This document shows positions 1 through 38,566 of a stretch of DNA of 38,566 bases, piece by piece. Both the position numbers and the translations under genes were made by a program. Source of the stretch: a virus; the IMG/VR virus record IMGVR_UViG_3300027833_000109, positions 1-38,566 of that record. One strand, 5' to 3'. The notes under the pieces were generated by a model that ran no database searches, was not told where the DNA came from, and saw nothing but the letters and a program-made list of their open reading frames with translations. Numbering within the stretch: the stretch's first letter is position 1; every line of letters starts with the position of its first letter.

Positions 1-226
1 TGCTGACGCTAACGTAGTTGGTGGACGTGCTCTGTTCTGTGGTGCTCAGGCTCTGGCAATGGCTGACATCGGTCTGCCTGAAATGGTTGAAGACACCTTC
101 GACTATGGCAACCAGTCTGGTATTTCTGTAGGCAAGATCTTCGGTCTCCGTAAGCCTAAGTACAACAGCGACATCAGTGGCTCTGTACAGGACTTCGGTG
201 TTATCGCTCTCGATACTGCCCAGTAA
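1..226 (+). CDS. major capsid protein, C-terminal fragment
   Basis: The window opens inside a + strand gene whose last 74 codons are read in frame from base 2 to a TAA at 224-226. The visible tail contains ALFCGAQALAMAD, then DYGNQSGISVGKIFGLRKP, and ends QDFGVIALDTAQ. This resembles the C-terminus of the N4 gp56/DUF4043 type of phage major capsid protein, which builds the icosahedral shell. A strong terminator follows directly, and adaptor and tail genes come next, the usual order after a capsid gene. The start, and the portal and terminase genes expected upstream, lie outside the window. The family call rests on the C-terminal pattern and position only. Confidence 0.65.
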   Translation, partial: ADANVVGGRALFCGAQALAMADIGLPEMVEDTFDYGNQSGISVGKIFGLRKPKYNSDISGSVQDFGVIALDTAQ

Positions 227-238
227 GCAAGACTAAAC

Positions 239-270
239 CCTCTCCTCCTTCGGGGGGAGAGGTTTCTTTT
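239..270 (+). terminator. Rho-independent terminator after the capsid gene
   Basis: A 10-bp GC-rich stem (239-248 with 253-262, one G-T pair) closes on a TTCG tetraloop and is followed by TTTCTTTT. It starts 12 bases after the capsid stop codon and probably reduces transcription from the abundant capsid message into the tail genes. Confidence 0.93.
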
Positions 271-286
271 TATATAGGACTTAATC

Positions 287-664
287 ATGAAGATTGTTAG
301 CAGTGAACCTTTAAGAGTCACCACCCTCGGCGGTACAGCAGTTTTGTTCGAAGCAGGTGTGCCACGAGAAATCGCCGAAGAGATCGGCTTATTAGCGATC
401 CAGATGGGCGCAAAAGAATACAACGACAAGTATGTCGAAGAAGAGTCAGCGGAAATCGTTGAGTTCGAAGAAGTAGTAGTACCGGAACAAGTACAACCAG
501 ATGAAGACTTAGTCACCTGTCTCGAGAAGATGATGGATGAGGGTGACCCCAAGAATTTTAAAACCGATGGCTACCCAAAAGCAGCAGCTGTTAATAAGGC
601 GCTGGGTAGAACGGTTGATACAGATGCCCGAGAAGCTGCTTGGGAATCAATACTTAACTCATAG
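287..664 (+). CDS. small acidic virion-region protein with HeH/SAP-like C-terminus
   Basis: A 125-residue protein starts at an ATG 8 bases after an AGGA element. Residues 1-45 look like a compact beta-rich domain (MKIVSSEPLRVTTLGGTAV...). Residues 50-80 are strongly acidic. The last 40 residues (DPKNFKTDGYPKAAAVNKAL, then ALGRTVDTDAREAAWESI) match the pattern of small helix-extended-helix/SAP-like domains that phages often place at the ends of head proteins. The gene sits between the capsid and the adaptor genes, so a head completion or decoration role is plausible. The function is not established from the sequence. Confidence 0.7.
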   Translation: MKIVSSEPLRVTTLGGTAVLFEAGVPREIAEEIGLLAIQMGAKEYNDKYVEEESAEIVEFEEVVVPEQVQPDEDLVTCLEKMMDEGDPKNFKTDGYPKAAAVNKALGRTVDTDAREAAWESILNS

Positions 665-673
665 GTATAAAAG

Positions 674-1360
674 ATGTCAGTAACAGTTCAAAGCGTTATC
701 GATAGAGTTCAATCTGTCTTACAAGACACTACTGGCGTTAGATGGCCCGTTACCAGCGAGCTTGTTCTGTGGGTCAATGATGCACAGCGGGAAGTAGCAT
801 TGCTAAAGCCTGATGCAAGCGCCGTGAACACGACCGTGACGCTTACCACTGGCACGAAACAAGAGATACCCAGTGCGGGTAACCGCCTGCTAAAGGTCGT
901 ACGCAACATGTCTGCTGCGAGTGGCGGTACTGGCGCACGGGCTGTCAGACTTGTGGACCTCGCTGTGCTAGATTCTCAAAGCCCTAGCTGGCATGACCCT
1001 ACCGTGACTGGTGATGCTGCCCACACGAATATCGTGAAGCACTACGCTTATGAAGAGTCGAACCCCAGGAATTTTTATGTGTATCCTGGTGTAAGTGGCA
1101 ACTCATATGTTGAGCTAATTTACTCTGCGAACCCTGCGGCAGTCACACTATCTGACAACTTATCGATCCCCGATATATTCGCTAATGCCATTATGAATTA
1201 CGTGTTGTACATGGCCTACATGAAGGACGCCGAGTTCGCGGGTAACCAGCAGCGAGCTTCTAGCCACTTCCAGTTATTTACAACTTCTGTAACCGGCAAG
1301 GGCCAGATTGACGCAGTCAATAATCCAAACCTTGAACGCAGAGCCCCGATGGGAGCATAA
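674..1360 (+). CDS. head-tail adaptor protein (DUF6682-like)
   Basis: A 228-residue protein. Its N-terminus (VQSVIDRVQSVLQDTTGVRW, then LVLWVNDAQREVALLKPDA) is the typical opening of phage adaptor proteins that sit under the portal and join the head to the tail. A helical segment with NAIMNYVLYMAYMKDAEF follows near residues 170-190, and the protein ends with a basic tail. It lies between a head protein and a second adaptor-like protein, separated by 9 and 3 bases, so the three are probably one transcript. The family name is from pattern recognition. The adaptor role is well supported by order and N-terminal sequence. Confidence 0.7.
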   Translation: MSVTVQSVIDRVQSVLQDTTGVRWPVTSELVLWVNDAQREVALLKPDASAVNTTVTLTTGTKQEIPSAGNRLLKVVRNMSAASGGTGARAVRLVDLAVLDSQSPSWHDPTVTGDAAHTNIVKHYAYEESNPRNFYVYPGVSGNSYVELIYSANPAAVTLSDNLSIPDIFANAIMNYVLYMAYMKDAEFAGNQQRASSHFQLFTTSVTGKGQIDAVNNPNLERRAPMGA

Positions 1361-1363
1361 CGC

Positions 1364-2047
1364 ATGGCGATTTCTTATGAGACGCTACTCCCCGAAATAC
1401 TCCCGATGGTCCCAGGGTGCCCCGATACCCTGATCGAAAATAATATTCGATCAGCAGTTATCGAGCTTTGTGAGCGCGCGGGCGTGTATCAGGCTGAGTT
1501 AGACCCTGTGACTACGGTTTCAAATATCTACGAGTACGACTTAGAAGCCCCAACAGGTACTTCGGTACGAAAGGTTTTGTGGGTTACTCATCTTGGCAAA
1601 GATTTAGAACCAATCACTACGACGCTGCTCGAGCAGCGGTTGCCGAAGTGGCGCGAAGAGTCAGGAGTTCCTGAGTACTTTGTCCAACAGAACTCAGCAG
1701 CGTTCATTCTTGCGCCGATACCTTCAGACACAGTTGTAGGTAGCACTATAGTTCGCGCAGTTCTGAGACCGACTCACACGAGCACGGCATGTGACAACGA
1801 CGTAATGAATGATTATCGAGACACGATCGTTAACGGCGCTCTGTTTCGTTTGCTAAGAATCCCAAACAAAGACTGGTCTGACCTACAAGGTGCATCAGTC
1901 TATGGACAGTTATTCAATCAAGGTGTCGAGGATGCGGAACGCAGAGCGCGCAATGCTGACACCGCAGTTCGCAGGAGTGTTAGATATGGCGGAAGCATGG
2001 CAGGAGCCTGGCGTACGAGACGCAGAAGATACGGCCACGGCGGATAA
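1364..2047 (+). CDS. second adaptor/tail-tube-A-like protein
   Basis: A 227-residue protein beginning MAISYETLLPEILPMVPGCP, followed by IENNIRSAVIELCERAGVYQ. This is the arrangement of phage adaptor or tail-tube-A proteins whose N-terminal helices contact the portal ring. The central part is rich in beta strands. The last 20 or so residues are arginine-rich and overlap the next gene by 62 bases, so the C-terminus may be less conserved. It probably forms a ring of the short tail with the preceding adaptor. A generic virion structural protein is the alternative. Confidence 0.65.
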   Translation: MAISYETLLPEILPMVPGCPDTLIENNIRSAVIELCERAGVYQAELDPVTTVSNIYEYDLEAPTGTSVRKVLWVTHLGKDLEPITTTLLEQRLPKWREESGVPEYFVQQNSAAFILAPIPSDTVVGSTIVRAVLRPTHTSTACDNDVMNDYRDTIVNGALFRLLRIPNKDWSDLQGASVYGQLFNQGVEDAERRARNADTAVRRSVRYGGSMAGAWRTRRRRYGHGG

Positions 2048-2444
2048 ACCAGCCTATGCCCAAGTACGTGATGAGTGGTGTTGGGTAAAAGGCGGTATAG
2101 AAGAAATTCTAGCTGAGCAACCTCAGCTTACGTTTAGACCAGAGGACGTTTATGCGGCTTGTCTAAACGGGGAAGCCCACCTTTGGGTAGCACCAGAGGG
2201 CTTTGTAATCACCACTACAGAGGTGGACGAGTTTACGGAGGCCAAGACATTTTTTGTGTGGCTCACATGGGCAAAAAAGCGCGGAGAAAATTGTGGGCTC
2301 AAGTACTACACCTTCTTCGCTCAAGTAGCCAAAGAAAACGGATTCTCAAACATAGAAGTCAGAACGCCTATCAGGGCGCTAGAGAACAAGTTAGTGGCCG
2401 AGGGTTGGAAAAAAGACACCGTTATTTTTACGAGAGATGTGTAA
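1986..2444 (+). CDS. GNAT-like acetyltransferase-fold phage protein
   Basis: A 152-residue protein. The start at 1986 is chosen because AGGAG at 1973-1977 lies 8 bases upstream; longer in-frame starts run through the preceding gene. The fold pattern is GNAT-like: an N-terminal helix (VKGGIEEILAEQPQLTFRPE), strands EAHLWVAPEGFVITTTEVD and KTFFVWLTWA, then a helix and strand near the end (FAQVAKENGFSNIEVRTPI, AEGWKKDTVIFTRDV). Many phages carry such a protein between adaptor and internal virion genes, with unknown substrate. The stop overlaps the next ATG by one base (TAATG), indicating coupled translation. Confidence 0.65.
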   Translation: MAEAWQEPGVRDAEDTATADKPAYAQVRDEWCWVKGGIEEILAEQPQLTFRPEDVYAACLNGEAHLWVAPEGFVITTTEVDEFTEAKTFFVWLTWAKKRGENCGLKYYTFFAQVAKENGFSNIEVRTPIRALENKLVAEGWKKDTVIFTRDV

Positions 2445-3136
2445 TGGGTAGCAAACCAAAGAAATCAGAGTATAAGCCATCAGCTGCGGAGAAAGCGTCT
2501 GCAGCTGTTGCGTTGGCGGAGCATAGATACTTCAAAGAAAAGTACGACCCTTTGCTACAGAAGATGAGAGATGCGTCGAAGAATGATGACTCGGCAGATG
2601 TGCTGCGTGGCCGCGCTAACGCCGATACCATGCAAACTCTGGCGGGGGGCGCAAGCTATGACCGTGCAGTTAATGCGGCGAGCGGGGGTTCGGAAGCTCA
2701 AGCATACCAAGCTCAACTAGCCCAAGCCGATAAAGCGGGCCTCAAGATTAAAAATGATATGCAACTCGGTGTCCTGGGCACGGCGCGTGGTCAAGCAGCT
2801 GATGCGCAAACAGGTATGGCTGCAGCCGCAAACATGGGCGCATCTCGTGTGCTAACCAAAGCGGCCGCTAAGCAACAAGTGCGGGCGGCTAAGACTGCAG
2901 CAGCTGGGCAAATCGGCACATCACTGATCATGCAGGGCGCTAAGAATATGCAGTCTGGTGGCGAAGTTAAGATGCAGGCCGATGGCAAAACCCCAATGAA
3001 AGACGCAAACGGGAACGTCATGCGAACCGAGAAAGGCTCGTTTTTCACCCCGCGCGATGACGACGGTAACAAGGTGCAAGGCTTCGGTAATCGTCTCGGC
3101 TATTCCGATTTCTTCAGCACTAACCCATACAACTAG
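2444..3136 (+). CDS. alanine-rich helical virion protein, unrecognised
   Basis: A 230-residue protein starting at the ATG that overlaps the previous stop by one base. It is rich in Ala, Gln, Lys and Gly and mostly predicted helix (KASAAVALAEHRYFKEKYDP; residues about 75-160 are Ala/Gln rich). It ends in a more polar region with a TNPYN terminus. No catalytic motif or membrane segment is apparent. Its place just before two other helical, Ala/Gln-rich proteins and the giant protein is where T7-type phages encode internal core proteins ejected with the DNA. That role is inferred from position and composition only. Confidence 0.6.
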   Translation: MGSKPKKSEYKPSAAEKASAAVALAEHRYFKEKYDPLLQKMRDASKNDDSADVLRGRANADTMQTLAGGASYDRAVNAASGGSEAQAYQAQLAQADKAGLKIKNDMQLGVLGTARGQAADAQTGMAAAANMGASRVLTKAAAKQQVRAAKTAAAGQIGTSLIMQGAKNMQSGGEVKMQADGKTPMKDANGNVMRTEKGSFFTPRDDDGNKVQGFGNRLGYSDFFSTNPYN

Positions 3137-3145
3137 GAGTCAAAT

Positions 3146-3679
3146 ATGTCTACCACCGCACTCCCATCTGTATCCGATCCTGACAAGGTGTACGCGGATA
3201 TAACGCGTAACGAATACCTTGATTACAAAAAGAACTACGGCGAATTCGAGCAAGAGCTGCTGGACCGCGCAGAGAACGATACGACGCTGATTGACGAGGC
3301 AAAGGTTAACGCAACAGGCGCTCAGGGTTTGATGAGCGGTATTGCAGACCGTAACGCAGATCGCTATGGGGTTCCTCTGACGCCCGCACAACGCCAGCAG
3401 CAACGGCGGGGGTTACGTCGTCAGAATACCCTCGGGTACGCACAGTCTGTTAACGATGCTCGTATTGCTCAAAAAGAACTAAACCAAGCAGTTATTGGCG
3501 ACTTGATCAATATCGGCCAAGGCGTAAACCGTTCCTCGTTGGGGCAGTTGCAAGGCGCAGCGCAAGGCGCAACGCAGCGTAAGAACGCTTACGACCAAGC
3601 TAGAGCTGCATCTAAAGCACAAACAATAAGCACAGTTGGTGGCCTCGCATCGGCAGCTATCTTTGCGTTCGCATTTTAA
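3146..3679 (+). CDS. internal virion protein candidate with hydrophobic C-terminus
   Basis: A 177-residue protein preceded by AGGAGTCAAAT-ATG, a good ribosome site. It is mainly helical and rich in Gln, Ala and Arg, with a proline-containing turn (GVPLTPAQRQQQRRGLRRQ) near residue 80. It ends in the hydrophobic stretch STVGGLASAAIFAFAF, which could insert in a membrane. This size, composition and C-terminus resemble the small internal virion proteins of podoviruses such as T7 gp14, which form part of the ejection channel. The similarity is in architecture, not in recognisable motifs. Confidence 0.55.
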   Translation: MSTTALPSVSDPDKVYADITRNEYLDYKKNYGEFEQELLDRAENDTTLIDEAKVNATGAQGLMSGIADRNADRYGVPLTPAQRQQQRRGLRRQNTLGYAQSVNDARIAQKELNQAVIGDLINIGQGVNRSSLGQLQGAAQGATQRKNAYDQARAASKAQTISTVGGLASAAIFAFAF

Positions 3680-3690
3680 GGTAACGAACT

Positions 3691-5886
3691 ATGTCTCTTT
3701 TAGAAGGCTCTTTAGCAGCATTACAAACAGGCCAACAAACGTTCGCGAATCAATACGACAAAAGGCGGCAGCGCGAAGCCCTTAAAATTAATCGTGAGCA
3801 GCAAGACAACTACAACGCAGAGGCTGCACGCATAGCGCGAAAAGATAAAGCGCGGAGTACTGTCGGCAACGTCAACGCGGCTATTGGTCAGGGTAAAGAG
3901 TGGAATAAGACAGACGGGCTAGCGTTACTTGAGCAGCGCCCCGAACTTGCTATCGAAATGTTTAACGATGACGCAAGTCAAGAATACCGCAAGTTTACGA
4001 ATGAAAACGGAGAAACCGTTGGTTCTACCGTAGTGCGCGTCGACAAGAATGCTGACGGCTCATACACACCCATGGTCGAGCGGTTTGACACGAAAGAAAT
4101 TGTGCCCATGACCGTTGGCCGAAGCGCCGAAAATACGGCAGTAGTAAAGCTCTCCCCAGAAGACGTTCAGAATACTATAAATTCACGTTATCAAGCGGCA
4201 ATCACTGACGGTGGTTTAGAAAACACTAGCAGCTTTCTATCTACTGCACAGGGTATCGTTGCTAACAGAGCTAAGCAGGCGTCGCTGGACCTCGCGACTC
4301 AGAAAATTGTAAATCAAGACGAGCGCGCGCAGTTTTATCAGCAGATAAATAATATTGATATTGAAGAAGACGGCGCTGTTGATGCTCTCTTGAGTGTGTT
4401 CAAGAGCGTTGGCGGAGATCCTGAAGCGCTAAAAGCTGAAGGCCAGGCCGCTGCAAACGAGGTGTTTGCTCAGAACCTCGAAAAAACTGATGCCTTTGCT
4501 GAAGGTTCGCTCGGAGAACGTCTACAAGCGGCTGGCGTAACACGGGAGAAGTGGGAAGCACTAACACCAGAAGAACAAGCAGAAGTCGCTGAAAGGTTGC
4601 AGGCAGGCCAGGACAAGAGCAAGTTGTTTGACGAGACAGTCGGGGCCGTAGGTGCTCGCCTTTATGATCTGGGCACTGCCCCTTTTGAAATGGCAGCTGA
4701 AGGTTTTGAGTCTCTTCAAAAAAGCTGGCTAGGGCGAAAGCTGGGTATGTCAGAGGTCACTGACTTTAACAATGAGAGCCCGAATTACGGGGAACGCGTT
4801 GAGGCAAACGAAGCAGCAATCAGGCGTGAGTCGACACCGATCACAGCCGATCGCATTGATGCAATGTACAACCCTCCTACTACCAAGACGCAGCCAGGCC
4901 GTGTACCGAAAGGCACAGGCGTGGGCGGACCAGCACCGACTCCTTCAGATCCAGTTATTGCGCCCCCTCCATTTGAACTTACAGCTGAGAATGTGCGGGA
5001 TGCCATATTGAAAAAGACAGCTAACCCGACAGATGAACAGAAAACTCAGATCAATACCTTCTTGAAAGCCAAAGGTATTGATAACGACGCTCAGCTTGAG
5101 GCCGCGCTAAAGCGGGGAGAGATAAACCGTCAAGAGGGTCTGATGCTCGGTTGGGTGTTAGGCGCTACCGCTGAAGGCGACACCAATGTAAAAGCTGGTA
5201 TTGCTCAAAACATCGAGAACCTGATTGATCGTGGAGATCAAGACGTAGGCACGTTGCAGCAGGCGCAACTTGAATCCGCCCAAGCGCAAGGCGCTGCTGC
5301 TACTAGTCAAGCACAGACTGCCTACGCTAAATTCCAGCTTGAAAACAAAAGGTATGACAGTACTCAAGCAGAAGCACTTGCTCAAACAGGTGCTGACGCC
5401 TTTCTGAAAATCCAGCAGGAGTTGGGTTTGATGGATGAAAATGGTGAGCCTACCGACAATGATTTTGAGGCGAACGACAGCCAGACGCTGAAAATAGCTC
5501 GGCGCATCCCAGGTTTCACAAAACGTTTGATGCGCGCTCAAGGCCCTCTAGAAGCGGAAGCTGGCATGGTTGCCTTGAACGGAATGCTGGGACTGTATAT
5601 GCAGGCAAAGGCAGCATCAGATCCGAATGGCATTCTTAGCGGCGAAAACTTTAAAGATATATTTAGACCAGAGCCAAATGGGTCTATCGATTTTGACGCG
5701 AATAACGTACGTGTTGCTGAGAAGAATGCCTCGGGCAACGTAACCAAAATCGCTTATGTGCGCGACGGAGTACTGAGTCAGGCAGTTACTGTTTCAGATT
5801 TAAAAGCCGATGAAGCTAGCGTTGCAGGCTTGTTGATAGCCGCTGCGAAAAAGAACGAAGAAAACGGCAAAACCGTCCCTAAATAA
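3691..5886 (+). CDS. large helical internal virion protein candidate
   Basis: A 731-residue soluble, mostly helical protein. The N-terminal 70 residues are highly charged (KRRQREALKINREQQDN). A long low-hydrophobicity body follows, with a proline-rich linker near residues 400-430 (GRVPKGTGVGGPAPTPSDP) that separates two helical halves. No enzymatic motif is visible. Gene order (small internal protein, this protein, giant lytic protein) parallels the gp14-gp15-gp16 ejection proteins of T7-type phages, so a role in the internal core and periplasmic DNA channel is a reasonable inference. It ends 11 bases before the giant gene. Confidence 0.55.
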   Translation: MSLLEGSLAALQTGQQTFANQYDKRRQREALKINREQQDNYNAEAARIARKDKARSTVGNVNAAIGQGKEWNKTDGLALLEQRPELAIEMFNDDASQEYRKFTNENGETVGSTVVRVDKNADGSYTPMVERFDTKEIVPMTVGRSAENTAVVKLSPEDVQNTINSRYQAAITDGGLENTSSFLSTAQGIVANRAKQASLDLATQKIVNQDERAQFYQQINNIDIEEDGAVDALLSVFKSVGGDPEALKAEGQAAANEVFAQNLEKTDAFAEGSLGERLQAAGVTREKWEALTPEEQAEVAERLQAGQDKSKLFDETVGAVGARLYDLGTAPFEMAAEGFESLQKSWLGRKLGMSEVTDFNNESPNYGERVEANEAAIRRESTPITADRIDAMYNPPTTKTQPGRVPKGTGVGGPAPTPSDPVIAPPPFELTAENVRDAILKKTANPTDEQKTQINTFLKAKGIDNDAQLEAALKRGEINRQEGLMLGWVLGATAEGDTNVKAGIAQNIENLIDRGDQDVGTLQQAQLESAQAQGAAATSQAQTAYAKFQLENKRYDSTQAEALAQTGADAFLKIQQELGLMDENGEPTDNDFEANDSQTLKIARRIPGFTKRLMRAQGPLEAEAGMVALNGMLGLYMQAKAASDPNGILSGENFKDIFRPEPNGSIDFDANNVRVAEKNASGNVTKIAYVRDGVLSQAVTVSDLKADEASVAGLLIAAAKKNEENGKTVPK

Positions 5887-5897
5887 AAGGTAATCGC

Positions 5898-8800
5898 GTG
5901 TCGAATCTTGGAGTTCGTAACAACAACTGGTTGAACATACGCTATAACCCCTCAAATGATTGGGTTGGACAAACGGGCGGCGATGCAAACAACTACGCAA
6001 TTTTTGACGATCCTGTAAGTGGCCTTCGAGCGGCTGACATTGTCCTTAAAAATTATGGGGCTAAGCATGGAATCGATAACCTCAATGAGGCTATCTACAG
6101 GTTTGCTCCCCCCGAAGATAATAACCCTACGCCTGTCTACGCCAAATTTGTTGCCGACAAAATGGGCATCAACCCTGACGACAAAATTGACCTAGCTGAC
6201 CCCAACATCCGCGAAAAAATGATCGCAGCTATGGTGCAGTTTGAATCACCTGATGCCACGAGTCTTTACTCGCCAACACTAATGGCGCAAGCCAGGGGTG
6301 TAAGTACTAGTGGAGTTACTAATACGACTGCGAGTACGCCAGCCAAGCAGGACGCGGTGTCTAATTTCTTCAATACAATGTTGCCCGCACAAGCTCGCAA
6401 ACCTGAAAAACCTGCACCTCGACAAACAACGTCTTCCGATGCAGTAGCTAGTTTTGTTGGGTCGCTAGGTAAAGATTCTGCTCTTGGGTTTGGTGATGTA
6501 GTGAACAGCGCTACTTACAACGCACCTATTGCCCCTTCAGGTTTAATAGAAACTTTCCAACGTGGCATGGCTTCTGGAGCGGATCAGCTGTCTGCCGATT
6601 TGAGCTATATGGGCGCAGCATATAGTGCGCTTGTCGGCGATCAAAAAGGCGTAGCAGCCTCTGTTGAGAATGCCCGAATCGCAGAAGAGTTCGCTGCAAT
6701 ACCGATGGAAGGGCTACAAAACTTTAGTGAGTTTATGGAGCAGCCGACAGTTGGGGGCGCGCTTGAACAGGCAGCTTCTGGTACGGGTCAACTGATGTCC
6801 AGTGTCGCTTCTACTATAACGGGCGCGGGAATCGGCAGCATCGCTATGTTCTTTGGTAAAGAAGGGCTAAAAGGCGCAGGTCGATCAGCAGCCAAAAGTA
6901 TTATTAAAGACTCCGTTGAAGCGACTGCAAAAAAGACAGCCACTCCTGATCAACAAAAGATTGCACAGGCCGCGTTCGAGGCTACAAAAGAAGCCCATGT
7001 TCTGGCACGCAACGGCTACTTGCGAAAGCGGTCTATACAGCAAGGTGCGCTTGGGGGCGCGGGTCTCTCCGAGTTCGCCCCGCTAACAGGTAGTAATGTA
7101 AGCGAAGCCTTGGAATCGGGGCGGGATATTGACAGGGCGCAAGCTGTGCGTGCTGGTTTGGTTGCGTTGCCACAGGCCGCCATCGGGGTATTTGGTGAAG
7201 CGGGTTTATTGAAACTGCTTAGTAGAGAAGCTGCTAGAAAGTCAGCTGGCCCCAACTCAGTGATGGGGCGCTTGGCCTCTGTGACAGGTAAAAATTTCGC
7301 AAAAGGTGCTGCACTAGAAGGCACCGCTGAGTTGGCGCAAGAAGAGATTGCGATCCGTAATCGTATGTCAATGGACGATAAGTTCACTGACGCTGATGCC
7401 AACTTACGTAGGCTCAACGCTCTGTTTGTAGGAAGCGTTGGTGGTGGTGCCCTTGCAGGCGGCGGTGCGGGCACAATGCAAGGCGTCCGAGAAGTAGCAG
7501 GTGGTAACTTAGTTAGCGGCGCTTCCTCGATAGCAGAGAAAGCGGCTGATATGTCTGACTCGATAAAAGAGTTCATGACGCGTGCTGATTCTACCCAAGA
7601 CATTGCAGACGTAGACGTAGACCAGACTTCACAAGAATCAGAGCGTGACATCAACGCGCAGCTTTTAGCTATGCTTGACCCAAGTAGCTCGAAAGAAGCT
7701 GTATGGATTTCGGGCACTGAGCCCGACCCACGTTACGCGAAGCGTAGAACGCCAAGAAAGATTGATATCAACGGGCAGGTTGCCTACGCAGCTTTTGTGC
7801 CAGGTCGCGGCACAATTATTTCTACAGACATTGACGTAGTCAACAGTGTTGTAAAAGGCGGCGCTACTGACTCAGTCCTATCAGCTGCACTAGGTTATAG
7901 CGCGACTAAGACTGGTGGTGAGACTGCGGTCTTCCGTGTGTATGACGCTGATGGCGGAATAGTATCTGAAGAAGCCGTAACCGTTGAGCCAGACGCTGTT
8001 AAAGCAGCGCAAGCCGCAGCCGAAAAGATAATGCCTGAAGGCGGTCGTGTTGAGTTCATGTCCACTGAAGATGCTATGGCTGATCGCGCGCGCCGTGCTG
8101 ACCCAGATATCCGCTTCATGGAAGACGATGACGATGTTGATGTTATGGAGCAGGATCAAGATGCGAACGAGCAGGTTGGAGACAACGAGTTTGAACCGGA
8201 AGTACGCGTTCACACCTTCACTAACAAAGGCAAAATCTTTGAGTCGTATCAAGGTGTAGATGGCGAGAACACTTTTGACGGTATTAATGAGGCACGTGAA
8301 AACTACATAGAGACCTTTGGCGAGACAGACTTTAGCAACCCTTTAAATGCGCGTATGGGTAAAAGCATGCTTAACACTGCGGCTAGCTTGCAACGCGCTA
8401 ACCCAGATGAGCTAGTAACCGTTCGTCCAAATGCGGATGGCACTTTCCGTATTGAAATTGAGACTACTCCTGACACCCAGATGATTAGGTTTCGGGACGG
8501 TAAAAACGGTACGCAAGAGCTATCTATGTCGCAGTTTCTCACCCGTTCGCTTAACAAAGCAGCGCGAAGCCTGCCTAAATTTAGAACAGTTAATGTAAAG
8601 GCCCCTAACAGGGAGAAAAAAGTAGCAGTAAATCCTGTAGATCTTATGAACTCAGGCCGCCGGATCGTTGAGTCCAATGACCCAGCGAGTGGGTTTATGG
8701 GCGGTGGTGCGTTCCAGTCTTCTCAGCAAGGCATCTTTGCAATGCTGTCAGAACTACAAATGCGCGGATATGAAGTGGATATAGGAGGTGTGCCGCTTCT

Positions 8801-11800
8801 TACCATTATGGAAGCGTTGAACAGTAACAAAGGGTTGGATCCTAAATACGGCAATATCACTCTAGCATTTGACGGCGGTGGTAAGCCCATCAAGTTGAAC
8901 TCGCTGCTAAAGAGCTACATCCCTGGCAAACCTGATCAACGACCCAAGCAGTTCATTCAGAATCTTAAACGCCAAGGCCAGATATTTGTCATCAAGCTAG
9001 GCCGAAAGCTGCGCAGAGCTCAAGTCATTGAGGTCGATGAAAGTAATATTCGAAAGATCCGAGACCCCAAAGTAAAGACAGAGGCTTTGTATACAGCATA
9101 TATCAAGCAGATTGAGAAGCTCGCCAAGCAAGATTTAGATTTCGTTATCAGCCAGCTGACTCCACAAGAGCGCGCTGATCTAAAAGTAAACGAGCTTACT
9201 GAAGAAGATCTTATTGAAGTCGATGAAAGAGAGGGTAGGCCACCTGTGCGGCAGCAACAAAAAGTTGTCGCCAACATGGACGACTTTGGCAATGAAGTAC
9301 GCCGCGTAGAAACAGCGGGCGAAGTAGAGGCGGCTGGAGTTGCGCAAGGTATAACTGGCGACGAAAAACCTACCCAGCTTATTGAGATGATCAAAGCTCT
9401 TCCCGAAGAAGAGCTTATTGCTATGGGTGAGCGTCTTGTTGCGGACGGGCGATATGAGCTACCTGATGTAGAAAAGCCAACAGAACGACGCGATCTGACC
9501 CCTAACCAAGGGCCATTTGATTTATTTGATGAGCGCGAAAACAACCCCGACCCTACACCTCTAGAAGCAGGTCGTGCGGGCGTCGGACGACAAGAAAGTG
9601 AAAACGCTCCTCTTGCTCGCGCACACCTTATGCAGATAACTCGTCTTCTTACCAAAAAAGGCGAAGATAATGTGCAGGCGGTCAGAGACAACATAAGACG
9701 TGTCACTGTGATCGACTATGCCCCAGGCTTGACTGAAGGCAAAGGACCAATAGTCGGTTGGGACAACGGTAAGAAAGAATGGATACGAGGAGAAACTTAC
9801 TTTGTCGAACCCCGTCGTATGACGCGCGAAGAAGCTGCAGACTATCGACAGGAAACAAGTATTCCTGTTGATACCATACAAATGACTGAAGAGAGCGCCC
9901 GCACTGAAGACGGCATCCCTCTCACCACAATGAACATCGAAGATGAGCGCAATGTAAACAGCACTCAGAACAGGCCGCTGGGTCGCGCACCAAGCACTGG
10001 CCCAAGCAGCCCTAAACCACAGGTGGATTTAGTAGGTGCGATAACGTTCCCGTTCGAAGGTATAAGCGACACAGTCAGCGCGTTGACTAGGCGCTTATCT
10101 CGCAAGATAAAACTCAAAACACCTATCGCAGTAATAGGGCTCAAAGGCTTCCAGGCTGCTACCCGACAGCAGATCGCGTCCCTGATTTCTGAAAAGCAAC
10201 AAAAAACTGCTAATGGCATGATAGCCATGAAAGCGTTGGAAACACTGGATCTGACTGACAAAAAGGCAGTTGGCGCATTTATCCGCAAAGCTGAAAAAAA
10301 CGGCTTGTTCGGTAAAGCCTATGCCGCACAAGTGCGCAAGGTTAAAAGTGACGCTGTTCTAGGGCACACCGCTGTTAGACGCGCTGCATATGATGCGCTC
10401 GGTCCGATGACTACTTCGTCACTTGTTGCAGAGCAACTGGCAAATCATTTTGTAGATTCATTCGGTAAACCTAATCGCAAAGGGTTCTTCAAAGGTTTCG
10501 AAGGCGGTGGCGTGGTAATGGTAAACGATCTCCACATTACTAACGAAGCTGCGCAAGCTATGGCTGCGGCACACGAGATAGGGCATGCGATCTTCCGCGA
10601 AGAATTAGATAGCACGTTACTAAATAAGCAATTGCTCCCACGACTGCTCGAACGTTACGGCAGGGATCGCAAGAAAAGCGCGCAGTATGACAACGAGCTT
10701 AAAGTCGGACGCGGGTTCGAAGAATGGTACGCTGATCAGATCGCCGCTTGGATCAAGAAGGACATGACTAAAGATAAGCGCGGCGCAAAGAACGCTGTCG
10801 ATAGTCACTTCAAACGTGTTGCTAACCGCTTTAAGCAGCTGTGGCGCGACATGAAGAATAGCGCCATATTCAAGCGTACAAACACTGTAGCGCCTGAGTT
10901 CGAGACTTACATGAACTCGGTGATGGAGACCCGTGAAGGTACACGTGAGGTAGTAGCCAGTCCGATCTTTGACGACGCAGGTAAAAAAGTTGGGTCTGCA
11001 TCAGCTATGGGTGCGGCACAGCCCACTGCTGAACAGCGCCAGGGAAAAGCAGATCAAGACGCACAAGCCGAACAACTGTTGCAACAGCGCCGCGACCAAG
11101 CTGCAAAGAATTTCGCACCGAAAGATTCTCAAGCCGAAGCTGATCAAGGCGGAGCGGGTAATACGCCTCCACCACCAAGCGATAGCATGCCAGAGCCGGA
11201 CGAACCGTCGTTTGAGCAGAAAGCTGTTGTGCAAGCTATCAAGCGTGAGATCAACATTCAGACAGGAGCCGCGGCCCGCGAAGCGCAGTTCAGACGCATG
11301 TTGGAAAGCATGCAACGCGACTTTTTGGCCAAGAACCCGTGGGCTACTCAGATACTCGGCGTGATCCGAACAGCCGATGGCATGATGCGCATGGTGGCTG
11401 GGGACGAGATCGCCGACATGTTCTACATGAAGTCAAACACCTCTGCGGGTCTTGGGTTTACTCAAGCTCGCCAGCTAGCACGAGACAAGTGGCGCGCAGG
11501 GTTGTTTGAGACAATAGGTGCAGACTGGACTACCGAAGACGTACAGGATGCTTTGCAAGAAGCTCAAGGTAGTACGCCTACCAGCGAGTTAAAGAATCCG
11601 AAGGCAGTGGCGATACGCAACTATCTTCAGCGTATGCACCAAGAATATGTAGCCCCATCAAACTCTGACATTGGTTTTCGTAATGATTATTTCCCTGTTC
11701 TTCTTGAGCTGGCGGAAATCGCAGCTGACCCCGATGCGTTTATCCAACTGATTGTCGACGCTAATAAGCGCGCGGGCGTAGAGACTGATATGAAGTCTCT

Positions 11801-13253
11801 GAAAAAGACAGTTAATAAACTAGTTAAGTACCAGGGCACTGTAGATGAAGGTGGTAAGCCTGACGATGCAGATATTTTAGATCCTGGGGCAGTTGTAGAA
11901 GCCACCCTCGAACTTACCAAGAACGTTGATCGATCATTGTTGCGTGATTCGCTATTCTTGATGGACCCAGAAGTCGCGTTGATGAAATACGTAGACAACA
12001 TCACAAAACGCGTAGAGTGGAATAGGGCGACAAAAGACGCAGACGGTAAAGACAAACTGCAGCCCCTGCTTGCAGAACTTACTGCGGAAGAAAAAGAGAC
12101 AGCTGAATCGGTTATCAACTCATACCTCGGTAACGTAACGCACCTGTCGCCTTTCTGGCGTAAGACCAATAGCTATCTTGCGACAATGAATCTGGTAACT
12201 CTATTGCCCTTTGCGACGCTTGCGTCACTGCCTGATTTTGCGGGGTCTATCGTTCAGACTAAAGAGTTCAAAGGTATTGGCATGGCGTTTAAAGAGATCG
12301 TCAATCAGGTTCAAGACAGGGAGGCTGCCAAACGCCTAGCTAATGATATCGGTGTAGTGATGCCAGAAGCGGCAGCTAACGCATGGATGTCTCAGGCTGA
12401 TAGCGACATGCTAGATCCTACCGCACGCGTTGCAACTGACACGTTCTTCAAGTGGACAGGCTTGCAGGCGCTAACCACCATATCTCGAGAGTTTTCCACG
12501 GGTATGGGCAGACAGTTTTTGATTGAGCATGCATATCATCCCACTGAACGCTCTGCTCGGTATTTGGAGCAACTTGGGGTTACAGCAGAACAAGTGCGCG
12601 CATGGAACGATGGTGATCAAACATTTGCCAACGAAGAAGGGCAAGCGGTAAAGGCAGCGCTTACTAGGTTTGTTGAAAGCTCAGTGCTAAGACCCAACGC
12701 CGCAGAACGTCCAATATGGGCATCTGATCCGCGCTTTGCGCTTGTCTGGCAGCTGAAGTCATTTATATATGCATTCAACAAAGTAATTTTAGAAGGTGTA
12801 CTCCGCGAAGGCAGAACCCGCTTCCAAGAAGGCGATTCAATTGCCGCTGCTATGGGGCCGATACTGATTCTGACTATGGCAGCATTTATGCCGTTGGCAG
12901 CTTTGGGACTTGAGCTTAGAGAATACGCCAAAGTCGGACTGTCGTACGCGCTCCCAGGTATTGACGGGAGCTTGAGATACTTAAAATCTGACAGCATGGA
13001 CTATGGTACATACTTCGGAGAACTGTTCAGCAGGGCAGGGTTAGACGGCCCGATCGGTATGTTGACTATGGCCCAACGATCAGGCGACTGGGGCGGTTCA
13101 GCTCTAGCGACTTTGCTCGGCCCGACCGCTGAACTCGCCGACAAAATACTACGAGATGGGCCCATAGACGGCGCGTACACTCGTATGAACTCACCCCAGG
13201 ATCAGGCCGGTATTCTTTTGGGTATCGGCGCTGTAGCGAGGACCGTCCTATGA
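5898..13253 (+). CDS. giant virion protein: lytic transglycosylase-like domain plus HExxH peptidase motif
   Basis: A 2451-residue protein starting at GTG 5898; no nearby ATG fits better. Residues 1-135 (GVRNNNWLNIRYNPSNDW, then AIFDDPVSGLRAADIVLKNY, RFAPPEDNN, VYAKFVADKMG) match the lysozyme/transglycosylase-like domain of phage structural proteins that open the cell wall. Residues 200-560 are Ala/Gly-rich helices. Residues 590-730 form a separate globular region ending before an acidic linker. HEIGH at 1559-1563 with GFEEWYADQ at about 1607-1615 forms a gluzincin-like zinc site (H1559, E1560, H1563, probable third ligand E1608 or E1609). Hydrophobic segments lie near 2090-2115 and 2314-2338. 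The layout resembles ejected polyvalent proteins and T7 gp16: it probably enters the cell with the DNA, drilling the wall and perhaps processing host or phage proteins. The target of the peptidase is unknown. Confidence 0.85.
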   Translation: MSNLGVRNNNWLNIRYNPSNDWVGQTGGDANNYAIFDDPVSGLRAADIVLKNYGAKHGIDNLNEAIYRFAPPEDNNPTPVYAKFVADKMGINPDDKIDLADPNIREKMIAAMVQFESPDATSLYSPTLMAQARGVSTSGVTNTTASTPAKQDAVSNFFNTMLPAQARKPEKPAPRQTTSSDAVASFVGSLGKDSALGFGDVVNSATYNAPIAPSGLIETFQRGMASGADQLSADLSYMGAAYSALVGDQKGVAASVENARIAEEFAAIPMEGLQNFSEFMEQPTVGGALEQAASGTGQLMSSVASTITGAGIGSIAMFFGKEGLKGAGRSAAKSIIKDSVEATAKKTATPDQQKIAQAAFEATKEAHVLARNGYLRKRSIQQGALGGAGLSEFAPLTGSNVSEALESGRDIDRAQAVRAGLVALPQAAIGVFGEAGLLKLLSREAARKSAGPNSVMGRLASVTGKNFAKGAALEGTAELAQEEIAIRNRMSMDDKFTDADANLRRLNALFVGSVGGGALAGGGAGTMQGVREVAGGNLVSGASSIAEKAADMSDSIKEFMTRADSTQDIADVDVDQTSQESERDINAQLLAMLDPSSSKEAVWISGTEPDPRYAKRRTPRKIDINGQVAYAAFVPGRGTIISTDIDVVNSVVKGGATDSVLSAALGYSATKTGGETAVFRVYDADGGIVSEEAVTVEPDAVKAAQAAAEKIMPEGGRVEFMSTEDAMADRARRADPDIRFMEDDDDVDVMEQDQDANEQVGDNEFEPEVRVHTFTNKGKIFESYQGVDGENTFDGINEARENYIETFGETDFSNPLNARMGKSMLNTAASLQRANPDELVTVRPNADGTFRIEIETTPDTQMIRFRDGKNGTQELSMSQFLTRSLNKAARSLPKFRTVNVKAPNREKKVAVNPVDLMNSGRRIVESNDPASGFMGGGAFQSSQQGIFAMLSELQMRGYEVDIGGVPLLTIMEALNSNKGLDPKYGNITLAFDGGGKPIKLNSLLKSYIPGKPDQRPKQFIQNLKRQGQIFVIKLGRKLRRAQVIEVDESNIRKIRDPKVKTEALYTAYIKQIEKLAKQDLDFVISQLTPQERADLKVNELTEEDLIEVDEREGRPPVRQQQKVVANMDDFGNEVRRVETAGEVEAAGVAQGITGDEKPTQLIEMIKALPEEELIAMGERLVADGRYELPDVEKPTERRDLTPNQGPFDLFDERENNPDPTPLEAGRAGVGRQESENAPLARAHLMQITRLLTKKGEDNVQAVRDNIRRVTVIDYAPGLTEGKGPIVGWDNGKKEWIRGETYFVEPRRMTREEAADYRQETSIPVDTIQMTEESARTEDGIPLTTMNIEDERNVNSTQNRPLGRAPSTGPSSPKPQVDLVGAITFPFEGISDTVSALTRRLSRKIKLKTPIAVIGLKGFQAATRQQIASLISEKQQKTANGMIAMKALETLDLTDKKAVGAFIRKAEKNGLFGKAYAAQVRKVKSDAVLGHTAVRRAAYDALGPMTTSSLVAEQLANHFVDSFGKPNRKGFFKGFEGGGVVMVNDLHITNEAAQAMAAAHEIGHAIFREELDSTLLNKQLLPRLLERYGRDRKKSAQYDNELKVGRGFEEWYADQIAAWIKKDMTKDKRGAKNAVDSHFKRVANRFKQLWRDMKNSAIFKRTNTVAPEFETYMNSVMETREGTREVVASPIFDDAGKKVGSASAMGAAQPTAEQRQGKADQDAQAEQLLQQRRDQAAKNFAPKDSQAEADQGGAGNTPPPPSDSMPEPDEPSFEQKAVVQAIKREINIQTGAAAREAQFRRMLESMQRDFLAKNPWATQILGVIRTADGMMRMVAGDEIADMFYMKSNTSAGLGFTQARQLARDKWRAGLFETIGADWTTEDVQDALQEAQGSTPTSELKNPKAVAIRNYLQRMHQEYVAPSNSDIGFRNDYFPVLLELAEIAADPDAFIQLIVDANKRAGVETDMKSLKKTVNKLVKYQGTVDEGGKPDDADILDPGAVVEATLELTKNVDRSLLRDSLFLMDPEVALMKYVDNITKRVEWNRATKDADGKDKLQPLLAELTAEEKETAESVINSYLGNVTHLSPFWRKTNSYLATMNLVTLLPFATLASLPDFAGSIVQTKEFKGIGMAFKEIVNQVQDREAAKRLANDIGVVMPEAAANAWMSQADSDMLDPTARVATDTFFKWTGLQALTTISREFSTGMGRQFLIEHAYHPTERSARYLEQLGVTAEQVRAWNDGDQTFANEEGQAVKAALTRFVESSVLRPNAAERPIWASDPRFALVWQLKSFIYAFNKVILEGVLREGRTRFQEGDSIAAAMGPILILTMAAFMPLAALGLELREYAKVGLSYALPGIDGSLRYLKSDSMDYGTYFGELFSRAGLDGPIGMLTMAQRSGDWGGSALATLLGPTAELADKILRDGPIDGAYTRMNSPQDQAGILLGIGAVARTVL

Positions 13254-13627
13254 GCATATTCACAGCATTACTTGGCCCAGTGGCCGATATTGGCAAAACG
13301 TTTCTGGCTAACAAAGCCGCAGAAAAACAGGCTAAGCACGAAGCCAAAATGAACGTTATCCAGAACGACGCAGACTGGGAAGCAAAGATGGCAGATGCCT
13401 CTGGCAGCTCGTGGAAAGATGAGTTTTGGACTATAATATTAGCTGTACCAATATTCATGGTTGGCTACGCAATCATAGCTAACGACATGACAGTTGTAGA
13501 TCGTGTGCGGCAAGCATTCTCAACGCTGAACGATCTGCCTGAGTGGTATCAGTACTTACTATTTATTGCGATCTCGAGTTCCTTTGGAATCAAGGGCGCA
13601 TCAAAACTTATGGGAATGCGCAAATGA
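13250..13627 (+). CDS. holin, GTA_holin_3TM-like
   Basis: A 125-residue membrane protein whose start overlaps the giant gene's stop (ATGA). An amphipathic N-terminus with AANKAAEKQAKHEAK-type charged helix is followed by WKDEFWTIILAVPIFMVGYA (membrane segment about 59-79) and LPEWYQYLLFIAISSSFGIK (about 93-115). The SWKDEFWT and LPEWYQYLL...SFGIKG signatures are those of the three-TM holin family first described for gene transfer agents. Holins permeabilise the inner membrane at a set time so that endolysin reaches the wall. It heads the lysis cassette and is coupled to the next gene. Confidence 0.75.
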   Translation: MSIFTALLGPVADIGKTFLANKAAEKQAKHEAKMNVIQNDADWEAKMADASGSSWKDEFWTIILAVPIFMVGYAIIANDMTVVDRVRQAFSTLNDLPEWYQYLLFIAISSSFGIKGASKLMGMRK

Positions 13628-13905
13628 CCGACCCAGAAACCAACCGACGGTTTGATCGTCTTGAACTGAAGATAGACAAACTGACCGAGGTGCTGACTCA
13701 TATCGCACGAATCGAAGAGAAGCTGGTTGGTACAGATGCGCGCCTTAAACGCCACGAGTTCCGCCTCGATGAAGGTGAAAAGAAGCTCGAAGAAGTTGCT
13801 GAGCAAGTAGCTACCAATAGTCAGGTCGTGAAGGTTGGCCAAGGACTTGTAGCATCTATATGGGCGGCATTGCTCGGCTTCGTTTTTTACTTATTTAGAG
13901 AATAG
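13624..13905 (+). CDS. XhlA-like coiled-coil, tail-anchored lysis protein
   Basis: A 93-residue protein. The start at 13624 overlaps the holin stop (ATGA) and is preferred over a longer frame running through the holin gene. Residues 5-65 form a charged heptad coiled coil (RRFDRLELKIDKLTEVLTHI, RLDEGEKKLEEVAEQV). Residues 74-91 are one membrane segment (GLVASIWAALLGFVFYLF) near the C-terminus. This coiled coil plus C-terminal anchor is the layout of the XhlA family in phage lysis cassettes. It may assist the holin or act as an inner-membrane spanin partner; no separate outer-membrane spanin was recognised. Confidence 0.6.
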   Translation: MTDPETNRRFDRLELKIDKLTEVLTHIARIEEKLVGTDARLKRHEFRLDEGEKKLEEVAEQVATNSQVVKVGQGLVASIWAALLGFVFYLFRE

Positions 13906-13907
13906 CA

Positions 13908-14208
13908 ATGACAGACTTTAAGTACTTCAAGATAGAAGATTTCGACTGCCAAGAGACTGGCGAGAATGAAATGCAAGAAGATTTTATTCACGAGCGGTTT
14001 TAGAAGTAAAAAGCACAGCGTTGAGAAGCGAAAAGCAGAACCAGGCACCCATGCACAGGGTATTGCCGCAGATGTCGCAGTACAAGGTGGCGCTCAACGG
14101 CGCGCAATTGTGGCCCATGCATTAGCGATGGGAATGTCTGTTGGTGTCGCAAAGGGCTTCGTACATGTAGATATCAGAAAGACCACGCCGGTCCTCTGGT
14201 GCTATTAA
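13908..14208 (+). pseudogene. broken M15-family endolysin (D-Ala peptidase), frameshifted by deletion
   Basis: The first frame (13908-14003) encodes 31 residues, MTDFKYFKIEDFDCQETGEN then EMQEDFIHERF and a stop. The +1 frame continues with TSGFRSKKHS, GTHAQGIAADVAV and GFVHVDIR to 14208. These are the N-terminus and the catalytic part of a phage M15 (Peptidase_M15_3-like) endolysin: zinc ligands His and Asp of HAQGIAAD and His of HVD are all present. Intact members have a helix of roughly 15-20 residues between FIHE and ITSGFR; here it is absent and the frame is lost. An internal ATG at 13966 could start an 80-residue product that keeps the ligands but lacks the N-terminal helices. Its activity is doubtful. 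The gene sits 2 bases after the XhlA-like gene. Confidence 0.75.
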
Positions 14209-14219
14209 AGGTATACATT

Positions 14220-14240
14220 TATTAGCTACGCTAATATAAT
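14220..14240 (+). promoter_or_regulatory. promoter/operator of the tail-fibre cassette (17-bp palindrome + TATAAT)
   Basis: A perfect 7-bp inverted repeat, TATTAGC-TAC-GCTAATA (14220-14236), overlaps a consensus -10 box TATAAT at 14235-14240, 23 bases before the next ATG. There is no good -35 hexamer. Four - strand gene starts carry the same palindrome in the same orientation or a close variant, so this is probably an operator-controlled promoter that starts the fibre genes separately from the lysis cassette. Confidence 0.65.
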
Positions 14241-14263
14241 CAACAAACCTATAGGTAGACTAA

Positions 14264-14638
14264 ATGGCGTATTTACAGACATTAAAATTAGTTACAGGCG
14301 ACACGCTACCAGAGCTGACTTTCACGTTGAGAGACAGCCAAACCGCCGCGTCAGGCAAAACGCTCGATAGCAACGACAGTACAACCTGGGCTCCTATCGA
14401 TGTTACAGGTGCCTCAGTCAAGTTACGGCTCAGAGAATTAGGTAGCACTACTGTGAAATCTACACTTACGTGCACTGTATCTGATGGCATAAATGGCAAA
14501 GTTATTACTGATTTCCCAGCTGGCACTTTAGACACCGCTGGAACGTTCGAGGGTGAACTGGAGATCACTTTTTCAAGCGGCGGCATTCAGACCGTGTATG
14601 ACCTGATCAAGTTCAAAGTACGGAGCGACTTTGACTGA
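14264..14638 (+). CDS. baseplate/tail protein with BppU-N-like domain
   Basis: A 124-residue all-beta protein. The pattern VTGDTLPELTFTLRDSQ, then DVTGASVKLRLRELGSTTVK, AGTLDTAGTFEGELEITFSS and TVYDLIKFKVR is that of the immunoglobulin-like N-terminal domain of baseplate upper proteins (BppU_N) and related phage tail proteins. In this position it probably anchors or decorates the fibre assembly. It is the first gene after the palindromic promoter and is followed by a TGATG overlap with the next gene. Confidence 0.65.
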   Translation: MAYLQTLKLVTGDTLPELTFTLRDSQTAASGKTLDSNDSTTWAPIDVTGASVKLRLRELGSTTVKSTLTCTVSDGINGKVITDFPAGTLDTAGTFEGELEITFSSGGIQTVYDLIKFKVRSDFD

Positions 14639-15477
14639 TGGCGGACAAGGTCGACATTACGTTTCTGGAGCCTAGCGCCGACGTTTCTGTCGTACAGATC
14701 GAAGCGGAAACAGCATACCAGCTTGTAAACGGGTCGATCACTTGGGTAGAAGCGCAAGCTACAGAAGTTGTTTTAGACCCTGACACGAAGAACAGATACT
14801 TCCGTGATGAGGCTTTCTCTCTTTCTGAGCAGGCGTCACTGCACCCTCAAAAGGTGACACTAGATTCATTTGGGTTTAGCGATCAGCAGATATTTGATGT
14901 CACGAAAGGCATAGCGGATCAGCTTTCGTTTAGCGAAGTAGTAGACATTTTGCTGATTATTGAACGGGATTTCTCGGATGCATACACGTTAGCAGACGTA
15001 AGTGTGCTGGCCGTTGATAAAGGCGTAGCAGAGACGTTGTCGTTCAGTGAAGTAACGGCGTTTGCGCTCGATGTAGCCAAGGCCGACTCAGTTTCTATTT
15101 TGGAATCCGCCGCTCTGGCACTGAGCAAACCAGCGGCTGATAGCTTATCGATGAACGATACGTTTAGTCGGGTAGCTACCTTTAGCAGAGCGTTCACAGA
15201 TGCATTCACGCTTGGTGATGCAGCGACTGTCGATGCGTTTACTAAAGACACCAGCGCCGCCAAGACGAACGTATTTGGCTTTACGGATACACAGACATTC
15301 GCAGTCGAAAAGCCGTTTGCTGACAGTACCTCGCTTACTGACAGTTTTTCATTTTCGGTCGATTTACCTGCGAGTGACTTAGTAACGTTGTCAGATAACG
15401 TTGTAATTAATTTAATTAGCTCAAACTCAGCCGTGCTGAACAGCTCGGCACTTAACACTTTCACACTTAACTCTTAG
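14638..15477 (+). CDS. repeat-containing tail-fibre protein
   Basis: A 279-residue protein starting in a TGATG overlap with the preceding gene. After a 60-residue head it consists of about ten degenerate repeats of 20-25 residues with the core ADxLSFSDxxxxxxxK, for example GIADQLSFSEVVDILL, GVAETLSFSEVTAFALD and PFADSTSLTDSFSFSVDL. This looks like a repetitive beta-structured fibre shaft. It ends with SSALNTFTLNS. Similar repeat proteins occur beside phage tail fibres. No enzymatic residues are apparent, and the exact place in the virion is unknown. Confidence 0.6.
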   Translation: MADKVDITFLEPSADVSVVQIEAETAYQLVNGSITWVEAQATEVVLDPDTKNRYFRDEAFSLSEQASLHPQKVTLDSFGFSDQQIFDVTKGIADQLSFSEVVDILLIIERDFSDAYTLADVSVLAVDKGVAETLSFSEVTAFALDVAKADSVSILESAALALSKPAADSLSMNDTFSRVATFSRAFTDAFTLGDAATVDAFTKDTSAAKTNVFGFTDTQTFAVEKPFADSTSLTDSFSFSVDLPASDLVTLSDNVVINLISSNSAVLNSSALNTFTLNS

Positions 15478-15488
15478 AGGTTTTTGAC

Positions 15489-15914
15489 ATGTTCAACTCA
15501 GGATTCAAATTAGTCGGCCACGTTAGTGTCGCTATTAACGATGAAGTGGTTCAAGAAATCCCGAACCTCGTCGTCACCACAGGAAAAAACTACGTTGCAT
15601 CTCGGATGAAAGACACCACCGAAGGCGCAATGAGTCACATGGCTGTTGGTACGGGCTCTACCGCCGCTGCAGCTGGCGACTCTGCTCTTGGTTCTGAAGC
15701 AGCTCGAGTTGCGTTGACTAGCACTACTGTCAACAACAACGAAATTACTTATGTAGCTACTTACCCATCAGGAACTGGGACAGGTGCTTTGACTGAAGCT
15801 GGAATATTAAACGCTTCGTCGAGCGGCACTATGTTGTGCCGTACCGTGTTCAGCGTGGTTAACAAAGGCGCATCTGATGCGATGACCATTACCTGGACTA
15901 TTACCGCTTCCTAA
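15489..15914 (+). CDS. conserved tail-fibre-associated protein
   Basis: A 141-residue beta-rich protein with an AGAGG-type ribosome site just upstream. The order VPNLVV-like EIPNLVVTTGKNYVASRMKD, MSHMAVGTGSTAAAAGDSAL, ALTEAGILNASSSGTMLCRT and DAMTITWTITAS matches a small domain found alone or within fibre proteins of many phages. It probably trims or caps the fibre shaft. No catalytic motif is visible. It lies between the repeat protein and the large S74 fibre in the same transcript. Confidence 0.65.
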   Translation: MFNSGFKLVGHVSVAINDEVVQEIPNLVVTTGKNYVASRMKDTTEGAMSHMAVGTGSTAAAAGDSALGSEAARVALTSTTVNNNEITYVATYPSGTGTGALTEAGILNASSSGTMLCRTVFSVVNKGASDAMTITWTITAS

Positions 15915-15926
15915 GAGAGGTTTTAG

Positions 15927-17597
15927 ATGTCCGTTAAGTTTTCGAACAACGCCAAGACGACGTTGTCGTCGGCTGTCACCAGCTCCGCTACATCAATTAC
16001 GGTAGCGGACGGCTCTGTATTCCCGTCTATTTCTGGCAGTGAATACTTTTACGTAACACTGGAAGATGCTAGTCAAAATATAGAGATCATAAAAGTTACG
16101 GCGGTAAGTTCTAACACGCTGACTGTCACTCGCGGTCAAGAAAGCACGACTGCCAGGGCATTTGCGTCTGGCGATAAAGCAGAAAATCGCCTAACAGCCG
16201 GTGGACTCAACGATGTTGCGACGCAAGCTGATACGGACACAGATACGACCTATACCGCAGGTTCTGGTCTGTCGCTAACAGGCACTGAGTTTGCAAACAC
16301 AGCACCTGACCAAACTGTCGCACTAACAGGTGCAGGTACTACCACAATTACAGGTACATACCCTAACTTCACAATTACAGGTGCTGGCACTACTTACACC
16401 GCTGGCACTGGCATAACGCTGACAGGTACAGAGTTTCAGCTAACTGACACTAATGCAAAGTTAAACGCCTCTGCTTACACAGCGGCAGACGTTTTAACAA
16501 AGATTAAAACAGTAGATGGTACAGGCTCTGGGTTAGATGCAGATACTATTGATGGTTTAGAACCCAGTGCTTTATCTGTGAGTGAGTCAGATAGAGTAAC
16601 TGGAAGTTCTTTTGCAACAACAGGTTCACCCAGTAGTGTTTTAGAGTATCAACAAGCGGATTCGCAGTCAGACACGAAACTAGCACCTAATACTGACTGG
16701 CATAACACAATAAGAATGGGTCACGGCAACCCATATAGTTACTACAGTAACACCCTCGCTATGCGTATGACTGGTAGTGGCGCAGGTTCTATATTTACTC
16801 AGTTAATCTCTAATAATACCGCACAGGGTTGGAGACAAGTTTGGGATTCGGGAAACGATGGCTCTGGCTCTGGGTTAGATGCAGACACTGTTGATGGTGT
16901 TCACGAGGCTACGTTCATGCGCAGGAGTGCTAACTCTCAGCTAGACATGAACAACAACGACATCGTTGGTGTTGATCAGATTTTCCACGAAGGTGACGCA
17001 GATACCTACATGCAGTTTCACGCGGATAATCAGTGGCGTGTAGTTACTGGTGGATCAGAGCGTTTAGAAGTTAATAACACTGCTGTTACAATTGCTGGAA
17101 CGCTTAATGTTCGTACAGCTATTGATCTTGCAGATAATGATATTCTACGCTTTGGAAGTGCAGATGATGTAGAGTTTTTCTTTAACGGTAGTCACTTTTA
17201 CTTAGATTTAAATTCAGGAGGTAATAACTTTTATATTCGTGATGGGACTACAATTCGCTATACGTTTAATGACAACGGATCATTCACAGCGACAGGTAAC
17301 GTCACTGCTTATTCTGACAGACGATTGAAGGATGATATCCAACCAATCGAAGGTGCATTAGAGAAAGTAGGCACACTTAGTGGTAACACTTATCAGCGTA
17401 ATGACCTACTCGACAAAGACCCTGAGAGACGCTACGCAGGTGTCATTGCTCAAGAGGTTGAGGTTGTGCTACCTGAAGCTGTCTCTGAGGCAGAGGACGG
17501 TACTAAGACCGTAGATTACAACGCAGTAATTGCCTTGCTAGTGGAGTCCATCAAAGAACTCAAGGCAGAGGTTGAAGAACTGAAGGGCAACGCTTAA
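15927..17597 (+). CDS. tail fibre with C-terminal S74 intramolecular chaperone
   Basis: A 556-residue fibre. The N-terminal 80 residues form a beta domain with VTAVSSNTLTVTRGQESTTA, which is common at fibre bases. The middle has repeated TAGTGITLTGTEF-like and GSGLDADTxDG motifs. The C-terminal 100 residues are a Peptidase_S74 domain: AYSDRRLKDDIQPIEGALEK with the catalytic Ser463-Lys468 pair, then YAGVIAQEVEVVLPEAV and a final helix SIKELKAEVEELKG. S74 domains trimerise the fibre and then cut themselves off. The protein is therefore probably a trimeric receptor-binding fibre or its distal part. Its stop overlaps the next start by one base. Confidence 0.85.
   Translation: MSVKFSNNAKTTLSSAVTSSATSITVADGSVFPSISGSEYFYVTLEDASQNIEIIKVTAVSSNTLTVTRGQESTTARAFASGDKAENRLTAGGLNDVATQADTDTDTTYTAGSGLSLTGTEFANTAPDQTVALTGAGTTTITGTYPNFTITGAGTTYTAGTGITLTGTEFQLTDTNAKLNASAYTAADVLTKIKTVDGTGSGLDADTIDGLEPSALSVSESDRVTGSSFATTGSPSSVLEYQQADSQSDTKLAPNTDWHNTIRMGHGNPYSYYSNTLAMRMTGSGAGSIFTQLISNNTAQGWRQVWDSGNDGSGSGLDADTVDGVHEATFMRRSANSQLDMNNNDIVGVDQIFHEGDADTYMQFHADNQWRVVTGGSERLEVNNTAVTIAGTLNVRTAIDLADNDILRFGSADDVEFFFNGSHFYLDLNSGGNNFYIRDGTTIRYTFNDNGSFTATGNVTAYSDRRLKDDIQPIEGALEKVGTLSGNTYQRNDLLDKDPERRYAGVIAQEVEVVLPEAVSEAEDGTKTVDYNAVIALLVESIKELKAEVEELKGNA
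16524..16898 (+). repeat. 33-bp direct repeat inside the fibre gene
   Basis: Copies at 16524-16556 and 16866-16898 match at 31 of 33 bases and both encode GSGLDADT(I/V)DG. They could recombine and exchange or delete the 340 bases between them, changing the fibre's middle. The repeat may simply reflect a structural motif of the shaft. Confidence 0.6.
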
Positions 17598-18187
17598 TGA
17601 CTCTGGCAACGTCAGGATCAATCTCAATCGGAGGCACAACTGCTAACAGGTCTATCAACTTAGAACTGGGCAGAAGTGCAACGGCAACGTCCTCGCTGGG
17701 CGAATCTGCATTACGCGCTCTGGCTAACGACACCTCTGGTGCTATTAGTATGAGTACGTTCCGTGGCAAGTCTGCCGCACTAGACACGCAAACAGTGACT
17801 GTCGGTTTTCGGGCTGCACAGCTATATGTTAATTCTGGTTACGGCTCATTTACGTCAGGGTTAGGTACAACTGGCAATAGAGATATCGGCAGTATGTCTG
17901 ACGGCACATTTAACCCTAAAAGCAATATGTATATTAGGGGACTCTGGTACAGCATACCAACCTCTGGCACTGGTTCGGTAGTTTTCTCATTGAGAAGTTT
18001 AACTACTACGGTTGCTAACAGCGGCTGGACAACTATGAATGTTGCTGGCGTAAACTTTACTCGATCTAGTGCAACTTTTTCCAACATTGATAACGCAAGT
18101 ATTGGGGCGACATCTTGGAGTTGGACAACATCGAGCAACCCGTTTGGTACGACAGTGAATGCAACGAAAGTGGTGACCTTCACATGA
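17597..18187 (+). CDS. tail-fibre-associated protein
   Basis: A 196-residue beta-rich protein. The first 60 residues (SGSISIGGTTANRSINLELG, LGESALRALANDTSGAISMS, TFRGKS) form a domain found at the N-terminus of many phage tail proteins, including the hallmark ending (S/F)xxFxGKS. The remaining 130 residues are Ser/Thr/Gly-rich strands typical of a host-binding domain. The start overlaps the S74 fibre stop and the stop overlaps the next start (ATGA). A role at the fibre tip is inferred. Confidence 0.6.
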   Translation: MTLATSGSISIGGTTANRSINLELGRSATATSSLGESALRALANDTSGAISMSTFRGKSAALDTQTVTVGFRAAQLYVNSGYGSFTSGLGTTGNRDIGSMSDGTFNPKSNMYIRGLWYSIPTSGTGSVVFSLRSLTTTVANSGWTTMNVAGVNFTRSSATFSNIDNASIGATSWSWTTSSNPFGTTVNATKVVTFT

Positions 18188-18975
18188 ACAGAGAATACGT
18201 TGATAAAACAGACCTTGAAGATTCAGCGGTTACGCATGCCGCTTTAACTAGAGGTAGCACATATATTGAAGTGCCGAAGGGTTCAAGCAGTGAAGAAGAA
18301 ATACAGCTTCTGCTTGACAATGCTCTTTTGCAAGCCGCTTTAGACAACTTTCACGGATCGCAAAGCAGGGATGATGTTTATTGCGACAAGGTTATTGTGC
18401 GGCAGGATTATTCTACGGGACTACCCGAAGCACAGGCGTTAATACAAGAGTTGCAAGCTGTATTCCCTGACTACGAAGATTGGGACAGACACAACCATAA
18501 CATTGTAGGCCGCTATACCGCATACAGAGAGCCATATTCTAACTCTGGTATTAGCTTTTATAACTTTGGTGAAAAGCCTTCTGAGTCTTTGTTGCTAAGT
18601 TTTAACACCTCTTACCTTAATAGCAATCTGCTTGAATGGTACGGGTTAAAGTTTGACTTAGACAGTGAGCAGGTAATGTTGAAAGTGGTGTTTCGTAACT
18701 ACGAAGGGGAAACTCCAGAGCTACCTACTAACCCTCGAAACTTCTATGCCGCCATCCACAACCAAGATGGCACAGAAAGCGAATGGGTAGATTTCTACGC
18801 ATGCGCAACGCCTAAATTAATCAGAGAGTTTTGCGCTGAAAAAGGATTGTCGTATCCATTACCCGCAACCACGCACACAGACTGTGACGTTGTATGGTGC
18901 TGGGGCTTTGTGTTTAACAAAAACACTTTGGAGTACGGCCCAGTGAAGGCATACGCTCGATACAACATAACCTAA
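18184..18975 (+). CDS. tail-region protein, unrecognised
   Basis: A 263-residue protein. The start at 18184, which forms an ATGA overlap with the upstream stop, is preferred over an earlier in-frame ATG inside the previous gene. The protein is acidic, with many Tyr, Asn and Asp residues. It includes the ordered segments KVIVRQDYSTGLPEAQALIQ and HNHNIVGRYTAYREPYSNSG, and two Cys near the end (HTDCDVVWCWGFVF). The composition suggests a folded beta-rich virion or adhesin accessory protein. No family was recognised. Its place in the fibre operon is the only functional clue. Confidence 0.6.
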   Translation: MNREYVDKTDLEDSAVTHAALTRGSTYIEVPKGSSSEEEIQLLLDNALLQAALDNFHGSQSRDDVYCDKVIVRQDYSTGLPEAQALIQELQAVFPDYEDWDRHNHNIVGRYTAYREPYSNSGISFYNFGEKPSESLLLSFNTSYLNSNLLEWYGLKFDLDSEQVMLKVVFRNYEGETPELPTNPRNFYAAIHNQDGTESEWVDFYACATPKLIREFCAEKGLSYPLPATTHTDCDVVWCWGFVFNKNTLEYGPVKAYARYNIT

Positions 18976-18985
18976 AGAGGTTACG

Positions 18986-20695
18986 ATGGTTTATTTTAAA
19001 AGAGGCAGGTTTTCGGGCATTGCTCCAGCAATTACGCCGCGTTTGCTCGGCGAACAATTTGGGCAGATAGCGACCAACATTGATTTTGAGTCTGGGCGGT
19101 TAGTTGCGACTAACAAAGACAGTGACACTTATACTCTACAAAACAGCACGCGCCGTTCTATTTATTTTTACCGCGACACGCAGTGGCTTGAATGGCCAAA
19201 CGAACACATATCTGTAGTACCTGGGCCTATACCTGGTGACACTACTGACCGCCTGTACTTTACTGGCGATGACTACCCGCGAGTCGGCACTTACAGCACG
19301 TTAGTGTCTGGCTCTAGCGGATACCCTGTTAACTCGTACCGGTTAGGAGTTCCAGCACCTAGCAATGGGCCTACTGCAACTAAAAGCGGGACCGCAGAAG
19401 ATGGCGCGACACCTAACACTGTGTCGTATGTTTATACGCTTGTTACATCAATGGGAGAAGAAGGCCCTCCAAGTAACCCGTCAGGGAATATGGCCGTTTC
19501 AGCGGGAGAAAGCGTTGCACTTGGATTACCAGCTGGCGACTTGCCAAGTGGGAACTATAACTTTGGCTCTGGAGCAGTAAAAAGAATCTATAGAAGTAAC
19601 ACAGGTTCCACCACGACTGCCTATCAATTCTTAGCGGAGATTGCTTACAGCGCAACAACTTACACCGATACAACGGATGCCGCTTTTCTAGCTGAAATAC
19701 TCCCGTCTTCAACTTGGATTGGCCCACCAAATGATAACAGTAATTTGTATCCGGATGGCCCGCTGCAAGGTTTAATTCCGCTTGCGCAAGGTGTTATGGC
19801 TGGATTTACAGGTAAACGGTTTTGTTTGAGCGAACCGTTTCTCCCGCATGCTTGGCCTATCCAATATCGGATCACCACTGAAGAAGACATTGTAGCTATC
19901 GCTTCTACAACGAATGGGGTAGTGGCTTTAACTGATGGGCAACCATATTTTATTACTGGTACTGACCCGTCAGCTATGACTGCGATGCGTGTTGATTTTG
20001 CTCAGGCTTGTATCAACCGGCGCAGTGTAGTGGATATGGGGGACTACGTTATCTACGCAGGTCCTGATGGCCTTTGCGCGGTGCAAAACACCTCCGGTTC
20101 TATCCTCACAAAGTCTCAGATATCTGTTAAACAGTGGAACGCAGATTTTAACCCTACTACTTATCGCGCTTTTCGGCATGAAGGTACATATGTTGCATTT
20201 TACAGCAACGGCGCAGGAGGATTCGTGTACGACCCGCGCGGAGAAGGTGATGCGATTTCAACACTAACGGTTGACGCAAATGTGCGAGGTGGCTATCGCA
20301 ATCCGAAAGACGGGCAGCTCTACGTTATTGTTGGGAACAAGATTAAAAAGTACCAAGGCGGAACGGCATTCAACACTCTGACTTTTAAAACTAAAAAGTT
20401 TGTAACTCCTACGCCCGTATCAATGGGGTGGGTCTCAGTACATGCAGATGTATACCCAGTGACTATAAAAGTATACGGCGATGGTGCACTTGTTGCTCAT
20501 TATGTACTTAGTAAATCAGGAGCAACATATACCCAGGCTACTACTGTACCTAGTGGCATTAGTAACGGGACATTGCGTGAGCCAGTTATGCGGATGCCAG
20601 CGATTGTTGCGCAAGAGTGGGAAATCCAAGTAGAGGGGACTGACATCAATGAGTTCTGTTTAGCTCAGGGTATTGATGAGGTGCGCCAATCATGA
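18986..20695 (+). CDS. large tail structural protein, possibly nozzle-like
   Basis: A 569-residue beta-rich protein preceded by AGAGGTTACG-ATG. Its opening (FSGIAPAITPRLLGEQFGQI then ATNIDFESGRLVATN) is the pattern of phage proteins that begin by listing pairing strands of a tail-tube or nozzle, such as T7 gp12-type proteins. The body has many Gly/Asp-rich strand repeats (FYSNGAGGFVYDPRGEGD; DGQLYVIVGNKIKKYQGG) compatible with a beta-propeller. T7 gp12 is longer (about 790 residues), so nozzle identity is tentative. A host-recognition beta protein is the alternative. Confidence 0.55.
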   Translation: MVYFKRGRFSGIAPAITPRLLGEQFGQIATNIDFESGRLVATNKDSDTYTLQNSTRRSIYFYRDTQWLEWPNEHISVVPGPIPGDTTDRLYFTGDDYPRVGTYSTLVSGSSGYPVNSYRLGVPAPSNGPTATKSGTAEDGATPNTVSYVYTLVTSMGEEGPPSNPSGNMAVSAGESVALGLPAGDLPSGNYNFGSGAVKRIYRSNTGSTTTAYQFLAEIAYSATTYTDTTDAAFLAEILPSSTWIGPPNDNSNLYPDGPLQGLIPLAQGVMAGFTGKRFCLSEPFLPHAWPIQYRITTEEDIVAIASTTNGVVALTDGQPYFITGTDPSAMTAMRVDFAQACINRRSVVDMGDYVIYAGPDGLCAVQNTSGSILTKSQISVKQWNADFNPTTYRAFRHEGTYVAFYSNGAGGFVYDPRGEGDAISTLTVDANVRGGYRNPKDGQLYVIVGNKIKKYQGGTAFNTLTFKTKKFVTPTPVSMGWVSVHADVYPVTIKVYGDGALVAHYVLSKSGATYTQATTVPSGISNGTLREPVMRMPAIVAQEWEIQVEGTDINEFCLAQGIDEVRQS

Positions 20696-21855
20696 CAACC
20701 CCGACAAAAGTCCCTGGTATACCCAGTCCACCGGCGTCGGTAGATGCGGAAACGCGCGCGTACCTTACTGCTTTAGCAGAGGCTCTTGAAATACGTCTCG
20801 GTCGCAGGGGTGACCCTATTGATCGGGCTGTTACTTTGCGCGAGCTTGTAGCGGGGGGGCTTGCAGTAAATTTGCAAGAGGGGGTCCCGTTTAATGAGCA
20901 AGCAGTGGGCGCTGTAACTGACAATGGCACCACGATTGGAGCAGCCCCAACCCCTGCACCAGTAGATTTTACTCCTCCCGCAATAGTAGGCAGCCTTACG
21001 GCGACCGCCGCTTATTCTGTAATTAATCTTAACTGGGCCCCGATTACTTCTGGTACAGGTTCGTTAATAGAAGTGTGGTCTCACACTAGCGATGTGCTTG
21101 GCGACGCTACTCTTGCAGCAGTTGTTGTAGGCTTTACATATTCAGACCCAGTTGGCAGCGCTCAGACGCGTTATTATTGGATACGAGCCGTATCAGAAGC
21201 TGAAGTTTTTGGGCCTTTTAACTCTAGCTCGGGGACAGCAGCTACAACGGCTGCGGACGTTGACTTCCAGCTAGGCGTTTTGAGTGGCGCAATTACTAGC
21301 AGCGAGTTAGCTACGTCGTTAGCGACTCCAATTAGTGATATCCCAGGCATCAAGACTGAAATACAAGATCTTGAAGGTCAGTATTCAGTAAAGATCGATA
21401 ACAACGGTCACATTGCGGGCTTTGGTCTAAGCAGCACGACTACGACCGCAGGGCCAACGTCCGCATTTATTGTTCGTGCTGATAGGTTTGCAGTGATTGA
21501 CCCTGCCTCCACAGCTGATGGCCTTGGTACAACTACGCCGTCAGCGGACAACGTACCGTTCTTCATTGACAGCGGTACGACGTACATTAAAGCGGCTGCG
21601 ATAAAAGATGCGACTATTACGTCAGCAAAGATTGGTACGCTCGCTGCCGACAAAATAACATCAGGAACCATAAACGCGGATCGGATTGGAGCTGGCAGCC
21701 TTAACGTAAGTAAATTAGATCTTGTTGGTACAGGAGCACAGATTAACTTAAAGAGCGCTGCTACGGGCGCGCGCATGGTTCTTCAAGACGACAAAATACA
21801 AGTCTTCGATTCAACTGGTGCTCAGCGAGTCAGACTAGGTAACTTAACGTCATGA
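20692..21855 (+). CDS. tail protein with FN3-like and DUF1983-like regions
   Basis: A 387-residue protein with an ATGA overlap at each end. Residues 1-60 are helical (VDAETRAYLTALAEALEIRL). Residues about 97-182 look like a fibronectin type III domain (VGSLTATAAYSVINLNWAPI, then TRYYWIRAVSE). Residues 225-350 have the IDNNGHIAGFGLSSTTTTAG, FIVRADRFAVIDP, AAIKDATITSAKIGTLAADK and TINADRIGAGSL order of the DUF1983/central-fibre region of lambda J-like tip proteins. This is probably a fibre or hub that holds the host-binding proteins encoded next. The region is known from siphophage tips as well as podophage fibres. Confidence 0.7.
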   Translation: MTTPTKVPGIPSPPASVDAETRAYLTALAEALEIRLGRRGDPIDRAVTLRELVAGGLAVNLQEGVPFNEQAVGAVTDNGTTIGAAPTPAPVDFTPPAIVGSLTATAAYSVINLNWAPITSGTGSLIEVWSHTSDVLGDATLAAVVVGFTYSDPVGSAQTRYYWIRAVSEAEVFGPFNSSSGTAATTAADVDFQLGVLSGAITSSELATSLATPISDIPGIKTEIQDLEGQYSVKIDNNGHIAGFGLSSTTTTAGPTSAFIVRADRFAVIDPASTADGLGTTTPSADNVPFFIDSGTTYIKAAAIKDATITSAKIGTLAADKITSGTINADRIGAGSLNVSKLDLVGTGAQINLKSAATGARMVLQDDKIQVFDSTGAQRVRLGNLTS

Positions 21856-22250
21856 GTTATGGGTTTGCGATACGGGCTAGCAACGGTGATTTAGTTGCGG
21901 ATTCTTCACTGCCTGTTGGTTCATTAATTAAAATTGATTCGTTAACGCTGACTCTTGAGCCTAGCTCGTCGCAAAGCGGGGTCTACCCAAGCAGTTATAT
22001 TTATGATTTGCCTGGGGTAAGTAGTACAGCGGATTTGCGCGATAATTATATTATTGCCCGAGCCACAGGTGGCGGCGGAATAGGTTTTGGGGGGACTGGA
22101 AATTTTGTAATTACTTTTCATTCTGCGGGAAAAATTAAGTTTCAGAATAACTCTTCATGCACCACTCTTTTTGGGGCTTATCGGCAATGTACCTATCTTG
22201 ATGCTGTGACCAATACATATGAAATTTATACTATTGGTAAAACAGTATGA
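21852..22250 (+). CDS. tail-tip protein sharing its N-terminus with the next gene
   Basis: A 132-residue beta-rich protein (ATGA overlap upstream and downstream). It begins MSYGFAIRASNGDLVADSS, which aligns with MSYGIKVYDSLGATMFDSDN at the start of the following gene, so both probably have the same attachment domain. The rest is Ser/Gly/Tyr-rich. Such short proteins after a central fibre gene often form part of the distal adhesin. No catalytic motif is seen. A shortened duplicate of the next gene is an alternative. Confidence 0.55.
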   Translation: MSYGFAIRASNGDLVADSSLPVGSLIKIDSLTLTLEPSSSQSGVYPSSYIYDLPGVSSTADLRDNYIIARATGGGGIGFGGTGNFVITFHSAGKIKFQNNSSCTTLFGAYRQCTYLDAVTNTYEIYTIGKTV

Positions 22251-23362
22251 GTTACGGAATAAAAGTTTACGACTCCCTCGGGGCCACAATGTTTGACAGC
22301 GATAACCTCGTTGAAATGACGGCTCATTACTTTACTTGCAAAGGCAACGTTGCTTTCCCACTTATCCCTGAGTGGGTCACAGGTAGTGACAGCCGTACCC
22401 AGATTGGCAGCAGCTACACGCGGCAGCAACAAAACGTAAGTTATTCGGCTTACAGCTGGTCTTCTGGGGTAGGCGGCACCCTAAATTTTTATGGGGTTGG
22501 CAGTAATCACTTAGCCTTTGATTACGATACAACACCTTTCCCTGCTGCTGGGCAAGTTATGACTATAGGCAGCAACGAATACAAGGTAACAGGTAGTCCA
22601 ACCTTAGCCAATCATACGTTTACTGGTGGCTATGACAGTTACGGCTTTCCCATTGTTAATTATTCCAATGCGACGCATTACATCCCGTTTGATCAGGACA
22701 TGACTAGCTTAAGAAATAGTACGGCTAACCGCACGTTTAGAACTTATGAGTATCCTAATTACTTTTATACTTTGTGGGTTAGACCGCTTAGCAGCAGTTA
22801 CTCAGGTTATTTTGGGTGGGCGCATGTTGGCGGTAACTTGATGAACCCTTTGAGTATTTACGATAGTACTGGAAGTACTACTAATACATTTGAAGTATAT
22901 GTAACTGTAACAGCCGCGGGTTGGGGGGCGATTGCAGATACTAGGCCGAAGTTTTTAGCAGGGTCAACAACAAATGGGATTATTTGCCAGACTGATCAAA
23001 CAGAGCGTCACACCCCCAACGGACCTTTAGTTCAAATGACGACTATGGACTCCAGAACTCGTTTTGCTCAGGTCAAGTTGGCTAAATCTTGGAGCGGGGG
23101 CACCGACTATTCTAATACAACCTTTTCGTTGGGCAGCCTTAGCAGTTCATCTACAAAACGATGGGTTCGGATTGACAGCACTAGATTTACAAAGATAGGC
23201 GGCGGCTACCCCACTCCACGCTATTCTGCAAAGTATCAATGGAACAGTAACAATAGTATTTCTGTTGTGTGGAATAGTAATGGAGGCGGACAGTTTTCGC
23301 TGCTAGATAGTTATGTAACCGAGCTGCCTTTTATAGTAGCCGAATTTGGAGTAGGCGCATGA
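22247..23362 (+). CDS. putative receptor-binding tail-tip protein
   Basis: A 371-residue protein rich in Ser, Asn, Tyr, Thr and Gly, with the same MSYG-x-x-V/R N-terminus as the preceding protein. The long beta-rich, aromatic-rich body and the position directly before a fibre-assembly chaperone are typical of the variable host-recognition protein. It ends LPFIVAEFGVGA. No enzymatic residues, transmembrane segments or S74 domain were seen. Receptor binding is inferred from place and composition. It has ATGA overlaps at both ends. Confidence 0.55.
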   Translation: MSYGIKVYDSLGATMFDSDNLVEMTAHYFTCKGNVAFPLIPEWVTGSDSRTQIGSSYTRQQQNVSYSAYSWSSGVGGTLNFYGVGSNHLAFDYDTTPFPAAGQVMTIGSNEYKVTGSPTLANHTFTGGYDSYGFPIVNYSNATHYIPFDQDMTSLRNSTANRTFRTYEYPNYFYTLWVRPLSSSYSGYFGWAHVGGNLMNPLSIYDSTGSTTNTFEVYVTVTAAGWGAIADTRPKFLAGSTTNGIICQTDQTERHTPNGPLVQMTTMDSRTRFAQVKLAKSWSGGTDYSNTTFSLGSLSSSSTKRWVRIDSTRFTKIGGGYPTPRYSAKYQWNSNNSISVVWNSNGGGQFSLLDSYVTELPFIVAEFGVGA

Positions 23363-23811
23363 ATTATAAATTACGGGTAGCCTCAAACGGAGACATCCTC
23401 TCTCAATACAGGACAAACCATGCATGGCCAGAACATGGCTCGACCGAAGACGGTTTTTTGTGTCTCGATTCACCTATCGTTCTCGATATGCATACTAATT
23501 ATTGGGATGGATCAGCGTGGGCAACGCGCGCTCCTGCCCCTAATGATTTTTATGTATGGCAAGACAATGAGTGGGTTGAAAATGCAGACAGGCGCGAAGC
23601 AGTACGATCCCGTTGGATGGAGCAACTAAGAGGCGATAGAAATGCAAAGCTAAGCCTGTGTGACTGGACTCAAGTAGCTGACAACCCGTTGTCGGACGAT
23701 GAAAAAGCAGCGTGGGTAGCCTACAGACAAGCACTACGGGACGTTCCCGCAAACCATACAACAATTAATTCCCTTGATGAGGTGTCATGGCCGACTGAAC
23801 CAGGAGGCTAA
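23359..23811 (+). CDS. tail fibre assembly chaperone (Phage_tail_APC-like)
   Basis: A 150-residue protein. The C-terminal half, RSRWMEQLRGDRNAKLSLCD then WTQVADNPLSDDEKAAWVAY and RQALRDVPANHTTI, is the conserved helix-turn region of phage tail assembly chaperones (R-D-x-x-L-x-x-x-D-W-T-Q, P-L, AWxxYRQALRDxP). The N-terminal half is a beta domain that matches the partner fibre. These chaperones help fibres trimerise or attach and are normally encoded directly downstream of the fibre they serve, here the 371-residue tip protein. It ends 1 base before the next gene's start. Confidence 0.85.
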   Translation: MNYKLRVASNGDILSQYRTNHAWPEHGSTEDGFLCLDSPIVLDMHTNYWDGSAWATRAPAPNDFYVWQDNEWVENADRREAVRSRWMEQLRGDRNAKLSLCDWTQVADNPLSDDEKAAWVAYRQALRDVPANHTTINSLDEVSWPTEPGG

Positions 23812-23812
23812 T

Positions 23813-24301
23813 ATGGACCCGATCACTGCGATCACTACAGCAACAGCAGCTTTTAATACCGTTAAAAAAATGGTTGAACTGGGGCGAGACGTGGAAGACA
23901 CGCTCGGTCAAGTTGGCAAGTGGTACGGAGCAATCTCCGATCTCAACGAAGCTGAACGTAACGCTAAAAATCCGCCGCTTTTCAAAAAGATAGTTGCAAG
24001 CAAGTCTGTCGAAGAAGAGGCGATGAATGTTTACGCTGCGCAAAAGAAAGCTAGACAGCAAGAAAAAGAGCTACGGGAGTTACTTATGTACTCGTACGGC
24101 CCGCAAGGCTATCAAGAACTGGTCGACCTACGCCGTCGGATTAAAGACCAGCGCGAGAAGACTGTTTATGCCCGGGCGCGGAAACGGAAGGACGCTTTCT
24201 GGATGACTTTGCAAAGCGGCTTAGTCCTGCTTTTAAGCGGGGTGCTGTATCAAATTTTTATGATGCTTTACACCAATATTCAGGCAGTAAATAACGCATA
24301 G
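23813..24301 (+). CDS. coiled-coil protein with C-terminal membrane segment, unrecognised
   Basis: A 162-residue protein. The start at 23813 is fixed by AGGAGG at 23802-23807. Residues 1-45 are a helix starting MDPITAITTATAAFNTVKKM. Residues 60-125 are charged coiled coil (QKKARQQEKELRELLMYSY, RRRIKDQREKTVYARARKRK). Residues 130-155 are one membrane span (FWMTLQSGLVLLLSGVLYQI). The layout would suit a membrane-anchored late protein such as a second lysis or superinfection factor. I recognise the type as a conserved phage protein but know no function. It is followed at once by a small basic gene. Confidence 0.65.
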   Translation: MDPITAITTATAAFNTVKKMVELGRDVEDTLGQVGKWYGAISDLNEAERNAKNPPLFKKIVASKSVEEEAMNVYAAQKKARQQEKELRELLMYSYGPQGYQELVDLRRRIKDQREKTVYARARKRKDAFWMTLQSGLVLLLSGVLYQIFMMLYTNIQAVNNA

Positions 24302-24310
24302 GAGATAACC

Positions 24311-24406
24311 ATGCACAAAGGTAAAGGTAAGCAGTGTGTTTTAAACCAGCAAGATAAACCAAAAAAGAAGACGCCTAAGAAGAAAAAGCGGAATTACGGT
24401 TACTAA
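24311..24406 (+). CDS. 31-residue lysine-rich peptide gene
   Basis: A short reading frame, MHKGKGKQCVLNQQDKPKKK followed by TPKKKKRNYGY. It has a strong AGGAGA ribosome site at 24300-24305, 5 bases before the ATG, and sits directly after the previous gene. Thirteen of 31 residues are Lys or Arg, so it would bind nucleic acid or acidic surfaces. No family was recognised. The good ribosome site and operon position support translation. Confidence 0.55.
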   Translation: MHKGKGKQCVLNQQDKPKKKTPKKKKRNYGY

Positions 24407-24458
24407 TATTTCAAATGCACCTAATGCATTAGATGCATAGCCTAAGTATCTTTATAAT

Positions 24459-24483
24459 TGCGCCTCAACCACTGAGAGGCGCA
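24459..24483 (+). promoter_or_regulatory. hairpin enclosing a ribosome-binding site
   Basis: A perfect 8-bp inverted repeat TGCGCCTC-N9-GAGGCGCA holds the GAGAGG element of the tiny frame at 24485. A TATAAT sequence lies at 24453-24458. No T-run follows, so it is not an intrinsic terminator. It could sequester the ribosome site. Function inferred. Confidence 0.35.
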
Positions 24484-24484
24484 C

Positions 24485-24556
24485 ATGATTCTTTACGTAA
24501 TAGGCTTTATTCTTGTAACACTGGGTGCTATAGCCAAGCAGGACTTGTCATTGTGA
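24485..24556 (+). CDS. possible 23-residue membrane peptide
   Basis: The frame MILYVIGFILVTLGAIAKQD then LSL has GAGAGG 6-11 bases upstream within a hairpin. It is almost entirely one hydrophobic segment. Its stop codon falls inside the 24549-24569 palindrome. There is no homologue I recognise, and chance occurrence is quite possible for a frame this short. Confidence 0.25.
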   Translation: MILYVIGFILVTLGAIAKQDLSL

Positions 24557-24569
24557 CAGTGTCACAATG
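24549..24569. promoter_or_regulatory. perfect 10-bp palindrome in the attP region
   Basis: CATTGTGACA-G-TGTCACAATG is a perfect inverted repeat. The half-site TGTCACAA recurs twice as a direct repeat at 24767-24784, just before the integrase gene. Paired sites flanking the att core suggest binding by a recombination accessory or regulatory protein such as the excisionase. No T-run follows, so it is not a terminator. Confidence 0.5.
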
Positions 24570-24638
24570 AAAAATAATGTAAAATAAAATATATAGATAA
24601 ATCATGAACTTAGCATCAAGCAGTTAAGCATGTAAAAG

Positions 24639-24672
24639 TGAAGTAAATTGAAGTTAAACTATTGAAATAAAA
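24639..24672. repeat. candidate integrase arm-type repeats
   Basis: Three imperfect direct repeats, TGAAGTAAAT (24639-24648), TGAAGTTAAA (24649-24658) and TGAAATAAAA (24663-24672), lie 24-57 bases left of the tRNA-like core. Spacings of 10 and 14 bases and their place beside the core suit arm-type sites for a tyrosine integrase. They are AT-rich, so chance cannot be excluded. Confidence 0.35.
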
Positions 24673-24695
24673 GGATTTATTAGCTTATCAAGCAC

Positions 24696-24716
24696 CGAAT
24701 CCCTCTCTCTCCGCCA
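24696..24716 (+). other. attP: attP core: 3' end of a tRNA gene (probably tRNA-Ser)
   Basis: CGAAT followed by CCCTC-TCTCTCC-G-CCA reads as the end of a T loop, the 3' strand of a T stem, the 3' strand of a 7-bp acceptor stem, a G73 discriminator and encoded CCA. G73 and the TCTCTCC acceptor strand fit bacterial tRNA-Ser genes starting GGAGAGA. Nothing upstream completes a tRNA. This is what a phage attP carries so that integration restores the host tRNA. It lies 83 bases before the integrase start with phage genes on both sides, so the window shows a non-integrated phage genome. Confidence 0.75.
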
Positions 24717-24725
24717 TATTTATAA

Positions 24726-24750
24726 GCACTTGAAATTCAAGTGTTTTTTC
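24726..24750 (+). terminator. Rho-independent terminator downstream of the tRNA-like core
   Basis: CACTTGAA (24727-24734) pairs with TTCAAGTG (24736-24743) and is followed by TTTTTT (24744-24749). It lies ten bases after the CCA of the tRNA fragment, so after integration it could terminate the restored tRNA transcript and keep it out of the integrase gene. Confidence 0.8.
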
Positions 24751-24766
24751 TCCAAGATGCAGGCTG

Positions 24767-24784
24767 TGTCACAATTTTGTCACA
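24767..24784. promoter_or_regulatory. TGTCACA direct repeat upstream of the integrase
   Basis: TGTCACAA at 24767-24774 and TGTCACA at 24778-24784 are 11 bases apart, about one helical turn. They lie just before the integrase ribosome site (AGGAGAG, 24788-24794). The same half-site forms the palindrome at 24549-24569. Candidate binding sites for Xis or a regulator of the integrase. Confidence 0.45.
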
Positions 24785-24798
24785 GCTAGGAGAGCAGT

Positions 24799-25800
24799 AT
24801 GGCTACAATCCGCAAACGTGGGGGAAAGATTCAAGTGCAGATTAGACGCTTGAACTTCCCAACACAGTCAAAATCTTTTACATCTACCGCAGCAGCGAAA
24901 GCCTGGGCGCGACGCATAGAGACGAGCATGGACGACGGTTCGTGGATCGATACTCGCGAAACGCGGTCCGTGCTCATTAACGGTATTGTTGAGCAGCTTA
25001 TCCTCAGCTATGAGCGTTTTAATCTGCCTGTTGCTGGGCCAAAGCTGTCTTCACTAAAGCAGATAGAAGATCATTTCCAAGGCGTATCGATACATGATCT
25101 AACGGTAGAAGATGTCTTATTATTCGCAGCGGCACGACGTTCAAAAGTGAGCGCGAGCACGCTACAGAAACAGATGTATTATTTTAGGCAAGCTGTAAAT
25201 AACTCACGTATTAAAGCACGAGAAGACGTAGTGCAGATTGCTATAGATGAGCTAATCAAGAAGAAAATTATTCTTAGTAGCGTCTGGCGAGACCGGCGAC
25301 TGGAACCTGGTGAATATGATCGTCTTATGGACGCGGCGGGAGATCACTGGGTGGGGCACGCTATCGATATAGCATTAGAGTCTGGCATGCGACAAGGTGA
25401 AATACATGCCTTAAAGATGTCGGATATTGATTTTGATAAGGGTGTGATAAAGATTTTACGGAAGGACCCGAGAGCTGAAGGTGGCAAGAAACTGTGCAAA
25501 GTACCCCTTTTAAAGGGCGTGAGAGAGGCGGTTCTACGTACACAGAATGTAGTTGGCAGGAGCGATACCTTGTTTACTGTGAAGCACAGCGCTTCGATTT
25601 CCGACAAGTTTGCCCGTTTGACTACTAAACTGGGAATAAAAGATTTAACTTTTCATGACTTGCGTCATGAAGCTATATCGAGGATGTTTGAGCGGGGAAT
25701 GACGGTCGAGCAAGTGCGCGCGGTAAGCGGCCACACAAGCCTCGACCAATTGTCTCGTTACATAAACCTCAAGCCTGAAGATATTGCTGCTAAGTATTAA
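24799..25800 (+). CDS. int: tyrosine-family phage integrase
   Basis: A 333-residue site-specific recombinase that would insert the phage at the tRNA-like core and, with an excisionase, remove it. Residues 1-45 look like an AP2-like arm-binding domain (ATIRKRGGKIQVQIRRLNFP). Residues 60-150 are the core-binding helices. The catalytic domain has R198 in ALESGMRQGEIHALK, H286 and R289 in FHDLRHEA, H312 in VSGHTS and nucleophile Y321 in LSRYINL. AGGAGAG lies 5 bases before the ATG. The 3' end overlaps the convergent excisionase gene by 11 bases, so the two transcripts are antisense at their ends. All key residues are present, so it is probably active. Confidence 0.93.
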   Translation: MATIRKRGGKIQVQIRRLNFPTQSKSFTSTAAAKAWARRIETSMDDGSWIDTRETRSVLINGIVEQLILSYERFNLPVAGPKLSSLKQIEDHFQGVSIHDLTVEDVLLFAAARRSKVSASTLQKQMYYFRQAVNNSRIKAREDVVQIAIDELIKKKIILSSVWRDRRLEPGEYDRLMDAAGDHWVGHAIDIALESGMRQGEIHALKMSDIDFDKGVIKILRKDPRAEGGKKLCKVPLLKGVREAVLRTQNVVGRSDTLFTVKHSASISDKFARLTTKLGIKDLTFHDLRHEAISRMFERGMTVEQVRAVSGHTSLDQLSRYINLKPEDIAAKY

Positions 25801-25996
25801 GGTTGTCAGTTAAATACTTTGATACTTCGTGTGTGGGGAAAAGATATTTTTTGCCCCGCTTTACATGACTAATGTCGAGTTGGCCCTTGTATATTTGTTG
25901 ATATAGCGATTCTTTTTTAAGTCTAAATAATCCTGCTAATTCTGTTAGGTCCATAAATGGTCCGTATTTGTCGCTTAGTATAGTCTGCATTTCCAT
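25790..25996 (-). CDS. xis: excisionase/AlpA-like helix-turn-helix protein
   Basis: A 68-residue protein with a single MerR/HTH_17-type DNA-binding fold: FMDLTELAGLFRLKKESLYQ, then a wing and VKRGKKYLFPTHEVSKYL. Proteins of this size and fold next to a tyrosine integrase usually bend DNA for excision, or act as AlpA-type activators. Its C-terminus overlaps the 3' end of int on the opposite strand. The 135 bases upstream hold palindromic TATTAGT/ACTAATA elements with a TATA-like -10, so its expression is probably regulated by the nearby repressor. Excisionase versus activator cannot be settled from sequence. Confidence 0.75.
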   Translation of the reverse strand: MEMQTILSDKYGPFMDLTELAGLFRLKKESLYQQIYKGQLDISHVKRGKKYLFPTHEVSKYLTDNLNT

Positions 25997-26013
25997 GAAA
26001 GAGGGCCTTTATA

Positions 26014-26040
26014 TATTAGTTACGTCATTAATTACTAATA
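26014..26040 (-). promoter_or_regulatory. inverted TATTAGT half-sites upstream of the excisionase
   Basis: TATTAGT (26014-26020) and ACTAATA (26034-26040) form an inverted repeat with 13 bases between arms, 18-44 bases before the excisionase start. On the - strand the near arm is followed by TATATAAAG, a -10-like sequence. The half-site is one base from the TATTAGC of the dispersed 17-bp palindrome, so the same protein may bind here. Confidence 0.45.
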
Positions 26041-26101
26041 TTCATACTAACAAAAAGGTGAGCAATAATAAACATAATTAATGTGATTTCGTATAGCGCT
26101 A

Positions 26102-26129
26102 ACGTACTAATACTTTAGTATTAGTACGT
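26102..26129. promoter_or_regulatory. perfect 12-bp palindrome after the repressor gene
   Basis: ACGTACTAATAC-TTTA-GTATTAGTACGT is a perfect inverted repeat starting 3 bases after the repressor stop. It lacks a T-run on either strand, so it is a poor intrinsic terminator. It contains two outward-facing TATTAGT half-sites, suggesting an operator in the repressor-excisionase interval. An mRNA 3'-end hairpin is the alternative. Confidence 0.5.
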
Positions 26130-26131
26130 AG

Positions 26132-26704
26132 TTATACGCAGAAAAATGAGACTACTGCCCACTTTTTGTTGATAGCTGTATCAGCCGGTAAGTCAGATTT
26201 GTGGTAGAAGCGGAGTTGCTTTTCTTTCTTTAATCTTACTGCATAAATTTTAGCTGCTGGGTATTTTGCTACTGTGCAAATTTGCGCAATGTTATCCATA
26301 CCTGGTGCGCCAATAACTAAACCTGCACTTGAGTTTTCAATGCAAGCATTTTTGCTCAGCCTGACATAAGAAGACACAGCATTCTTTCTAGTGTATACAC
26401 CGTCTTTTAAAGGTTTTGTCATGTCGTCAGATTTAAACGTTAGATTAAGTCTTTGGACATAAGGTAACTTGTCTTCAATATCAGGGTCTATTTCTGTAGG
26501 GTCTACGTCGAGAAAATTAGCGAACTTAATAATAGCTGGAGCGCCAAGCTCTGTAATGTGACTCAAATAATGGCTGATAGCGCCTTGAGACCAGTTTAAC
26601 TCTTTAGCGGCCTGTACTTGAGTGAATTGCATTTCTTGTTGCTTTTGATGCCAAATTTTACGTAGGTTATGTACTGATTGTGGTATTTGTTTTGAGTCTT
26701 TCAT
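26132..26704 (-). CDS. XRE-family repressor candidate
   Basis: A 190-residue protein. Residues 11-70 form an XRE helix-turn-helix (HNLRKIWHQKQQEMQFTQVQ then AAKELNWSQGAISHYLSHIT; recognition helix about 39-47). The C-terminal 100 residues (NACIENSSAGLVIGAPG, AKIYAVRLKKEKQLRFYHKS, WAVVSFFCV) are compatible with a divergent S24/LexA-like dimerisation domain, but I see no clear Ser-Lys protease pair. It is the likely lysogeny regulator: it lies beside int and xis and is the only XRE protein in the window. XRE dimers often bind 17-bp palindromes like those scattered in this genome. It overlaps the next upstream gene by 38 bases. Confidence 0.75.
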   Translation of the reverse strand: MKDSKQIPQSVHNLRKIWHQKQQEMQFTQVQAAKELNWSQGAISHYLSHITELGAPAIIKFANFLDVDPTEIDPDIEDKLPYVQRLNLTFKSDDMTKPLKDGVYTRKNAVSSYVRLSKNACIENSSAGLVIGAPGMDNIAQICTVAKYPAAKIYAVRLKKEKQLRFYHKSDLPADTAINKKWAVVSFFCV

Positions 26705-27098
26705 AGGCTGCCCCGCCGTGGGTCACGTTGTAAATCCATTCTGCCACATGCTGTCGCGGAACGCACATGTTTAAGTACTGCATTTTACTTATAGAATTTG
26801 AAAAGTTATCAATTATTATAAGTGCAGTATCTTCCACGCCTAATACTAGTCCAACAGGCGTTGAATGTTTGACTTTATCTAGCCACGCAGCTTGAAGTTT
26901 TGAAAGAGAGTGCCTTAGCACGGTGTTATCTTTTTTTGGTAGTGTCTTTATATACTTGTACTCAACGAATAATGATTTTGCTGGGCCCGAATAAAACGCG
27001 TCGGGAACTCCCCCAGTGTATGTGTCGTGGATCTTCCACTTGTATACATCAGGATGCAAAGCGTTGTGTATGCTGCGTACAAAACTATGTTCATTCAT
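26667..27098 (-). CDS. PD-(D/E)XK endonuclease (VRR-NUC-like)
   Basis: A 143-residue nuclease. The motif is GGVPDAFYSGPAKSLFVEYK, with D33, E46 and K48 as metal-binding and catalytic residues, preceded by helix SFVRSIHNALHPDVYKWKI. The remaining part has alternating strands and helices (TPVGLVLGVEDTALIIID). Phage enzymes of this kind are single-domain VRR-NUC-type nucleases used in recombination or junction processing. It is the first gene of the repressor transcript and may be transcribed through from the replication genes. Substrate unknown. No evidence of a Holliday-junction-specific feature. Confidence 0.75.
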   Translation of the reverse strand: MNEHSFVRSIHNALHPDVYKWKIHDTYTGGVPDAFYSGPAKSLFVEYKYIKTLPKKDNTVLRHSLSKLQAAWLDKVKHSTPVGLVLGVEDTALIIIDNFSNSISKMQYLNMCVPRQHVAEWIYNVTHGGAAYERLKTNTTIST

Positions 27099-27146
27099 AA
27101 AAATAAGTGATCCGTTATGACCAACGGTGGATCAATCCGTCATGGA

Positions 27147-27168
27147 CTGCACTGGCCCCCCAGTGCAG
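27147..27168 (-). promoter_or_regulatory. stable hairpin between the SSB-like and nuclease genes
   Basis: CTGCACTGG-GGGG-CCAGTGCAG (read on the - strand) is a perfect 9-bp stem with a 4-base loop, 17 bases after the SSB-like stop. No T-run follows, so it might act as an RNA-stability or Rho-assisted element. A second imperfect GATCC-containing repeat lies between it and the nuclease start. Confidence 0.45.
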
Positions 27169-27184
27169 CGGTCGGGCTAACTTA

Positions 27185-27874
27185 CTATGCGTACTGCTCG
27201 TATAGGGTTTCTGCAGACTTGTAGTCGTCTTCTTGAGCCCAACCTACAAACGAGACTTCGCAATTCATAAATGCTTTGCCCATTTTGTTTTCGGTAGGTA
27301 CACCAGAGACTTTCCACAGACCAGCGAACCGGTCGCCACCCTTCATACCGATCTGAGAGTTCCATGCTTTGGATACGCGTAGCTTGGAGCTAGCGAAATC
27401 CATAATGGCAGGAGAACGTTCTAGCTCACCTGTCTCAGGGTTCTTAACGAGGATGACGTGCGCGTGAGTCTCGTTGATGTCGTACTCGCTTGGCTTGTCC
27501 TGTGCATCAACATACGCCTGAGCGTCTGCTAGTGACGAGTATGCGCCACCGTAACCACCGCCCGCGTCAAGCGAACGCCATACAACGAACTCAGTCTTGA
27601 ATGTCAAACTCAAGCAGTACAGGTCGTTGCCGTAGTTATGGTTCGTAAGGGTGTTGACCAGATGTCCTGGCTCACAACCTTCGACATACGCGGCGTGGTG
27701 TTTGTCCACTTCGTTAGACATCTTTTGTAAGAGCTTAACTCGTGGGATTTGTACGTTTTGACCAACGTTTTCGTTACCACGACCGCCTTCGATACCTACG
27801 AGGTGTGCTGGTAATTTGTCAGTTGATGCTACGAGGTTGTTTGATGCTACTGCTACTGCTGCTGATTTACTCAT
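27185..27874 (-). CDS. putative ssDNA-binding protein
   Basis: A 229-residue protein. Residues 20-60 (LPAHLVGIEGGRGNENVGQN then VQIPRVKLLQKMS) and a beta-rich middle (NDLYCLSLTFKTEFVVWRSL; THAHVILVKN) are typical of a phage protein encoded beside helicases and nucleases and often described as SSB-like. The C-terminus ends WAQEDDYKSAETLYEQYA, an acidic tail like those through which SSB proteins recruit partners. It precedes the nuclease and follows a coiled-coil gene in the replication operon. The exact fold is unconfirmed; a structural replisome scaffold is an alternative. Confidence 0.5.
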   Translation of the reverse strand: MSKSAAVAVASNNLVASTDKLPAHLVGIEGGRGNENVGQNVQIPRVKLLQKMSNEVDKHHAAYVEGCEPGHLVNTLTNHNYGNDLYCLSLTFKTEFVVWRSLDAGGGYGGAYSSLADAQAYVDAQDKPSEYDINETHAHVILVKNPETGELERSPAIMDFASSKLRVSKAWNSQIGMKGGDRFAGLWKVSGVPTENKMGKAFMNCEVSFVGWAQEDDYKSAETLYEQYA

Positions 27875-27899
27875 ATGATTTTCTCTTCATGATTCATGT

Positions 27900-28265
27900 T
27901 TAAAGGGAGCGAAAGTTAATGCGTCGAATTTCACGGGTCTCCACACCAGGAACTGCCTCATTTAGTTTCAGAAGCTCTTTGTATGCAGTCGACGATACCC
28001 GCCGTTGTAACAGTGCAAAGTCCTGGGTCTTTGTAATGTGCGCATACAGCGCGTCCCAGTCCTGTACATCAGGTACGATGGTTTGATTAATGGACACACT
28101 GGCTTTGCCATTAGCGGTACGTGACAAACCCTGTTCGTCCAATTGGGTCAAGAGTGCGTAATCCAATTCCTCTTTGGAATTGTTCAACTCTTTAAGCTCA
28201 CGGTTGAGACCTTCAATAGCGTCTTTCACCTTGGCTCTTGATTCGATTAGTTCATTAATATTCAT
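27900..28265 (-). CDS. conserved coiled-coil phage protein, unknown function
   Basis: A 121-residue protein. Residues 1-45 form a coiled coil (MNINELIESRAKVKDAIEGL, NRELKELNNSKEELDYALL). The second half has a conserved-looking globular pattern (SRTANGKASVSINQTIVPDV, DWDALYAHITKTQDFALLQR, AVPGVETREIRRINFRSL). I recognise this as a phage protein that travels with helicase and SSB-like genes but know no assigned role. It ends 25 bases before the SSB-like gene and begins 12 bases after the helicase, so it belongs to the same transcript. Confidence 0.65.
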   Translation of the reverse strand: MNINELIESRAKVKDAIEGLNRELKELNNSKEELDYALLTQLDEQGLSRTANGKASVSINQTIVPDVQDWDALYAHITKTQDFALLQRRVSSTAYKELLKLNEAVPGVETREIRRINFRSL

Positions 28266-28277
28266 TGGTTTTTTCTC

Positions 28278-29618
28278 TTAGGCTGCTTGTTTTAGTTTGT
28301 TTAGGATTCCGAGTAGCTGGTCCATACGATCGACTTTGCCTTGCAACTTTTCGTACACGTCTGGTTCCCAGGTGTTTCGTGCTGCTATCTGAATGACCTC
28401 AGTCTTTTCAGTCTGACCGGCTCGATATATGCGTCGATTGAACTGCTGATAATGTTCTGCGTTGTAGGTAGGTGAAGCCCATATGACTGCTTTGGCTTTA
28501 GTCATAGTGAGACCGTGTCCTGCTGATTGGGGGTGACAGAACACCACCTGCAGCTGGCCTGCTTGTAACCTGTCTACAATTTCTTTGCGTTTGTGTGCGG
28601 CTGTACTGCCGTCAATAGTGGCGTGCTTGATACCTAGCTTGTCTGCTAGCTCAACCATGTACCGCTGTTCGTGCTTCCAGTTGAACGCTACGAGGGACTG
28701 TGCGCGCTCAGCTACTAGCTGCATCACTAGGTCATATCGCTCTTTGTGTATTTGTTGCACTTCGCCGTGCTCGTCGTACACAGCGCCAGTACATAATTGC
28801 AGGAGCTTTTTGACTTTACTGCCCGCGTGTACTGCATTGATTGTTGTCTGTCCGGTGTACAACACTGAGTCATCACTGAGCTGCTTGTACTGCTGCATGA
28901 TTTTCTTGGGTAGCGTTACGTACATGGTCTGTACACTTTGTTCTGGCATGTCGAGACATTCGGTTAATTCGTACCTAATGTTGATATCGCTAAGTGCAGC
29001 AGCTACTACTTCTTCTGCGTCGTCTTTTTGGACCCACTCATTAGCGAAGCCATTGAAACGCGGTGTACATACAGAAGAACGGAAGCTGTAGAAGCGATGT
29101 CCGAGTCGTTCACCGTCGTCAACGATTAACGTTGGATGCCACACGTCAAGGATGCCGTTACTGTTTGGTGTACCAGACATAGCAATGCGGTGAGTAAACG
29201 CTTCCGCAATCTTGCGGCATGCCTTGCTGCGCTGACTGTCTTTGTTCTTGAACGCTGTAAACTCGTCGATTACTAACGTGTCAAAGCCACACAAGACGTG
29301 GTAGTTTTTAGCGATCCACTTCACTGCATCGTGATTAGTAATGACAACGTCAGCATTTGATTCAATAAATGCTTTCTCACGATTCTTGGCGTACGCAACG
29401 GCGTACGTTAGATCAGGTTGGAACTTCTCGATGTCGTCGCCCCATGAGGCTTCTAAGATGGACAACGGTGCGAGAACTAAGGTTCGTGTACCGCGGTTCG
29501 CGATTGCATCGAGCACAGAGCGCGTCTTGCCAGTACCTGGGTCTGATGTAATAAGGCAGCGTGAGTTGTTATTTATGAAGTCAGTCGTGACTTTTTGATG
29601 CTCGAATGGTTCGTACAT
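28278..29618 (-). CDS. SNF2/DEAD-like superfamily 2 helicase
   Basis: A 446-residue helicase. Walker A is SDPGTGKTRSV (K31), Walker B is VIDEFT (D118-T121), motif III is AMSGTP, and the C-terminal RecA-like domain has the AGHGLTMTKA and QFNRRIYRAGQ motifs (arginine finger region near residue 400). It resembles the compact phage SNF2-type helicases that accompany family A polymerases, perhaps remodelling replication or recombination intermediates. The motifs needed for ATP hydrolysis are all present, unlike in the primase-helicase gene. The upstream intergenic segment carries a palindromic promoter/operator whose -10-like hexamer lies 24 bases before the ATG. Confidence 0.9.
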   Translation of the reverse strand: MYEPFEHQKVTTDFINNNSRCLITSDPGTGKTRSVLDAIANRGTRTLVLAPLSILEASWGDDIEKFQPDLTYAVAYAKNREKAFIESNADVVITNHDAVKWIAKNYHVLCGFDTLVIDEFTAFKNKDSQRSKACRKIAEAFTHRIAMSGTPNSNGILDVWHPTLIVDDGERLGHRFYSFRSSVCTPRFNGFANEWVQKDDAEEVVAAALSDINIRYELTECLDMPEQSVQTMYVTLPKKIMQQYKQLSDDSVLYTGQTTINAVHAGSKVKKLLQLCTGAVYDEHGEVQQIHKERYDLVMQLVAERAQSLVAFNWKHEQRYMVELADKLGIKHATIDGSTAAHKRKEIVDRLQAGQLQVVFCHPQSAGHGLTMTKAKAVIWASPTYNAEHYQQFNRRIYRAGQTEKTEVIQIAARNTWEPDVYEKLQGKVDRMDQLLGILNKLKQAA

Positions 29619-29641
29619 AGGTCATCACTCATTGATGGTTT

Positions 29642-29662
29642 AGTATATTAGCATAGCTAATA
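29642..29662 (-). promoter_or_regulatory. palindromic promoter/operator of the helicase operon
   Basis: A perfect TATTAGC-ATA-GCTAATA (29646-29662) with, on the - strand, TATACT at 29647-29642 reading into the helicase gene. The palindrome-to--10 geometry is the same as at 14220-14240, 32335-32355 and 34802-34822. No good -35 hexamer is present. Confidence 0.65.
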
Positions 29663-29669
29663 TTATGGT

Positions 29670-29843
29670 TCAAATACGGATTCTTCTTCCGCAGCTACGG
29701 CAGTTGTTAGGCCACTCGCCTATGCGGTACTGAGGCTCACATTTACAGTATGCATGCCTACTTTCTTCCTCGAAGCCGTAGTGGCCTGATACTTTGACTT
29801 TCTTTGGTGTGAGCTGTAGTAACTCACGGGTTGTAAACTTCAT
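29670..29843 (-). CDS. 57-residue zinc-ribbon protein
   Basis: A small frame starting MKFTTRELLQLTPKKVKVSG and containing HAYCKCEPQYRIGEW and NCRSCGRRIRI. Cys33, Cys35, Cys48 and Cys51 form a CxC...CxxC zinc-binding knuckle. The gene lies between two palindrome sites, directly after a GP88-like gene and before the helicase. The coding frame is supported by the cysteine pattern and dense packing; a strong ribosome site is not obvious. Such proteins usually bind nucleic acid or another protein. Function unknown. Confidence 0.6.
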   Translation of the reverse strand: MKFTTRELLQLTPKKVKVSGHYGFEEESRHAYCKCEPQYRIGEWPNNCRSCGRRIRI

Positions 29844-29844
29844 G

Positions 29845-29861
29845 TATTAGCCTTACTAATA
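29845..29861 (-). promoter_or_regulatory. palindrome variant before the zinc-ribbon gene
   Basis: TATTAGC-CTT-ACTAATA has one mismatch to the dispersed 17-bp palindrome and ends one base from the zinc-ribbon ATG. Binding here would block ribosome or polymerase entry. No adjoining -10 element is clear, so it may be an operator without a promoter. Confidence 0.5.
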
Positions 29862-30560
29862 TTAGTGCTCGATAAAAACAACTGGTTGGTCGCTAGACCA
29901 GCAATAACCGCAGGTAGTGCAGCTGGCTGTTTTACCGAGCTGCTCTGGACAGATAACACCATGCTCAATGTACTCTAGATCTCTCGATTGGACAACGTGT
30001 GCACTAAATTCTGTATCCCAATCATCTGAATATCTAACACGAAAGCGCTGCGGGTAAATCCGGTTAACGTTGTTAATCATGCCACCTAACTGGGAGTCCG
30101 CTGTGTGGTGCGTGTACCCGAAGACACGTAAGTTTTCGTACTGGTTCAGCCACAATTGCCATTGAACTATGTAAAGCCCGTCATAGAAGTCCCCTAATAC
30201 ATGAAGTCGAATGACAAAACCCTCTGGATGTTTTTCGTTTAGCGCACGTAACTGGACTTCGAGATAGCTTATAAAGTTAGGGTCAGTGTGATCAAACCGA
30301 TGCGCGAATGGCATGTTGTCGCCATAGCAGTTGTCCCATTGCTCACAGTCAGAAGGGCAGGTAGCACGTTCTTCTAGTGACAGCGAGTACATGGTCATGC
30401 CTTTCCACATCTTGACGGCGACTTTATCGCCTAGTTTTTTGTTTTGTTTGCCTCGCTTTAACATGCTGAGGCTGGCGGGCTTGGCGCCTTTCTGATATCT
30501 CGTCCTGGGCGGGCGCAGATTTTTTACTGGGATTAGGTTCAATGCTGAGGATGTCATCAA
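29862..30560 (-). CDS. GP88-like cysteine-rich phage protein
   Basis: A 232-residue protein. Order of features: a basic N-terminus with RTRYQKGAKPASLSMLKRGK, then KMWKGMTMYSLSLEERATCP, SDCEQWDNCYGD, a region VIRLHVLGDFYDGLYIVQW, RVFGYTHHTADSQLGG, and a final Cys cluster CPEQLGKTASCTTCGYCW. The central LHVLGDFY and FGYTH motifs with Cys-rich flanks fit the phage GP88 family, whose role is unknown. The many Cys suggest a metal or iron-sulfur site. The start at 30560 keeps the conserved-looking N-terminus but overlaps the previous gene by 137 bases. Confidence 0.65.
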   Translation of the reverse strand: MMTSSALNLIPVKNLRPPRTRYQKGAKPASLSMLKRGKQNKKLGDKVAVKMWKGMTMYSLSLEERATCPSDCEQWDNCYGDNMPFAHRFDHTDPNFISYLEVQLRALNEKHPEGFVIRLHVLGDFYDGLYIVQWQLWLNQYENLRVFGYTHHTADSQLGGMINNVNRIYPQRFRVRYSDDWDTEFSAHVVQSRDLEYIEHGVICPEQLGKTASCTTCGYCWSSDQPVVFIEH

Positions 30561-30723
30561 GGATCTCTTGTCTGTATTCAGCTGCTGTGGTCCGATCGCA
30601 CTTGGTTATGATCTTGATCTCGGACTTCTTCAAACGGTGTGTACTCCACACTGTCGCTTCTTTTGGATCGGTTACGAGCTTGTATTCGACTACGCTCCCA
30701 TCGCGTTTGTAGTACATTTGCAT
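30424..30723 (-). CDS. 99-residue hypothetical protein overlapping the GP88-like gene
   Basis: The ATG at 30723 is preferred to a TTG six bases earlier; AGGAG lies about 10 bases upstream. The first 70 residues look like a real globular protein (MQMYYKRDGSVVEYKLVTDP; EATVWSTHRLKKSEIKIITK). The last 30, rich in Arg, Gln and Lys, overlap the GP88-like N-terminus in another frame. No family was recognised. The long overlap means one of the two ends may be mis-set, but both frames have features of real genes. Confidence 0.55.
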   Translation of the reverse strand: MQMYYKRDGSVVEYKLVTDPKEATVWSTHRLKKSEIKIITKCDRTTAAEYRQEILDDILSIEPNPSKKSAPAQDEISERRQARQPQHVKARQTKQKTRR

Positions 30724-30772
30724 CGTCAAACATCTCCTTTATATGTCCAGTAAGTAGCTCTTTATAGGTCAT
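30578..30772 (-). CDS. possible 64-residue overlapping gene
   Basis: The frame begins MTYKELLTGHIKEMFDDANV with GGAG at good distance upstream. The rest, RWERSRIQARNRSKRS and beyond, overlaps the 99-residue gene in another frame and looks like shadow sequence. The first 20 residues may be real, with the remainder dictated by the overlapping gene. It could be a short leader frame that couples translation. Confidence 0.3.
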   Translation of the reverse strand: MTYKELLTGHIKEMFDDANVLQTRWERSRIQARNRSKRSDSVEYTPFEEVRDQDHNQVRSDHSS

Positions 30773-30941
30773 CTTTTGTCTCCAATTCATGTACCCCGTC
30801 GCAGAGATCCAGTGCTTTGTTGATTGCGGTTAATGCTTCGACCTCACGGCCTGACGCTAACATGGTGTGCATGAATTCAATCTGGAACCTAATACGTTGG
30901 CCATAGGTTCGTGATTCGTGGCTCGCGCTTATTTCTTTCAT
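30762..30941 (-). CDS. 59-residue helical hypothetical protein
   Basis: A small frame MKEISASHESRTYGQRIRFQ then IEFMHTMLASGREVEALTAI, NKALDLCDGVHELETKDDL. Its ATG overlaps the stop of the upstream membrane protein (ATGA), and it is likely all helical. No family was recognised. The translational overlap and non-random composition support it. Position within a string of tiny early genes suggests a host-modulating function, which is inference. Confidence 0.6.
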   Translation of the reverse strand: MKEISASHESRTYGQRIRFQIEFMHTMLASGREVEALTAINKALDLCDGVHELETKDDL

Positions 30942-31231
30942 GATGGGTCTACCTCTACCCACCGCAGAGCGCGATAGGGGAATGTTTTGGTTTTGACTAG
31001 CATGAGTTCTTCGCGAGTCATGGTGCGTTTCATTACAAGCAATGTGACTGATACGACAAGACCGCCGACCATTGCTGCCATCATGCCGCCAAATGTCCCT
31101 GCGAACAGGAACATGAGGAGGCCGGTGCAAGCGATATCAAGAGGGATATCGAATGCAATAGCTCGACGTACGCCGAACTTAAATATCAGGAACAGGAGAC
31201 CCGCTGCTGAAAGTAGACCTGCTGTAATCAT
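30938..31231 (-). CDS. 97-residue membrane protein, unrecognised
   Basis: AGGAG lies 7 bases before the ATG. Three hydrophobic segments are visible: about 3-18 (TAGLLSAAGLLFLIFKFG), 31-47 (IACTGLLMFLFAGTFGG) and 50-66 (MAAMVGGLVVSVTLLVM), followed by a charged cytoplasmic tail (KRTMTREELMLVKTKTFPYR). It sits in an early-type - strand cluster, far from the lysis cassette, so it is not an obvious holin. Exclusion of other phages or membrane modification are possible roles. It overlaps the 40-residue frame at its 5' end and the 59-residue gene at its 3' end. Confidence 0.6.
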   Translation of the reverse strand: MITAGLLSAAGLLFLIFKFGVRRAIAFDIPLDIACTGLLMFLFAGTFGGMMAAMVGGLVVSVTLLVMKRTMTREELMLVKTKTFPYRALRWVEVDPS

Positions 31232-31301
31232 ATAAAACTCCTAGTAACGTGATTACGATGAATGCAATTTCAATTGCGTTTAGTACTGCTAGTAAAGTCA
31301 T
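31179..31301 (-). CDS. 40-residue single-span membrane peptide
   Basis: MTLLAVLNAIEIAFIVITLL then GVLYDYSRSTFSSGSPVPDI. The start is in an ATGA overlap with the 50-residue gene. Residues 3-23 form one membrane helix. The last 50 bases overlap the next membrane protein in another frame. Coupling and the clear membrane helix support expression, but the peptide has no recognised family. Confidence 0.45.
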   Translation of the reverse strand: MTLLAVLNAIEIAFIVITLLGVLYDYSRSTFSSGSPVPDI

Positions 31302-31450
31302 TCGTTAGTCCTGAGATGGAAGTACGCAACAGTACATACAACAGCAACTAGTACAAATACGTACAAGCCAATTGCTATCATCTGTGCGAACAAGGTTAAT
31401 AAAGCGGCTACTGCGATTGCGTAACCAAAGCGTATCAATAGTTTTTTCAT
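31298..31450 (-). CDS. 50-residue membrane protein
   Basis: MKKLLIRFGYAIAVAALLTL followed by FAQMIAIGLYVFVLVAVVCT and VAYFHLRTNE. Two hydrophobic segments (about 9-25 and 26-44) follow a short basic start, so the protein is probably a small inner-membrane protein with a hairpin topology. An earlier in-frame start would run through the terminator, so the ATG at 31450 is used. It heads the cluster of small genes after the terminator. Unknown function. Confidence 0.55.
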   Translation of the reverse strand: MKKLLIRFGYAIAVAALLTLFAQMIAIGLYVFVLVAVVCTVAYFHLRTNE

Positions 31451-31501
31451 AGGGATTCTCTGTTCATGATTCGTGAGGATCAGTTGAATTCCGATCGGGA
31501 A

Positions 31502-31524
31502 TAAAAAAGCCCACCGAAGTGGGC
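31502..31524 (-). terminator. Rho-independent terminator after the Cas4-like nuclease gene
   Basis: On the - strand GCCCAC-TTCG-GTGGGC (31524-31509) is followed by TTTTTTA (31508-31502). The stem, UUCG loop and U-run make a classical terminator that separates the polymerase/primase/nuclease unit from the small membrane genes. Confidence 0.93.
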
Positions 31525-31560
31525 AAAGGCTTGCTACTTCTACGGGGGAAACGTAGCTGG

Positions 31561-32310
31561 TTAGCTCACACCCCAGGTGCATTCTGGTTCGTCACCTTTA
31601 CGATGAGGACACCATCTGCAGCTGTCTTTGCTGGGTGTTGGAGCAAATTCTGTTTCAGTTGTCATTTTGACTGCACGTCTGTGGAACCCTGGTGCGAAGA
31701 CCATTGCTTGCTCACGCGTGTAAGTCTTTTTGGTAGTCTCACCTTTATCGAGATACCAGAACTCAACTTGTACAAACTGTAAGTGGGGGTATCTGAAGAA
31801 GGTGCCAATGGCGTAGAGCAGGCCTTGTTGCCCGTGGGATATTTCGTTACCCCACTTTTTGCCTGTCTTGTAGTCAATGACTCTAGCGGATGTATCGTCT
31901 TCTTGGACTAAGGCGTCGAGTTTGATACGCGCCCAGGTTTCTTTTTGCATCCAGCCGACTGTTGCCCAGTCGAGATCGAAACCCCATTCGCCTTCGTTTT
32001 CTACTTTGGCTTGTGCATAGAGTTCACGTAGTTCTTCAAACTCGTCTTTAAACTTGTGTAGCGAATCGTGCATTTCACCGGCGGTGCCATCAACATAGTC
32101 TTCAGCGTATTGGTGGATCTGCGTACCACGATCTGCAGCTGGTCCACTAGGTTCTTTAACGCCTTTGACACGGCTGATATATGTTCGATAAGCGCACTCT
32201 TCATATACTTTAAGTGCTGAGTAACTCCACGCTCTAACATCGCCTAGTGCCTTTGGTTTTTCGAAATCGATTACGTCGTCTGGTCTCGTGTCCTGAGTTA
32301 GCTTGATCAT
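31561..32310 (-). CDS. Cas4/RecB-like PD-(D/E)XK exonuclease with likely Fe-S cluster
   Basis: A 249-residue nuclease. Core motifs: H66 in RGTQIHQYAEDYV, D132 in RIKLDALVQED, D146 and K148 in ARVIDYKTGKK, and HGQQGLLYA. Cys39 near the N-terminus together with Cys231, Cys234 and Cys244 near the end form the four-cysteine pattern of the 4Fe-4S nucleases Cas4 and AddB. Phages use such enzymes for recombination, resection or packaging-associated cleavage. The gene is the last of its transcript, ended by a strong terminator. It has no CRISPR array or Cas1 beside it, so it is not part of a CRISPR system. Confidence 0.85.
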   Translation of the reverse strand: MIKLTQDTRPDDVIDFEKPKALGDVRAWSYSALKVYEECAYRTYISRVKGVKEPSGPAADRGTQIHQYAEDYVDGTAGEMHDSLHKFKDEFEELRELYAQAKVENEGEWGFDLDWATVGWMQKETWARIKLDALVQEDDTSARVIDYKTGKKWGNEISHGQQGLLYAIGTFFRYPHLQFVQVEFWYLDKGETTKKTYTREQAMVFAPGFHRRAVKMTTETEFAPTPSKDSCRWCPHRKGDEPECTWGVS

Positions 32311-32334
32311 AAAACTTTCCTAGATATAGTCTTT

Positions 32335-32355
32335 ACTATATTAGTATAGCTAATA
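32335..32355 (-). promoter_or_regulatory. palindromic promoter/operator of the Cas4-like nuclease gene
   Basis: TATTAGT-ATA-GCTAATA (32339-32355) has one mismatch to the dispersed palindrome. On the - strand it abuts TATAGT (32340-32335), 25 bases before the ATG at 32310, the same layout as at the helicase and primase genes. Confidence 0.6.
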
Positions 32356-32358
32356 ACA

Positions 32359-34782
32359 TTACCTAACAGCAAGTAACTTGCGATCCTTGTCGTCGAAGTA
32401 CTTGTTAGTGACTTCGTTAAATTGTTCTGTATCTAGTTTCCATTCAATAACTACCCCTCGAACTACGTTCGTTGATCGTGGCGCATTGTGTTCACGTTTC
32501 CGTTCTTTTGTTACGCCGCATCGAGCTGCTTTCTTTTGGAATTCGCGTTGAGACAAGCGGTCATCAGTTAGTACGCCATACACAACACGTAGATGTTCTA
32601 GCGGTACTACTGAATGAGGCCACTGAGACTCTGCTACCCACTGTTTAACAAAGCGTTGTGCGGTGGTGATTTCTTGTCCCTGTAATACGTTAGTTAAGCT
32701 TATGTCTAGTATGTCCATGAAGAACGAAAGGTTGCCATGACGTACGGCTGCGAAGAACTCTTCCATAACCGACATGGTTACTTGAGCCATCTGTGCTTTA
32801 GCGTTGTTAGCAATAGGTGTACGTACTAGCTGCTTGTTTACTTTGTAGTTGCGAAGTAATGCAGCGAACTTATGTAGCTCAGCGCTTATGTCATCGATGC
32901 CATCGATAACTTCTGGATATACATGCTCGAGCTTCTGCTCTTGGCGAGGTGCGATGTTGTATCGGCGGTCGCCTTCTTCAATCTTTACTGCATCCATTCG
33001 GTTAGTCAGGAAGATGAAGTTTGTGTAGTTAGGCATCTCAACTTGGTTAGAACGCATTGCACGGATAGTCATTGTGTTTTCTGTAATAGCGTTCTTGAGT
33101 TTGTCCGCAATCTTCATGGTGCCTGAGTTAGCTGACGCCATGTGGAACTCGTCAACTACTAAGAACAGTGCTTGTCGCATGTACAAGTTGAACTGCTCTT
33201 CGATGTTCTGTAATGCTCGCATTGGTACGTGCCAGGCGGTCATTGCTTTACGCTTAGTCTGGAAAATATATGCCAGCCAGTTGGTAAAGTGCTCAACCTC
33301 GAGGCTCTGTCCTCCCAAGATGTGAGTCATCAACTTGTAGATCAGTGGGCAAGAGTCTGCGATCTTAGCTGCGTCACCCATGCTGAGTGGTTCGTGCTCA
33401 CGTTTAGATAGCATGTATTCCGTCTTGCGGAACATGTTGATGTGGTACGGCACGTTTGCCAGGTTAACTGCAGCGTCGTCTGACGCTGGGTCAAAGACGA
33501 CTCTTGCATCAGGTATGTAGTCAGGCTTGCTTCGACCATGAGATCTCATGAATCCTTCGATGCTAGCTGATGAGCAAGGCATCAATGGGAACTCGTCGCT
33601 GAACTGATTAAGGTTGGGATCGAATACGCCGTTGTAGTATGTGTCTGTATAAAAGTCGCGCATTGCTACTGGGAAGTTAGCGCGGCCTTCTTTTTCCATT
33701 TCTTCTTGATACACATCAAATAGCGACTTGTAGAAGTCGGGGTCTGCTTGCTCGATTGACCAGATAGGTTCGCCTTTGAAGTTGAACATGTACGTGGGAT
33801 CTTCGAGCTTAAAGTAATACGCGTTGCTGTCGCCACCATTGACGTTACACCGTATGTACGGAGGGTTTGTATCGTCAGTGATGTGAATCGACATGCGGTC
33901 TGGATTAGTTAGAATCTCTTCCGACTTATTGTCGACGGTGGCAATGGTTAGGCGTTCTTTCTTTGCTTTGAACCCACGTTGAGTACGCAGTTTATTTTTG
34001 TGCTCGTTGCTTTTCTGATGCACAACTTCTGGGCTGATGTCACCCATGAGTTTTGCGAGGTCAAGCGTCTCCGTAATACCGGAAACACGCACGACCCGCT
34101 CGGAGGAGGTAGCGAACGGGTCGTGGGTTCCGTCTTCAAAGGTAGGAGGGGCAATGAAGATCAGTTTTGAGTTATCAGCTACGCTGGTATCTAACGGGTA
34201 CTTTAGTGAGTGCCCGTTACTAGATAGTTCTAGCTGTGACGAGAACAGCTGCGACTCAAAGTTGCAGTTCTGGAGCCACAGCTTTACTGCTTTGGCAGGC
34301 ATAGCGTGTGTTAACAGAATAAATATATGTAGCGATACTTTGTCACCTTTTAGCCCAAGACTAGAAGACGCTTGTGCTATGAAGCTGCAGTCTTGTACCT
34401 CTGCTGGTAGCTCGCGCATAACAGCTTTTGCTAGCGTACTGACATCTTTGTCAGTAAATGTTTTAGGGTTGGTGTGACTAGGTATCGTAATGCCGTCAAT
34501 ATCAAGTACGAGTAGATTAGAGTAACCGATACGATCGGTTTTGCCTGCTCGTGACTCGTTTTGTATTGGACGTTTAAGATTACCTTTAAGCAGGCAGTGA
34601 CCTTGTTTTCCGTGTTCACGAATGAGCTGCTCAAGTACTGACAAGCCAGCTGTATCTATTGGCAAGTCATGTTCGTGCGATGAGACGCTTTTAACGTGTG
34701 GGTATGGGGTAAAGCCCGTTTTTGGGCAGTGACGTTTGCTTAACCGCTGTCCATTAGCGGCTTCCAAAAAAGTAAGTTGCAT
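32359..34782 (-). CDS. primase-helicase (AEP + D5/SF3-like) lacking its Walker A loop
   Basis: An 807-residue replication protein. Residues about 80-260 look like an AEP-type primase (SNLLVLDIDG with metal-binding acidic residues; KVSLHIFILL). Residues 430-660 are a D5/SF3-like helicase: VEHFTNWLAYIFQTKRKAM, Walker B ALFLVVDEFHM (D544, E545), sensor FIFLTNRMDA and a GDRRYNIAP arginine region. Between TAW517-HV and PMRALQNIEEQ the expected GxxGxGK(G/S/T) Walker A segment of roughly 25-30 residues is absent; only 27 residues separate W517 from Walker B. The one GKT (RAGKTDR, near residue 80) is not in a P-loop setting. Without Walker A the helicase should not bind ATP. AGGAGGAG precedes the ATG, and a palindromic promoter lies upstream. 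Confidence 0.8.
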   Translation of the reverse strand: MQLTFLEAANGQRLSKRHCPKTGFTPYPHVKSVSSHEHDLPIDTAGLSVLEQLIREHGKQGHCLLKGNLKRPIQNESRAGKTDRIGYSNLLVLDIDGITIPSHTNPKTFTDKDVSTLAKAVMRELPAEVQDCSFIAQASSSLGLKGDKVSLHIFILLTHAMPAKAVKLWLQNCNFESQLFSSQLELSSNGHSLKYPLDTSVADNSKLIFIAPPTFEDGTHDPFATSSERVVRVSGITETLDLAKLMGDISPEVVHQKSNEHKNKLRTQRGFKAKKERLTIATVDNKSEEILTNPDRMSIHITDDTNPPYIRCNVNGGDSNAYYFKLEDPTYMFNFKGEPIWSIEQADPDFYKSLFDVYQEEMEKEGRANFPVAMRDFYTDTYYNGVFDPNLNQFSDEFPLMPCSSASIEGFMRSHGRSKPDYIPDARVVFDPASDDAAVNLANVPYHINMFRKTEYMLSKREHEPLSMGDAAKIADSCPLIYKLMTHILGGQSLEVEHFTNWLAYIFQTKRKAMTAWHVPMRALQNIEEQFNLYMRQALFLVVDEFHMASANSGTMKIADKLKNAITENTMTIRAMRSNQVEMPNYTNFIFLTNRMDAVKIEEGDRRYNIAPRQEQKLEHVYPEVIDGIDDISAELHKFAALLRNYKVNKQLVRTPIANNAKAQMAQVTMSVMEEFFAAVRHGNLSFFMDILDISLTNVLQGQEITTAQRFVKQWVAESQWPHSVVPLEHLRVVYGVLTDDRLSQREFQKKAARCGVTKERKREHNAPRSTNVVRGVVIEWKLDTEQFNEVTNKYFDDKDRKLLAVR

Positions 34783-34801
34783 GGCTCCTCCTACAGAGCA
34801 A

Positions 34802-34822
34802 AGTATATTAGCATAGCTAATA
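34802..34822 (-). promoter_or_regulatory. palindromic promoter/operator of the primase-helicase gene
   Basis: A perfect TATTAGC-ATA-GCTAATA (34806-34822) abuts, on the - strand, TATACT (34807-34802), 20 bases before the primase ATG. It lies 2 bases after the csrA stop, so the primase can be transcribed separately from the polymerase-csrA unit. Confidence 0.65.
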
Positions 34823-34823
34823 A

Positions 34824-35012
34824 TTATTTAGTAGGATTTGCGTTTTTGTCGAATACTTCCTGTCGATCAATCCGGATCTTGTTATCCGCTTCGAATGTTA
34901 AGCGGACTTGATTCCTGTCAACTTTTGAGACTGTTACTCTCGCCAGAACGCCGTTGTCATCGTGGATGACAACCTTCTCCATAAGTTTCCTTGTCAGTAC
35001 TAATCGTGGCAT
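34824..35012 (-). CDS. csrA: CsrA homologue, RNA-binding post-transcriptional regulator
   Basis: A 62-residue protein of the usual CsrA length and pattern: MPRLVLTRKLMEKVVIHDDN, then VTVSKVDRNQVRLTFEADNK and IRIDRQEVFDK. The beta-1 LTRK (Leu6, Arg8), the conserved NQVRLxFEA strand and Arg50 in the RIDRQEV strand correspond to the RNA-binding edge of CsrA dimers. CsrA blocks or stabilises mRNAs by binding GGA in hairpin loops, often at ribosome sites. The gene follows the DNA polymerase gene by 3 bases with only a weak ribosome site, so it may be translationally coupled. It could redirect host carbon metabolism or time phage translation. Targets are unknown. Confidence 0.88.
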   Translation of the reverse strand: MPRLVLTRKLMEKVVIHDDNGVLARVTVSKVDRNQVRLTFEADNKIRIDRQEVFDKNANPTK

Positions 35013-35015
35013 AAG

Positions 35016-36818
35016 TCACTTGCTGTAGCTAACGTCGTAGCCCCCTTCGGCATCTAGGGGGATGTCTTTCGCCCAATCAGGTGGTTTGCACATGTGGGTG
35101 ATAAGTTTGTCCATTGTAGCATCAGGATTATTAGCTTGGCTAATTAAAACGATTTCATCGTGGACAGTGAGCACAACTTCTGCATCGAGGTTGGTGTCTT
35201 GTTCGATACGAAGCATTGAATCAGTAACAATGATTCGTGATAACGCTTGTACTACGTTTTCTGCAATGCGTCCGCCCCAAGTAGACTCAGTAACACGAGA
35301 GTCGTACGTGAGCTTGCCGCGTTCAAAGCGCAGGTTGTTGTAGTGCAGAGCCATACCGTTAGGTAGATGTATTTTACCTTGGTGAAAACGAAGGCCGTGC
35401 CAAGTCTCGTCATACGTTGGGTTGATTGAGTTTGCGAGCTTTAGCTCCAACTTTTTCCATAATAAAGGTATACCTGAGTATGTACTGCGGTATGTATTTA
35501 CCACGTTGTAGGCTTCGTCAGTAGTGAATGTCATGGGTGGGCCCATAGCACCAGCTTCTAATGTCGTCTGGAACTTAGTTGCGCCCATGCCGTATCCGAG
35601 ACCGAGCACAGCTGTCTTACCAACGAAACGTTCTGTTGGGTCGTCGTGCTTGTTAATTGGGCGGTCGTAGATTACTGATGCAAGGTTGCTGTAGATGTCG
35701 TCGCCGTTGCGGAATTGCTGCAGCAGATCGTCTTCGTCTGCAAGCCACGCGAGCATACGGGCTTCGATGTTTGATAAGTCGGCAACGAATACGAGCTGTC
35801 CAGGCGGTGCGCACAACGCTTTGCGCAGCTCAGAGTTGCGCGGCATGTTTTGCATATTAATTTTTTCAGTACCGCCGAACCGGCCGGTATGTGCTGCGTA
35901 ATAACGAAGCGGCACGCTGATGGTCCCGTCGTCATGTGTTGCATCAATGAAGCGTTGTGCCCTGGTCTCCGCGATGCGACTCTTTACTGCTTTACGTGCA
36001 TCCCATACATGCTGAAACTGGGGGTACATGTTCTGCATTTGTTGGTAAGCTTTGTCACTCTTACCCAATGCAGGGATGTCTTTGCCTGTAGTAGGGCTGA
36101 CCTTGGTCGGCGGTACTAGGCCCATACTATATATGTGTTCTGCAAATTGTTGATTGGAGCTTAGTACTTTGCGGCACACGCCTGCTGCATCGATGAGCGC
36201 TTCATTGGCCGCGATTGTTTTATCACGGAACGTGGTTAGTCGTTCGCGGTCTACGATCAGCTTTGGTTCACAGAACATACGACAAGTGATATCTATGATG
36301 TCCATCTCTGATGTTGGCATCTGCTTGACTAGCTGTGTGAATATAGCGTGCGTAAGATCGACATCTTGTATGCAGTAGCCAGCGATCGCTTCTTCGAGTT
36401 CTGGATCGAGGTCGTAAATACCTTTTGCGTCGGCGAGTTCTTCGCCTTTGCGCATTGTTTCGTCATCAGGGAAGCAGCGTACAGCGCAGTCTTTAAGACG
36501 CGCTGACTGCCCTGGGAACAACCCGCGGTTCATTGCAGCAGTATCAACGTAATACTTTGGTATTACACCGTAGTGTCTGGTTAATATATAACCATCGAAT
36601 GGTGTGTTGTGGCAGATTGCCACAGTTTCCGGCCAATTTATGGCTAAAATAGCTGCTTCGGCTTCGTCTTCGCCGTACCATTCAGTCTCTTCATTATCAA
36701 TCTTGATGCCTACACCCCACACTTTGAATTTCTCGTGTCTGACGTAGTCCATGGTGGTTAGTTTAGTGAGTGATACTTTTGTATCGAAGTATGTTTCGAA
36801 GTCGAGAGTTACAAACAT
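35016..36818 (-). CDS. family A DNA polymerase with 3'-5' exonuclease
   Basis: A 600-residue replicative polymerase. Exonuclease: TLDFETYFD (D6, E8), CHNTPFDGY (N71, D75), GYCIQDVDLT (Y148, D152). Polymerase: motif A VFVADLSNIEARMLAWL (D347, E352), motif B RFVGKTAVLGLGYGMG (about 397-412), motif C VVLTVHDEIVL (H553, D554, E555). All catalytic residues are present and the length is normal for phage PolA-type enzymes without a 5' nuclease. Its ATG overlaps the upstream 67-residue gene (TAATG). It ends 3 bases before csrA. A variant of the dispersed palindrome lies inside its 3' part. Confidence 0.93.
   Translation of the reverse strand: MFVTLDFETYFDTKVSLTKLTTMDYVRHEKFKVWGVGIKIDNEETEWYGEDEAEAAILAINWPETVAICHNTPFDGYILTRHYGVIPKYYVDTAAMNRGLFPGQSARLKDCAVRCFPDDETMRKGEELADAKGIYDLDPELEEAIAGYCIQDVDLTHAIFTQLVKQMPTSEMDIIDITCRMFCEPKLIVDRERLTTFRDKTIAANEALIDAAGVCRKVLSSNQQFAEHIYSMGLVPPTKVSPTTGKDIPALGKSDKAYQQMQNMYPQFQHVWDARKAVKSRIAETRAQRFIDATHDDGTISVPLRYYAAHTGRFGGTEKINMQNMPRNSELRKALCAPPGQLVFVADLSNIEARMLAWLADEDDLLQQFRNGDDIYSNLASVIYDRPINKHDDPTERFVGKTAVLGLGYGMGATKFQTTLEAGAMGPPMTFTTDEAYNVVNTYRSTYSGIPLLWKKLELKLANSINPTYDETWHGLRFHQGKIHLPNGMALHYNNLRFERGKLTYDSRVTESTWGGRIAENVVQALSRIIVTDSMLRIEQDTNLDAEVVLTVHDEIVLISQANNPDATMDKLITHMCKPPDWAKDIPLDAEGGYDVSYSK
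35129..35145 (-). promoter_or_regulatory. palindrome variant inside the polymerase gene
   Basis: TATTAGC-TTG-GCTAATT matches the dispersed palindrome at all but the last arm base. It lies within polymerase coding sequence, 117 bases before the csrA start, with no clear -10 next to it. It may be an internal operator or a roadblock site, or a chance match. Confidence 0.35.
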
Positions 36819-37021
36819 TAAAAGGGTAGCTCCGTATCAGAGTCATTACAGGCGTACTGGGCCATGATTTCATTTTCAATACATTTGAAACGTGACTTAA
36901 GTTCGTTATATGCCTCTGGCATCCGCGACTTCATCCATACTGCGGTATAGACGTGGAACTCGGGGTGTATGTTGTCGTCTTCTAGGCTCGACAGGTTTTG
37001 GAAAAACTCTTTTGTCTTCAT
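36818..37021 (-). CDS. 67-residue hypothetical protein upstream of the polymerase
   Basis: The start is supported by AGGAGG 5 bases upstream. Sequence MKTKEFFQNLSSLEDDNIHP, then EFHVYTAVWMKSRMPEAYNE and a C-terminus CNDSDTELPF, helical and acidic at the end. The stop overlaps the polymerase start (TAATG), so the two are translationally coupled; a replication-accessory role is possible. No family was recognised. It overlaps the 3' end of the preceding gene by 116 bases in another frame. Confidence 0.65.
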   Translation of the reverse strand: MKTKEFFQNLSSLEDDNIHPEFHVYTAVWMKSRMPEAYNELKSRFKCIENEIMAQYACNDSDTELPF

Positions 37022-37211
37022 TGCATCCTCCTCGATGGAATATTTCTATGACTGTGTGCGCACTCCATTTGTCACGACGATACTGATCGTCGGTAATTAC
37101 AAACAGTTCACGGTCGTCGTTGCAGACCAGGTAACAAGTCTTCTTGAGTTCGTGTTGGATAAAGTGGCCTTCTTCTACTGCTGCTGCTACATCAGTGAAG
37201 GGGGTAGTCAT
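36906..37211 (-). CDS. 101-residue hypothetical protein
   Basis: The first 65 residues look like a compact domain (MTTPFTDVAAAVEEGHFIQH, CYLVCNDDRELFVITDDQYR, WSAHTVIEIFHRGG). The remaining 36, rich in Arg and Pro, overlap the next gene's start in another frame. Its ATG overlaps the stop of the previous gene (ATGA). Unknown function. The long out-of-frame overlap suggests the C-terminus is unconstrained or that the gene once ended earlier. Confidence 0.55.
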   Translation of the reverse strand: MTTPFTDVAAAVEEGHFIQHELKKTCYLVCNDDRELFVITDDQYRRDKWSAHTVIEIFHRGGCNEDKRVFPKPVEPRRRQHTPRVPRLYRSMDEVADARGI

Positions 37212-37528
37212 TTAAGTTCTAAACGTCTGATTTCTGCTTCTGCGTAGTACTTTATTTTCTTAGCATCACGAAGCATATCGCTGTGTGATACTTCTCCGTA
37301 CCTGTAGCAACTGCGAAAAATTTCACCTATTTGAGCGTTCATATTTTTTGCAGATATTAGGTCTTGGAGTTCATTTGCTGCTTGTGGAAGCTCGTAATAA
37401 CTAGCTGTTGATCCGTCAGAGATTGAGAGGTTTGTTTGCCAATGCTCTAAACCTGTTTTTTGGCTGCGAAGCTTGCAAGCTTCGCGAAGCTTGTCCCAAT
37501 CTTGAGGTGTTGCGTTATCTATGCTCAT
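37208..37528 (-). CDS. 106-residue hypothetical phage protein
   Basis: A helical protein starting MSIDNATPQDWDKLREACKL, with CYRYGEVSHSDMLRDAKKIK and YAEAEIRRLELK near the end. AGGAG lies 8 bases before the ATG, and a promoter-like sequence with a 17-base spacer lies 24-52 bases upstream. The stop is in an ATGA overlap with the next gene. It appears to be the first gene of the polymerase transcript. I do not recognise the family. Confidence 0.65.
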   Translation of the reverse strand: MSIDNATPQDWDKLREACKLRSQKTGLEHWQTNLSISDGSTASYYELPQAANELQDLISAKNMNAQIGEIFRSCYRYGEVSHSDMLRDAKKIKYYAEAEIRRLELK

Positions 37529-37551
37529 TAAACTCTCCTAGTAAGAGCAAA

Positions 37552-37580
37552 ATAGTACCAATACTAATATATTAGTTCAA
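37552..37580 (-). promoter_or_regulatory. promoter of the polymerase operon with embedded palindrome
   Basis: On the - strand TTGAAC (37580-37575) and TACTAT (37557-37552) are 17 bases apart, a moderate sigma70 match. The spacer and -35 edge hold the palindrome ACTAATATATTAGT (37563-37576), two outward-facing TATTAGT half-sites like those near the repressor. It is a likely regulated start of the replication transcript. Confidence 0.5.
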
Positions 37581-37588
37581 GTAATTAA

Positions 37589-38566
37589 CTATGCGGCTTC
37601 AAGTTGTATGTGCGTCGTTTGGCCCCAGGGGGCTTCGTGACGTTCTGTTGAGACCCATAGCACAGGGTAGGGCGGTTGTTCACCGAAGTCGTGTGACTCG
37701 AGGTCGGTAAGATACACAGCTGCTTCTACTTCTGGACAGTGTTCGTTGATGTAATTAAAGGCTGGGCTGAACGCAGTGCCGCCACCGCCCTTGATGGGCG
37801 TCTTTGGAAACTGATCGTCAGGCATAACTTCGTCAACGTGCGCGACTTGTGTATCTACGTGGAGAATGGTCATTTGAGATGGTCGTAACTCTGAATGAAT
37901 AGCTGACATCTCGCTCATGAACTGCTCCCAGTAGTCAGCACAAGAGCCAGATGAATCAATGATGACTGCAATCTCGCCTGCAGCTTCATTGATCATGCTT
38001 GGTAGATACTCGTCTTCACTGATGTACGCGCGGTTCGGCTTGCGCCAGCTGTAGTCGTCACGATTGAGAGACGTGCAGAACGGCCAGAGGACAGTCCGCC
38101 AGTCGACAACGGGCTTGACGATATCTTGAATGAAGCGTTCCATGTTACCTGGGAGCTTACCTGCATTTTTGGCAACTTCTGCGGCTTGAGTAACAGCTAC
38201 TTGCCAGTCGGACTCCATAGCAGCGTTGCTACCGGATTGTACTTGGCCAGCGCCTGCATCCATGACCATGCCCCACGGACACTGCTTAGGTGGGTTGTCT
38301 TTGTCGAGCTTGTTGTAGATAGCCTCGGCAGTCATGTTGTCGTACTGCTTATCAACGAGACCGCCTTCGGGTAACACAAAACCACAGTCGATAAGATGGT
38401 TGTTGATAGCGTAGTCAGTGGCGATGTTCCACAGCTTAGCGTCACGTTGCTGTCGACGAGTCATATGGTTGAAGACACAGTGCATGACCTCGTGAGCAAT
38501 GAGACCTTTGCGTGTAACGGTGTCGAGCTTACCGATGAACTTACTGTTGTAGACAAGCCGCGTACC
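37589..38566 (-). CDS. metallopeptidase/VWA-like protein (DUF2201 type), N-terminus beyond window
   Basis: The frame is open through the right edge: bases 38566-38486 continue in frame with GTRLVYNSKFIGKLDTVTRK and then GLIAHEVMHCVFNHMTRR, so the gene starts outside the window. HEVMH is a zinc-peptidase motif. The C-terminal half is a VWA-like domain: GEIAVIIDSSGSCADYWEQF (DxSxS MIDAS-like site), IKGGGGTAFSPAFNYI and AAVYLTDLESHDFG. This pairing is that of the DUF2201 family, often encoded with MoxR-type AAA+ ATPases as a chaperone or protein-processing pair; any ATPase here would lie to the right. The role in phages is unknown. Catalytic residues look intact. Confidence 0.85.
   Translation of the reverse strand, partial: GTRLVYNSKFIGKLDTVTRKGLIAHEVMHCVFNHMTRRQQRDAKLWNIATDYAINNHLIDCGFVLPEGGLVDKQYDNMTAEAIYNKLDKDNPPKQCPWGMVMDAGAGQVQSGSNAAMESDWQVAVTQAAEVAKNAGKLPGNMERFIQDIVKPVVDWRTVLWPFCTSLNRDDYSWRKPNRAYISEDEYLPSMINEAAGEIAVIIDSSGSCADYWEQFMSEMSAIHSELRPSQMTILHVDTQVAHVDEVMPDDQFPKTPIKGGGGTAFSPAFNYINEHCPEVEAAVYLTDLESHDFGEQPPYPVLWVSTERHEAPWGQTTHIQLEAA

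Follow-up and report, generated by a model that had tools for sequence, protein, structure and literature searches.

Dispersed palindromes as probable operators of a lambda-CI-like repressor in a temperate podovirus

The palindromes scattered through this viral genome are very probably operators of the phage's own lambda-CI-like (XRE) repressor, forming a dispersed network that would silence both replication and late genes. The window, i.e. the whole stretch of DNA analysed, is a 38.6-kb linear virus fragment of a temperate podovirus in which the structural genes and then the integrase lie on the plus strand, followed on the minus strand by the excisionase-like, XRE and replication genes up to position 38485 (Table 1). 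An XRE dimer silencing both gene classes through one operator network had been suggested in the initial annotation of this DNA, and the suggestion gains support from the co-occurrence of the XRE gene and the operators, the homology with lambda CI, the coupling of half-site variants and an independent CI/operator pair. Binding, repression and a role in lysogeny are what we infer for this protein.

A megablast search against named phages gave no match, tblastn retrieved only distant relatives of the helicase and virion proteins, and a search of genome collections matched only doubtful MAG bins and distant prophages. Searching with the helicase protein yielded 80 related viral contigs, most of which carry the palindrome ahead of the helicase gene at equal spacing. 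Apart from this, the conserved places of the palindrome were those at the Cas4 gene, the primase gene, the 57-aa ORF, the tail and internal-virion genes and the gap between XRE and xis.

Table 1. Coordinates of the features discussed; all operators are predicted
Feature	Position	Strand	Details
2451-aa virion protein	5898-13253		
Candidate weak operator in late coding sequence (TATTAGCTGTACCAATA)	13437..13453	+	Score 16.7; conserved in six relatives
Late operator, TATTAGC-TAC-GCTAATA	14220..14236	+	Final 2 bp shared with the -10 TATAAT (14235-14240); tail/fibre cassette follows, its first gene starting at 14264
Tyrosine integrase	24799..25800	+	Indicates a temperate lifestyle; absent from XRE-less relatives
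Excisionase-like HTH_17 gene	25790..25996	-	In most relatives, operator-like sites in the interval from XRE to this gene
XRE-xis intergenic region	26002..26129	-	TATTAG/CTAATA half-sites; inverted repeat 26102-26129 immediately follows the stop of XRE
XRE/lambda-CI-like repressor gene, 190 aa	26132..26704	-	Proposed operator-binding protein
Covarying H-type pseudoknot, 33 nt	27108..27140	-	Just upstream of the VRR-nuclease gene, which precedes and overlaps XRE
Helicase operator	29646..29662	-	TTGAAC (29673-29668), 17 bp, TAATAT (29650-29645); TG at 29653-29652 gives an extended -10
Operator occupying the interval from the GP88-like gene to the 57-aa ORF	29845..29861	-	ATG 1 bp downstream; 18 distinct relatives
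Cas4-like nuclease operator	32339..32355	-	-10 TATACT (32348-32343) inside the operator; -35-like TTGCTG (32372-32367) 18 bp upstream
Primase/helicase gene operator	34806..34822	-	Extended -10 TG-C-TAATAT inside and at the end of the operator
polA-internal operator, near the end of the polA-like gene	35129..35145	-	10 nt upstream of the extended -10 TGCTACAAT (35121-35113), which precedes the CsrA-like gene
Two adjoining weak operators, early promoter	37553..37586	-	TTGAAC (37580-37575), 17 bp, TACTAT (37557-37552); ATG at 37528

Abundance and form of the palindromes

The six copies reported initially were all recovered with the same coordinates and mismatch counts, and a seventh place was added by two adjoining weaker copies ahead of the gene at 37208-37528, one at 37553-37569 and one at 37570-37586. 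The comparison with shuffled controls that had been proposed as a check gave 11 palindrome matches in the window at up to three mismatches; the shuffles averaged 1.63 and never exceeded 6. A weight matrix built from the relatives alone, with the window left out, gave eight sites at a score of at least 16 against none in shuffles. The operator form is symmetric, TATTAG-N5-CTAATA, its constant part being two half-sites of 6 bp, TATTAG and CTAATA, on either side of a 5-bp spacer; no report of such an operator was found in the literature searched. TAATAG and TAATAC occur as half-site variants, and the second position of the half-site was A in effectively all of the 84 distinct sites.

The two halves were non-identical in 35 of these 84 sites, where hairpin pairing is broken and two valid half-sites are kept, which argues for protein recognition rather than a stem as the constraint. 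This bears on the reading of the palindromes as N4-type hairpin promoters, in which arms of 7 bp and a loop of 3 nt would be extruded for a virion RNA polymerase. Arms and loop of this size do stand at gene starts and a 2451-aa virion protein is encoded, but this protein had no match to an RNA-polymerase family, and a phage-encoded virion RNA polymerase as in N4 was not found. Besides, mixed half-sites such as TATTAGC..GGTATTA lack complementarity and break the stem, yet both halves stay valid; positions 7 and 11, the inner pair, often fail to pair, and the sites are mostly absent from XRE-less relatives. Hairpin promoters were rejected on these grounds, their probability being close to nil.

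Registers of the sites relative to promoter elements

The copies had been described as lying at gene starts; the one at 35129 does not, its place being within the polA-like gene, some 110 bp ahead of the CsrA-like gene. The half-sites of this copy persist in close XRE-positive relatives despite amino-acid changes (ISQAN vs ITGTN) and are absent in distant XRE-negative ones, and GAT GCT ACA ATG is nearly invariant at this site. The conservation of the weak candidate at 13437..13453 may reflect coding constraint only. Among the relatives the late operator is kept upstream of the f124 and internal-virion-protein genes, and the late site upstream of the latter gene is missing in some XRE-positive genomes.

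A -10-like hexamer had also been noted to abut the palindrome; in the relatives it is conserved as TATAAT at the late sites only (20 of 25 exact). The accompanying statement that good -35 boxes are lacking proved wrong in the wider family. Of 50 distinct relatives, 35 carry TTGA at -11 in the helicase promoter, 17 bp from the extended -10 TGnTAATAT (44/50), and at Cas4 a TTG stands 18 bp upstream of the -10, with TATNNT kept at the -10 position in 35 of 40 distinct relatives. The early promoter, TTGAAC-17-TACTAT, is conserved together with its adjoining operator copies in L016, L030 and L021. The operators thus cover -10 or -35 elements in several registers, at least four of them relative to the -10.

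These registers, and the -35 elements of several promoters, disfavour the alternative offered in the initial annotation, activation by a factor that replaces the -35. On this reading the palindromes would be activator boxes at which a factor of the phage, perhaps XRE, draws polymerase to promoters lacking a -35. The late and primase promoters do lack a clear -35 and the palindrome occupies the place of the -35 or spacer. However, the operator centre falls inside the -10 at Cas4, just upstream of it at the helicase, primase and late promoters and about 19 bp upstream of it at the polA-internal site; the helicase, Cas4 and early promoters have a -35 at 17-18 bp, the helicase and primase promoters have an extended -10 TGn, and XRE-less relatives retain the genes without the sites. 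Activation was accordingly rejected as a very unlikely explanation.

Very unlikely, too, are strict stoperators, by which the repressor would mainly block elongation at dispersed sites and not initiation. The sites are dispersed and one of them (35129) lies in a coding region, and like the stoperators of cluster A phages they are genome-wide repressor sites of a temperate phage whose motif varies between genomes. Stoperators of the L5 type, however, are 13-bp, asymmetric, oriented with transcription, up to about 30 in number and mostly away from promoters (PMC6550527), whereas nearly all sites in the window are symmetric and lie over promoter elements, which places them outside this class. The stoperator analogy drawn initially is therefore the weaker one, with the C1 system of P1 as the nearer model. 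As the registers vary and still overlap polymerase contacts, simple occlusion by the repressor is favoured over both an activator of fixed geometry and elongation-blocking stoperators.

The XRE protein and its association with the operators

The XRE protein has a CI-like helix-turn-helix N-terminal domain, which aligned end to end with lambda CI (3kz3, E = 1.7e-8) and agreed with 1lmb to 1.2 A over 68 residues. Its residues Q29 and Q40 do not vary among 42 sequences and align with Q33 and Q44 of lambda CI; those two glutamines read base pair 2 in the lambda operator, a site of 17 bp with TAT/ATA ends. The two systems thus share a homologous N-terminal domain, a common recognition-helix frame, equivalent glutamines and a symmetric 17-bp operator. 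They differ in layout, since lambda has its operators in clusters at two control regions whereas those of the window are mostly single and dispersed at no fewer than seven promoters over 14-38 kb. The C-terminal domain is divergent, with a beta-rich fold whose structure matches were without confidence; it had no match to the S24 family, and no conserved Ser/Lys dyad was present in the alignment. Within the window no cro-like divergent gene adjoins XRE, and no promoter was identified for the XRE gene, which overlaps the VRR-nuclease gene.

The sites around the helicase averaged 2.62 in 71 distinct XRE-positive relatives (0.005 expected) as compared to 0.36 in 14 XRE-negative ones. The helicase site itself, at up to one mismatch, was present in 60 of the 71 against 3 of the 14 (Fisher p = 8e-6, kinship ignored); because the relatives, almost all of them metagenomic, have common ancestry, this value and the permutation value given below overstate independence. 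The helicase site was missing in 11 XRE-positive genomes, most of which carry copies elsewhere, and one such site was retained in each of three XRE-less genomes (L055, L166 and L172), where it could be a relic.

The XRE-less relatives are also without integrase and xis and look as virulent derivatives would. This joint loss is what speaks for another regulator, an excisionase-like HTH protein or a host factor, as the binder of the sites. But all five XRE-positive relatives without detected integrase or xis keep the helicase site, which points to XRE as the partner, and int/xis was rejected in that role. An identical operator also stands beside an unrelated CI gene, and XRE is itself a lambda-CI homologue. 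Binding by some other regulator is hence highly improbable.

The unrelated CI gene belongs to the lambdoid cI-cro region of L097 and L118, prophages outside this group. There the exact operator and a TATAAT precede by 27 nt a CI gene whose recognition helix, TQGGVSHYMN, resembles that of XRE, and a divergent Cro-like gene with the helix TQGFVSHYL adjoins it. These prophages resemble the virus of the window in the exact operator, the -10 and the predicted binding by CI, and differ in having a compact classical immunity region with divergent cro and no dispersed network. In L271 and L272, distant relatives with the helix SQGAISQYLNG, two ATTAG-N5-CTAAT sites precede the helicase.

Half-site variants were coupled between unlinked sites of one genome, early as well as late (L016 and L025; permutation p = 2e-4), the TAATA type being found at all four sites of L025 and in most half-sites of L016. 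Such coupling is expected if one protein reads all sites, although common descent contributes to it. As a residue-to-base code for the change from TATTAG to TAATAG, the residues after the helix (NNITE vs NNVVP, TGETP or NNQTP) were considered and rejected; they point that way in L016, L025 and L039 and are contradicted by L046 and L079.

Proposed silencing and comparison with P1

In the proposed mechanism, a repressor dimer would read two TATTAG half-sites whose centres are about one helical turn apart, and the bound repressor would block host sigma-70 RNA polymerase promoter by promoter. Its targets would be the early promoter (37553-37586), the CsrA and primase genes (35129, 34806), Cas4 (32339), the 57-aa ORF (29845), the helicase (29646), the excisionase (26 kb) and the tail cassette (14220). 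The prophage would then have its replication, excision and late genes each under direct repression, and loss of the repressor would release all targets jointly.

By operator layout, the closest working analogue would be C1 of P1, where one repressor acts at 22 dispersed operators on replication and late functions (PMC8546580). Both systems have many single operators at separate lytic promoters. They are unlike in that the P1 operator is an asymmetric 17-bp sequence, ATTGCTCTAATAAATTT, and the one described here a symmetric pair of half-sites, and in that P1 late genes are controlled through Lpa whereas the operators here lie directly on late promoters. The virus of the window would thus combine a lambda-type DNA-binding domain with a P1-like dispersed layout, and its late structural genes would be under direct repression.

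More broadly, though we advance it tentatively, a large and mostly uncultured aquatic podovirus clade might use a single lambda-CI-like repressor and a near-universal TATTAG-N5-CTAATA code to silence each lytic operon including the tail genes, with whole-genome half-site switches founding new immunity groups and a new pseudoknot RNA ahead of the nuclease and repressor genes as a second layer of control. This would provide a testable immunity code for largely uncultured temperate podoviruses, with the repressor regulon predictable from sequence alone, and the code would predict which phages exclude each other and which are virulent, the latter having lost repressor and integrase and nearly always the operators.

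The pseudoknot aligned in 27 copies, with 98% of pair cells paired and eight of its 11 pairs varying on both sides, and gave a covariation score of 0.538 as compared to 0.191 for shuffled and at most 0.108 for slid alignments. It had no match to an Rfam family. Its exact layout recurs with a sharp optimum of loop length, also in unrelated phage contexts.

Predicted RNA structures upstream of the nuclease and repressor genes

The pseudoknot preceding the VRR-nuclease gene and XRE, the gene of the lambda-CI-like repressor, is of the H-type and consists of a first stem (S1) of 4-5 bp, a 2-nt loop, a second stem (S2) of TGATCC/GGATCA or covarying variants, and then a loop of about 10 nt with an AAC end. 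Copies were identified in the window and in the viral contigs L043, L168, L040, L324, L372 and L381, among others, in some cases in tandem, and also beside unrelated phage genes (XRE, recombinase-like). It matches no Rfam family and is a candidate new regulatory RNA. The neighbouring GC-rich hairpin, a possible terminator or attenuator, is replaced in relatives by other hairpins or by an operator.

Sequence features of the window
Feature	Position	Strand	Location
Covarying H-type pseudoknot	27108-27140	-	upstream of VRR nuclease/XRE
XRE C-terminal domain	26132-26460	-	
Helicase leader AAACCATCAATGAGTGATG	29619-29645	-	adjoins operator
GC-rich hairpin CTGCACTGG-GGGG-CCAGTGCAG	27143-27167	-	between gp34-like and VRR genes
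Extended -10-like TGCTACAAT	35113-35121	-	within polA
CsrA-like 62-aa protein	34824-35012	-	polA on one side, primase on other

Repressor divergence and loss

Across relatives the DNA-binding half of XRE is conserved whereas its C-terminal half is strongly divergent, as if selected for different partners or inducers. The related contigs L048, L069, L071, L074, L082, L158-L161 and L213 are devoid of XRE, integrase and the helicase-promoter operator; they are apparently virulent and appear to have lost lysogeny naturally.

Conserved leader and promoter-like codons

The helicase leader is strongly conserved outside the operator too in most relatives, and no clear Shine-Dalgarno was found in it. 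The polA codons GAT GCT ACA ATG are almost invariant in relatives with and without XRE alike, and from their sequence look like an extended -10 of the CsrA-like gene embedded in coding sequence. The CsrA-like protein itself is kept in nearly all relatives.

Follow-up and report, generated by a model that had tools for sequence, protein, structure and literature searches.

The DNA analysed here (hereafter the window) comprises the 38,566 bases of a virus record (IMG/VR IMGVR_UViG_3300027833_000109), in which no N bases, tRNA genes or Rfam matches were found. A minus-strand replication block within it encodes a DNA polymerase, a primase-helicase, an exonuclease and a SNF2-like helicase (Table 1). 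The primase-helicase open reading frame is uninterrupted from ATG to stop. Its helicase domain belongs to the NrS-1-like SF3 group (DUF5906), as indicated by homology (sequence match to the NrS-1 chain at 4e-15), the Walker B pair and the arginine fingers, in agreement with the SF3-type identity proposed in an earlier reading made from the letters alone (the sequence-only reading). The match to Pfam DUF5906 (4.4e-14) starts only at position 25 of 114 in the model, compared with position 1 in two intact relatives, L001 and L006.

The record is a fragment, because a DUF2201/VWA metallopeptidase-like gene (37589-38566) continues past its end; several relatives are longer (44-57 kb). A tyrosine-integrase-like gene lies beside a gene for an HTH protein (24799-25800 and 26132-26704), a combination that suggests a temperate phage or prophage. 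The protein encoded at 18115-18975 matches two adjacent stretches of relative L067 (46% and 58% identity), which may reflect a tandem paralogue in that relative.

Table 1 Features of the primase-helicase locus and neighbouring replication genes in the window.
Feature	Position	Strand	Basis
Primase-helicase gene, 807 aa, NrS-1-like, without Walker A segment	32359..34782	-	ORF and homology
Junction W517/H518, 75 nt of relatives absent	33231..33232	-	comparison with relatives
Walker B D544/E545, retained	33148..33153	-	invariant in 38 alignment rows
T593/N594 of conserved LTN segment, retained	33001..33006	-	alignment
D605-R606-R607, retained	32962..32970	-	aligned to DRR of NrS-1 helicase domain
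Family A DNA polymerase, intact	35016..36818	-	homology, relatives
PD-(D/E)XK exonuclease, intact	31561..32310	-	homology, relatives
Second helicase, SNF2-like, own P-loop DPGTGKT kept	28278..29618	-	homology, motif

The Walker A loop (GxxGxGKG) is absent from the window primase-helicase. The codons for W517 (33234-33232) and H518 (33231-33229) are adjacent; in relatives, this W is separated from the HVPM after it by a segment of exactly 75 nt (25 residues) containing the Walker A loop GVPGTGKG, so that the gap preserves the frame and falls exactly between codons. With the loop present in all 47 of the related loci that cover the site, loss at a single clean in-frame junction, as the sequence-only reading had described it, was confirmed, and so was its statement that the Walker B, sensor and arginine-finger regions are conserved (D544/E545, LTN and DRR are all present). 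R606/R607 align with the DRR arginines of NrS-1 (fingers R555/R556 in that protein), and T593/N594 of the LTN segment we take, by position, to be sensor-1-like. A pattern scan found no classical P-loop in any gene-sized frame of the window, although the pattern used overlooks the intact DPGTGKT of the SNF2-like helicase; retention of that motif led us to reject a genome-wide loss of P-loops. For the window protein and intact L001 alike, the predicted structures had a mean pLDDT below 50, too poor to bear on whether a hexameric ring forms.

The sequence at the junction offers little to explain the gap. An ACGTA that had been put forward as a short repeat is merely the start of the H-V-P codons, and no repeat flanks the deletion. 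The number of bases common to the relatives' deleted segment and the window flanks is one in 32 of 46 relatives and zero in the other 14 of 46, and we rejected a deletion or mis-join mediated by a short repeat on the strength of this overlap of just 0-1 nt. Among 2422 windows of 75 nt, the deletion site ranks 488th for between-strain identity; it is conserved between strains, yet other parts of the gene are more conserved, and it is not the peak of shared exact runs. A few relatives have identical copies of the missing segment, and an assembly tangle at such a strain-identical segment, given this rank and the lack of a peak, was set aside and kept only as a possibility. The nearest relative does not switch at the junction, similarity to L006 increasing about 125 nt upstream, which argues against a chimera of two strains joined exactly at this point. 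We also observed that the contig of one relative (L042, IMGVR_UViG_3300028396_000570; 4528-4629) stops 3 nt beyond the segment missing in the window, a single case chosen post hoc. The best-conserved 75-nt DNA stretch of the gene among relatives lies in its N-terminal half (34111-34185, gene nt about 598-672), with a mean pairwise identity of up to 90% versus 77% for the gene, and the DNA there may be constrained beyond protein coding.

The closest relatives of the window protein are environmental phage primase-helicases (phrog_24712; L001-L049), which share up to 90% amino acid identity with it over the whole gene and, where checked, the same replication neighbours; those of Pseudomonas phage KPP25 and Aeromonas phage phiA008 show about 28-32% identity. 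All relatives covering the site, KPP25 and phiA008 included, are longer than the window protein by the P-loop segment at W517. Searching with the window protein returned 52 loci, five of which (L044, L046, L050, L051 and L052) do not reach the deletion site. Three scans of viral sequences with seeds outside the P-loop yielded 191 loci spanning the site, corresponding to 113 distinct DNA sequences after counting identical stretches from different contigs once, and all 113 keep the P-loop; when a P-loop-seeded scan was added, the loop was kept in 115/115 distinct sequences (227 loci). Such collection searches may omit near-identical records. In a wider tally of 238 loci (two from bacterial genome contigs) plus the window, both flanks and the loop were found in 229, the upstream flank and the loop in one, neither flank in two, and no match in six; the window alone had both flanks and no loop. 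The motif G-x-x-G-T-G-K-G was invariant in 26/26 alignment rows, including relatives at 32, 29 and 23% identity (KPP25, phiA008 and NrS-1). Close homologues all lacking the P-loop at the same point, which the sequence-only reading had named as a test of the deletion, were not encountered, as every site-covering homologue keeps the loop.

A pattern search for the exact junction matched no other viral contig, and a looser pattern matched four contigs, none of which encodes a related protein. Together with the P-loop kept in 113/113 distinct sequences, this led us to reject a loss common to a clade. Among 79 full-length genes including that of the window, a gap of at least 5 aa relative to L001 was seen only in the window and in L049. 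The latter (L049:3001-5498; IMGVR_UViG_3300046167_000533) is a homologous gene lying in three frames with stops, and is a damaged or badly assembled copy. No other gaps of at least 3 aa were present in the window replication genes (31561-36818) when each was compared with its five best relatives. In the parts of the literature searched, we found no natural phage primase-helicase devoid of Walker A, and nothing specific on assembly or amplification artefacts of this kind.

By sequence, the nearest solved structures are those of the C-terminal SF3 helicase region of the NrS-1 phage polymerase (PDB 6k9c, 6k9e, 6lrb; PMC7102993), which is matched by window residues 524-690 at 58 bits and by residues 481-726 of intact L001 at 95 bits, with the DRR arginines of the two proteins aligned. 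The identity is only about 23%, and NrS-1 has a Walker A at 447-454 with K453, whereas the window protein is without the entire loop. In NrS-1, mutation of the Walker A lysine (K453A) eliminates dCTPase activity and leaves no obvious unwinding, while weak polymerisation persists, and losing NTPase or helicase activity lowers polymerisation (PMC7102993). K453A offers an analogy in which the NTP-binding function is gone and the remaining protein kept, although it is a laboratory point mutant and the window protein has a 25-residue deletion. If made, the window protein should, by this analogy, be NTPase- and helicase-dead like K453A, and its N-terminal part would possibly still be active.

Residues 518-700, the remaining ATPase domain, gave no sign of relaxed selection. 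None of the window residues in this region is private, each being found in one or more of the other rows of a 38-row alignment, and dN/dS was 0.023, 0.011 and 0.010 against L006, L003 and L001, respectively. When only sites with agreement among the four nearest relatives are counted, the window branch carries 13 synonymous and 2 non-synonymous changes over the same residues, whereas 36-46 non-synonymous changes would be expected had the whole branch been unconstrained. The fraction of the branch free of constraint has a 95% bound of 0.10-0.14, by a rough Poisson estimate with an assumed background ratio of 0.03. The balance of 13 to 2 and the absence of private residues therefore indicate that the deletion either has a technical origin or arose within roughly the last 10-14% of the branch. 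This age argument is weakened if a structural role, subject to the same constraints, was preserved in the domain; such a role, however, would not have required retention of the nucleotide-handling residues in particular.

The gap is present in this record and in no other sequence examined, and the surrounding domain is under full constraint. We put the probability that it is a one-off technical defect of the record at about 0.5. The 75 nt would have been lost during amplification of the sample DNA, sequencing or assembly, and the underlying phage population would encode an ordinary intact NrS-1-type SF3 helicase. It is this technical origin of the junction, rather than its presence in a real phage molecule, that we infer. 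A singleton loss within otherwise intact replication genes and without a trace of relaxed selection is consistent with such an artefact, as is the existence of damaged copies in the same collection, of which frameshifted L049 is an example. Against it stand a gap that is in frame, codon-exact and without N, a junction overlap of 0-1 nt that is unlike a simple overlap mis-join, a nearest relative that stays unchanged across the junction, and a site only moderately conserved between strains. Several of these features fit a real, very recent in-frame deletion instead, by which a defective phage or decaying prophage would carry a helicase-null allele of the gene, a serious contender to which we nevertheless give somewhat less than even odds. 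Its product would keep the N-terminal part and perhaps some assembly, with no NTP binding, hydrolysis or unwinding, and would rely on other helicases or on co-infection by an intact phage. Such an allele is compatible with the clean junction lacking both N and overlap, with the absence of a relatedness breakpoint, and with selection data that leave room for a loss dating from the final 10-14% or so of the branch, and the integrase and HTH genes permit a prophage state, where a null allele can survive; but no second sequence carries the junction, the replication genes hold no other indel of 3 aa or more against their five best relatives, and no repeat is there to mediate the event. We slightly prefer the artefact because a helicase-null gene should not, by analogy with NrS-1, be the majority sequence in a replicating phage, an objection that a decaying prophage state would lift. 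That one or the other of these two holds, leaving a one-off change with no lasting function, we regard as highly probable.

Explanations that give the shortened protein a function fare much worse. The sequence-only reading had rightly listed an ATP-independent scaffold alongside an assembly error and a defective genome; as a maintained natural variant, this would be a scaffold or ring that places the N-terminal enzyme while another helicase, for example the SNF2-like one, unwinds. The weak polymerisation of NrS-1 K453A without NTPase and the intact SNF2-like helicase of the window lend it some plausibility. However, polymerisation by NrS-1 drops when NTPase or helicase activity is lost (PMC7102993), and the SNF2-like helicase occurs in 16/16 relative records searched, alongside an intact primase-helicase P-loop. 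Moreover, the loss was seen in no clade or second genome (0/113 distinct homologous sequences), and the nucleotide-handling residues are retained at very low dN/dS, as in a working ATPase. With the loss private to this record and the domain constrained as an ATPase until nearly the present, a long-kept scaffold is disfavoured and, in our estimate, very unlikely. Slimmer still is the chance that the lineage has just switched to a P-loop-less, ATP-independent scaffold ring, before the remaining catalytic residues decay. Least probable of all, we consider, is a second, intact copy in a part of the genome outside the record, the shortened copy being its partner or a relic; the record is short enough relative to several relatives for some genes to be unseen, but it holds a single copy itself, and the window protein matches each relative at one place, except for frameshifted L049.

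These results suggest that the Walker A loss most likely reflects an isolated defect of this record, or else a gene copy damaged very recently, and not a new kind of enzyme. They caution that a striking motif loss can mimic a new enzyme when it is seen in just one metagenomic contig, and illustrate that, even without reads, a homologue census combined with a relaxed-selection test tells a one-off defect apart from a variant that lasts. If the junction is real, an NrS-1-type replicase would here carry a helicase-null allele of natural origin, which would let one ask whether such phages need their own motor.
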